Notes under the pieces: model-generated
The model's input: the letters and a program-made list of their open reading frames with translations, nothing else
What the model was told of the DNA's origin: nothing
The model's database searches: none
Shown here: positions 1-64,000 of the stretch, piece by piece
How positions within the stretch are numbered: position 1 is the stretch's first letter
Layout: each line of letters begins with the position of its first letter
NCBI GenBank assembly: GCA_014773175.1
Contig: VXCM01001435.1
Coordinates: 38,237 to 102,236, forward strand
Origin: Lucifuga dentata
Lineage: Eukaryota; Chordata; Actinopteri; Ophidiiformes; Bythitidae
Length of the DNA stretch: 64,000 bases
Direction of reading: 5' to 3'
Program-made: the position numbers and the translations under genes

Positions 1-414
1 GTTCATTTTAAAGTACACTTACCAACCATTTTGTTCTGGAAGGTGGGGACTGTCGGTGGCATAAAATTTTCTTGTATTAAAAAAAACTTTACACTTTCAT
101 ATTTATTTTTACAATATATTGCATTTACTTGTCATTGTCTATTTTGCTATTGGTAGAACTGTCCTATGTTTGCAACAAAGTTTTGAATGTTTAATACGAC
201 TTTCTTTTCTGCATTGTACATTAAGCTTTAACTGGAAATTAAACCGTAGTTTTTTTTTAAAACGTCTGCTCTGTAGAGTTGATGTATGTTTGTGTGGACA
301 GAGAGACAGACTTGTAGCTGTTACATTAATATGTTGTATTATTTTACTGTCATATACTGAAGGGTTTGCTGCAGCATAACAGATTCAGAAACTTGTGCTT
401 ACATCACTAGGAAG
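1..414. other. AT-rich non-coding edge of window
   Basis: I see no convincing exon here. A short open frame at 119-379 lacks splice signals, compositional bias or any recognisable motif, so I treat it as chance. The stretch could be the far 3' UTR of a gene lying to the left, but nothing proves it. Confidence 0.4.
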
Positions 415-1316
415 GAGTACCATCACTGGGTCAAGAGCGTAAGTGCATGAGAGCCTGTAGATTGAGAAACAGATGCCTTATACGTCTTCAGTTGGCTGCT
501 TCCTTAAGTAGTGCATGACAGTATCATCTGCAGTAGTGAAAAGACAACTCCGGGATGCTGGCATTAAAGGCACAGTTTCAAAGAGAAAGCTGTGAATCTG
601 GCAAATAAAAAGAGGTTAGAATGGGCCAAATAAAGCAGACTGGATGGTGGATGACTGGAAAAGAATATTATGGATGGAAGATTGAGGTGTTTAGATCAAG
701 GGGAGGACGTGAGATGTAGAGCAAATGGTAGGATACTGAAGGAGTGTTTGATGTCAAGCATGGTTGAAGAGATGTAATGTTTTGGTGCTTGGCAAGGTGG
801 GAGCTTTAGAGGAATAATGAAGCAGAAAGGTTATCCCTATTTTACAACATCATGCTGTCCTATGTAGTCTGCACTTGATTCTTGCAACAGGACAATCCAG
901 TATACTTCACAGCTATGCAAAGCCTATTTAGTGGTGCAGAAATAGGAAGATGAAGTACTGTCTTGGATGGATTGCCCTGCACAATCAGCAGATCAGAAAA
1001 CTGCCCTACAAGCCAGTCACACCTCTTAGTGGAGCTACAAAAAGTGTAGATTGAAATTTATTGTAAATACCTTCAAAAACTGACAGATACAATGTTAAAG
1101 GTCTGCAAAGGTGTAATTGCTGCAAATGGAGGATTCTTTCATCAATGTAAAGTTTGATGAATAGAAAAATTAGATCAATAAAAAGAATGTTCTGAGGTTG
1201 TCAATGTATTGACTATAATATCTGATCAATTTAATGCTACCTTGGTGAATAAAAGTATACATTTCTATTAAATACATTAAAATTTTTGGGTGATTCCAAA
1301 CTTTTGAAGTGTAGTA
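415..1316 (+). mobile_element. Decayed Tc1/mariner-type transposon
   Basis: Reading the + strand in shifting frames gives broken pieces of a Tc1 transposase in the right order: a helix-turn-helix-like part near 540-600 (RQLRDAGIKGTVSKRKL), then RLEWAK, then a DDE-region piece near 640-700 (WMVDDWKRILW). Several stops and frameshifts make it dead. The right end near 1,288-1,313 has the terminal sequence GGTGATTCCAAACTTTTGAA, which recurs at 9,277-9,299 and, diverged, near 14,050. The left end is unclear. Confidence 0.75.
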
Positions 1317-2299
1317 GCAGCAGCAGTTGTAGCAGTAGTAACAGTAAATTAGCTTCTAGGACAGTAGGTGGCAGTAATGATGAAGAAACCGAAGCTTTGT
1401 GAAGCACTGAAAAACACTTTGATGGATCATTGCTTCGAAGCGTTTGACACAATCAAAGAGCGACACCTGGTGGCCATGAATTGCATTGCTATGTATTGTG
1501 TTTGATGGAAGAATTGAAGCCGAGACTTCATGACATAGTGACACAAAATACAACAGGACACACCGTTGTCATCTTTGATCTAGTGTTCAGTAAAGGTTAT
1601 GTTGTAGACCTGTGTCAATGTGTATATGTGCCAAAAGATATATTAGCAACTTTAGATAACTATTAAATCTAACTGTAGGTTTTTCATTGTGTGACAGTAA
1701 GTACAAAGTGTTGTAGTGTTGGAAATAATATAGTGATGAGTTCACAACTAGCAACATGAAATTTAAATACAAATGTCAGCATTTGTATTTGTATTTTTTC
1801 AATGAAGTACAGAATGCTACAAAAATACATCGTTATTCTGTTTTATCGTTTATCAAAAGAAAAACTGTGCAGGTGGAGATGTTGGAGGAACATGGTGCAC
1901 CTGGGATAGTAATTGTCTTACAATAGTTACAACAGTGTCTTTATTCGGTTGTTCTGCAACTCAAACTTGCCCTGCCCCTATTCAAACTCCACCTCAAAGG
2001 TCTCTGACACGTGTTTGACGTAACGAAGCTTCGGTTGTAGTAGTCACGTGATTTTTGGCATCCAAACAAATCTCCGTGATACTTCCGCTTCAAAAGCTCG
2101 ATGCTGTGTCGAGCATCTGGCTCTAGGTGGCAGTAATGCGCCTTGACGTCGGTTGCCACTCGCCATAAAAATCAAAAGAAGAATTTAGACGGCTGGTGCT
2201 TGGTACTACAGCTGCAGTAATCTACATTGTTTTTATATCACAAGATTGAATAAATCGCCGTTAGTTAAAATTGTGTTTTATCGCTGTTAGAAGAAGCAG
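1317..2299. other. Intergenic DNA upstream of tmco6
   Basis: Apart from an E-box described separately, this holds short inverted motifs such as CGAAGCTTCG near 2,025 and TGCTTCGAAGCG near 1,432, which look like fragments of small DNA transposons. No ORF here has exon-like features. The last 150 bp should contain the tmco6 transcription start and 5' UTR, but I cannot place the cap site. Confidence 0.4.
2043..2052. promoter_or_regulatory. Palindromic E-box upstream of tmco6
   Basis: GTCACGTGAT, with the 8-bp palindrome TCACGTGA, sits about 250 bp before the tmco6 start codon. This is the core bound by USF/MITF/TFEB-type bHLH-zip factors. That it works as a promoter element is inferred from position only. 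Confidence 0.4.
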
Positions 2300-5200
2300 A
2301 TGTGGAGGTTAAATTCAGTCCATCACAAAGCGGCAAGGTCAGCCTGCAGCCTGGAGGAGCTCAGGATAAAGAGGAGGGAGCAGGAGAAAGGTTGGTCGGT
2401 GCTTTACACACTCCACGTTACTCGTGTTTTCATTTTAAACATTTCACAGTTTTGTTCTTCAAGCAGGAATTATGCGGGATCCTCCGATTAGCAGGCTTGG
2501 GTTGGGTAGCGTTAGAGCAACATCAGCAGTATTGAATTATCGATAAAGAAAATGTAGTTAATCAGAAGTATATGTGAAAAAAAAGTTAGAACAAGGTCAT
2601 CGGTATCATTTCATTTTGAGACTTTATTGACTCTATGAAAGCTATTGAGAAAAACAATGACGAATAGCTTGCAAAATTTTTTCTAACACCGATATTTCAA
2701 AAGTAAAATCGCATAAAATGTGGATCTGCTTGAACTGCTTATCTAGTGAAAAATAGTTTTATTTTCCTTATGAGCTAATAAAACAATGGTTTATTTATCA
2801 TATTAAAAAAGAAAGCCAGACCGCATACCTCCACCCATTCCTAAAGTTTTAAGGGATAAAGCTGTGATACCAGATGGTGAAGCAACATAAATAAATAATT
2901 AAATAAATAACATCCGTGCAACATTAGACAGGACAAAGCTGCTAAGAATTTGTGATAAGCAATCCAAAAAGTTCTTGTGGAAAACCCCAGTTAGAGATGA
3001 ACATTACAGAAAATCAGATACCTGTTAAGTTTTGATGTTGACATAATACAACTTTGGGTATGACTATTTAACATTAATTTCATGCAGTATCAACAATAAA
3101 AGATGATGTTGCCTCAGAGAAATAAAAATATGGATCTGATTGCCAGATGGGTATAAGTTCACTATAATGTCGTCTTCAAGGTGGGGAGAAGATAACATTC
3201 AAGCTATTGCAATATTATGATGGCAGAAATATTGGTTGATATCCAGTTATCATGATATTAATATTGTAATAATATATTTTCTAGCTCCACTCAGAAGTCC
3301 ATAAAAAGTAGCAATCTAATTCATCATCCTCAGAGCTTTATCTCTGAATTTCACATATCATTGGCTTGTACCTTGATCTTTATACTCCCCAGATACGTAT
3401 GATGAGCTCTAGTGTGTGATGTTCTGCTGTAGCTTTTAGGCAGGCCCGCAGAGCCCGACAGCTGGTGAGCAAGCGACTCCTACTGAGTGAAGATGAGGAG
3501 CAGCAGACTGAGACAACCATGGATACTGACTTAGGAGAACAGGTGGGTGGAAATCTGTTGTAATAAAAAGTACCACAAATGAAGGATCTTTCTCTCTAAG
3601 TCTGTTTCTGATTTTTGTAGGAAGTGGTGGGTTTGTTCCAGAACCTTCAGTGCAGTGGGCAGGAGAAAGAGTCCCTGCTGAAATCTTTGAGTAAAGCTCT
3701 CCGCAACCCATCAACGCAGCTCACTTTCATCAAGTAAGAGCAATATGCAGTATCATTTCTCACCAAATCAACCATATTTTCCTGCATATTTTATGCATCT
3801 GTCTTTCATGTGTCATGTCTGTGTGTGACTCTGTCTTACAAATAGGCAGGAGAACAGTATGCATCTCCTGGTTGGTGTCCTCACCGGCTCTAATGCTCAG
3901 TGTCGTATGCAGGCCGTCCGGTGTCTTCATGAGCTGTCTCACTCTCAAAACCCCACTGTGGTCCTGGCCTGTCTGCCTGCAACCCCATACCTGCTCACCT
4001 ACATGTCTGGTCAGAGCACCAAGTTCACCGTAGGTACCCATACACACACCAGGCACTTATAATAATTAAGATAAGGAATTATACAGGATGTTTTTGACTG
4101 TGTCTATGTTTGACTGTGTACACAGGAGCTGTGTCTCTATACACTGGGTAATTTATGCCCAGACAGTGATGTTATAAGAGACAGACTCCTGGCTCAGGGA
4201 ATTATACCAGCTCTGACCAACTGTATGGAGGTAAACTAACTGGATTCATTGGTGTCTGCAAGGACCACAGCCTTTACTCCAGTATCTTTCCTGTGATTCT
4301 ACCTTAAAGATTGTTAAACATACACTACCATTCAAAAGTTTGAAATGTTCATGCACTAGAAAGAATAGAAATGTATACTTTTATTCACCAAGGTAGCATT
4401 AAATTTATTTAAATATATAACCAAGTTGTTATTAATGTTGCAAATGGCTATTACTGCTAGATATGATGCCTTACAGGTCCCTAGTTGAATGCTTCCTTAA
4501 ATAGTACTCTTCAAACATCATCTGCAACATCAACAGTGTCATCCGCAATAGTGAAAAGATGACTCCAGGTTGCAGAGTTTCAAAGAAAAAACATATATAA
4601 AACTGTCAAATGAAAAGAAAAGGTTAAAATGGCATAGACAGTGGATGGTGGATGACTGGAAAAGAGTATTATGGACAGATTTGTCCATCCATCCATAATA
4701 CTCTTTTCCAAACCAGTATTTGGTGTGTACTATTAAAGGAAGCTGATGTACTTATCCTCTTGAGCAGTATCAAAATGTCTGTTTTGATGTGTATGTCTGT
4801 CCAGAACCAGAGACATAACCTGGCAGTGGTGGAGGCTGTGGGATTCACGCTCTCACAGCTTCTCCAGGCCAAGGATGCAGCACAGAAAATAATCCCGTAA
4901 GCAGTAACACGGCTTGCTGACGCCAACAACATCTTCAGAAAATGTTAAATCATTACGCTTGTGAGATGTTATGGTAAACACTGATGCCAGTCGTGTGATG
5001 ATTTGTCTGTAGGATGGTCCTGGCTTCTGGTTTACCATCACTCTTGTTATCAGCCCTGACTTCTGACCCTCAGTTTGGTCTGGCTCCCGCCATTGAATGT
5101 GCCTGGTGTCTGCACTACCTCACATGCAAGTGAGAGCATTGGATCTTCTCAGCAATATATATTATTCAAAAATAATTAATTGTAATTAGTTTTGACATAA

Positions 5201-7602
5201 TACAGTGTTGGAATGTGTTTTGCACCAAAGGAACGTGGATAACAGATCGCTGTTGACTGATGGTGCTCTGACACTGTGCAGTTCCCTGTTGGTGTCAATA
5301 GGTGGTGCTGTTGCTGAAGGAAAGAAAGAGGAAGGAATGGAGCTGGTAAGGCAATTGTTAGATAAAATCAACAAATTTGTGTAATTGTTTGCTTTATATA
5401 AGACAATTACCCAATTTTTCTTACATTACAACAAATTTTGTCACCATTGCTGACAACTTTCCAAAGTGTACCTTAGGTTTTTAATTGATCTTGTAGCCAT
5501 TTGTTTCAGTTCATGTTCATATGACATGAAACTCAATTTGCAGAGACTTGAAAGTGCACAATTTGGAACTTTTATTTATTTTTGTGTGTATGTCATGCTA
5601 TTATTGGTNAGAGACTTGAAAGTGCACAATTTGGAACTTTTATTTATTTTTGTGTGTATGTCATGCTATTATTGGTATTCTTTGTTGCCATTTTCAAGGA
5701 AGCTTTGACATCTGAGATTGGAGAGATGGCAGCAAAAAAAATCCAATTTACTACGTTACCAGAAAATCTCACCTGGATGACAAACAGTGACATGACATGA
5801 GATGGATCATGTGAATTAGATTATTTTTTCTTCTTAAACTAAAAACTTATGTATGGTTTGGAAAGTGGTCAGCAGTAACATAAGTCAATGCAATTTGTAG
5901 TTATGAGGCTAAAATATGCTAAATCACGGTTTTAGTCCTTTATTTAACATGCTCAAAGCCTACCACATTGAACATGGAACTTTTTTTTTGATGTGTCATC
6001 CCTCTCCAGGTCATTTGGCCCCTACTGCGGTGTGTTGGAAACCTCCTGTGCTCGTGCCTCGTGGAAGAATTGAACTCTCAAGTTGGTGACATTTACCTCT
6101 TGAATGCTTTGTGTGCATTTATTCAAGCTTACCTGCCGACCCAGCCAGCCCTGGCCAGAGAGAGCATCTGGGTCCTCAATAACCTCACAGGTTAGACTCT
6201 GCACTCACTTTGGACTCTGAATTGAGTAACTCAACAGTGGAATTTCTGTATTATCTACTCAGTGAGGGACTTGTGAGTAAACTTTAAAGTCAGAGACAGT
6301 GATTAAGACAGTACAGATATGACTGAAGAACCATAAAGGTGATTTTGTATGTTTGAGCCCAATAAATATTATTGATTTTTAGTAGCATTCTGGAATGAGC
6401 TGAAAACAATAGAAGTCTGGAAGGTAGGGAAAAACAGTTCTTATATATACCGCACCAGTAATATGTTTTGGAAACTGGTTGGCAGTAATGTAACGTGTAT
6501 GCAGGTTTTATTGGGTTGAAACATGCAAAATCACCAGTATGATCCTTTAAGAATCACATAAAGTTATTCTATAGACTGACAGTTATCATTGTTGAGTTGC
6601 CACCCAAACAGATTTGGAGTTAAGTTCGGATCCTGTTTTTAACTGTGTGTGTGTTGACTTTTAAATGGATGAAGATCAAGTTGATTTGCCATAACTGTTT
6701 TGGAACAAAAATCTTGTTCTTCTTATCTTTTTTAGACCTGGGACTATATTTCTGTTAATTTCACTGCATATTAAAAAAAAAAAAAAAAAACTTTGTGTCT
6801 TGCCAGTTTTTCCATTTGTTCATATCTCCTTCCTCCAGCTGACTCCAGAGCTTTCTGCTCAGCTCTGTTGACACTCAACCTTGTTCCCAGGCTGATCCAG
6901 CTTCTCTCTTTCTCCCAAGGCATCAATACAATGGTCAGTGCATTGTTTCTTTTTTTCCTATAATATTATTATAGGACATAATGGTGGACATTGTGTTTAT
7001 TCTGCTATTCTTAATTTTGCATTAATATTTGGGAAATTTTGTTTGAGTGCTCCTTTTCACAACCCCCACATGATGCTTCTCTCCCATCTCACTGGTCTCT
7101 TCTGTGCTCAGATCCTGAGGGTTCTAGGAAATGTTGCTCATAAGGAAAAGGAATTCTGTGTTCAGCTGGTCCAGTTTGGATTGCTTCCTGCACTCTGTGC
7201 TACACTTAAAATGGCTGACCAGGAAATAGTGATCCTGAGTCTGGAAGTTTTGTTCATGCTGGTAGTTGGCAGTCCACAGGTAAGCATGGCTACATAAATC
7301 AGGAGTTATCTCTGTATTTGGTTTGGCTGATATTCCTGTTGAGTTACCCCTTTCCCTTTAACTCAGGTGGCAGAGGAGTTTGTGAAGCAGAATGGAATTC
7401 CAGTTTTAGAAGCAATTCAGTTCAACAGTGAAGGAGAGATGAGGAGAAGAGCTGCATTTCTGCTGGAGCATCACCTTCTCTCTCACCACGTGGTACAGAC
7501 ATGCATGTCCTGTTTTATGGATTTTTACACACTCAGAATTCAGAAATGGCTGATGTCATTTCTTGTCTTGTCTGACAGGTGGACAACATCTCGTGTCGCT
7601 GA
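2300..7602 (+). CDS. tmco6: TMCO6, armadillo-repeat protein
   Basis: Thirteen coding exons join in phase: 2300-2390, 3433-3542, 3621-3733, 3846-4029, 4126-4230, 4805-4896, 5013-5129, 5231-5345, 6010-6190, 6839-6933, 7112-7279, 7367-7492 and 7579-7602, giving about 506 residues (human TMCO6, from memory, about 493). Diagnostic stretches are EELRIKRREQEK, ARQLVSKRLL, RCLHELSHSQNPTVV, ACLPATPYLLTY, ELCLYTLGNL, SQLLQAKDAAQKIIP, ESIWVLNNLTADS and LRVLGNVAHKEKEF. These are helical armadillo-type repeats related to importin-alpha, after a basic N-terminal segment (residues about 18-50). The molecular role of the family is poorly known. Exon 2 must use the acceptor at 3431-3432, because only this restores the reading frame with exon 1. 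The last donor (GTACAG, 7493) is weak. Reading through it would instead give a slightly longer, unrelated C-terminus ending at 7621. Introns 5 and 9 carry repeat insertions. Confidence 0.9.
4318..4720 (+). mobile_element. Truncated Tc1-like fragment in tmco6 intron 5
   Basis: Begins with the Tc1-type end ACACTACCATTCAAAAGTTT, shared with the element at 8.4 kb, and continues with the same internal sequence as the 0.4-1.3 kb copy, including the piece encoding a DDW-like transposase motif near 4,641-4,670. It then folds back on itself in a 19-bp inverted repeat. Non-functional. Confidence 0.65.
4657..4710. repeat. 19-bp perfect inverted repeat (hairpin)
   Basis: The arms at 4657-4675 and 4692-4710 are exact reverse complements with a 16-base spacer. 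It lies at the edge of the Tc1 fragment in tmco6 intron 5 and probably arose by fold-back rearrangement of transposon DNA. Confidence 0.8.
5542..5676. other. 67-bp duplication around an N (assembly join)
   Basis: Bases 5542-5608 are repeated exactly at 5610-5676, separated by a single N at 5609. A perfect copy on each side of a one-base gap is the mark of two contig ends that overlap but were not merged. It lies in tmco6 intron 8, so the protein is not affected. Confidence 0.85.
6325..6552. mobile_element. Short copy of the TTAA-flanked MITE family
   Basis: Begins near GAACCATAAAGGTGATTTT and ends ATCACCAGTATGATCCTTTAA. The two ends are reverse complements of one another, and the inner part matches the longer copies at 11.4, 23.6 and 43.2 kb. 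It lies in tmco6 intron 9. A further right-end fragment seems to be present near 5,850-5,945 in intron 8. Confidence 0.7.
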
Positions 7603-8384
7603 ATCAACAGGAAGACATTAGACTTCAACCTTGCCTGCCTGTAAAAACAGCTCCGCATACAGAACTATGTTTTTACATTTTGACTTATCAGATCTGTATA
7701 ATGGACAAACACTATTTTATAAACTGGAATATGATCTAAATTATTATATGCTGAAATTCTTCTGTGTTATTACTTCATCTTTTTTAAATATCTCTGAGGA
7801 TTAAATGTTTTTATTATTTTTTATATCTGAGACAGCAATTGTTCTCATGCACATAACAAACCTGAGTATGAAATTAGATTTTCAACATTTATATCTTTAA
7901 AATATGATTGACTTTTGTATAATGTCCCTACATCATTCATCAGACTGTAAACTAGATTAGACAAGAATGTTTATTCAGACTGTCCTTCATGTGTCTTCTA
8001 ACTAGAGATATACAATATTGTATCTTTTGTGAAATGGAGGATACTAGAAGTATAATGAATTTTACAGCACCACTGTTGGCTGTACTATTATATTTATGTA
8101 TTTTTGTGTCAAATGTCAAATGAATTGTAAATCAGTAAATATCAGCTTCACTTCAGACTATTTTGAAAAAGTGACATTTGAATAACCATATTTAATTTTT
8201 GTTAGTGTTATTCTTTTTGAGGTACAGGAGATCATTCAATTATGTTACACTGAAATGTTTCCTGATTCATTTGTTTGCATCAGGTCTAGTTTATACTGAA
8301 GGTTTAGTTGTAATTAAATTATTATAATTTCTGCCCAAAGTGAGAATAACCAGGACACTTTTTTGGAAAAAGAGTTGGTTTTTT
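7603..8384. other. tmco6 3' UTR and following DNA
   Basis: AT-rich DNA directly after the tmco6 stop. I see no exon. No canonical AATAAA was located close to the stop, so the 3' end of the transcript is not placed. Confidence 0.4.
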
Positions 8385-9306
8385 TCCAAATGTACACTGG
8401 TGTTTAAAAGTTTCCAGTCACCCAGAAATGTTCATGTTTTTGATAGAAATCAATACCTTTATTCACCAAGATGATATTAAATTGATATGAATATATAGCA
8501 AAGATATTAATAATGTTGAATAGCTATTACTGCTGGAAATATGTGATTTCTAATTAATTGTTCAATTATAACAGGAAGGCCCCATTACTAGCGGCCACTA
8601 CTCGACTGCCCTAATAATAAACTCTTATCTCATCCTTAACTAATCATGTTAAAAATGTTAATTAGAGACACCTTTGTAATTGTGTTAGCACATTATTGTG
8701 CTCAAATAAGCAGGTAAATTGTCTTTTGCAAGGTTACTAAATTTGAATGCTGGGTTCAAAAATGGCCAAAACTAAACAGCTTTCTCAAGAAACATGTCAG
8801 TCTGTTCTTGTTTTGTGAAGTGAAGGTTATTCCATGTGTCAGATTGCCAAGAAATCAAAGATTTCATACAAAGTGTCCACCACTGTCTTGAGAGAAAAGG
8901 GCAAACTGGATCTAATCAGGACAGGATAAGAAGTAGAAGGCCCAGATGTACCAGGATAAGTATCAGGATAGTTTGAGAAACATGCTTTACATGTCCAATT
9001 GGCTGCTTCCCTAAAGAGTATGCACCAAATACCAGTGTCATCTGCAACAGTGAAAAGACAACTCTCAGATTAACTAATTATAAATCAGTCATTCTTTATT
9101 TTCCTTTTTCTTTCTTTATTAGGATCCCCATTAGCACCAGCAAACGCATTGGCTATTGCTGGGGTCCAGCAGTAATAGACATTTATAACATTATCAATGT
9201 CTTGGCTATTTATTTACATCAATTTGATGCCACCTTGTGAATAAAATAATCAGTTTTTGTCTAAAACATGAAAATTTCTGGGTGATTCCAAACTTTTGAA
9301 TGCTAG
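8385..9306 (+). mobile_element. Tc1/mariner-type element, non-functional
   Basis: Both terminal inverted repeats are recognisable: a left end around 8,387-8,430 (TTTAAAAGTTTCCAGTCACC) and a right end around 9,277-9,302 (GGTGATTCCAAACTTTTGAA). Between them, from 8,761, a + strand reading gives the N-terminus of a Tc1 transposase (MAKTKQLSQET, then CQIAKKSKISYK and RKG/REKGQTGSNQDR-like), interrupted by stops. About 80 bp of other sequence near 9,100-9,180 appears inserted into its 3' half. Confidence 0.75.
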
Positions 9307-10585
9307 TGCAATTTTTGATATTTCAGCCACCACAGATTCCTTTTACCTCAATTATATTGGAGTGGTAGCAGAAGTCTCAGAATCTCAGACAAAGGATTAT
9401 ATATAAAACCTGGGTAAAGAAAACAATCTGTCTGCATAGCAATAGGAATGAAGGATACAGCCTTTAATCCAAAGTATTTTGTCATTTTTCTTATTTACAG
9501 ATTTCCTTGGAAATGTGTAATCTTAACCAAAGCATAATTTATTGAAGCTATTGCTCAGCTCAAATGATATTGTTACTGTTGTTTTTACAGTGTATATGTA
9601 AAGGAATATTTGACAATCTGCAGATTTTATTTATAATTTTTCAAACCACTGAATTTCAAACTTTTTATTATCCATAGTTATGTTGGAGATCCTCTGTGTC
9701 GATAGACAAGTCTTTTGTCTATCTTTTAGTTGGGTAGTTGTGTTTGCAGCCTGTAAGACAACCAGATCAGAAAACATGATGTGTCTTTAGTGTTTTATTG
9801 TATCTGTGCTGTGCCTAATTTCTTCAGCATTATGTTTTCTCGATCTCTGCCCTCTGTGGATTGTTTTCTGAACTAAGCTAACTTTGGTACAAAACATCAA
9901 ATGGCAACATTGTACATGTTCCCAATAAATAAACAGCCAAAAATGAGTATAAAAAACTAAATGATGATGAGAAACAGTCCTCCTGTGTGTATTTCCACAC
10001 TGATGTCAGTGGGAAAGAGGTACTTTCATAAACTTAATCATCACTAAGCCTGCTAATGTTGCTCAATGGAAAAAAAAAAAAAAAAAANAAAAAAAAAAAA
10101 AAAAAAAGGAAAACATACTTTATTTAATGTAACTTAAATATGACATTATGTAAGAAAAGCAAAATGGATAAGCATTACATGGAGGAATAGTCTTGATCAT
10201 GCACATAAATGTACTTTGCCCCTCCCTTTAGGGAAGAAAAAAAAAAAAAAANAAAAAAAAAAAAAAGAATCTCAAATTTCCCAACTTCCTTTTCCCACCC
10301 ACCAAACATTCATACCACTTTTGCTTACAGTCCTTTTCTCCGCATGGAAAACTAAAGCAAGGTGGGTCACTCTATGTTTTTGTTTATATCACTGCATATA
10401 TCACTGCATGATTTCAGAATGCATTAACAATTTTGCATCCTGTAATTCTCTCACTGTTCAACTGATTATGATTCAGTCTTATTTTTGTCTCTTCCAAGCT
10501 GCGAAGTCGGAGTCTTAGAACACAGTATATACATCTGTTTTGATCAATCCTCCTCCCACAACCAAACCCAGTGCGTTTCTTGACA
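9307..10585. other. Intergenic DNA and 5' region of the MS4A-like gene
   Basis: AT-rich with two long A-runs, each broken by a single N (10088 and 10252), which mark unresolved assembly joins. Nothing in it looks coding. The final few hundred bases must contain the promoter and 5' UTR of the next gene, but I can place no TATA box with confidence. Confidence 0.4.
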
Positions 10586-12910
10586 ATGAGGGACGCAGAG
10601 GAGTCAACAACAAGAGGGAAGGGCGAGAAACTGGAGTTGGAGAACAATGTGGTGCTGATGACCAGCAAACCTCTGCATCGATTTATCCAAAAAGAGCCAC
10701 GAGTTCTTGGGGTAACACCTGAAATAGTATAATATCATAGAAATGCAATACTAGACAGTAGATAGTTTGTGATTGGTAAGTGTTTAAAACATTGTATCCT
10801 GTATTGACATTAAAAGCAAAACTACATTATATGCATTTTAATTCCAGCATGCGGTTCTCCTTCCCAGATTGTGATCCTGATGTTTGGCTGTGCAGAGGTC
10901 TTGATGGGATTTCAGTTGGCAATTGCACAACAGCAAACCTCCAGTGAAATCTACATTCCTTTTTGGCAGGGAGCTCTGGTACGAAACATTTGGGTGATTA
11001 ACAATCACGTGCTGATTGACTCAAATTGTGCTGATTGACTCATCAAAAGTGGTGGAAATTGTTTTGACTTATTGGGTTTTAAACTTTTCAGTTTTGTGCA
11101 CAGAAATTTTAGTTACTTTTCTCTTGCAGCTGCCAAAATCAACAGCTTGCTAGTCTGTTTAGTTGTAATATAGGCTGCGCTCCAGGAACAAAACAGGCCA
11201 AAAAAGGTTAAAGGCAGTAATGTAAAATATTTTAGATAAATAAAAGAGGAAAATGCTGCATTGTGTGTTTTTTCCAGTTTCTTGTCTGTGGAATCCTCTC
11301 CATCTACACGGGGATACATCCATCCAAGAAAATGGTGAGTGTATTATGATTAAAGGACCATACCGGTAATTTTAGGTTAGAGGCCAATATATACAACCCA
11401 TATACATGTTACATTACTGCCAACCATTTCCCAAAACATACTACTGGAGCATGGAATATTAGAATTGCCTTTCCTACTGTAACAGATCTTTTGATATTCT
11501 GTGCATTTCTGTGTTATAATGGGGATGTCCTTCTGGAGTTGCTGTAGGACAGATATATTCAGGAAGTACTGTGAAGAAGAAGTTGTTGAATAAAAAGTTG
11601 TTGCATGGCTGACATGTGTTTCCATCATTGCCATCTGTGTTATCATTTATATCCTATCTGACCAGTTAGACGAACCTTGAATGCTCCGTTACACTACCTT
11701 CCATACTGCCATTGGTTTTGGTTCATTCCAGTATGCAGTATAAAATCAACTTGTAGAGACTTGAGACGTGGTTGAGATAAGCAATCCATCACAGCAAACA
11801 CATCATCTATTACATTTTGTGTCTAAGAAACTTTATTTAACATGGAGCTGAGCTGCACAGAAAAAAATGTAGGCCTCTACCAGGGAATATAGTCCCAGGA
11901 GAAGACAGCTTTTACCGAGAAATGAAAAACAACTATCCATTACATTCGGACGTATTGGTTTGCAGGTCAAACACTGAATTGTAAAGTGGGTATATCACTT
12001 GATATACATTGAACATTTGATGTTGAAAGATAATGGGACTTGGCAAAATAACAGGAAAACTAAAATCTGGTTTTATGTTTTGGAAAATAGTTGGCAGTTA
12101 TGTAATGTTAATGCAGGTAGTATTTATTGGGCTTAAACATGTAAAATTACCAGTATGATCCTTTAAATGTTAAATATTTTTCTGAGTCCACAGTCACCCA
12201 CACAGTCACCTTTTCACTCAAACTTGTCAATCTTGTCTTTCTTAGGTGACTGTGTGTTTGGCCATGTATGTGGTTGCACTCCTAGGAATCATCGTCTCTA
12301 TTTGCTACAGGATCTACTGCCTCATCGAGTTACGCTACAACAGGTTCAGTGATTGGTTCTATTTCCACCAGGAACCAACCGGCATACTGGTGATTAACAG
12401 TGATTATATTGAAATAGCATGGTATGGCATGTACCGTTTCACACCATATGAATAAAAGATCATCCTTCTCTCTCACACAGGAGCAGCTTTTGAGTATTGA
12501 AATCATATTGTTGCTTTCCTCGGTGTGTGTATCAGCACTTCTCATCTCCTTGACTGTCATGGCACGCTTAGCTCTGAAATCCACTAACACTCAGGTAACA
12601 AAGACACTCTAATTCTCACGTACATCTATAACGAGCTGTTCTCACTGAGATTAAAAAATCCTAATTTCGACCAATTTAAGGGTTATCAGTTTAGAGCCAT
12701 GTAGAAAGACAGAAGTTTTAAAAAAGGGGTTAAACAATACAATCAATAAAATTGGGAAACAAATAAAATGTTTCAGAAAAGCTTTGTGATTTTGGATTTA
12801 TTAGTTTTGCTGCAGTCTTTTTATTGCTCTGCTGTTCTCCTCTTGACTAACCTGCTGCACCTTCGTATCTTTAACAGGTTGTTCTCCAGCGCATCCTGCC
12901 AACACAGTGA
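10586..12910 (+). CDS. MS4A-family (CD20-like) four-transmembrane protein
   Basis: Six coding exons: 10586-10711, 10868-10978, 11278-11334, 12246-12389, 12481-12594 and 12878-12910, about 194 residues. The N-terminal cytoplasmic part ends with RFIQKEPRVLG, the signature before TM1 in MS4A proteins. TM1 is IVILMFGCAEVLMGFQLAI, TM2 is around WQGALFLVCGILSIYTG, TM3 is around VCLAMYVVALLGIIVSICY, and TM4 is around IEIILLLSSVCVSALLISL. A short loop joins TM3 and TM4, and the tail is only about 15-20 residues. MS4A proteins act at the plasma membrane or in intracellular membranes as receptor or channel modulators. The exact orthologue is not clear, so I give no symbol. The end of exon 4 is a choice: the donor at 12390 (GTGATT) keeps frame, whereas the nearer GTTCAG at 12344 gives a stop. 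Intron 3 carries a MITE. Confidence 0.82.
11352..12169. mobile_element. Full-length TTAA-flanked MITE (about 0.82 kb)
   Basis: Starts TTAAAGGACCATACCGGTAA and ends TTACCAGTATGATCCTTTAA. The inverted similarity continues about 100 nt inward, where TACTGCCAACCATTTCCCAA on the left mirrors TTTTGGAAAATAGTTGGCAG on the right. TTAA occurs at both ends, as expected for piggyBac- or Kolobok-type target sites. It holds no transposase ORF. It lies in intron 3 of the MS4A-like gene. Confidence 0.8.
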
Positions 12911-13083
12911 CACAAAATGAAGCTAATATCAACCTCCTCGTGTATCCTGCATTTACTAACGTTGGTTCTATACAATACTTTCCTCCATAATTACAGTCAT
13001 ACTGTGAAGACCTATTCAAAATATATGTGTCGTGTATATTATTCTGTACAGTATATTATGCTGCACCACCTACAGTATCAATA
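12911..13083. other. 3' UTR of the MS4A-like gene
   Basis: Non-coding sequence after the stop codon, running straight into the Tc1-like element. No clear polyadenylation signal was placed here. Confidence 0.35.
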
Positions 13084-14078
13084 TACACTCGCATGCAAAC
13101 GTTTTGAATCACCCTAAAATGTTCATGTTTTTTATAGAAATTGATACTTTTATTCACCAAGGTGAAAATAAATTTAGTTTAACATATAGCCAAAATATTA
13201 ATAATGTGGCAAAAGGTATTTCTGACAGAAATATTTAACCATGTTTAAATTTGCCAGTTTCAGATTCAGGCTTTTTCTTTGAAAAACTGCCTTTAAGGCC
13301 AGAATCCCAGAGTTGTTTTTTCACTGTTGCAGATGACACTGGTATTTGGCATGTTGAGGATCTTTAAGGTGTCTGTTTAACAAACTATAGACTCTGATGT
13401 ACATACATACATTGATGAGTTGTGCACCTGGGCCTTCTGCTTCTTTTCCTGTCTTTGTTAGCTCCAGCTTGCCCTTTTCTCTCAAGATTGTGGTGAATAC
13501 CTTTATATGAAATCTTCAGTTTCTTGGCAGTCTGGTACATGGAATAGAACTGAACCTTGAAACCCAAGTAAAGACAATTCACCAGTTTATTTGAACGTAA
13601 TAACTGGTTTCAGGTGTGCTAACACAATTACAAAGATGTCTCTAATAAGCCAATTAGCTTTTAAAAATCATTAAGAATGAGCTAAAAAGTGTTTATGATT
13701 AGGACACAGAGATAGTGTGAGATAGTGTACATACCAACATCCACACAAGCGCTCAAGCTGTAAAGACTGATGAACACACCTCTGGGTGGATAGACCTTTA
13801 CTTGAAAAATTTACAAACTTTTGTATATACAGTTTCACAGTTCTTCAATCAGTTCGTCAGTTATTTTTATCTTTATTTGTATCTGAAATAGGGCTTTGTA
13901 GCTTATGTGAACAATTCTTTTAAAACAGTTATTTCCAGGATTAATAGCCAATTTCAACATTATTAATGTCTTGGCTATATATTTACATCAATTTAATGTA
14001 ATTTTAGAGAATAAAAGTATCAATTTTTACCTAAAACATAAAGAATTCTGGGTGATTTCAAATTTTTGCATGCCAGTA
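13084..14078 (-). mobile_element. Tc1/mariner-type element, minus orientation
   Basis: Left terminal repeat near 13,084-13,130 (GTTTTGAATCACCCTAAAAT) and right near 14,048-14,075 (GGTGATTTCAAATTTTTGCA). On the minus strand around 13,400-13,540 the open frame gives the transposase DNA-binding region (TAKKLKISYK then RKGQAGANKDRKRSRRPR). A full transposase is not preserved. Confidence 0.75.
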
Positions 14079-14909
14079 TTGGTCAGCCACATCCTTTGGA
14101 ATTTTTGATATACTAAACTTTATTTTATCTGCATTATCTGTGAGTGCAGTGATTTGGAGATGAGTCTTCTGAAAGTAAAGCCTCCACATATATTTTCCTG
14201 TATGTTTTGTCTTTAATTCCTGTTTGAACATTAAAAGTTATTTTCTGTAACTCTCTGTGAAGAAAATGTTTGACTTGCACCCGTTAGGTGAACAGTTTTC
14301 TTGTACCTAGAAACCACGTCTCCCTACGTTTCTAGCAAAGCTTTTGTTGACATATCCCAACCAATGCTTGGCTACAGTATGTGAAATTCAAGAAAATAAG
14401 TGTTAGCATAAGTTTACGTAAAACTTTTTTTTTTTTACATAACATACTGACATCAATCAAATAAATCAGTCCATTCATTTCCTACATCCACTCTAACAAA
14501 GTGGGGTCACGTCACTTAAAGAAACTTCACAGATTAATATCTAGTAATTTAAATGTACCCATACAGAATTTACAGTGATGTCAGCTGACACTGATAGGTT
14601 GAATGTGGATGCAGTTGTTTTTAGATACATCTAAAATTTTCATTATTCTTAATTAAGATATAAATTTAGAGTGTACAGTACAGCGATACTCCAATCTCAC
14701 CTCTCAAAGAACAATAACATGCAAGAAAGCCAACATTTCATTCACTTAATTTATTTCCAGGTATTTCACTTGGTAGACAAGTAGTCATTTTAAGAGACTT
14801 CTCCGAGACTTCTCCCTGCTTGTGTTGGTGAAATCCAGCAGAAACATTTTCAGAAGTCATGTTTGGTCCATGTGCATTTTCTTTTTTTTTTTGGTCATTT
14901 TCACATAAT
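14079..14909. other. Intergenic DNA and aldoa 3' UTR
   Basis: AT-rich DNA between two converging genes. The part next to 14,910 is the 3' UTR of aldoa on the minus strand. I see no other gene. Confidence 0.45.
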
Positions 14910-17029
<2,120 letters not shown>

Positions 17030-17694
17030 CCTGAGGTGAGAAAACCAAATGAGGATGTAGTCTGTGTAAACTACTGCAAGTATGAGGAACAGTCTTTTTT
17101 ATTCAGTCCAGAATGAGCTTTCAACATCCTCCTTCCCCTGCGCCACCTCTGTAAATATTTGGCTCATGTGTGAACTTTGACCTAGAACTGATAAGTTAAA
17201 CGTCTCCATGTACAAATTAAGTTCACAGTTCACTCAAAGTTGTTCACTCCACATTTCCTCCATGCCTTCTACAAACAGCCCTCTCTCCTTTGACAGTGAG
17301 AAACCTTTAAGCACTGATGACCAGCCACTGCAGATATATAACTGATCATAAGACAAAGCGTGTGCATAATCTAACACCACGCCACATCATACCCACGCCG
17401 TGCCTTTTCAATACGTAATACCTTTGTACGTCAGTGCAACTTCTACATACAGACAGGAAGGAAAACTATTCATCTAGTTATGCAATCTATGAGCAGAAAT
17501 CGTGCAGCTAAAATGCATACAAGATTACAAGAAACGAAGAATTGTTAAAGTTGCATGCGTCGTCTCATCCCGCAGAAACCGACCAACGTGAATCAATGAA
17601 CTTTTCATTAAACATGGAGAGATCAACTATATCCAGACTTTAAAAGCCAAAAAAAAAAAAAAAAAAANAAAAAAAAAAAAAAAAAATCATCTTA

Positions 17695-17811
17695 CTTGAT
17701 AGTTTAATCAAACAACGACGGCAGCAGAAAACAGACGGACGGCCTCTCAGCCTCGCAGCAGCTGTTGGACTGTTTGAGAAGGACAAAAAGTTGCAACAAA
17801 GAGGTATTTAT
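17695..17811 (-). promoter_or_regulatory. aldoa: aldoa 5' UTR exon and TATA-like promoter
   Basis: On the minus strand a non-coding exon ends with the donor CAAGTAAGA at about 17,694, and the acceptor for the coding exon is at 17,031. A TATA-like ATAAATA (17805-17811) lies just upstream of the likely start of this exon. Intron 1 includes an A/T homopolymer with an N at 17668, so its length is uncertain. The start site itself is inferred. Confidence 0.5.
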
Positions 17812-19800
17812 CTCCTGTTTGGAGCTTTGGAGGAGGCGCTCCTGGTAAGGCGTGGATGTGCGTCACCGTTGGTAATGCAATTGGTCCGGTCAGACAGACG
17901 GGGGCGTGTATACGGTGTGGTATCAATGAAGTTTTGTGGACTTTGAGTTCCTGCATGAACCGGGAGGATGACTTGAAAATACGAAGGGAACATAATGTTT
18001 CGTCTGAAAATAGAATCACATAACTTCAAAAATAAAAATCACGTACGCATGCTTGGCAACGTTTGGGAAGTGACCCTCAAAATGATTGGTCTGAGAATGG
18101 GGAGATGTCTCCATGTAATGAGAGGAGCTGCTGCAATGTTGTAATTCAGGTTTCTTTATAGTTTGTCCTGATACAGTGTAGGTCTCTGTTTCCGTTGTCT
18201 CTTGCTCATTTTTTGTTTATTTAAAGCACAAATTGATGACTTGTCCTGCACTTCACGTTTCTCAAGACACAGAACAGAGAATTCTTTACCCAATAACATA
18301 CATACCTGACAACAGTAGCATTACAATAGCATTTCTTGCTACCTTTGCATATTTCATGCAGAGTTGTGGAAGATTATTTTCAACATGTTTTACATAAACT
18401 AGTATAAGACCAAGTTTTAGCCCAGAGTAAGATTCATTTATATAGACACATTACCATTTGAACTCCAACAATCTGCTTTTGATGCTATCTTTGCGTATTA
18501 CCCTTTGCATCACATGAACACTTGTGATATTGATTCTTGAAAATGGCCCAAAAGCTTTTAGGGGTGTTTCTCATGCTTCCACCAGTCATCCACCAGTGAC
18601 CTCAGCAGGCATTTTTGAACTCACTGATTGGGGCAGATCTGTAACTCACAAATAATTACAAACCAGCTTTTACACAACCTGGACCCTGGACCCCGAGCAA
18701 TATGCTCTTAAATATTGCCCATCAAAGTGATCAAAGTCCAGTTCCTTTTTTTTACATAATGATTGTGGAAAAGAGTGAAGATAGTGCAAAATGTTGTAGA
18801 GAAAGGTAATGTGTTGATTTGATTCACTGACATTCTAAAGCAAAAAGGAATCCTTATATCCTCAAGCCTTTGTGTCATTAGCAACACAGCAGCAACACAC
18901 AATGAATAGCTACTGCAATGTTGTTTACTTGGAGTATGGCATAGGCCTATCTGATTTGGTTTTAATGAAGAAAAGTCTTCACTGTGAATCACAAGCAGTA
19001 TTATTTGACTACATGCTTGTCACATCAGGCCTTAGGTATCTGTAAGACAATTGGTGCATTACTAAACTTCACATTGTTAAATTCAGACATTAAACTTCCT
19101 ACATGTGCAAACAAGAGAGTGTGACAGTAGTGCTGTGTTACCTGTGGTGAGCTGTTTAGGGTGTTTTACAAGGAAGGATTATACTCTATGCTGGGGTCAT
19201 CTGCAGACCTATCAGCACATTGTGAAAGTAAACAACTTGAAGTAACTAGTGCAGCCTGTTCGGACCGGGCCGGACTTTTTATGGTGTGCGCTGCAGCTTG
19301 CAATTAGTGCCCGTGTAACGGAGCATATGCTGCCGCCGCGGCCCGGGCGTATCCTGCCGCGCGGACTACTTTTTAACCGGTACAGCTCAATTCGAGAACC
19401 GCTCATCCAAATAACTTCGCATAATGCACACATATAATGCACATCCTTGGGTCCTGAGCATTATACCTGCCAAATTTCAACTTCATACAGGGTTCTTGAG
19501 ATAATGGTGCCACGGACGGACAGAAATTTCTGGCTTTGGAAGATAGTTATGTTGTAGCTATTTGGCTAAACTATTTTGAAAGGTGTATGTAGTATTTTGT
19601 CCACCCCAGTTACACGAGAGGGACAAACTATGAAAATTTCAGAATATTGTTGTCCAGTATAAAACCACCCTTCAGCTTTAAAACGCAAACGTAACTGCAA
19701 CGCAAATTCATATACATTCAACAAACCAGTAACTTACCAGGCTTTGATTCTCCTCCGTTACAGCAGATGGCGCAATGTCAGATGTGGGTAGTTCGATTTA
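17812..19800. other. Divergent intergenic region aldoa / rnf40
   Basis: About 2 kb between the two divergent genes. The left end should hold aldoa upstream elements. A short GC-rich island lies at about 19,255-19,375 and is described as a finding. I see no convincing exon. ORFs at 18,708-18,992 and 17,747-18,029 have no splice context or recognisable domain. Confidence 0.4.
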
Positions 19801-19808
19801 TATTAGCA

Positions 19809-19888
19809 CTTCCGTTTCCGGAAAGCGAGCAGCCTCAACATCCACAGACAGATTCAATAAATACAATTAAACAATTACAATAAAAGCG
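19809..19888 (+). promoter_or_regulatory. rnf40: rnf40 core promoter and non-coding exon 1
   Basis: ACTTCCGTTTCCGGAAAGCG holds two opposed GGAA/TTCC cores of ETS type, typical of housekeeping promoters without TATA. The sequence downstream ends with the donor GCGGTAAGAC (GT at 19889-19890). The acceptor TTTCAG at 20247-20252 precedes the ATG at 20263, so this is the likely 5' UTR exon. Confidence 0.55.
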
Positions 19889-20008
19889 GTAAGACTTGGA
19901 TTCGGCGTGATTCACAATTTTGATATTAAGAAACATATGATATTTAACCCGAAGGTCAGAATCTGTTTTTTGTATCGATTAACAGTATTTAAAGCTCACT
20001 GTAGCTAA

Positions 20009-20024
20009 CGGCTAACGTTAGCCG
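20009..20024. repeat. 16-bp perfect palindrome in rnf40 intron 1
   Basis: CGGCTAACGTTAGCCG is its own reverse complement. The core GCTAACGTTAGC is, as far as I recall, over-represented in teleost genomes, so it is more likely dispersed-repeat debris than a specific rnf40 control site. Confidence 0.5.
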
Positions 20025-20262
20025 AATATAACTTACCGGTATATTGATTTAATCAGAATGTTCGGTCCTCAAAAATGGTTGTAAATACATTTCGTGTGTA
20101 TTTCTTGTGACTGCTAGTCGCTTATGTAAAAGTTTTAAATATAATTATCAATGGCAAATATATGCCCAGCTCGCTGTAGTTTTAATTGTTTTCCACATAA
20201 TTTGTCAGGTTAAACGACATAGTATTTTCCTCTGTGTGTCAGTTTGTTTCAGAAGCCTGAGG

Positions 20263-23200
20263 ATGTCGGGACAGAAGCGTCCTGGTGACCCCATCGGTCC
20301 CTCGTCCTCCGGTGCACCGCCAGAAAAACGGAGGGAGAAGGAGGCAGAGGACGGAGGTCCAGGGATCAGCGCCGCTGCTGGAGGGAGCACCGCTGTTGAA
20401 ACAGTCATCAAACTGGGAGGGGTGTCCAACTCAGTGAGTCATTATCATCATTATTAACTCCAATACTAACGGGTTCATTTATAGCCTTAAATCAAGCTGC
20501 ATGTATATTTGCATTTCCTCTGTGTTTTGTTTTTATGTTCATCATTAAATCATCTCTGTTTCAGGAAGAGCAAGACATCAAAGCTCTGCAGGCTAAGAAC
20601 AGAAAATTGGGAGAATCCCTTGACCAGAGACAGGTAAATTAACTCTCCAGCATTTGTTTGCAGTTCTGCACACACACACACACACACACAGGATTGTTAA
20701 CCTCTTTGCTTGTTGATTTGCAGGTCATTGAGGATGAATTGCGGGAGCGAATTGAGAGATTGGAGACCCGTCAGGCCACTGATGATGCCAGTCTTCTGAT
20801 CCTCAACAGATACTGGAATCAAGTAAGCAGTTGCTGACAGAGCTAAGTAAAAATACTTAGTAAAACTATCCATTCATTGATGTCCCCACCATTATCAGTC
20901 TCTAATAGAGGATAGATCAGAAAGGCAAAGTCTGATTCCATTCTGTTTCCCCAACTCCTTTGCTTTCAGTTTGATGAAAACGTGCGACTGATCATCAGGC
21001 ATTATGACCAATCAAACAGTGAACCTGAGAAATCTCCGGCAGGTGAGGGGCGGAGCCTTAAACCAGAAACTCCGGAATCTGATGGAGACTCAAACCAGGA
21101 GAGAGCCAGAGACAGAGGTATAAATGAATTCATGCAGGATTGTGACATGCAATGGTAACCATGTATGTCACGCTATTAGGGCAAATTGTGGTCCAATAGT
21201 TTTGCAGTTTTCAGCAGCACATTGTAACTTTTGATCTACTTCATGGGTTATTTAAACTAATTTAAATATATTGATATATATGCCAAATATAAGAAAACAC
21301 AAATTCCACTGGAGAATCAGTGCACCTTGGCTTGGATTGTACCGCTGTGTGTGTATGTGTGCGTATGTGGGAGGGAAATGACATCATTCTTGATGGAAAA
21401 TAACATACAATTGCTATTGACATTATGAGAAGACTAGAAAGTGCAGTAAGATTTCAGTTCCTAAACCAATATTGTACTTAGTACATTTATTTATGGACAG
21501 AGCTGCAGAAGACAGACATAAAGACAGCACATATTGTAAATAAGGTAATAATATTAAACATATGTTGTAAATCACAGCTTTTAAAAATCTATTTTGAAAA
21601 CAGTATTGAAGCTTTTTATATTTATTCAAATCCCAAACCTTCTCCCTATTGTTGACCCCAGGCCACCAGGGAGAGACGACCAATTCCTTCCTGGCCACGC
21701 TGGCGAGTAGCAGCAGTGAGGAGATGGAGGCAGAGCTCCAAGAGAGGGTGGAGTCGAGCCAGAAGCAGGCCAATCGCGTGGTGGAGATCTACGAGAGTCT
21801 GAAGAGCACCGTGGACCAACTGAAGACAGAGCTGGACTCTGGAGCTGGTAAGATGAAAGGAGGGGAAGGTTTGGATACAGGAAGGCATGATTCAGGACGT
21901 TAAAAGTTGCTGTGAAACTTGAAGGAGCTGAGTTAGGTGATATAGGTAGAACTTGTTATTTTTGTGAGCACGAAGGGAAATATGTCCAAAGGGGATGTTT
22001 GGCAAAGCGGCTCAGATATGAAAGATAGATGTTTATATGTAGATTCCAGCTGTGTTGTAGAGGTGATTATGAAATAATTTGGGAAGAATTCATTGAGTCA
22101 GTCTGTGTTCACTGCATAGAAAGTCAAATTATTGTACATCTTTCCAGAGGGCTATTTGTGGCGGGTAGCCTCCAAACTGAACACCCTCCTGACCAGTGAA
22201 AATGAGCGGCTACATCAGCTGACTGAGGACCTCCAGCAGAAGCACAGTCACATGACCAGTGAGGTAGGAAAGTTATGGAAAGTTTACACTTACCTTTCAG
22301 GCCCAATCAACACCAATAGTTACAAAAATGCTTATTGATATTCTTGCAAATTGCTGTAATAAACCCTTTTATAAACCATTGTTGGTGCACTGGAGGCTAT
22401 TCATTCAGTTGGAGTTTTGTGAACTTTGTGTCTCTTGATTAAAGCTATTTATTGTTATGGTATGATATAGTGTGTAATTTCATTGCACTATGTTTAAAAA
22501 CTTCACTTTTTTTCACTTGTTATTCTATAGTAACATTATGTTTATAGCAGAATAATATCTTAGCAATGATCATGTTTCCATTCATGGTTATTTTATCATT
22601 AAGTCTCTCTATCCTCTGTCGACCAGTTCCGGCCTCTGGGTCGCACAGCGAACAAAGCCGACACACGAGTCAGTGAGCTGCAGGTTCTGATCGAGGAGCT
22701 CCAATGGGACATGGAGAAGATCCGCCGCCGAGAGAACCGACTCAACGCTCACCTTAGCGAGATACTGGAGAGGGTGAGGATATTTGTCTGTGTTAGTTGT
22801 TTCAATGCAAAATGGTATGTTTATGTTAAATAAGTTGTTTTAACACTTTATGTTATGCATCCCAGGTCAACAGCAAAGGATATAAGGTGTGTGGGGAAGC
22901 CAGCAGTGTCTGTGGAACCATCACCATCAATAAGAGAAAGGTACACCTTCCACACCTTCTCACAGTTTTGATAATTAATGCTACAGGTGATGTTTGAGAT
23001 TCCAGTATATTCTTGATTTTTTTTTTTCTCTTCACATCTCATCTTTCATACTCAGTGACTTTTTCCATCTTCCTCCATTCAACAGTTTGAGGAAATGAAC
23101 AGTGAGCTGGAGGAGAATTGCGAGCTGGCAGACAACCGGCTCATCGAGCTGCAGAAGCTCCAGCAGGACCTGCAGAACGTCCAGCAGGAGAACAACAACA

Positions 23201-26200
23201 TGAAGGTGGCCTTTCTTTTATGTTTCTCACACATTATTCTTTTGACTTGAATATTTCAGTTTTGAAAGTTACCATTTATGGATTACATACTACCTTTAAT
23301 GAGGTTCCACGGCTTGGTGTTTTTGTGGAAATACATATTGTTATGTTACTTATACTATCTTTAATTTGGGCAAAGGAAGTGATGGTCTCAGATTGCAAAA
23401 GCCTCAGGCCTTTTAACATTCTCTTTCTCTCCTCTTCCTCTGTTTTGCTCTCAGGCGGAGTTGTTGAGTCGGGCGGAGGGCGTAGTTAAAGACACGTCTG
23501 AGTATCGCTGTCTGCAGTCGCAGTTCTCTGTGCTCTACAATGAGTCTCTGATTCTGAAGGCTCAATTAGATGAGACACGCACCCGCCTCAACACAACGAG
23601 GACAGCCCGTCTTCGGCAGTTGGAGCACATGGAGGTACATGTGTGTTTGAAGGACCATACTGGTGATTTTACATGTTTGAGTATACATGTGAGCAACAAC
23701 TGTCAACCATTTTCCAAAATATAAAACCATTTTTGTGTTATTTTGCTAAATCTCCTAACCTTTCAAAATCAAATATTAAACTGATGCGCCCATCTTAAAA
23801 TCCATTGTTTTGCTTGGAAACACTCACACAATTATAGAAGGCATGATTATTTTAATTTCATGGTAACAGCAATTTTGTCTTGGAACTATATTCCCTGGCG
23901 GAAACGTACATTTTCTTCTGTGTAGCTCCATAATAAAATGTTAAGTTACTTTGACAAAAAAAAATAAATTAATAGACCTTTGTTTTCTGTGAATTACCTA
24001 CCTCAAGCACATTTCAATTCTCTATTTTTATCGTGATTTTTATGGTGTACTAGAATGAACTAAAACCAATGGCCGTCTATAAGGTAGGGGAAAAAAATTA
24101 CCGCTCATATTTTTTGCAAAATGGTTGGCAGTAATGTAATATGTATGTGGGTTGTATTTATTGGGTTCAAACATGCAGAATCGCTGGTATGGTCCTTTAA
24201 GCATGTTTAAAGTTTTTCTGCATATGCATGTAGTTCATGAAAGAAAACCCATTGTCTGTTCAACTGTGTTTATTTGTGTTTGTCTTCCTGTGTAACCTTG
24301 GGTCCTCTCTCGCTGTTCTCTGCAGAATGATGAGGTGGCTCTGCAGAGAAAAGTCCGTACGGAAGTGTTTCAGCTGGAGGACACACTGGCCCAGGTCAGG
24401 AAGGAGTACGAGATGTTGCGCATCGAGTTTGAACAGACTCTCGCTGCCAATGAGCAAGCAGGTGAATAACAGTCTCATCTGACTCATACAGTTCCCAGAC
24501 AAAAAGCGATGGAGCCCGGACTAAAATCCGTCTCATTCTTTCAGGTCCCATTAACAGGGAGATGCGTCACCTAATTAGCACTCTACAAAACCACAACCAG
24601 CAGATGAAGGGAGAAGTGGTGAAATACAAGATAAGATTGAGGGAAACCCAAGCTGAACTCAATCAGGTAGGTCAGAAGGAGTCAAAGAGAGATTGGTGAA
24701 ATCTGATAATTAAGCTTTTACAGGTCACTTTCTCTATAATAACACAGAGATACTGTAATAATCCAGTAGGTAGACAGGAGCAGAGGTCAGCTGCATGCTA
24801 AGGCTGGTTTGGTTTCACATGATAAACGTTGAGCGTTGTGCTGACCTGGGCGTTACATTATTGTGTTTGGGAGCTGAGCGGTGACTCCTAATGTCGTGTC
24901 ACGGCAGTCAGATTCTCCGTTTTGACGCAGCGCTCAAAGTTCAACCAAATTCAGCTTTGACCTTTCCGACACTGACCTTTCCAACGTGCAACCAATCAGA
25001 GGACAGCTGTAAGCAGAAGCGCCACAGTGATGGAGAAGAAGCTCATAACCTTTTTTTTTTCTGCATACCCCATCTTAAATGTTCTATATTGATACTATTA
25101 TTTTGTTGTTACTATATTGTTATAGCACGTTTCTGAAATAAAGTTTTGAAGGGAAAAAAAAAAGAGAGAGAAGCTCATGAACTGTGTAGAGCAGTTTAGA
25201 ATGGTTACTCAAAAAGGTTTCATGCACTGACATTTGCCATTTTTTCGCTTTTCTTCTTCAAATGAGAAAAGAGCCAGAGCCTTCTTTGTTGCGATGACTG
25301 TGTCCCTACCCGATTTGACCTGGAAACCCAATTTGGACCATGAATGTGCAAACATCTCCCATGGTAACCATCAACGTGTCATTAGTAACAAGCACTGTCA
25401 GCTCTTGGATAAGCGGCGCTGCTCAGACTCCGCTCATGAAAAAGCAGAGCACTGGATGCCAAGCTCAGCGGCAAAGCTCAACACTTATCATGTGAAATGA
25501 GCCTAAGGCCTGGTTTCTGCTTAATGTGGACGTGGACGCAGATGTCCCTGATGCATACCCTCTGCATGTCCTGCATTCATAGTTCTAGTGTTTTCATGAG
25601 ACAACGCACACTTCAACTTCAGGACTTTCGGTGGCACTGTAGGACAAAGCTGCTTTGAACTGCCCCCAAACACACGAAAGCAAACCCAGCGGCGACAGAA
25701 GTAGCTTCTGTTCAGCCATCCACAGCAAAACGTAGAGGTGGTGAAATGAGAGTTGTTTTTGATTAACAAAGAGGAGGAATCGTTGTTACTCACAGTAGAA
25801 ACAAGACAAAAATGTTGTTTGCCATTGTTTTCTCTCTCTTTCTCTCTCTCTCCCCCCCCCTCTCTCCCTCTCCCTCCCCCTCCCTCCCTCCTTTCTTCCA
25901 AACCCACTTTGCCTTCCTCCCCCCGTCGCACTTACGTCACGCAAACGCTGTCCACGTTGTTTCAGAAATTGAGCTGTGCACGGCCACACAAGCGGCCCTC
26001 AAAAACGGCCTCCACGGCCAGCTGTTTTGGCCACAATTAGGTTACATTTTCTGCGTGTCCTCCGTTGCGTCCACCTCCGCGTTGAGTACAAACCAGCTTT
26101 AAGGCTCATCACCTTCTTTTGCATTTGTAGGTCCGTGCTTCAAAGGGAAACACCATCCTTCAGTCCCAGTCAAGCACAGACATGGATGTGAAGGAAGAGA

Positions 26201-29200
26201 CGACCTCTCCTCCCACCACAGCTGCTTCGGGGGATCCTGCAGTCAAGACAGAACCCGATAACGGCTCTGCCACACCCAGCAGCACCGGTAACTAGCATCA
26301 CATTCACCATAGGTTAAAACAGAATATTTATTACGGCGTAGACAAACAGCAGCGACTTTCTGACCACCGAGTGTCAACGACTAATGTTCATATTGCGACG
26401 TCTGTCTAAACAGCTTTAGAATTTCTTCTTTTTAAACCTTGTCTCTTTCTATAGGTGCCTCAGTGAAAACAGAGCCTGGAGTAGAACCCGAGGCAATGGT
26501 GAAGGAGGAGGAGAAAGAGGAGAAAAAGGAGAAGGAGGAGAAGAAAGAGAAGGACACAATAAAAAAAGAGGAGAAAGAGAGGGAGAAGGAAAAGGAGAGA
26601 GAGAGGCCGACCCGCAGTAGTAGTAGTAGTAGTAGTAGTGCAATAATAAAGGAAGAGAAGGAGAAACCAGGGAGCAGTAACCAGCCTGAGGAGTTGGCTG
26701 GGGAGCGCCTGTCTGCAGTTGGAGGATCAAAGAGGAAGGAGATGGAGCAGCTGAAGATTGTTCGGGCGGAGCTGAAGTAAGTTCAGTGCGTATTTGTTTG
26801 TTTGATGTGAAGTTTTCAAACTATAAATGAGGGAAACAGAGTCTGAGCTGATGGCTGACTAAACCACTGAATTCCCACATGCCCAATGGTGCTACTCTGT
26901 TGCTGACCTTGACCTCTGACCTCTCTGTGGCAAGAGGCACATTCCAAACATCAAAACTTTGAAGGTTCATGGGCTCAGTTGATTTCTGAACCTGCATGGT
27001 GGTTTGGGGGGGGGGGAATTGGTTGAAGCTTGTGACGATGATGCTGATGATGACGATGGTGATGATGATGGTAGTAACACAGGTTTTTACCCTGACTGTA
27101 CAGAAAAGCTCAGGAGTCCCAGAGGGAGATGAAGCTCCTGCTGGACATGTACCGCTCAGCACCAAAGGAGCAGAGGGACAAAGTCCAGCTCATGGCTGCT
27201 GAGAAGAAGTCCAAGTCAGAGGTGATCTACACTTTATAAAGCACACAGTTACCTACATATAGACACAAGAGAACAATGAGATGTGTTTAGAAACTCACTT
27301 CTGTACACATGGTTTTTAAAGTCTGTTTTCTTCTTCTTCTTTTAGTTTTTTGTGTTATTTTACCAAATCATCTAATCGTTCAAAATCAAATGTTGAGGTG
27401 ATACACCCACCTTAAAATTCAAGTGTCTCGCCTGCTAAAACATATACCCAAATGTAGAAGGCAAGGTCGTTTTCACTTCTCTGGTAAAAGCAGTTTTCTC
27501 CTGGGACTATATTTCCTGGTGGAGACGTACAGTACATTTTCTTCTGTGTATTTCCATGTTGGATCAGTTAAATGAAGTAACTTCAACGGTATGTCACTAT
27601 GATGGATTATGTATCTCAAGCATGTTTCAAGTCTCTACAAGTTGATTTTTATAGTGTATTGGAATGAACTGAAACCAATGGCTGCCTGGAAGGTAGGAAA
27701 AACTATTAGAAAATGTACCGCTCCAGTAGTACGCTTTTGTAAACGGTTGTCAGTAACGTAACGTGCATGCAGGTAGTGTTTATTGGGTTCAAACATACAG
27801 AACCACCGGTGTGGTCCTTGAAGTTTATCTTGTTCTGCTGTTAACTGGCCGTCGCTGATCTTAGGGAGAGGAGCTGCGGCAGAGGTTGAGGGAGCTGGAG
27901 GAGAGGGAGAGGAGGGAGGGCAAGAAAATGGCAGACGAAGAGGCCCTAAGGAAGATCCGCTCTGTGGAGGAGCAGATCGACATCCTCAACAAGAAGCTCT
28001 CCATAGCCAAACAGGTGAGCGAGGCCAACGTTCGGCGTGGGTTTTGATTGTACGCACAAACCCTTCGCCTGCTCTCCTTTCATTCTCTAACACTGCTGGC
28101 TCCTTTCTCCCTCTGCAGGAGGAGGACGCGCTGCTGAGCGAGATGGATGTGACGGGACAAGCCTTTGAAGACATGCAGGAACAGAACATCCGGCTGATGC
28201 AGCAGCTCCGAGAAAAGGACGATGCCAACTTCAAGCTGATGAGCGAGCGGATCAAGTCTAACCAGATCCACAAGCTGCTGAAAGAAGAGAAGGAAGAGCT
28301 GTCCGACCAACTGCTCACGTTAAAAACTCAGGCGAGACACCAGGATTCTATACTATTACTACTTTTTTCACTGTATGGATTATAAATTAAATGCACCCGT
28401 CAAAATGCAGCTTGTTGATTTTGCAAATTAAAAATGTTGATTTGCTTCTGTATATTTTAAAAGTTTAAGAAAAATCTACACAGTGTCTTTTCTACACACA
28501 CATAAGTGCTGTTCACTAATACTTTCTATTAGTCTACTTTAGTGACTTAATCAATATATCTGCATTAGGTTGATGCCCAGCTGCAGGTGGTGAGAAAGCT
28601 GGAGGAGAAAGAGCGCCTCCTGCAGGGCACAATCAGCACTGCTGAGCGAGAGCTGACACTGAGGACGCAAGCTTTGGATATGAACAAACGCAAGGTAATG
28701 CATGCTCACTTTTTTTTTTTCTATGAGCTGCAGAGTATCACGTTCCTATAGAGTAAAAATACAAACGTCGCCTTGCTGTATCGTCCTCTGCCTCCTCCGT
28801 CTGTCTCCGTCAGGCTCAGGACTCATCGTTGCTTTCGGAGGAGGTTCGTGCTCAGCTGGAGCAGGTTCAGCAGAGGCTCAACCTGGTCAGAGAGGAGGTC
28901 ATAGAGAACAGCATCTCCAGGGAGAAGGAGTCCTTTAATGCCCGACGTGCACAGGTAACATCACATAAGCATGTACGCACAAGCAAGTGAAGCAGTACAT
29001 ATTAGAATTGTTTTTCCTACCAGACTGCTATTGGTTTCAGGTCATTCCAGTACACTATTAAAATCAACGTGTAGAGACTTGAAACTTGCTTGAGATAAGT
29101 CATAGTGATCACGACGTCTATAACAAATTTTGTCAAAGAAACTTTATTTAACCGATCCAGCAAGGAGCTGCACGTAAAACAATGTATGTCTTCGCCGGGG

Positions 29201-30243
29201 AATATAATCCCAGGAGAAGAGTGCTTTTAACCAAGAAATTAAATATAATCATCCCTTCTAGATTTGGACAAAAGAGTTAGCAGGCAAAAAATTGAATTTT
29301 AAGATGGGTACATCACCTCAACATTTGATGTTGAAAGATTAGTGCAGTTGGCAAAATAACAGGAAAACCTAAATACACTTTTTGTTTTGGAAATTGGTTG
29401 TCAGTAACGTAACATGTACGCAGATAGCTTAAACATGGAAAGTCACCGATATGGTCCTTTAAGCCAAAAAGTTTCAAACAGTATGCACTTCAGAGTGAAG
29501 AACTTGTTCTATCGCAGAGACTTGTTTCTGGCTGACAAACTGTTTGCTCACATCCGTACTTAACACCTGTGATCATCTTTGTTTCAGGAGGACATCTCCA
29601 AACTTAGGATAAAGATTGAGAAGGCCAAGAAACCAGCAGAGAAAATCAGCAACGGAGATGACATTCTAAATGAAGAAATTAATGAGTACAAGGTACGTTA
29701 ATGCATTTACCCTCCTCTCCTCGGTTTCTGATATGTCCAGTTTCAGCTCATAAACGTCAAACTGGCACAGTATCATTGTTGAAGGTCCAAGTGATCAGAT
29801 CCCAGAATCTCCCTCATGCTATATGAATGTGTGAGCCGCACTATATTTGCAGTGAAGTGTAGACTCTCCACAGACTTGGGACTAGGATAGTTGAGTTGTT
29901 GATTCTGGGTTTGAAGGCCACAAAGCCTCCCTGCTGCCCTAAGATTTGCACACACTCATTACCAACTATCCATTGCAGAACAAAATGGCTCATAGGATGG
30001 TACACCCTCTTTTGAACTTCCTCTCTCTCCTCCCCCACCTTTCCCCATCCACCCTTTTTCTCCCAGGCACGGCTAACATGCCCATGCTGCAACTCTCGAG
30101 TGAAGGATGCCGTACTGACCAAGTGCTTCCATGTCTTCTGCTTCGAGTGCGTGAAGACGCGCTACGACACACGTCAGAGGAAATGTCCCAAGTGCAACGC
30201 CGCCTTTGGAGCCAATGACTTCCACCGCATTTATATTGGCTGA
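20263..30243 (+). CDS. rnf40: RNF40 / BRE1B, histone H2B E3 ubiquitin ligase
   Basis: Twenty-one coding exons: 20263-20433, 20565-20633, 20724-20822, 20970-21117, 21662-21847, 22148-22263, 22627-22773, 22866-22940, 23086-23205, 23455-23634, 24326-24461, 24545-24666, 26131-26287, 26455-26776, 27104-27221, 27865-28014, 28119-28331, 28569-28694, 28814-28954, 29588-29692 and 30067-30243. They join in phase to 1,025 residues. BRE1 proteins, as RNF20/RNF40 dimers, monoubiquitinate histone H2B in the nucleus during transcription. Most of the protein is coiled coil. The C-terminal C3HC4 RING is complete (Cys972, Cys975, Cys987, His989, Cys992, Cys995, Cys1007, Cys1010) and ends [17 protein letters not shown] and the linkage to aldoa favour RNF40 over RNF20. 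Exons 13-14 encode a Lys/Glu/Ser-rich insert with repeated VKTE/VKEE motifs and an eight-Ser run. Intron 17 starts with GC instead of GT. Confidence 0.95.
23646..24201. mobile_element. TTAA-type MITE in rnf40 intron 10
   Basis: Left end GAAGGACCATACTGGTGATT, right end AATCGCTGGTATGGTCCTTTAA, with the inner repeat arms (ACTGTCAACCATTTTCC and AAAATGGTTGGCAGT) reverse-complementary. It matches the 27.3 kb copy in orientation and the 11.4 kb copy when inverted. No ORF. Confidence 0.8.
24800..25506. mobile_element. TIR element 1 in rnf40 intron 12
   Basis: The left end reads AAGGCTGGTTTGGTTTCACA then TGATAAACGTTGAGC, and the right end reads CTCAACACTTATCATGTGAA then ATGAGCCT. These are imperfect reverse complements over about 40 nt. 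The interior of about 0.7 kb has no transposase. It looks like a non-autonomous DNA transposon butted against a second one. Confidence 0.65.
25507..26105. mobile_element. TIR element 2 in rnf40 intron 12
   Basis: Left AAGGCCTGGTTTCTGCTTAA followed by GTGGACGTGGACGC. Right TTGCGTCCACCTCCGCGTTG followed by AAACCAGCTTTAAGGC. The ends are imperfect reverse complements. The interior includes a long pyrimidine tract at 25,828-25,915. No transposase ORF. Confidence 0.65.
25828..25915. repeat. C/T-only low-complexity tract
   Basis: About 85 bases consist almost only of C and T (TCTCTC, CCCCCCCCC, CCCTCC blocks), purine-only on the other strand. The open frames that cross it are compositional artefacts. 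Such mirror-like polypurine tracts can form triplex DNA. Confidence 0.8.
27345..27823. mobile_element. TTAA-type MITE, left-truncated, rnf40 intron 15
   Basis: Shares the inner sequence of the 23.6 kb copy in the same orientation (for example ATCAAATGTTGAGGTGATAC and the segment around 27,510) and ends with CCACCGGTGTGGTCCTTGAA. The left terminal repeat is missing. Confidence 0.7.
28995..29462. mobile_element. TTAA-type MITE, left-truncated, rnf40 intron 19
   Basis: The interior matches the 11.4 kb and 35.1 kb copies (AAATCAACGTGTAGAGACTTG; AACATTTGATGTTGAAAGAT) and the right end is AAGTCACCGATATGGTCCTTTAA. It is the third copy of this family inside rnf40. Confidence 0.7.
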
Positions 30244-30590
30244 AGTTGCGATTTCCGGTGGGAAGGGGGGGGGTGACAGGGTGCAGAATTACAGACACTG
30301 CCTGAAATAAGACTTGTCACCGCGATCACCCATTGCCTCCTCTATAAGCCTCTGTGAATTCTGTCGATGGGAAAGTCAGTCGGTGATTTCAGCCTTATAG
30401 GGCCGCAGTGATGCTCTTAACTTGTTTTTCATTTCTTTAACATTGACTGAATTCACCACCTACGTCTGTGAGAGCACAAGTGCAAGCAGAATCCAGACAA
30501 GTAGCTGCCATTTGCATCACACACTGACTTTTATTACATTTGCATGTACAAATGAAGAGTTAATTTGCAAAAACCGACAACTCAGTTTTT

Positions 30591-30596
30591 AATAAA
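30591..30596 (+). terminator. rnf40: rnf40 poly(A) signal
   Basis: A canonical AATAAA lies about 350 bp after the rnf40 stop codon, in an otherwise non-coding 3' UTR. Confidence 0.65.
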
Positions 30597-31984
30597 ATTT
30601 TTACAGATTATGGCTTTTTTGTGAATTCCCAGTAATACCAATCAAACTGATGTTTGGGTAAAATAGAGTAAAAAATAAAACAAATTAAGAAAACACAGTT
30701 TGATTGATATTGCTGGGAATGAATGCTAAAAAAAAGAATAGGATTTTGAAAATGTTAAACAAATTTGATCTTTTCTTTTTTTTTTTTGCAAATGAACTCT
30801 TCCTATGTATGTCTGTGTCCTCAAAGAGAGGCAATTACAACCAGCACATGGAGAAAAGATTAGTGAGATTCCTTTTAAAAGCAGCATTCCTCCCTGTATG
30901 TGTGTAATATTGTGTGAGCGTTTTGTCCTCATTATTTTCTTTTTTGTTAATTTTAAAGCTGCCTGTTGCTGCTTCAGTCTTCTCAAAATATCCTGAATTC
31001 ATGCTGTGTATTTGTTCTTCTGCTAGTTATTAAACTGCCATCTAAAATGTGGAGCTGCTTCTTAATTTTTGTTTTTTGCCTTAAATGTTTATCAGATTTT
31101 GAGAATCCAGAATAGCAGACCACATGTCCCATGGTGCAAATCTCGGGTTATCCATCATGGCACTTTACTCCACTCCTCCTCCCTGAAAATGTAGACGTTT
31201 TTGCAGACTGGAAACAGTCGTTAGAAACGCTGGGAGGAAGGGAGCGCCATGCAGAAGCTGCCACAAAGGATTTTTTAAGGTTGTGCAACATAATCTATCA
31301 TTGCAGCGCGTTTGATGCGAGTTTTCAGACTAAAGGAACAGAAAAGTGAATAGTTGTGGAGCTCAAGAGCTTAAATAAGAGGCTTTACACACTCGTGGTC
31401 AGCTCAACCTCACCGCGTCTCTCCCGTTTCCTTTTACGCGTCAAGCTACAAATAGGAAACTTTTGGAAACCTTGTGTCAGTGTCCGTTGATTCACATGTT
31501 TCTGCTGCAACTTAAATGACAATCCGATATCTCGATCATTGCTGGATGTAAGCCTTAGCAATTTCTGACTAAATATAGCCCGTATTAATGCTGGAGTGTC
31601 CTTGACGGAGCAGATCGGTCCTCGATTTGGAAATTTGTAGCGCAGCCAAAGTTTATAATTAAATATTCGCTCAGATCAGTTTGAGTCGTTATGGACATTT
31701 AACCGACACGGTTTGTCTAATTAGCTAATTGATCACTTAAATCTATTGGTCCTGTTGTTATAATAATTATTGTTATTTTAAAGCTGATGTGGTTCGCATC
31801 AGATTTTATTCCCTGTTTTGAGCTGCAGCTTCTAAATCTGTCGCCTTGTAGGTTTTCCTGCAGTCAACAGAAGCCATTTTAAGTCGTATCCTGTCAGCAC
31901 AGAAGCTAATCATCCTCACTGGAACACAGCATAAAACCTGTGTGCTTTTTAACACATTTTCTATTTTTTTTTTTTTTTTAACAN
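30597..31984. other. Intergenic DNA and tmem109 5' region
   Basis: No exon seen. The last part must contain the tmem109 promoter and 5' UTR. It ends in a T-run followed by a single N at 31984, where sequence is missing or collapsed. Confidence 0.45.
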
Positions 31985-34770
31985 CTGCTCGGCTTGGCGG
32001 AGGGCTGCGCTGCGGCTCAGGAGGCCATGCCGCCGGGAGAGAGCCCTCCGCCGGCTACACCGGTGGTCACCCTGCGCTCCCTGATCACGGGAACCTGCCA
32101 TGAGATCCACAAATACGCGGAGTCAGTTGTGGGAACGGGAGTGATGCGTTCAATTGCTGAGGTACTGCTGGTTCCTTTCCTACCTGTGCTTTTTTTTTTT
32201 TCCCCCACACACTGTCCTCTTTAATTGATATTACCTGATTTACTGGCTGATCTAACTTCACTGTTTGCTCTGTCACTATCCTATGCTAAACTGTATCTGA
32301 TCACTAATTTTACCTCTTCAACTTCACCTGTCATCTCCATCCATTTATGATTTCACCAACCACACATTCCTCTCCTGCTGCCCCTCAACTTGATAATCTC
32401 TCCTGATCCCCCCCTATCTTCATGTCTGCTTATGCCCATGCATCCCCTCACCCATACACACTCTCCTGCCCCTGCTGTGGGTCCGTCTCCCTTTTCCTCA
32501 GAGTGCCTTGTTGTTTCTAGAGTCTTTGCTTGGTCAGGAGAACGTCTATGCCATGGCCATGGTAAGAAACCTCTGTGATTCCATCTAAATTGATATGGAC
32601 CTTCAAACAAAGTCCTCTTGTGTGGCTTTTAGTCCATGTCATCTCACAGGGACGAGCATGACCCTAGAGAAGAACTGTGTGTGTTTCAGGCCAGAACAAA
32701 ATATTATGAGCTTGGAGAGATAAGGTTTTGTGTGACTGCTGGAAAAGCTGGCATCTCAACTATGTCAAATTTGTCTTTAACAGTGCAAAAAGTAAAGAAT
32801 ATCATGGCACCCTGAGTGCAAAACAGAGACTATTTAAATCCCTGGATAGGAAATAATTTATTTAAAAGTCCCTGTACTGACAGGAGTCTAACTCAGTCTA
32901 GGTTTGATTATAAAAATCTGTTTTCAATTAGGAAACCTTGAAAATTGATGAATATGATTTAATGGCAAATTTAAATACAGAAGGCAGCTTTGAAGCAGTA
33001 ATAATAGACTGCTTCAATGAAAAAAAAGTTGGCGTATTTCTTTTAGAAAGGCTCCCCAGAACACCTTGTTCCATGCAATCCAGTTCAGCAGCCCTGCAAC
33101 GAGTCCTCCCTGAGGCTTATAATGTTCAGTTTTAACTTTGAACAGAATTTTGAGGTTGTAGTTGGTTGACACCCGTAAAGAGGACAGAATATTAGAAACA
33201 TATCAATGTATTGCAGTCCAATACACCATCAGCACAAGATACAACCTGAAAAATAATAACCACTGAGTTGTAACAGCAATACTTAAATACTTTCACTGTA
33301 GTGTATCAAATACTTTTACCCTAATCTGACCTTTAGAGGCTGCGGTTCCACTATTCAGCTTTTTGGCAGGAAATGGCTAAAAAATAGTTTTTAATCGATC
33401 ACTGAAACACTTAATTGTGTCAGTAATTGATAAATTGATCCTTACAGTACAAAGATCTTTTAAGTATTTTTATGTTATGCACACACACATGCTGACATGG
33501 TGCGACAGATGCCTGAGTCTTGCTCTGACATACTGGACAGTGTTTGCTTATGTGCTAGTGCGTATGAACAGGTGCAGATAAGAACATCTTGTTGGGCTAC
33601 CCTTGACCTCTAGGGTTAGAGACCCTGATCAGGAATAGAGAGGGGAACTGTCCAGCTGTCAGTGAAGTAAGCATTTCACTGTCTCAACTACTTGCATGCA
33701 CAGCTGTTTGTTCAAGCCAACAATGCAGCTCTTCTTGTACGCAACTATCAAGTTAACAGCTGTTCCTTTGATCCACTCATCTGTTGTGTTGTTTTATATT
33801 CCGCAATCATACCTGTGTGAGGATAAATCTAGATTGCGTTGTTAGAAACAGGTCTGTCTCTGTCCTTTGAATGATCAGAATGTTGCCTGTCTTCATTGTA
33901 ACCTTAACTAACATTCACTTTTGCTGCACCCTCTCTCCTTTGCCACAGTTTGTGGAGATGGTAATCCATTTCTTGGCTGAAGGAGCTGCCAGCGGCCTGA
34001 ACGTCATCGCTGTTTATGTCACAGAGATCCTAAGGGTCACAGGGTTTGATGGTAGGTACCAGGATGTCCTGTTAGTGTGTGTGCTACTGAATGTATGCGT
34101 TTTGGCTCAGATTCATGGACCACTGTATCAAAGAATGAAAAGATTTCTCTCTCTCTCTCTCTACTAAAACGTGTGTTGCTTTTATTCTTCACTCCTGGCA
34201 TGAAGCTTGCTGACAGGATGATTCTTGGCTGTGAAAGTGCAGTGAAAATATGCAGTCTTGATTCAACCTTGAGGCATCTCGTCTGCCACTCCCTTACTGG
34301 GATTGCATGAGTGTTTGTGCTGCTGTTGCCTGCCGACATTAGCGATATGTCTTTGTCAAGATTTTTTATGAATGAAAATTAGCCTAAACTGGTTTTTCTC
34401 CCTGTTCACAGTTGCACTGACGTTGCCCCGCTTCACCCCAGAGGGCGTGACTGCAGTCGCCCAGTGGGGTCTTTTGGCTCTGATTGGATACTGGGTGCTG
34501 AGCATCATTCTCCGTCTGCTGATTGGCGTGTTGAGACAGGTGTTCTGGGTGGTGAAAACTGTTCTGTCCCTCTGGCTTTTCGGGCTGATCGTGAGTGACA
34601 CCACCGCCTCGGCAGACACCACAGCGATTCGGTTGGCCGGCCTGGTGCTGGGGTATGTTCTGTTGAGTCTGATCAGTTGTGAGTCAGAAAAGACGGTCAC
34701 AGTGGAAAACAGACTGAGCCGCCTGGAGGGTCGGCTGAAGGCGGTAGAAAAGAGGAAAGGGGACGAGTGA
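31985..34770 (+). CDS. tmem109: TMEM109 (mitsugumin-23), start codon missing
   Basis: Four coding exons: 31985-32161 (5' partial), 32502-32561, 33949-34051 and 34412-34770, giving 232 residues plus a missing N-terminus. Human TMEM109 is, from memory, 243 residues. The visible protein starts inside a signal peptide (LLGLAEGCAAAQEA) immediately right of the N at 31984, so the ATG and first dozen or so residues are absent from the assembly. An internal Met at 31,994 in another frame, or at 32,027 in frame, is not the start. Later there are hydrophobic spans around WGLLALIGYWVLSIILRLL, VFWVVKTVLSLWLFGLIV and LAGLVLGYVLLSLIS, and a C-terminal coiled coil (VENRLSRLEGRLKAVEKRK). TMEM109 is an ER/nuclear-envelope protein described as a voltage-sensitive cation channel with a role in the DNA-damage response. 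Introns have normal GT-AG ends. Confidence 0.88.
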
Positions 34771-34881
34771 TGGGGAGAGGGAAGGGGTTTTATGTTAAAA
34801 TGGACATGGGTGATGGTAATGTTGGTTAAACTAACAGTAATGTTGGTCATTCTTATTTGTGTGTGTTAGACTATTGTGGGA

Positions 34882-34887
34882 AATAAA
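34882..34887 (+). terminator. tmem109: tmem109 poly(A) signal
   Basis: AATAAA about 110 bp after the stop codon, the expected place for a compact 3' UTR. Confidence 0.75.
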
Positions 34888-35099
34888 GTAATCTCTGGGA
34901 TTTTCCATCAGATGTTATCTTTTTTTTTTTTTCAATTACAAGTAAACCGCATGGAATTATGTTCTTACAAACATAATGAATACTTAACATAATCAACACA
35001 AAATATATTAAAAAGCTGTAGAAGCAAAACAGCATGTCCACTTGCTTTCTCTCACTTTTTCAAAGTTGCGTAAGAATAAAAATGAAGACAAAAGCTCAA

Positions 35100-35692
35100 A
35101 TAATCCTTTAAGTAATCCTTTATTAAAGCAAAACTTACTTTTTCATAAGATTATTTTCATGCTTCAGCTCAATAAATACAACACATATACATGTTACACT
35201 ATTGCCAAGCATTTTCCAAAACATACTGCAAGAGTGGTAAACATAGGATTTCTTTTTCTACCTTCTAGACAGCCAGTGGTTTCCATTCCAGAATGCCATA
35301 AAAATCAACTTGTAGAGACTTGAAATGTTCTTGAGATAGGCAATCCATTACAGTAAACAAGATGCGTGATATATATATATATATTTTATTTTATTTTTTT
35401 TTCTTCCCCCAAAGTTACTTAATTTAAGCATTCCAACATGGAGCTATACAGAACAATATGTATGGCACTGCCAGGGAATATATCCCAGAAGGTAGCTTTT
35501 ACCAGAGAAATTAAAATAACTGTGCCTGTTAGAATCATGTGTTAGGAGGCGAAACATTGAATTTTGAAGTGCATCACCAGAGCATTTAATTGAAAAAAAT
35601 AAAATTAAGTTTTTCTGTTTTTTGAAAATGGTTGGAAATAAGGTATTTAATGGGCTCAAAATGCTAATTCACAGTTATGATCATTTAACAAA
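35100..35692. mobile_element. TTAA-type MITE downstream of tmem109
   Basis: The interior closely matches the 11.4 kb copy (CCATAAAAATCAACTTGTAG, ATACATGTTACACTATTGCC) and the right end reads TTCACAGTTATGATCATTTAA. The ends are more diverged than in other copies. A short TA microsatellite lies inside at about 35,370. Confidence 0.7.
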
Positions 35693-36356
35693 GGCAGACC
35701 TGTGCAGTCTGGGCTGCTCCTGGTTGGTTCCCCTGTGGTCATTCAGCTGGAAGCTTATTTGATCCTCATACCATCTGCACCCCCACTGCCACTCCAGCTG
35801 AGTGGAACAAACTCACCCTGGTGTCAGAATGATCATTCCTGCTGCAGCAAAAACCCACTTCCCTATGAAGCTGTGCCGCTCTGAAATGCCGAGCAGGCTC
35901 AATATGGATCCAAAGGGAGGCTGAATGTGAGTTTTGATTGTGTTATCACCTCTCTGTATCACTGAGGAGGTAGAGGGCAAGAACAGAGCAGTGATTCTAG
36001 GATTCTAGATATAGATTAAAATGTGTGTTTTGTTTTAATTATATAATTTCTAAGTCTATAATCTGTAAATTTAAAATTCTTTATAAGAAAAGATGCAAGT
36101 AACAAAACATTACAAATGTTCATAGATTGTTTTGTTGCTGATCTAAATTACTGGCCATCTTAAAATTCTGTCACATTCAGAACACTGAAGCTCCATGAGT
36201 GAAACTGATTGAAAATTATTTTCCTGATTTTTTCCAAAATTTACAGACAGCTGCTTGCTCACACTCATGATGTCCACAGTATGTCATATTACGGTCAAAT
36301 TAACTAACCCAGTGGTTCTCAAACTGTTGTGCTTGGACCACAGGTGGCATACCAGG
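35693..36356. other. Intergenic DNA
   Basis: No coding features, no RNA gene and no clear repeat family recognised. Confidence 0.35.
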
Positions 36357-38170
36357 GCCCAGTTGTTCCAAAGTAATCTGAATGGATTTCGTCTTATCCA
36401 ACTGGATTAAATCTCAAACATGGGTCGTTCAAAAGAAAAAAAGGATTCTGAAATCGGATCAGATCATGTAATCCAATCTTGGTTTTGATCTGGACCAAAC
36501 CTTCAGGATGCGTTGTTCAAAACTTTGTGAGTAGGATTGGGATTGATCCAAAGAATCAGGATTACCTTGATCCCAGCAGAAGGGTGGATTCAGAATGGGT
36601 TTCAGGAACAAAATGGAATAAAACTTTAAAACTGGTCAAATAATATATTTGTATCACATAGTATATATATATGTATTTATATTTTGCACTTGATTTGTTT
36701 AATCATTACAGTGATAAAGAAGATAAAGTAGATATTAGGCTACAAAGCCTTTCAGTACAGTAAAAAAAAAAAAAAAAAAAAANAAAAGGATTTTGTCCCC
36801 ATAAAATAATCCCCCCAAATAGCTGCCAATATCGATCAAAAATAACATATTTAATTTTAACTGTCATTTATCATTCTATATTAATTACAATGACAAAGCT
36901 GGCCTCTCCACAGATGAACTCTGAAAGTTCTTTATTCTGTTACCTATTGGACATTTAGCCTTTTAATATTATTTAAAACACATGTTCTAAATATCCACAA
37001 TGTATTTGTGAATCATGTATAATTGTTGTTTTTATTTATTTGTTGTGGGGCAGATGAGGGGGCTGACTGTTTAAAAGAAACAGAAAATGGAAAGGGATGT
37101 TTCTTATCAGGAAAATCCTGGTAGAAGAAGTTTGACACCATGGGTGAGGATGCACACTCAGGTGAGCTATTATAACCAAAGCATGTGATTGGTCAGTTTA
37201 ACTCTAAGCCTTTTCTGTTGGATAGGAAGCTATGAGTCAATCAACTCATAGCTTGTAAAAATGTTGGCTACTTTTAGTACTATGTTCTGAAGTGGAATTA
37301 TGGAAATGAAAACTTATTATGGAATCTTTTACAGCACTTTTATCTTCAATCTCGGTAAGAATGCAGATTTATTCTGGTCAGCTGAATGTCACAGTTACAG
37401 TTTAATGCCACTAGTGAGCAGCATCATGGAAGCGTTATTGTTATCTATCAGGCTTTCATTGTTTTGTCTTGTTGCTGTGCTAGCAAATGATTTTTTTTCA
37501 GTGGTGAAACAAAATGTTCACAATTTTAAATTTTTTTTTTTTTTAATGGCTACTGTTTGGAATAATTTTGTTTATTGATCACATCATTTTGTATAAAAAC
37601 AGATTGTGGATGCCAGCATCTGAGCCATTAGGGGTCTGCGATAGGAGGAATGAGAAAAAAAACCAGTACACAGTACAAGTCTTGTTTAAGTAAATAATAA
37701 ATGCATAAAAAATGAATAAATGAACAAAGCAAATATTTTACAAAATCAAGTTCTTTGTATGTCTGACATAGAAAAATAAGACACATAAGACATTGCAGCA
37801 AAACTGTGCGTGTTGATCATCCAAAAAAAAAAAAAAAAANAAAAAAAAAAAAAAAAGTGCCTGTCAATGTTGAAACCAAACCTACCTTGGGTAGTAGCTA
37901 CATTGTGATATGCAGTCCCATTTGGACAACTGGTAATCCGGATTTGGTGATCTTGAAAAGTTTGTATCTGGATTAGGGTGATCCAATCCAATGTTGCTTT
38001 GAAAAACTGGCACAAAAGTAAGATGGATTACCTGATCCTGANAGGGTGATCCAATCCAATGTTGCTTTGAAAAACTGGCACAAAAGTAAGATGGATTACC
38101 TGATCCTGAATAACAAAACATGGGATTTCCAAATCATTCTGATCCAGACTAAATTTTGGAACAACTGGGC
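36357..38170. mobile_element. Non-autonomous TIR transposon (about 1.8 kb)
   Basis: GCCCAGTTGTTCCAAA at 36357-36372 is mirrored by TTTTGGAACAACTGGGC ending at 38170, and similarity between the ends extends further inward (AATCTGAATGGATTT against the complement of AAATCATTCTGATCC). No transposase ORF is seen. It contains three assembly joins (N at 36783, 37840 and 38042), so the internal length is unreliable. The superfamily is not assigned. Confidence 0.7.
37975..38109. other. 67-bp duplication around an N (assembly join)
   Basis: Bases 37975-38041 equal 38043-38109, with one N at 38042. Same interpretation as the 5.5 kb case: overlapping contig ends were not merged. Confidence 0.85.
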
Positions 38171-38332
38171 ATTAGGTGCCTTGCTCAAGGGCACCTTAGT
38201 GGTGATAATGAGGGAGGGGCAGGCACTGCTCATTCACCTGTCCAACCCTGATTTCTCCTGCCAGTTAAGGGATGGAACAGGTGACGCTTAGGTCACAAGC
38301 TTGCTTCTCTAACCTTTAGGCTACCACTGCCT
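38171..38332 (-). mobile_element. tRNA-derived SINE fragment
   Basis: On the minus strand the head starts near 38,332 with GGCAGTGGTAGCCTAAAGGT, where TAGCCTAAAGG fits a pol III box A, followed about 35 nt later by TGTTCCATCCC, a degraded box B. The body then runs to 38,171 through TGCCCTTGAGCAAGGCACC, a tail motif I associate with fish SINEs. It abuts the TIR element. Confidence 0.65.
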
Positions 38333-38508
38333 AAAGGCTAAAGCAGATCCTGTGACTTTGTCTTATACTGTATGAGTGTGTGTGAAATCATTCTTTTTGA
38401 TGCGTGCAGAGTATAATCCAATCAAGGACTGACTAAGCTACATGCAAAGCAGTCATGAAGTGCAACAGTAAATTATAATCTACTGCACATGATTTTTCAC
38501 TAAGACCC

Positions 38509-41500
38509 CTAAAGGAAGTTGAGTTTGTCTGACTTGAAGATGTCTGAGACAGATGTGTCAGAACTGAGAGGAGGAGCAGAGGGAAACTTGAGGCTGTCCA
38601 GCTCAAACTGATGCTCTGCAGGAGCTGAGGAGAGACTGTCAGAGCCAAAAGGCAGCACAGATGAAGCTGTTCCCTGAGGTGTGACCTGGAGAAAGACAGA
38701 CAACAACAAAGTAAATGTGTGTCTGTGTGATTAATAAAGACCACAGGGTACTTCAACAATAGAAAAATGGGCCAGTGAATACATCCTTAAGAGTTGTGTT
38801 CTTTCTATGCCACTTCATCCTGGAAGAGGGTGCAAGTCAAGGCAGAGGTGAAAGAGTCTTACAGATTGATGGAGAGCTGGAGAGAGACTCCACCCTCCCT
38901 TTTTTGGGGGTAGAGGGTCATTGGCCTTGGTGGAGGCATGCAATCTGAGTGCCTTCTTATTTATTCAGCAATAAAACAAAGACAAAGAAGATGGAAAAAT
39001 AAATAATATGTTTGTCCTCTACATCAAAGTAGAGAAGATGGAGAATCTTCTGTTAATTTGACAAATGTGGAGTTTTAACATGTTGCAAAAGTGGAGGTAG
39101 TGCATGCACCAAAACAAAAGTCAAGCTCTGCTCGTAGGCCCCTCATGGGTGGCACAACCATGATATTTGGACCAATTGTGGCCTGTGGACAGTAGCAGAA
39201 GTGGAAAACATAAAAGGCAAAGTGTGGGCAAAAACACAAAGAATACAAGAATACAGAAGCCTTAATTAGTGTAGAGCATTGCAAGATGTGTTTATGTGTT
39301 TTTACCCTGAAAGTTCATAGATTTGCACGGAGTTCTCCATGCATACCTGAGGTTGAGATGAGCTCATGTGGACGCCAGCTGGACTGTACGCCTGTAAGGT
39401 GGAAAAAGGCGAGTCATACTTGGGGGAAAAAAAGGATTACAGGATGAAACCAAGAAGTTCAATTATATTAAATACAAAATACTGCACTTACTGGTGGATC
39501 AGGAGGGCCAGATGTAGTTTCTGAGGAGCTGATGGGATGGCTGATGGGATTCACGGGATGGTAGGTGTAAGGTGGAACCTGTGATGAAGCCAAGTAACTT
39601 GTTCCTGCAGGTTGAGGCATATTCTGCAATTTGGCAGAAGAAGCTTTAAGTAGCTATTTAGCTTTGTGTGATGTTCATTTTTTTTGTTACAGAGTCCTGT
39701 GGGTCTGGTGGACCCACAGCATTATTGGGGTTTTAAAGCAATACAACAACACAACCATAGCAATTTAGCTCAATTACAAACAATATAGACAAAATATATG
39801 GTTAATGTTTGCCATTTACCTCTGCTAGAATACATTTATGATTAAAAGCCCTATTCATTTTTTTTGTAACAGAATGTGATTTTTGAAAAGAAGAAAAAAT
39901 TAGGTTATACTCAAGACATGGATGACATGGATGTGTCCCTTCCCCCAGTTTGGAGCTGGGGTGCAGTGTGAGAAAATACTGAATGCTTACCATGTTTTGA
40001 AGATATTACACAGGTTCCCGTAAGAATTTAAAAAAACCACACCAGGTGTAAGGTGCGAGAAAATGAAGGCTCTCTTTGTCTCACAATATAACAGTGTTGC
40101 AACATTTTCTGAGCGTGCCAAGTTTCCTGCACTACAGAGGTAAAGAGAGTGTGGGAGCAGGCAGGTAGTTCTACCTGGGCCAAGTGTGTGTATTGAGAGG
40201 TGATGAGATTTGGCTTGGGACATTTAGCAATCACACAAAATCATATAAAATGGTGGACAGGGGCGTGTTCAAGCTATGAATGCATGTTGCAAATCTATAG
40301 GAGCAATCATACATACACACACACACAGCAGGCCAAGGTAGGAGGAAGACAGTATGAAGGTAAACAGGCTCATTTTTACCACGTTAACATGCTTTCACCT
40401 ACAATTTCCACACTTGTATCAGCCCTGCACACCTCATATGTAATGTAAATGTGTGTGTGTGTGTTTCAGGGTTATAAGCATGCCCTCGTCTCTATCCTTC
40501 TGAAGTAAACAAAAGCAATATAATATTTAAACATATTTTTGCATGCTTGACTTGTACAATCTGGCTCTAAGAAAGCCTCTTTCTGGCATACTTACATGGT
40601 AATACACAGGTAATGCAGTTTGATGTTCAGATTGAGGAACAGCGTTGTCTCTTTTAGAAGAGCTTTTTGTACAGCAGCGCTTCCTCACACACCAGCAGCA
40701 GAAAATCAGCCCGATAAAACCGACAGTCCCACACACAGTCAATATAATGGGAGCATAATACAAATTTGGAGGTTCTTCTACAGAAGAGCACAGAGACACA
40801 AGGGACAGGAGGGATTATGTTCATTTGAAACATCAGTAATAAGTTTTGCATTTTTTTCTGCTGTAAGAAAAAACACATGCTGTTACTCACCATGTACTTT
40901 TAACTGCAGAACAAGCCCCAGGTTGCCATTCTGGTCTGTGATCTCGAAGCGGCCAGAGTCACGTTTTTCTAGGTTTTCAATTTTGATCCCCAGCGTGGGC
41001 ACAGTAGATTTCAGCTCTTTAATTCTCCCTGAAAATTGCTGGTCTGACATATAATGGTCAGCGTGCACCAGAACACCTGATTTCATCAACACCATGGGTT
41101 TCATGTCCAAATATGGGCGAAAGGTCACAGTGCACATGTCGGGCTCCAGAGCAAAAGAGATGATGAGATCCTCTTTTACCTTTTTCTCAACATATTCAGT
41201 GTACGCTGTGTATGAGGAAGAGAAGATTGTGTCAGAACTTTTATCACAACAGTTTAACATGTGCTGCTAAATTATTGTCATCACCTTCTACTGTAAGCCT
41301 CCACCTTCTAAGCAGCACGTTGTCTTTTCCCCTGAAGTTGTAGTAGCCGTTGTCTGCTTGAGTCAGCTTCTTCATCTCCCAAACATTCTGCCACACTTCC
41401 CCCCTGCCACCCCTGTGAGTCTGAGAGTCAGTGAGATTCCAAAGAACTGTTGTCTCGTCTTTACTTCTAGGAGTGAATTCTAAGAACTGTGTGCCATCAG

Positions 41501-42836
41501 GAACCTTGCAGGTGTACAGCGCCCCGTATTTCCTCGATTCCTCTTCAGAACAATCTAAAAAAAAAAAAAAAAAAAANAAAAAAAAAAAAAAAAAAACATA
41601 TAGAAAAAACAGGATAGGCTGATTTTTTGAAAGAATACAATGTATGACAAAAATGATTTGCTGATTGATTTTGATGTAACAGTGCCTTTAAATATGCTGT
41701 GCAGCATTCTCACCCACAACTTTCAGTCTGATGATGTCGTGTGTGAAACCGGTAGACAGCCATGTTATTGCAAAAGTTCCTTCATCTCTTTCTGTCAAAT
41801 CTGGCACAGAAATTGACTTTTTGATCACCTTGTAGCGTGGATCCATTATCTTATTTTGGCAACAAGACAAATGCATTCAGTCAGGAACATCCACCATCCA
41901 CCATAACCAAATTGTACTTTATATGGAAGCCACATCAATGAGATATTATTAACTTAAGTACCAGAAGACACTCACCCGCGTATTATTCATCACTATTTTT
42001 TTTTCACCACCCTTACTTGGAGTGAAGGTCAGCACTCCAGAGAAAGTATCCGTTTCATGCTGAGATGGCAAGGTGTAAGTAGCACCATAACACACTTTAT
42101 CAGCAGCATATTCCGGTATTGAAAAACCTTTAACTAAAAAAAAAACAAACAAAAACCAAAATAAAACAATGCAAGCAATGAAGAGACAGCAGTGGAAAAT
42201 GTAAAGTCTGGTACTATATGAAATCTGACAAAAATTGACAGATTTGTAAATGCATTTGTGAACAAACGTAACTGTAAATGTATAAAATAATTTTTGCACG
42301 TCCACTTGTGTAAACAAAATAGTGAATTTTAAGAGCTCAATACTGAAAGATCAGGTCATATGAATCCCTTCGAATGTGCCACAAAATTCTTTTAGATGTG
42401 CCACAAAACCGACTTTATCAGTGCTTTAGCAGCAATCATTATCATAACAAAACATAACAAATGACAAACTGATCAATTTGCACTTAATGTGAGTCTACAT
42501 GCTACATTATTTTTTGCTTCAAAACCAATATTGTCACTAAGGTTAATTTGAATCCTAAAGCTTTTTAGTTACATTTTGCTTGATTTAATGATTGTTGCAT
42601 AAATTTGTAGCAAACGGTGCACTTTTAATCTAAGTAACAGACTTTAACTGCAACTGGCAGTTTCAACTACACAGACTATAACCAGTGTGAAGTAATTATA
42701 TCCAAGTAACAGGAATAAAAAATTAAAATATTATGAAGCTCTGATAATAATTTGTTTTCTATGTGAGCAGCCGGACATGAGCGACGTCATACTCACCAGT
42801 AGAGAAACAGATGACAGCGAGGAGCAGCGGTATCAT
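38509..42836 (-). CDS. Receptor copy A: type I membrane protein, three Ig-like domains
   Basis: Nine coding exons on the minus strand: 42836-42797 (signal peptide MIPLLLAVICFST), 42133-41976 and 41849-41714 (domain 1), 41554-41285 (domain 2), 41205-40891 (domain 3), 40777-40596 (stalk, TM, juxtamembrane), 39623-39492 and 39391-39347 (tail), and 38685-38509 (tail and stop). All join in phase to 484 residues. The domains look like V/I-type Ig folds by their F-strand motifs (ERDEGTFAI, QADNGYYNF, KRDSGRFEI), but each lacks the usual F-strand Cys, so the normal Ig disulfide cannot form. N-glycosylation sites: NNT and NLT. The TM is followed by FCCWCVRKRCC. The tail has many Tyr, including YHNM at an exon junction (fits both YxN and YxxM). 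I do not recognise the family. A fish-specific immune-type surface receptor or adhesion protein is an inference. Confidence 0.8.
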
Positions 42837-42962
42837 GTCCTACAGAGAAAGACGTAAATACCGTGTTATTACCTTAAAAAGACCTACAACAATTGTAGTG
42901 GATAAAATATTTATAAGCTTTAAACAAAGAATAAACAGTTACACAAACGGTTTAGTACTTAC

Positions 42963-43037
42963 TTCAGGTTTATATTCTGGTTACACCCTGTTTTCATGCG
43001 CACTGAAAAATACAGACAGTGACTCAGTGGGCGGGGC
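42963..43037 (-). promoter_or_regulatory. Copy A 5' UTR exon and GC box
   Basis: On the minus strand a non-coding exon ends at a GTAAGT donor (exon edge 42963). Upstream at 43029-43037 is GGGCGGGGC, an Sp1-type GC box. Copy B keeps the same arrangement (donor edge 55319, GC box 55384-55392), which supports a real promoter. Confidence 0.5.
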
Positions 43038-43192
43038 TTCTTTCCTGTGTAAAATGACAAAAAATACACGAAAAAAAACATATAAACTAAGTAAAAAAAA
43101 TATATACAAATCACGCACACACACACACACAGATACACACACACACAACACGTACAAACTATGTACACCAGTTTTTTTCCCACATATTTAAA

Positions 43193-43748
43193 TTAAAGGA
43201 CTTTACTGGTGATTTTAATGTTTCAGCCCACTAAATACAACTCGTCCCATATGTTACTTTACTGCCAATAATTTTTCAAAACATCCTGCTGGAGCAGTAA
43301 GTCTTAGTTTTATTTTTCGTACCTTCCAGGTAGCCCTTTGTTTCAGTTCATTCTGGAATAAGAAACAACTTGTAGGGACTTGGAGCATGCTGAGCTAAGT
43401 CATCCATCAAACAAAACGTTTATTAAATTTTTTGTCAAAGTAATTCTATTTAACTGGTCCAACACACAAATGGAACACATGGAAGAAAATGTCTCCAACA
43501 GGTACAGTCTGAGGAGAATATTACGTTTATCAATAAATTAAAATGGCCACAGATTTGTTGCACAAGTGTTAGCAGGTGAAACATTGAATTTTATGGTGAG
43601 TGTATCACCTGAACATTTGATTTTGAAAAATTAGGGGATTTGGCAAAATAACATGAAAACCAAAATACGATTTTATGTTTTAGAAAACGTTGGCAGTAAT
43701 GTATACACATGTCTGCAGATAGTATTTATTGGGGTATGGTCCCTTAAA
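43193..43748. mobile_element. TTAA-type MITE upstream of receptor copy A
   Basis: Starts TTAAAGGACTTTACTGGTGA and ends at GGTATGGTCCCTTAA, with the inner arms TTACTGCCAATAATTTTTCA and AAAACGTTGGCAGTAATG in inverted order. TTAA is present on both sides. The interior matches the 11.4 kb copy. No ORF. Confidence 0.75.
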
Positions 43749-44479
43749 ATCACTTGTAGTAATAACTTGCTGTAGTAATTTTTCTTGTGAAGACAAACTT
43801 TATTATTTATGTCTGGTTGTGTCGCATTCTTCTAAGATTATTATAAATTATTGAAAATGCTTTTGTAAAGGCAGTCTCAGTCTACTCTTGTTTTTGCCAT
43901 TTTATATAGTAATATACACTGTTTTTGACTTAATAAATAATTTAAGTAGTAGCATTAGTAACTTTATTTCAAACACATAAAAGAAAGACATACAAACCAG
44001 AAAAAACATATAAGACGAGTAAAAAAAAAACAACACAAATATTCACAACAAACAACTATACTTATACCAATGTTTTCTCAGCTTGGACTGCATTCGTACA
44101 GAACTGAGCTTTGCATTAACCAAAAACATAAATTTCATTCACAGATTCGTTGGAATGACAAATAAATCTATGCATTGCATTTCTCAAAATAGCTTGAAAG
44201 GTATTCATTGACAAACATCTCACTACACCATGTAAATTTTTTGAGCAGAATTTGCACGGCATCATATAGGCAACTTGAAGCCTACATATACTTGCATTTT
44301 TATAGTTTACCCACAAGGTGGGAGATAGAGTGGGGTACAATATGCCCTAAGAGCCACTTTAACCTCCTATGTACACATATTAAATTTTTATATTAGCATG
44401 TTGGCCTGAGCATAATGCGACACTGCCTAAGAATATCATCATCAGACATTTCCTGTTATGTAGTGCCCAAAATATTTTG
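43749..44479. other. Spacer, probably LINE 3' flank
   Basis: AT-rich with no gene seen. It lies just 3' of the minus-strand LINE RT region and may contain its 3' end. Confidence 0.35.
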
Positions 44480-46655
44480 TTTTATTTCAGGTGATGCAAT
44501 TGTCCAGATAATTTAAAATCAGGAAATAGTTGATCTTTATCTTCCTTGGTTCTACTTTTCATTAGAAAACTTTTGCTAGCATTACATTTAATATCATATG
44601 TAATTCCATAATCAGAGCATATGGTCAAAAGCTGTTGAAAAGCAGCGCTACTAGGACTAAAAACCACCAGATCATCTGTATACATGAGATAGTTTGCCAG
44701 TATGCCACCAACCAAACACCCTGTTTTACAGGCTTTCAGCTGCATGGAAATTGTTCATGTGCAGGTTAAAGAGGGCTGGAGACAAAAGCCCACCTTGCCT
44801 CACCCCATTTCCTACATTAGGTGGAGAGACACAGTTCCCCCATTGCACCTGCATAGACTGGTTAACTTACCAATATGCAAAGGAAGTTTGACCTCTAGAT
44901 ATAAATAAGTTGACAATTTCTTTTATAGCATAAATACACAGTTCTGTACCATGTTTGGCTTTAAATCCAATTATATGTCTGTAGAGACTATAAATTCCTC
45001 TAAAGTCTCCAACAAAATTCTTTCCAAAACATTTGATTAAATGCTGGCTAACACAATTGACCTGTAATTATCAAGGCTACCAATCTTGCCAGCTTTGTCC
45101 TTTATGACAGGGGCTAGAACGACAGGCAACATTGAATCTGGTTGTACACCATGAATAATAACGCTAGTGAAACAGCAAGAAGAGGAGCTATCCTTGGGCT
45201 TGTATATTTGAGATGTTCTGCAGTGACATGATCTGCTCCATATGCCTTATTATCAGTCAGCTTACTTACAATTTGGTAAACATCCTATGTAGTAATTCCT
45301 TTTATGTCACTATCAACAATTTTATCCACTTCATATCACTTTTTATACAATTGAATAAAGGAGAAAAATGCTCCCTCCACATTTCAGCAATATTGTCTGC
45401 ACCAATAACACCATCTATAGTGCAAGGCAGCAGAATATTATCATTGTTAAGCTCTCACCTCCTTCCAGAAGTCAACAACTTTGCAACCAAGCATCTTCTC
45501 AGATATCAACTGTACTCTCATAGTTTGTTCATTTTTGCAGACAAACCGAACTGAATTTGTATCTTGCATTAGCAATATTTTTATACTCCAAGACTTGTCT
45601 CTGTCTTGGCTTACCCGCTAAATCCCAAGCCTTAAAAGCTTTTTGGGCTTCAGTGTGATATGCAGCTACATACTTGTTCCAACCAGACCTGATTTTGGCT
45701 GCCTCACATCTGTCCTTGTTCAGTGACTTGCTAGTCTCACACAAGGCTCCAATTATACTGTCATAAAAATCACAAATTTCCTTGCAATGTGTATTTTCAT
45801 TACAGTTAGAATTATTATACCTAATTACTTTGGTAAATATAATTTAATAACTTATCTGTATGCCCACAGTATAATCAAATATCTTCCTTAGTGAGGTTTG
45901 CCCAATCTATTTACCCAAAAAGGCACTTTTAACACTGCTAGATAGTTCAGGAATATTATCAGCATTAATGGTCATAGTAAATGGTGTATGATTGATCAGT
46001 CATAGTTGTCCCATACAACATGCTCATAAACCCCTGTGAAGCATGTGCATCAGCAGTGCTGATACAATGGTCTAGCCTTGATATTTTATGCCAGGCTTCA
46101 CTGATATACGTATAACTATAGGTGGGCAAAAACAATTGACTGGATATTATAAAATGGTTATCCTGACAAAATTGAACCATATGATTAGCAAATAGATTAA
46201 AAAAAAATCAAATTCGCAAGTTTGAAAAAAAAATCCTACATTGTAGGGAATTTTAAGGGATTTTTCTCACAAAGTTGGGTTTAGGAGTTTTCGCCATCAG
46301 AGGTCGGCATTCATATCCCCAATGATATAAACACTTGAGGTAACATTATTTTGACGAAAGTAATTTATAAAGGCATATTCCCCATTCTGTTGACACTCAT
46401 AAGGTGTATAGACATTCGGGAGAATTAATTCCCTGTTATTATTTTTGAAGTGTATGGCAATACGCCAGTCATCACCAAGCCTGATGACATTTAGTAGTGA
46501 GTCAAGCTTCTTGTGCCATAGGATAGCCACGCCCCCTGCTATTCACCCTCTCACTATTCCCATAGAAAGATCAGTTGTAGACTCACCAGCCCCATGGAAG
46601 TCATCATTGAAGGAGGTTTCTTGCAGTCACAGTTCTCCATCAAGTTGTTAACAAC
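44480..46655 (-). mobile_element. Decayed non-LTR retrotransposon (LINE)
   Basis: On the minus strand the parts appear in LINE order. First an endonuclease region (46530-46297, with VYTPYE and IIGDMNADL), continuing after an insertion near 46,190-45,970 (YTYISEAWHKISRLDHCIS). Then a linker (45744-45529, WNKYVAAYHTEAQKAFKAWDL). Then the reverse transcriptase, from GADHVTAEHLKY near 45,235 to the catalytic motif YTDDLVVFSP near 44,680. Frameshifts and stops are frequent, so it is dead. It resembles L1/Tx1-like fish LINEs, but I do not fix the clade. Confidence 0.85.
46192..46295. repeat. Short repeat shared with the B/C block edges
   Basis: A segment of about 100 bp containing AAATTCGCAAGTTTGAAAAA and GGAATTTTAAGGGATTTTT interrupts the LINE endonuclease. 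Related copies lie at about 47,581-47,640 and 57,431-57,550, at the proximal edges of the two duplicated receptor blocks. Confidence 0.65.
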
Positions 46656-47568
46656 TGTTATATTTTCGCATAACAGTGAAAATGTGTTTTTTTAAATACT
46701 AAATTATTCATGGTTGCAATTTTTTCATTATTCTTATGGAACACATGCAGTTTAATACAAGGATGGAAATTTTACTCCCCAACCAATGTAAAGGTTATTT
46801 TGTAATGTGTTTTAGATGTACATCATTCATTTTTGTTTGAGATGCCTTATTTTCTTCCACTGTAGACCTATTATTCCAATCTCTTGCATTCATGTGTGTA
46901 ACCTTTTACTAATTTACACCAGTGTGCAAATGTTTTTAATAGAAATTGACACTTTTGTTCACCAAGGTGATATATTTAATTGACATATAGCAAGACATCA
47001 ATACTGTTGCAAATGGCATTCCTGCTGGAAATGACTGATTAAGTATTCACAGAAATCTGCGAAGCCCCATTTTCAGCAGCCAATGCTCTAATGTCCTAAT
47101 GATAAAAATTATTTTAGCTCATCCTTAATCCTGTTTAAATGATATTAGAGGCTGTTAACAGAGGTGGACTGCGCATTGATTCTGGCGTGGAGACCAATGC
47201 TAGCCCTAAAATAATTCCAGAGGAATTAACACAGAGTGGGTTATCAGTTCTGCTCAACTGGAAAGATACATTTGTATAATTGAGAGCATGTTTTCATATA
47301 TGTCAACAGAGGCACTTTTGTAATTGTATTGCCACAACTGAAACCCGGTATGAAGTTTACATTGAGCTTATTGCATTTACGGTAATTCTGTGTGTGGGGG
47401 AGGTATGTGTGTGTGTGGAGGTGTGTCACTGGGATTGGCGGAAATGGTGATTCTATATGCATGAAACTAATCTCAGTAACCGGATATACAGTATATTCTC
47501 TTGGACTACTCAGAAATCAGAAATAGTATTGCAATACTATTATCAGGTAATTACAAAATTACCTGATA
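46656..47568. other. Spacer with a Tc1-end fragment
   Basis: About 46,913-47,175 is a left-end fragment of the Tc1-like family seen at 8.4 and 13.1 kb (GTTTTTAATAGAAATTGACA; TTCACCAAGGTGATA). The rest shows no gene or other recognised element. Confidence 0.5.
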
Positions 47569-48692
47569 ATAGATAGATTAGAAAAAAATCAAATTTGCAA
47601 GTTTGAAAAAAAAATCCTACATGGTAAGGAGTTTTCACTTTTATTTTACTCGTTTACAAAGATATCACAAATATATGTGCACATATTCAAACAATATATC
47701 TACAGTAGTTCTAAAACATACATGATTCATACAGATGTGGCAAACTTGGATAATTTGTATTGAAAGGGCAACAATAAACATCATGTTGAATCCCCCTTTA
47801 AGATTTGATAGTAACCAGTGGCAAGCTGCATATATTTATGGGTCTGTAACTTCTGCTTAGTTGGGTTTTCTCTGTGAAGACGTTGCTACGGTTAGAAGGA
47901 ATTTGTTGCCTGGCTATGAGCTTTTGGGTTTGTGGTGACTTGTTAGTTGGGTTATATTGAATTATAAGATAGTGATCTTCGAGCTACAAAGATCAGCTAT
48001 CTTAAACAAAAAGAAACAAATGGTATCATAAACTGTCATCTGTATGAGACAAAATCAGGGAGGTCATAGAAGAGTCACATCTTTGTGCGTACTACTGACA
48101 TATATTTAAACCATATTTCTGATATCACCTTTTAACATTAATGACCCTCTAAGAGCTGCATGAGAGCTAATGGAATGAACTCCAACGTTAGAAGATCTAC
48201 AGATGTACACTTTATATGGATAGAACGAGCGTGAAAAGACATGTTTACAAACATAAAACATATGAAAAACACCATGCATCATTTCACAGACTGTAACAAT
48301 AAAATTCACACCATAATATATGTAGCTACACACACAATAGATGTTTGAAACAGCCAAATAAATTTTTATATAGTGTATAAGTCTTGGTGAAAGTGGTTTT
48401 AATTGAAGTGTTTTTACCTACATCACGTCACGTGACACTATCACATTGGTCTGCCAGATTGGTAGCTTCAAACTATAGCTTATGAGCTAGTTTATGAGAA
48501 ACTGAATCCTAAGTGCCTCCATTTCAGCAAAATACTAATTAATAGCTGCCATGTATATTTTGCAGCTAAAGATAATGCCTGTATAGTCATTGTAGAAAAA
48601 GATTATCTTGGAAGCTGTTATCAATCCTGCAGAAAGTTCTGAGTTCCAAAAAAAAGTCATGATTAAATTTTATACAGTAACTGTTTCTCCAC

Positions 48693-48736
48693 CACATCTG
48701 ATCGCTGGACGAGTTAATGTCCAGCGATCAGATGTG
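48693..48736. repeat. 18-bp inverted repeat, potential cruciform
   Basis: Arms 48693-48710 and 48719-48736 are exact reverse complements (CACATCTGATCGCTGGAC and its complement) with an 8-base spacer. The paralogous site in unit C near 58,705-58,740 has lost part of it, keeping 11-bp arms. Confidence 0.8.
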
Positions 48737-48826
48737 CACCACGTCGGTACATGGTGCTCTAGCTTGGTTCTGGCCACTGCATTTGTGGTAGCTAACATTA
48801 GCATTAACACTTAAACTGACAGCATT

Positions 48827-48953
48827 ACTGATGATATTAATGCAACAGATTTGAACAACTGAATGTTACTACAGTGCTTTGGTCACAAANACTGATGATA
48901 TTAATGCAACAGATTTGAACAACTGAATGTTACTACAGTGCTTTGGTCACAAA
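48827..48953. other. 63-bp duplication around an N (assembly join)
   Basis: Bases 48827-48889 equal 48891-48953, with an N at 48890. The same 63 bp and the same N occur at the paralogous place in unit C (58826-58952). Confidence 0.85.
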
Positions 48954-49056
48954 GTGCAAGTGGTCATCAGAAAGGCACTGCTTTACCAGTTATGCTGAGA
49001 TACAAGGTTATGTAGATCTGCACAGGCCATTGGCATGCTGGGCCTCTGTACTAATG

Positions 49057-49079
49057 TGTGTGTGTGTGTGTGTGTGTGT
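49057..49079. repeat. (TG)n microsatellite
   Basis: About 11 TG units. In the paralogous place in unit C (about 59,056-59,067) the run is much shorter, an easily typed difference between the two blocks. Confidence 0.85.
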
Positions 49080-50938
49080 CAGTGCTGCCATATTCTCCAA
49101 GGAGAATGACTACAGGTCCAATACACCAATCAACCTCATCACAAGAAGAGCCTTACCACCTCTATCCAACAGTTCAATAAAGTCACATGTTCAGTTTCAG
49201 TTAATCCCTTTTCCCTCGTCTGACATTTTAGATACTTAGGGCAGGATTCCATAAAAAAAAACAAAAAAAAACACCTTAACTACACAAACCATGTTACACT
49301 AAATAGAAGCTTTGGTAATTGAAGCTTATTCATAAACACACGTTGTTGTAAGGTGTGTCAATGATAAAAGCCAATGAAGACTGGTATGTTAATCAGCAGC
49401 TTCATATTTAACAGCCACGCTTTATACTGCTTCCTCTGCTGTAAAAGCGAAATTGACATGTTAAATCTGCAATGGAATCCTAAATTCTCTGCTTGAAAGG
49501 TCCAGATTTTAAGAGAGATATTATCTCCACATTGGCACATGGGAGGAGTGTGTGATATGTGAATGAGAGACACACAAACTCAGTGCAGCAGATTGGGTTT
49601 GAGGAAGAGGTTCAGTGCCACAAGAATGTGTGTGAGAATGAGTCAAAACTTGCCACATAAATATAATGACTACTGGTAAATTTTCAAACACCTGAGGCTT
49701 AAATATCAAATTTAGCGATCACTAGCACACGGTATGGGAAGCAAATAGAGTTTAAAATGTGAGATTTCACACCACTAAAATTTACCACCAGAGTGAAACA
49801 GATCTTAATTTTTGTGTGATAGTGTGTTTTATGAATTGCTTCCCTGAAATGTAAATAAGAAGACAAATGGTAAAACATGCTGCTAGCGGGTGGTTATGAA
49901 TGAGGGAACATGGCTGCGTGATATTTACCTTATCAACACATTAAGTCTGGCACTGTGTTTTATGAATTCCACGCTTAGTTCTGAATCATTCCTGTAATTT
50001 ATATGAATATAACTAGCAATACACAGAGGAATTGGCACTGGCCTATCAATTTGGCGTATAATGAACCATCACGATTACTGACGTCATGTGCAAAATTCTG
50101 AGGTATAAAATGTTACGGTTGCTCCCCTTTAGTGTATATGGCAGCATCATGGCTTTTAAATTCAAAAATATAAGGCAAAGTTGCTACTCTCAAGACCAAC
50201 TGAATCTTCACCTCTAACCCAAGTCTGTTTGCTCAAATTTCCTATACCGACTAATTTTCACACATGCTCTGTTCTAACACGGCATATCTCTGGCCCATGA
50301 CCTCCCTGGGAAAGGCAAAAAGGCTATTTACTATGTATATATTTTAAATTTAGCCAAACTTTAAGTCATATATCTCAAAATCAACATTAGTCAGACACAC
50401 TCAGACACTTTAAACCAAAACACTGCTGGTAATTAAATAAGTGCAGCATTCTCTCTTACCTGAGAAAGTGGAGAAAGAAATTCAGAAATTAAATTCTAAT
50501 CCTAAAAAATTCATTAAATCGCAGTCAGAATAGATTAAACTGGTTCATGTTTCAGTTAATCTCACAACACAAGAACCTGTGTTGATTTATCAGCACCGTA
50601 TGTAAGGCTGAGTAAGATTAAAAAACTCTTAACTCAGAAAAATGACCTAATTATACCAGTATTATACCAGTATAACACAATTTCTGTTTAAAATTTCAAA
50701 GAAATATGACACACTCACTTTCTTAAAACACACTTTGAAAGAGTGAGATAAATTGATCTTATTGGCTTGTTTCTTCCAGTCTACATGATCCTTTGTCTTA
50801 TGTGAGTGCCTGTGAAATTGTTGTTTTTGATGCGTGCAGAGCATAATCCAATCAAGGACTGACTAAGCTACATGCAAAGCAGACACGAAGTGCAACAGTG
50901 AATTATAATCTATTGCACATGACTTTTCACTATGGCCC

Positions 50939-51695
50939 TTAAAGGAAGTTGAGTTTGTCTGAGGTATAGACATCTCAGAAAGATGTGTCTGAACTGAGGG
51001 GAGGAGCAGAGAGAAACTTGAGGCCCTTCAGCTCAAACCGATGCTCAGGAGTTGAGGAGAGACTGTCAGAGCCAAAAGGCACAGATGAAGCTGTTCCCTG
51101 AGGTGTGACCTGGAGAAAGGCAGACAAAAACAAAGTAAATGTGTGTCTGTGTGATTAACAAAGATCACAGGGTACTTCAACAACAGAAAAACAGGCCAGT
51201 GAACATGTCCTTAAGAATTGGAGTTCTTTCTATGCCACTTCATCCTGGAAGAGGGTGCAAGTCAAGGCAGAGGTGAAAGAGTCTTACAGATTGATGGAGA
51301 GGTGGAGAGAAACTCCACCCTTTTGGGAGGGTGGAGGGTCATTGGCCTTGGTGGAGGCATGCACTCTTGGAGTGCCTTCTTATTTATTTAGCAATAAAAA
51401 GAAGGCAAAGAAGTTGGAAAAATAAATAATATGTTTGTCTTCTACATCAGAATAAAGAAGATGGAGAATCTTCTGTTAATTTGACAAATGCGAAGTTTTA
51501 ACGTGTTGCAATAGTTGAGGTAGTGCATGCACCAAAACAAAAGTCAAGCTCTGCTTGTAGGCCCCTCACGGGTGACACAACCATAATGTTTGGACCAATT
51601 GTGGCCAGCAGATGGTATCAAAAGTGGAAAACATAAAAGGCAAAGTGTGGGGGCACTGCAGAAAAATACAGAAAGAGCCTTAATTAGTGTAGAGN

Positions 51696-51736
<41 letters not shown>

Positions 51737-54700
51737 TGCTGATTTTCATAGATTTACACAGCCTCAGGCGTACCTGAGGATGAGATGAGCTCATGTGGAC
51801 GCCAGCTGGACTGAACACCTGTAAAGTGGAAAATGGCATGTGAGTCATACTTGGGAAAAAAAAAGGATGACAGGATAAAACAAAGAAGTACAATTATATT
51901 AAATACAAAATACTGCACTTACTGGTGGATCAAGAGGGCTGGATGTAGGTTCTGAAGAGTTGATGGGATGGTAGGTGTAAGGTGGTGGAACCTGTGATGA
52001 AACTGAGTAACTTGTTCCTGCAGGTTGAACATCCTACAATTTGACAAACAATGCTGAAATAAGCCAACTCATAACATGTTGTCGTTGAATGTAAATGCAT
52101 GTCTTTATATTTCAACATCTACTTATGACAACATGCATTTTTGCTAACTGACTTTAAAAAAAAAAAAAAAANAAAAAAAAAAAAAAAATGTGCATAGAAC
52201 TCAGTATATTTGAATGCCTACCTTTTTTTTTTATCAAGCTAATAGCTATGCAATATATTTGTGAAAGGGATATTTACCATAAGCTTTTTGGCTCTTTCCT
52301 TGCTTTACTTTCTTTTAATATTATGTGTGTTTTATGTATATAATTGTACAAAAATACTCCACTTACTGGTGGATTAATGGAGCTGGATGTAGGGTTTGAA
52401 GATTTGATGGGACTGTTGGGATGGTGGGTGTGCAGTGGAAACTGTGGGGAAGCTGAGTAACTTGTTTCTGTAGGTTGAGGCGTATTCTGTAATTTAACCA
52501 AAGAAGTTTAAACAAATGTGCAAAAGAGACCTTTCTTGGCAATTGATGATCTCTAGGTGTTGTATTTCTATGTTCATTTTGCCAGTCATGTGTAACTGAT
52601 TTGAATCATTAGTTCGAAATAAAGGTGATTCTTAATCCTGGTTGTTGAGGACCACAGCTCTTTTATTTTCCATCTCTCCCTGCTCTACTCACACCTGATT
52701 AGTGAAATACAGTGTATTCACTTGGTGCATTCCAAAGCTCTTTTTGTCATTCAGGTTTTATCCTGAAGAAGGGAGGACGTCAAGCATTTGTAAATATCAA
52801 TATTGCATCAAGATTTTGAGCATGCCCTCGTCTCTATCCTTCTAAAGTAACCTGAGCAATATAAAATTTACTTTTTATACTTTTTCATGCCTGACCTATA
52901 TAATCTGGCTCTTAGAAAGCCTTTTTGGCATACTTTCATGGTGATATACAGCAGGTGCATCCTCAGATTGAGGAACAGCCTCGTCTGATTTAGAAGATCT
53001 TTTCTTACAGCAGCACTTCCTCACACAGCAGCAGCAGAAAATCAGCCCAATGATAATACCGACAGGAATGGCAATATATTGAAATGTTAGAGGCTCTTCT
53101 GTAAGAGCACAGAGACACAAGGGAGAGGAGGTATTATGCTCCTTTGAAATATCAGTAACAGGCCTTGCAATTTTTTTTTTTTTTTGCTATAAGCAAAAAA
53201 AAAAAAAAAACATGCTGTTACTCACCTTCTACTTCTAAATACAAAACAAGTGCAAGGTTGCCATCCTGGTCTCTGATCTCAAAGCGGCCAGAGTCACGTT
53301 TTTCTAGGTTTTCAATTTCAATCCTCAGTGAGGACGTATATCCCAGCTTTTTAATTCTCCCTGAAAATTGCTGGTCTGAGATATAATGGTCAGCATGCAC
53401 CAGAACACCTGATTTCATCAAAACCATGGGTTTTATGTCTAAATTTGGGTGAAAGGTCACAGTGCACACGTCGGGTTCCAGAGCAAAAGAGATGATGAGA
53501 TCCTCTTTTACCTTTTTGTCAACATACTCAGTGTTCTCTGTGGATCAGGAAGACAAGATTGTGTGAGAACTTTTATCACAACAGTTTAAATGGCTCATGT
53601 GCTGCTAAATTATTATCATCACCTTCTATTGTAAGCCTCCACCTTCTAAGCAGCGCGTTGTCTTTTCTCCTGAAGTTGTAGTAGCCATTGTCTGTTTGAG
53701 TCAGCTTCTTCATCTCCCAAACATTCTGCCTCACTTTCCCCCTGCCACCCCTGTGAGTCTGAGGGTCAGTGAGATTCCAAAGAACTGTTGTCTTGTCTTG
53801 TCTTGACTGATGGGAGTGAATTCTAAGAACTGTGTGCTGTCAGGAACCTTGCAGGTGTACGTCCCCCCATATAGCTGCGATTCCTTTTCAGAACAATCTA
53901 AAAGCAAAACAAAACAAAAAAAAAAGATACACAGAAAAAACAGGATTGCTGAATCTGTGAAAGAATACAATGTGTGACAAAAATGATTTGCTGATTGATT
54001 TTTGATGTAACAGTGCCTTTAAATATGCCATGCAGCACTCTCACCCAAAATTTTCAGGCTGACGACAGTATGTCACCATGTTATACAACTTCACCACAAA
54101 ATTTCCTTCATCTCTTTCTGTCAAATCTGGCACAGAAACTGAAGTCTTGGTCACCTTGTAGCGCGGATCCACTCCCTTATGATGTAGACAACACAAATAG
54201 ATTCAGTCAGGAAAAAGAACATCTCCACCACTGACCAAATTGTACTTCATATAGAAGCCACAACAATGAGATATTATTAATTTAAGTACCAGAAGACACT
54301 CACCCGCGTATTATTCATCACTATTTTTTGTTCACCGCCCTTACGTGGAACGAAGATCAGCACTCCAGAGAAAGAAGCAGGTCCATACTGAGATGGCAAG
54401 GTGTAAGTACCGCCATAACACACTTTATCAGCAGAAAATGATGAAAAACCTTTAACTAAAACAAAAAAAAAAAAAAAAAAANAAAAAAAAAAAAAAAAAA
54501 ATGCAAGCAATGAAGAAATGAAGAGACAGAAGTGGAAAATGTTAAGTCTGATACTATATGAAATCTGACAAAGATTGACAGATTTGTAAATGTATTTGTA
54601 AATAAATGCAAATGTAAATGTATAAAACAATTTTTGCACGTCCACTTGTGAGAGGTTTATTAACTCAATATTGAAAGATCAGGTCATATGAATCCTTTCG

Positions 54701-55195
54701 AGTAAGTCACAAAATTCGTTTAGATGTGCCACAATACTAACTTTATCAGTGCTTTAAGTAAGTGCTTTAAGCAGCATTAAGTATTCATCATAACATAATA
54801 AACATAACAAATGACAAACTGAACAATTTGTACTTAAAATGACTCTGCTTGCTAAGTTATTTTTTTTACTTCAAAAACAATATGGTCACACAGGTTAATC
54901 TAAATCCTAAAGCTTTTTAGTTGTATTTTGCTTGATTTAATTATTTATGTTTGCTACATAAATTTGTAGCAAACGGTGCACTTTTAATCAAAATAACAGA
55001 CTTTAACTGCAACTGGCAGTTTCAACCACACAGATTATAACCAGTGTTAACTAATTATATCCAAGTAACAGGAATAAAAAATTAAAATATTATGAAGCCC
55101 TGATAATAATTTGTTTTCTATGTGAGCAGCCGGACATGAGCGACTTCATACTCACCAGTAGAGAAACAGATGACAGCGAGGAGCAGCGGTAACAT
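50939..55195 (-). pseudogene. Receptor copy B: broken paralogue of copy A
   Basis: Exons align with copy A: 55195-55156 (signal), 54455-54304, 54175-54045, 53897-53623, 53537-53226, 53098-52938, 52486-52367, 52033-51923, 51818-51774 and 51109-50939. At least four lesions are visible. The second half of domain 1 is 131 bp against 136 in A, a 5-bp loss that shifts frame. The domain 2 exon has 5 extra bases in a GTCTT-type run near 53,790-53,805, a second frameshift leading to a stop. The donor after the TM exon is GA instead of GT (52937-52936). The last exon carries TGA at 50977-50975 where copy C has TCA. The domain 3 and TM exons remain open (IISFALEPDVCTVTF; GLIFCCCCVRKCCC). The tail cassette is doubled compared with A. 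I call it a pseudogene. Assembly error cannot explain all four lesions together. Confidence 0.82.
51696..51733. repeat. (CA)n microsatellite next to an N
   Basis: About 19 CA units directly follow the N at 51695, so the true length is unknown. Copies A and C have ordinary sequence here (about 39,270 and 61,705), so the join has probably dropped the homologous segment. Confidence 0.75.
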
Positions 55196-55383
55196 GTCCT
55201 ACAGAGAAAGACGTAAATACCGTGTTATTACCTTAAAAAGACCTACCATAAGTATAACTGTAGTGAATAAAAGCGTTAAACAAAGAATAAACAGTTAGAC
55301 AAAAGGTTTAGTACTTACTGAAGGGTTATATTCTGTGTTCCACCCTGTTTTCAAATGCATAGAAAAACAGACATGGACTTAGT

Positions 55384-55392
55384 GGGCGGGGC
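55384..55392 (-). promoter_or_regulatory. GC box upstream of copy B
   Basis: GGGCGGGGC in the same position relative to the non-coding first exon (donor edge 55319) as in copy A. Confidence 0.45.
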
Positions 55393-55399
55393 TTTCCTG

Positions 55400-55950
55400 G
55401 GCTTTGCTTTGCTTTGCTTTCCTCTTTCCTGTGTAACATGTACAGTGAATGTGACAGTACGTACAAACTACGTAAAAAAAAAAAAAGAAAGAAAAAAGTG
55501 GCCTAACCTCCAACTTATTTTTTTCTTCCATGTCTCCTTTATATACAGATCCTATATATCCTACATATATATACACTACATATACACACGCATATACACA
55601 TATATACATATACACATATATAGATATAGTTCAATTCTATGTTTTTGCACTAACATGGAATAATAAAAGTAAGAAGTTCAAGGAGTATGGCGTCCTGGTG
55701 TGCGATGTTTTACCTTTAATATTTGTCATTGTGTGTGCTTGCATCAGCACCTGGGAAGGTACTAACTAGGCTTCATTCCATATATACAGTATATATAGGA
55801 GACATGGAAGTTGAAGTTTGTTTGGTTTTTTTTTTACTTCCAACTGATTTTTTTCTTCTTCTATGTCCCCTTGGGAGCATCCTTTGTTTTTCCCACATTT
55901 TTTTACCACTTTTTTTTTTTTTTTTTTTTACAACCCCCTAATGGGGGATC
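55400..55950. other. Spacer with TA/CA-rich simple repeats
   Basis: ATACACATATATAC-type low-complexity sequence around 55,545-55,630, and a long T-run at 55,909-55,930. The similarity of copy A to copy B ends around here. No gene is seen. Confidence 0.4.
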
Positions 55951-56690
55951 GTGAATGCCTTATCTGTTGTGACAAATGATGAAATTATGCCAAATGACAG
56001 TGTCTCAAATATTAGCAACAGAAGGAATGGATCAAAATCAAGAGCTTCCACCACTTCTACAACTTCTGCTCGAATTAAAGCTGAAGCAGAAATGGCTGCT
56101 CTCCTTGTTTGTCAGACATTATTTAAAAAAATAAACATGCTTGGGGAACAGCAAGAGGAGATAAGGAAGCAGCAAGAGCAGCTTGAACTTGAGCTGAATA
56201 TAGCTGCATCAGTGGCCAAGGTAAATGTATTAAGGGCCTCGGGATCTGGAGTTCAGGGCACTGCATCTAATCTGATGGTATGGAATCATATTTTAACAAA
56301 AAGGGGGAAACAGCTCATAAACATTTTGATGCTGATTCATTTGTTCCTCATATAGATGGAAAAACATTGTCATCCAGGAATATCCCTGATTTTAGTTTGA
56401 CTGGTGCAAAGCCAAAGGAAATGAAATATGCTGAAATAATACATCACAAATATCACGGCAGCAGTTTGTTCAACCCAGAGGGCACATGATCAAATGTTCC
56501 AATTGTTAATTTGTCACAGAATGTGGATGTTGGTTTCAGTAATGAAAGACCTTTGTTATTCATTCTGGAAAGGCAAACTGAAACAACTGTCCTATTGGTG
56601 AAACAGCAACAGATCTCATCTTTGCCAAGGAAGGATATTGCAGTGTTCGATGGAGATCCTTTGCAGTATCATACTTTTTGTTGTTGTTAT
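55951..56690 (+). mobile_element. BEL/Pao-type gag fragment
   Basis: The + strand reads, with one frameshift near 56,275 and a stop near 56,487, as a Ser/Thr-rich start (SRASTTSTTSARIKAEAEMA), a Lys/Gln/Glu coiled coil (EQQEEIRKQQEQLELELNIA), and finally LPRKDIAVFDGDPLQY near 56,620-56,670. The last motif is characteristic of the gag-like region (DUF1759-type) of BEL/Pao LTR retrotransposons. It is cut off right after this by unrelated sequence with (TTG)n. No protease, RT or LTR is seen. Confidence 0.7.
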
Positions 56691-56699
56691 TGTTGTTGT

Positions 56700-57425
56700 T
56701 GCTTTATTTCAATATAATACACACAGAAAAAATATAACCAAATAATACAGCTTAATTATTACAATTCCTCCTGGTCCTCATCCTCACCAACAGCNCCCCC
56801 CTTCATTAAAATACTTTGCATCACAGAACCCCATATTTTGTCAAATATTTCAGGTTTTCCCCTCATGTTATACATAATTTTGTCTGAGGTACAGCATGAT
56901 AAAAGTTCATTCCACCATGTGAGGGTAAGTCAGACTTCCAGAATTTTTTTTAGCATTTAGCATTTTTTAGTTGCTGCCATAGCAAGCAGAACCATTTTTT
57001 TGTGAGGCATATCCAAACCACAGCTGGATGGTACATCAGTATCCCCCAACAGAACCACACTTGGATCCATCTTAATATCTTTATGTCAGAATTTACTGAG
57101 CTTTCTGTATCTTTATGTCTCATAATTCTCCAATCTGTTACATCCCCAAAAACATGTGAATTGTCTGCATTTTCTTCCTTACATCTTGGACACATGAAAG
57201 ATGTTGGATAAAACTGATGCAATTTCCCAGGAGAATAATAAGTGTGATGTAAAATATTAAACTGGATTAGCCTGTGTCTGGTATTTGCAAGAATGGTGTG
57301 TGAGGCTTTAAGGCTCTTTTCCCATTTTTGTAACTGTATAGCTTTTGTCCAGGTCTTTTTCCAATTTCTCCTTATTAATTACATGCTCCTGCTTCAAATG
57401 TGTATGTAATTATAAAATCACCAAT
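56700..57425 (-). mobile_element. LINE 3' part (ORF2 C-terminus)
   Basis: On the minus strand from about 57,225 the reading KLHQFYPTSFMCPRCKEENA fits the Cys-containing C-terminal region of L1/Tx1-type ORF2, followed by KKWFCLLWQQLKNAK. Frames shift and stops occur. The end toward 56,760 contains the N at 56795. It is probably the same kind of element as the 44.5-46.7 kb LINE, but covers a different part. Confidence 0.65.
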
Positions 57426-57430
57426 AGATA

Positions 57431-60400
57431 GATAGTAAAAAAAAAAAATTCAAATTCGCAAGTTTGAAAAAACAAAATAAAATTTCTACAATGTAAGGGA
57501 ATTTTAAGGGATTTTTTTTCTCAAAGTTGGGCTTAGGAGTTTTCACTTTTATTTATAAAGATATCACAAATATATGTGCACATATTCAAACAGTATATCT
57601 ACTAGTTCTAAAACATGCATGATTCATACAGATATGGCAAACTTGGATAACTATTTAAAGGGGTGACATAAACTCCAGGTTGAAATCCCCCATTAAGATT
57701 TGACAGTAACCAGTGCAGCATCTACAAAAAATTCTTGTTCCATATGCCAAAAACATTGATGGTCCTTTTTCTTCACACACACAAAAACCATGTATATTTA
57801 TGGGTCTATAACTTCTGCTTAGTTGAGTTTTCTTTGTGAAGAAGTTGCTATGGTTAGAAGGAATTTGTTGCTTGCGCTTTTTTGGGTTTGTGGTGGCTTG
57901 TTAGTTGGGTTATACTGAATTATAAGTCAGTGATCTTCTAGCACAAACCTCAACTATCTTCAGCAAAAAGAAACAAATGGCATCATAAACTGTATGAGAC
58001 AAAATCAGGGAGGTCAATAGTCACATCTTTGTACTACTGACATATACGTATATATGTGTGTGTGTTTATTCATTTTCTTCAATTGCTGACATATATATTT
58101 AAAGCACATTTCTGATATCACCTTTTTACATTAATGACCCTCTAAGACCTGCATTAAAGCTAGATAATAGCTCCAACATCTGCAGATGTATACTTTGCAT
58201 AGATAAAACAAGTGTGAAAAGGTATTTTTATAAACATAAAACACATGAAAAACAACATGCATCATTTCACAAACTGTAACAATAAAATTTACGCCATGAT
58301 GTTTGAAGCTAAAAACACGACAGGTGTTTGAAACAACCAAACAAATTTTTTGCAATGTAAGTCTTGATGGTTTTAAATGAAGTGTTTTCACCTACGTCAT
58401 GTCATGTGACACCATCACATTGATCTGCCAGATTGGTAGCTTCATTGAAAACAAACCACAGCAGTTCATGAGAAATTTAGTCCTAAGTGCCTCCATTCAG
58501 GCAAAATACTAATTAGCAGCTGCCGTGTATATCTTGCCGCTAAAGATAATGCCTGTATAGTCATTGTAAAAAAAAAAAAAAAAAANTAAAAAAAAAAAAA
58601 AAAAGATTACATATGGAAGCTGTTATCGATCCTGCAGAAAGTTCTAGCTGAGTTCAAGCAAAAAATCATGATGAAACTTCATACAGTAACTGTATCTCCA
58701 CCACATCTGATCGCTGGACATTAAGATCAGATGTGCACCATGCCGGTACATGGTGCTCTAGCTTGGGACTGGCCACTGCATTTGCAGTAGCTAACATTAG
58801 CATTAACACTTAAACTGACAACATTACTGATGATATTAATGCAACAGATTTGAACAACTGAATGTTACTACAGTGCTTTGGTCACAAANACTGATGATAT
58901 TAATGCAACAGATTTGAACAACTGAATGTTACTACAGTGCTTTGGTCACAAAGTGTAAGTGGTCACCAGAAAGGCACTGCTTTACCAGTTATGCTGAGGT
59001 ACAAGGTTATGTAGATCTGCACAGGCCATTGGCATCCTGGGCCTCTGTACTAATGTGTGTGTGTGTCAGTGCTGCCATATTCTCCAAGGGGAATGAGTAC
59101 AGGGCCAATATATCAATCAACCTCATCACAACAAGAGCCTTACCACCTCTATCCAATAGTTCAATTAAGTCACAAGTTTTCAGTTTCAGTTAATCCCTTT
59201 TCCCTCATCTGACATTTTAGAGACTTAGGGCAGGATTCAATAAACAACACACACCTTAACTACACAAACCATGTTACACTAAACAGAAGCTATTGGTAAT
59301 TGAAGCTTGTTCATAAACGCATGTTGTTGTAAGGTGTGTCAGTGATAAAAGCCAGTGAAGCTTGGCGTGCAAATCAGCAGCTTCATATTTAACAGCCACG
59401 CTTTATACTGCTTCCTCTGGTGTAAAAGCGAAATTGACATGTTAAATCTGCAATGGAATCCTAAATTCTCTGCTTGAGAGCTCCAGATTTTAAGAGAGAT
59501 TTGATCTGCACATTGGCACACGGGAGGAGTGTGTGATATGAGAGAGAGACACAAACACAGCGCACCAGATGAGGTTTGAGGAAGAGGTTCAGTGCCACAA
59601 GAATGTGTGTGAGATAAATCAAATCTCGCCACTTAAATATACTGACTGATCACCTGAGTCGGCTTAAATATCAAATTTAGCGATCACTAGCACACGGTAT
59701 GGGAAGCAAATAGAGTTTAAAATGTGAGATTTCACACCACTAAAATTTACCACCAGAGTGAAACAGATCTTAATTTTTGTGTGATCATGTGTTTTATGAA
59801 TTGCTTCCTTGACATGTAAATAAGAGGACAAATGCTAAAAGATTCTGCTAGCAGGCATTTATGAATGAGGGAACATGACTGTGTGATATTTACGCTTATC
59901 AACACATTATCAACACATTAAGTCTGGCACTGTGTTTTATGAATCCCGTGCTTATTTCTGAATCATTCCTGTAATTTATATGAATATATCTAGCAATACA
60001 CAGAGGAGGTGGCATTAGCCTATCAATATGGCGTATAATGAATCATCACGATTACTGATGTCACGTGCAAAATTCTGAGGTATAAAATGTTTTGGTTGCT
60101 CCCCTTTAGTGTATATGGCAGTATCATGGCTTTTAAATTCAAAAATATAAGGCAAAGTTGCTACTCTCAAGACCAATCAAATCTTCATCTCTAACTCAAA
60201 TTTGAGTTTTCTCAAATTTCCTACACCGACTAATTTTCACACATGCTCTATTCTAACACGGCGTATTTCTGGCCCATGACCTCCCTGGAAAAGGCAAAAA
60301 GCTTATTTATTATGTACAGTATACATTCTAAATATAGTCAAACTTTAAGTCACATATCTCTAATTCTACATCAGTCAGACACACAGACACTTTAAAGCTA

Positions 60401-60905
60401 AAACACGGATAATAAATAAGTGCAGCATTCTCTCTTACCTGAGAAAGTAGAGAAAAAAATTCAGAAATTAAATTCTAATCCTAAAAAATTTTATAAAATA
60501 TCAATCATTGGAATAGATTAAACTGGTTCATGTTTCAGTTAATTTTACAACACAAGAATCTATGTTGATTTATCGGCACCATATGTAAGGCTGAGTAAGA
60601 TTAAAAAACTAACTCAGAAAAATGACCTAATTATACCAGTATTATGCCAGTACAACATAATTTCTGTGTTTAAAATTGCAAAGAAATATGACACACACAC
60701 TTTCTTAAAACACACTTTGAAAGAGTGAGATAAATTGATCTTGTTGACTTGTTTCTTCCAGTCAACGTGGTTCTTTGTCTTGTGTTAGTATGTGTGAAAT
60801 CATTCCTTTTGATGCGTGCAGAGCATAATCCAATCAAGGACTGACTAAACTACATGCAAAGCAGTCATGAAGTGCAATAGTGAATCACGCACATGACTAA
60901 GGCCC
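57431..60905. repeat. Segmental duplication, unit C downstream flank
   Basis: Paralogous to 47,569-50,938, offset close to 10 kb. It contains an A-run with N at 58586 and the 63-bp join duplicate at 58826-58952 (N at 58889). No gene is seen. Confidence 0.85.
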
Positions 60906-63896
60906 TTAAAGGAAGTTGAGTTTGTCTGAGGTATAGACATTTGAGAAAGATGTATCTGAACTGAGAGCAGAGGGAAACTTGAGGTCCTTCAGCTCATACT
61001 GATGCTCAGGAGCCAAGGAGAGACTGTCAGAGCCAAAAGGCACAGATGAAGCTGTTCCCTGAGGTGTGACCTGGAGAAAGACAGACAAAAACAAAGCAAA
61101 TGTGTGTGTGATTAATAAAGATCACAGGGTACTTCAACAAGAGAATAATGGGCCACACACGTCCTTAACAGTTGGAGTTCTTTCTATGCCACTTCATCCT
61201 GGAAGAGGGTGCAAGTCAAGGCAGAGATGAAAGAGTCTTACAGTTGATGGAGAGCTGGAGAGACTCTACCCACTCTTTTTTTGGGGTTTTTTTGGCCTTG
61301 GTGGAGGCATGTATTCTTGAAGTGCCTTCTTATTTATTTAGCAATAAAAAGAAGGCAAAGAAGTTGGAAAAATAAATAATACGTTGTCTACATCAGAGTA
61401 AAGAAGATGGAGAATCTTCTGTTGATTTGTCAGATGTGGAGTTTAAACATGTTGCAAAAGTGGAGGCAGTGCATGCACCAAAACAAAAGTCAAGCTCTGC
61501 TTGTAGGCCCCTCACGGGTGACACAACCATAATGNAGTGCATGCACCAAAACAAAAGTCAAGCTCTGCTTGTAGGCCCCTCACGGGTGACACAACCATAA
61601 TGTTTGGCCCAATTGTGGCCAGCAGATGGTATCAAAAGTGGAAAACATAAAAGGCAAAGTGTGGGGGCACTGCAGAAAAATACAGAAAGAGCCTTAATTA
61701 GTGTAGAGCATTGTAAGATTTATTTTTACCCTGAAAGTTTTACTTCCCATAAAGTATAATGGGGCCTGTATAGTCTTTTTATAATCCCCCCGCCACCCCC
61801 ACTCCCACTCATGAAAATCGCTTTGCTGATTTTCATAGATTTACACAGAATTCTGCAGGCATACCTGAGGCTGAGATGAGCTCATGTGGACGCCAGCCGG
61901 ACTGAACACCTGTAAAGTGGAAAAAGGCATGTGAGTCATACTTGGAAAAAAAAAAAAAGGGATGATGGGATTAAATAATTATATTAAATACATAATACTG
62001 CACTTACTGGTGGATCAAGAGGGCTGGATGTAGGTTCTGAAGAGTTGATGGGATGGTAGGTGTAAGGTGGTGGAAGCTGTGATGGACCTGAGTAACTTGT
62101 TCCTGCAGGTTGAATGTCCTACAATTTGACAAACAATGCTGAAATAAGCCAACTGATACTGAACATGTTGTCGGTGATTGTCAATGAATTCTTTATATTT
62201 CAACATCTACTTATAACATACATTTTTACTAATTGACTTTAAAAAAAAAAAAAAAATTNAAAAAAAAAAAAAAATGTGCGTAGAACTCACTATACTTGAA
62301 TGTCTACCTTTTTTATCAGGCTAATAGCTATGCAATACATTTGTGAAAGGGATATTTACCATAAGCTTTTTGGCTCTTTCCTTGCTTTACTTTCTTTTAA
62401 TAGTGTGTGTGTTTTATGTATATAATTGTACAAAAATACTCCACTTACTGGGGGATTAATGGAGCTGGATGTAGGGTTTGAAAAGTTGATGGGACTGTTG
62501 GGATGGTGGGTGTGTGCTAGAAACTGTGGGGAAGCCGAGTAACTTGTTTCTGCAGGTTGAGGTGTATTCTGTAATTTGACCAAAGAAGTTTAAGCAAATA
62601 TTTCTTGGCAACTGATGATCTTCATGTGTTGTATTTCTACGTTCATGTTGTCAGTCCTGTAACTGATTTGAATCATTAGTTCGATATAAGGGTGATTCTC
62701 AATCCTGGTTGTTGAGGACCACAACCCTGTATATTTTCCATCTCTCCCTGCTCTACTCACACCTAATTAGGTACATTCCAAAGTTCTTAATCATTTCCAT
62801 GTTTCCTTCATTTTTTTTCCTCTCGTCTTAGTCCCACCCACTTAAGGCAAGAATAAAAGGTGCGAGAAATAAGACAGGAGAGCAGAGGAACTGAGGAACA
62901 ACAGATTTCCAGGTCACGTGAGGACTGAGATTCAAGAAACGATCGAATAAAAGCTTTGGAACACACCTTTGATCAAGAGTTGGTGCTTCTCAGATCTTAA
63001 ATGGTTAAGCACACCTGACTTGGTGAATCAGGTGTGGATAACAGCAAGAGATGGAACATATAGTAGTATAGCAGTTCTCAATTACCAGGATTAAGAACCA
63101 CTGTTAAAGAATATGCAGTACATTTGTCATTCAGGTTTCATTCTGAAGAAGGGAGGACGTCAACCATTTGCAAATATAAATATTGCATCAGGATTTTGAG
63201 CATGCCCTCGTCTCTATCCTTCTGAAGTAACCAGAGCAGTATAAAATTTAAACATACTTTTGCATGCTTGACCTGCATAATTTGGCTCTTAGAAAGCCTC
63301 TTTCTGGCATACTTACATGGTGATACACAGGTAATGCAGGTGCATCCTCAGATTGAGGAACAGCCTCGTCTGATTTAGAAGAGCTTTTCGTACAGCAGCA
63401 TTTCCTCACACAGCAGCAGCAGAAAATCAGCCCAATGATAATACCGACAGGAATGGCAATATACTGAAATATTGGAGGCTCTTCTGTAAGAGCACAAGGG
63501 AGAAGAGGGATTATGTTCATTTGAAACATCAGTAACAGTTCTTGCATTTTTTTCTGCTATAAGAAAAAAAAAAACACACATGCTGTTACTCACCTTCTAC
63601 TTTTAACTGCAAAACAAGCCCCAGGTTGCCATCCTGGTCTCTGATCTCGAAGTGGCCAGAGTCACGTTTTTGTAGGTTTTCAATTTCAATCCCCAGTTTG
63701 AACATATATCTTAGCAATTTAATTCTCCCTGAAAATTGCTGGTCTGACATAGCTTGGACCAGAACACCTGATTTCATCAGCACCATGGGTTTCATGTCCA
63801 AATATGGGTGAAAGGTCACAGTGCACACTTCTGGGTCCAGGGCAAAAGAGATGATGAGTTCCTCTTTTGCCTTTTTCTCAACATACTTAGTGTTCT
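60906..63896 (-). CDS. Receptor copy C, 5' part beyond or missing at window edge
   Basis: Visible exons on the minus strand: 63896-63594 (Ig-like domain 3, with IISFALDPEVCTVTF and KRDSGHFEI), 63483-63317 (stalk, TM, FCCCCVRKCCC), 62568-62449 and 62118-62008 (two tail cassettes), 61909-61865, and 61070-60906 (ends SDKLNFL, stop TAA). All open, in phase, with normal donors. So, unlike copy B, nothing in the visible half is broken. The juxtamembrane and tail are very like B (VPQSEDAPALPVYHH). The domain 2 exon, only 79-85 bp away in A and B, is not found in the remaining 104 bp. Signal peptide and domains 1-2 may lie farther right or may be gone. Function as for copy A: unknown, inferred surface receptor. 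Confidence 0.75.
61468..61602. other. 67-bp duplication around an N (assembly join)
   Basis: Bases 61468-61534 equal 61536-61602, with an N at 61535. The same 67 bp also occurs once in unit B (about 51,522-51,588), so the contigs probably broke at a repeat shared by the two units. Confidence 0.85.
62693..63110. mobile_element. Element with inverted ends in copy C tail intron
   Basis: GATTCTCAATCCTGGTTGTT near 62,693 is mirrored by CAATTACCAGGATTAAGAAC near 63,080-63,100. Compared with copy B, C has about 335 extra bases (about 62,788-63,123), including GAATAAAAGGTGCG and GAATAAAAGC. B keeps only the outer left part. A small DNA transposon, intact in C and internally deleted in B, fits best. 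Confidence 0.5.
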
Positions 63897-64000
63897 CTGT
63901 GCATGAGGAATACAAGATGGTGTGAGAACTTTTATAACAGAGCCAACATGAAGAAGGTTCTCCCAAAATACCACCAACACATCAGGTTTCCTACTAGGCA
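63897..64000. other. Intron edge where copy C leaves homology
   Basis: The first 45 bases (to about 63,942) match the domain 2-3 intron of copies A and B. After ACTTTTATAACA the sequence is unrelated to them. No exon is seen before the window ends. Confidence 0.6.

Follow-up and report, generated by a model that had tools for sequence, protein, structure and literature searches.

Which kind of receptor is encoded by the genes at the end of a contig of Lucifuga dentata, an ophidiiform by its lineage record and, we take it, a cave-dweller, and does it belong to any named family? The window, the whole stretch of 64,000 nucleotides analysed here, spans C1189:38237-102236 of the genome (G000), so its last base, at the 3' edge, is the end of the contig. 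We give an even chance to the overall reading developed below, in which these genes form a hitherto undescribed family of teleost type I membrane receptors within the immunoglobulin superfamily (IgSF), located between TMEM109 and PRPF19 and made up of two old types, that would bind a ligand and act through phosphotyrosine.

Gene structures and gene order

Exon-by-exon rebuilding of positions 38509-64000 gave three minus-strand paralogues (A, B, and C) with a common exon plan: a signal peptide, a first domain spread over two exons with a phase-0 intron between them, two domains of one exon each, an exon for the transmembrane (TM) segment and its cysteines, and small phase-0 tail exons. Alignment of 4,689 bases gave 78.6% identity between copies A and B, and alignment of 3,513 gave 90.1% between B and C; identity at these levels over thousands of bases is not a chance likeness. 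The preliminary description of this locus had listed a signal peptide, Ig-like domains, a TM segment, a run of Cys, and a Pro/Ser/Tyr-rich tail, all of which are present in the gene models and alignments. Its count of three paralogues holds for the minus-strand copies with the common exon plan, but the cluster has at least four genes when gene D (below) is included.

Copy A has nine coding exons (42836-42797, 42133-41976, 41849-41714, 41554-41285, 41205-40891, 40777-40596, 39623-39492, 39391-39347, and 38685-38509, minus strand) and encodes 484 amino acids. Every donor is GT and every acceptor AG, the exon start phases are 0, 1, 0, 1, 1, 1, 0, 0, and 0, and the splice model matches the annotated hypothetical protein LDENG_00284630 (P0001) at 100% over 484 residues. 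From the AlphaFold strands and alignment A1, Ig-like domains 1 (exons 2 and 3, with the phase-0 intron between them) and 2 (exon 4) were placed at 41285..42133 and domain 3 (exon 5) at 40891..41205, all on the minus strand. The predicted TM helix (model residues 317 to 340) and the juxtamembrane Cys run, located from AlphaFold and the Cys columns, lie at 40596..40777 (minus strand). By alignment, the last exon (38509..38685, minus strand) retains FPSAPPLSSD and carries DIFKSDKLNFL, with Phe in place of a conserved tail Tyr.

Copy B is a pseudogene with multiple lesions. Among its 10 exons (55195-55156, 54455-54304, 54175-54045, 53897-53623, 53537-53226, 53098-52938, 52486-52367, 52033-51923, 51818-51774, and 51109-50940, minus strand), the frame is broken in exon 3, which has 131 bases (136 in A and 133 in C), and in exon 4, which has 275 (270 in A and C). 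The donor after exon 6 has lost its GT and reads GA, and the last exon, in which LSAPP is present, contains an in-frame TGA ahead of the tail Tyr. Its annotation, LDENG_00284640 (P0047), is a 264-aa product with a late start that skips the TM exon. Copy C is interrupted by the contig end, with the break within intron 4: exons 5 to 10 (63896-63594, 63483-63317, 62568-62449, 62118-62008, 61909-61865, and 61070-60906, minus strand) are all open in the window, and exons 1 to 4 lie at the start of contig C207 (C207:3121-3082, 1369-1218, 1096-964, and 830-561, minus strand). Order, phase, and identity argue for joining the two parts, and the joined frame would have 501 open codons; its last exon retains NVYTSDKLNFL, while the PP of PSAPP is missing. 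An extra 120-base tail exon, absent from A, is found in both B and C and resembles each copy's own next exon (82% identity over 108 bases between exons 7 and 8 of B). A degenerate retroelement lies between A and B (44116..46542, minus strand, its extent drawn by eye from open frames), with an RVT_1 match for 44482-44754 alone (E = 9.8e-6, under the Pfam cut-off).

A query with copy A against the whole Lucifuga genome gave 23 matches, all on C1189 and C207, the best 20 first-pass candidates being scored. On the TMEM109 side, a plus-strand gene of the BRI3BP family (33871..34767) has two exon-bearing frames that match Pfam BRI3BP (E = 1.1e-6 and 1.5e-35); we read it as TMEM109, a name taken over from the preliminary description, TMEM109 being presumably a member of that Pfam family. 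Gene D occupies C207:4503-7497 on the plus strand and has ten exons, including one of 15 bases that is also in its annotated product, LDENG_00036820. Beyond D, a U-box gene begins at about C207:9366 (U-box Pfam E = 3.3e-7 at 9549-9695), which from its sequence we take to be PRPF19. Since D and then the U-box gene lie beyond C on C207 and the BRI3BP/TMEM109-type gene lies on the other side, the cluster would sit between the two, in the order TMEM109 - A - B - C - D - PRPF19, with the C207 part joined by inference. Exons at 10.8 to 12.6 kb, considered as MS4A-type, had no Pfam support.

Relatives in other fishes and rates of change

Apart from its extra 15-base exon, gene D has the same intron phases as the A-type genes, and the A-type and D profiles align with an hhalign E value of 1.1e-51 over 296 columns; by this profile comparison, the two types are homologous. 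Searches with the copy A protein and the A-type profile recovered 46 (E ≤ 1) and 48 proteins, respectively, Lucifuga entries included. These A-type relatives are acanthomorph fishes, judging from species names, and are labelled "uncharacterized" or "hypothetical" or are nameless. Gene D gave 129 matches, and the 120 listed come from acanthomorphs (pollock, burbot, and Lampris among them), salmonids, pike, mudminnows, Aplochiton, and sardine; they are named uncharacterized, hypothetical, unnamed, or "Ig-like" or "Immunoglobulin subtype" domain-containing, apart from two PRPF19 fusions. The D type extends from sardine and salmonids to percomorphs, and the A-type has so far been seen only in acanthomorphs. 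Cluster P0062 includes entries under the names Oreochromis and Mustela; the Mustela label is taken as a mislabel, and no other tetrapod name occurs among the matches listed. Some rows, from source lgn, sit on contigs that barely exceed the frame (P0007, 496 aa on 1,748 bases) and are for that reason taken as spliced transcripts.

Linkage of the two types recurs outside Lucifuga. Four D-type rows from other fishes are fused to PRPF19 by annotation (P0150 and P0166 with the PRPF19 name and P0140 and P0165 with its domain list), and P0140 and the A-type row P0004 are genes g20968 and g20967 of one scaffold. Pairing by eye found 19 species with both types, in 14 of which the two lie on equally long contigs, taken as one chromosome; in some species the LOC numbers of the A-type and D genes are adjacent (e.g., LOC108242329/108242330). 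In a tree of 32 A-type and 8 D rows, with copy B entered as its annotated fragment, the two types fell on opposite sides of one branch (support 100/100). The three Lucifuga copies grouped together (100/99) with Genypterus adjacent (100/100), so in this tree the A-type triplication postdates the Lucifuga/Genypterus split and belongs to the Lucifuga lineage; the A/D pair appears in many acanthomorphs.

The two types differ in rate. Mean identity to the L. dentata protein across 19 species was 42% for the A-type and 68% for D, and D was the higher in all 19, which marks D as slow-evolving and the A-type as fast-evolving on these alignments. Each species contributed one to three A-type rows; since the database merges sequences at 90% identity, further copies of nearly the same sequence could be masked. 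The A-type has the look of a single old group rather than of a large, exploding multigene family. The earlier proposal of a rapidly evolving cluster is borne out for the A-type, which changes fast and has undergone duplication and decay in the Lucifuga lineage, but not for D, which is slow, nor by the few rows per species. What the preliminary description did not have is this conserved, slow partner gene with its putative ITSM/ITIM-type site. We also note that slow evolution of the D kind is unusual for an immune receptor and counts against an immune reading.

Predicted ectodomains and tail motifs

AlphaFold predicted three beta domains, a TM helix, and a disordered tail for copy A, with pLDDT blocks mostly between 79 and 97 and of 62 to 77 at residues 251 to 270. 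In Foldseek, polymeric Ig receptor (pIgR) was on top for copy A (best E = 4.4e-18), as was secretory component/pIgR for D. The pTM values (0.58 and 0.47), the pLDDT of five D models (45 to 63), and the low Foldseek TM-scores leave the domain arrangement unsettled. Copy A as a single sequence had nothing significant in the PDB, where alignments were needed, and one Pfam match (Ig_CD22, 17.2 bits against a cut-off of 27). With profiles, Ig-domain proteins were the best PDB matches of both types: Robo2 for the A-type (E = 2.8e-6, among the best 60 of 113 matches) and LRIG1 for D (E = 8e-5, 11 rows). At E ≤ 0.1, Pfam V-set and Ig_CD22 were matched by 20/39 and 24/39 A-type rows and I-set by 20/27 D rows (one row entered twice); precomputed annotation gives V-set in P0003, P0036, and P0040 and Ig_CD22 in one row (P0004). 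VIA-align, which covers its listed families alone, mostly set domain 3 against antibody V domains and barely tested the other domains. The Ig folds proposed earlier are thus supported as three Ig-like domains that are predicted rather than solved, and on these models the family would belong to the IgSF. This fold does not point to immunity, since adhesion molecules and titin are also among the proteins matched by structure and by profile.

Motifs typical of the region before strand F are well kept: in alignment A1, D88/G90, G181/Y183, and D284/G286 of the A-type DxG(xY) motifs are invariant and D179 is nearly so, and the D-type equivalents are DQGLY, DQGNY, and DG.Y. Ig domains usually, though not obligatorily, have a canonical Cys pair joining strands B and F. 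Counting columns with Cys in at least 30% of rows, signal peptide excluded, the only ectodomain Cys columns were C28 (35 of the 35 rows reaching it) and C113 (39/39) in the A-type and C31 and C113 (26/26 each) in D. This invariant pair lies off the predicted B and F strands, and no domain had a conserved canonical B-F pair in the 39 A-type and 26 D rows. It appears that none of the three Ig domains of this family holds a canonical disulphide.

Beyond the ectodomain, A-type columns 333, 334, 336, 341, and 342 have Cys in 33 to 39 of 39 rows, and the inner end of the TM is surrounded by at least four Cys in 38/39 A-type versus 0/26 D rows. The most hydrophobic 19-mer lacked a charged residue in 63 of the 65 rows; with such a residue in only 2/39 A-type and 0/26 D rows, an activating receptor was set aside. 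The D tail has one alignment column with Tyr in 23/26 rows, T/S at -2 in 22/26, and V/I at +3 in 25/26; the L. dentata site reads TGYTTV. ITIM and ITSM are defined, the latter by the consensus TxYxx(V/I), in PMC12151841, and given its Tyr, T/S, and V/I columns, the D site fits one or the other definition as worded there. The D motif [TS]GYxPV is accordingly a putative ITSM/ITIM-type site in a fixed column, a candidate phosphotyrosine site of checkpoint type on a receptor known to date from teleosts alone. Y.P[VI] occurred in 21/26 D tails (shuffle mean 1.4, 200 shuffles) and 20/39 A-type rows (shuffle mean 2.4), and strict TxYxx(V/I) in 11/26 (shuffle mean 0.9) and 2/39 (0.8), respectively. 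The ITIM-type pattern was near chance in the A-type (15/39; shuffle mean 8.9, maximum 16).

Two further elements mark the tails. P[ST]AP, a TSG101-binding motif, was present in 29/39 A-type rows (shuffle mean 2.3) and 0/26 D rows. VY.S.[KN]L stands at the C terminus in 32/39 A-type and 25/26 D rows, and we know of no binding partner for this near-invariant end. A PDZ ligand was set aside there, the terminal residue being variable.

Candidate mechanism and alternative readings

Our best guess is a regulatory Ig receptor, which may have an immune role. The three Ig-like domains, each lacking the canonical disulphide, would bind a ligand on another cell. Phosphorylation of the D tail at [TS]GYxPV may then recruit SH2-domain phosphatases or adaptors, and the shared C-terminal VYxSxKL could dock a constant intracellular partner. 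A-type receptors would be lipid-anchored through an S-acylated Cys run and may use their PSAP and YxPV sites. The family is probably phosphotyrosine-signalling.

Failure to match named families, reported in the preliminary description, is borne out: no receptor-family name occurs among the database rows listed for copy A, the A-type profile, or D. No description of the family was found in searches of open-access literature; titles found on novel IgSF receptors and on NITR-type families concerned Xenopus FcR and epidermal club cells, and none of the open-access papers listed on prpf19 and tmem109 was about fish by title. On that literature and the row names, this teleost IgSF family seems undescribed, and apparently a nameless family, without known function, is common to many bony fishes, including farmed ones. 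That it is instead a named family (CD2/SLAM, LITR/FcR-like, NITR, or Siglec/CD22-like) diverged past the reach of sequence search strikes us as quite improbable. In its favour are the Ig_CD22 matches, CD48 at E = 0.082 (A-type profile against PDB, among the best 60 of 113 matches), and a first domain that lacks the canonical disulphide plus an ITSM-like site in a type I IgSF protein, a combination reminiscent of CD2/SLAM receptors. However, CD2/SLAM receptors have a V-C2 ectodomain whose second domain has two disulphides, whereas three domains are predicted here, none with a conserved canonical pair and domain 2 without a conserved Cys beyond C113 at its start; there is no significant sequence match, and the neighbours, TMEM109 and PRPF19, are different. 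NITRs have a V domain with a J-like FGxG motif, which was absent from all 65 rows (0/39 A-type and 0/26 D). Like NITRs and LITRs, both described in PMC4810170, these are teleost Ig receptors with turnover in single lineages (here the A-type); unlike them, they have no J-like motif, a mostly uncharged TM, few rows per species, and a slow D type, a separation drawn from these features. pIgR resembles the multi-domain ectodomain as top Foldseek match but differs in its low identity (14 to 18%), low TM-scores, and the lack of conserved canonical disulphides here. The ITSM of PD-1/BTLA-type checkpoint receptors, TxYxx(V/I) in PMC12151841, is matched by TGYTTV of L. dentata D. PD-1 nevertheless combines an ITIM with an ITSM, while D has a single site, three Ig domains, and Gly rather than Glu at pY-1; in the CD150 switch pY-1 is hydrophobic, according to PMC12151841, and Gly in D.

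A non-immune adhesion or junction receptor, with Ig domains for cell contact, a scaffold-binding tail, and a Tyr site for endocytosis or scaffolding, is rather unlikely in our estimation. The nearest PDB profile matches listed (Robo, contactin, LRIG1, VEGF receptors, titin, and JAM-A), the slow D type, and the near-invariant C-terminal element of both types would suit such a role; the variable terminal residue (Leu in 32/39 A-type and 18/26 D rows) argues against a PDZ ligand, and the fast A-type, duplicating in single lineages, and the fixed [TS]GYxPV of D argue against the reading itself. The A-type has reached three copies in the Lucifuga lineage, of which one is dead. Between A and C, dS was 0.18 and dN 0.153, a ratio of 0.85 (one pair, simple method), with 1.02 in domain 1, 0.84 in domain 2, 0.66 in domain 3, 0.84 in the tail, and 0.64 in the last exon. 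These ratios indicate weak constraint and are no proof of positive selection; the latter was set aside for this pair, no ratio being clearly above 1. We consider it improbable that the A-type copies of Lucifuga have lost their function under relaxed constraint and are decaying, leaving D as the sole functional gene of the cluster. The dead copy B, the overall and domain 1 ratios, and the tail losses in A (Tyr) and C (PP) would agree with such decay, but A and C keep 484 and 501 open codons and their splice signals at that dS, and the ratios of domain 3 and the last exon are lower.

Returning to the regulatory reading, we hold a more specific form to be less likely than not, a pair so far confined to teleosts in which a constant, ITSM-bearing D and a fast A-type share VYxSxKL as docking element and have Ig domains without canonical disulphides. 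One conserved tail element is missing from copy A and another from copy C (A has Phe for Tyr and keeps PSAPP; C lacks the two Pro and keeps Tyr), and Genypterus retains both. Being confined to a single lineage, this split may be drift; it is also a possible case of complementary loss.

Repeat-like sequence within and between the paralogues

In copy C, intron 4 spans 664 bases or more, compared with 79 in copy A and 85 in copy B, its parts lying at C207:1-560, on the contig carrying exons 1 to 4 of this copy, and at window 63897-64000. The sequence at the contig break within this intron is repeat-like, which is the likely reason that the assembly broke there. Degenerate retroelement remains lie between the paralogues, at window 44116-46542 (with a reverse transcriptase fragment at 44482-44754) and at window ~56950-57378, where a Pfam search returned no match; such remains may have aided tandem duplication of the paralogues.

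N-separated duplicates

Tandem duplicate pairs with units of ~64 to 68 bases, 98 to 100% matching and separated by one N, were found at window 5542-5677, 37975-38110, 48827-48953, 58826-58952, and 61468-61602. Another, placed by eye at ~5865-5995 of L009 (the sequence covering the divergent gene D), falls within a gene D exon and is read once in the annotated protein. These duplicates look like an assembly artefact rather than biology. The remaining single Ns are located in homopolymers.

Neighboring genes and annotation

Small hydrophobic exons at window 10814-12609 look like those of a putative MS4A/TMEM176-type gene, an identity that a Pfam search of these exons left unconfirmed. In four D-type proteins from other fishes (P0140, P0150, P0165, and P0166), public annotations merged gene D and PRPF19 into chimeras, two of which are named Pre-mRNA-processing factor 19.
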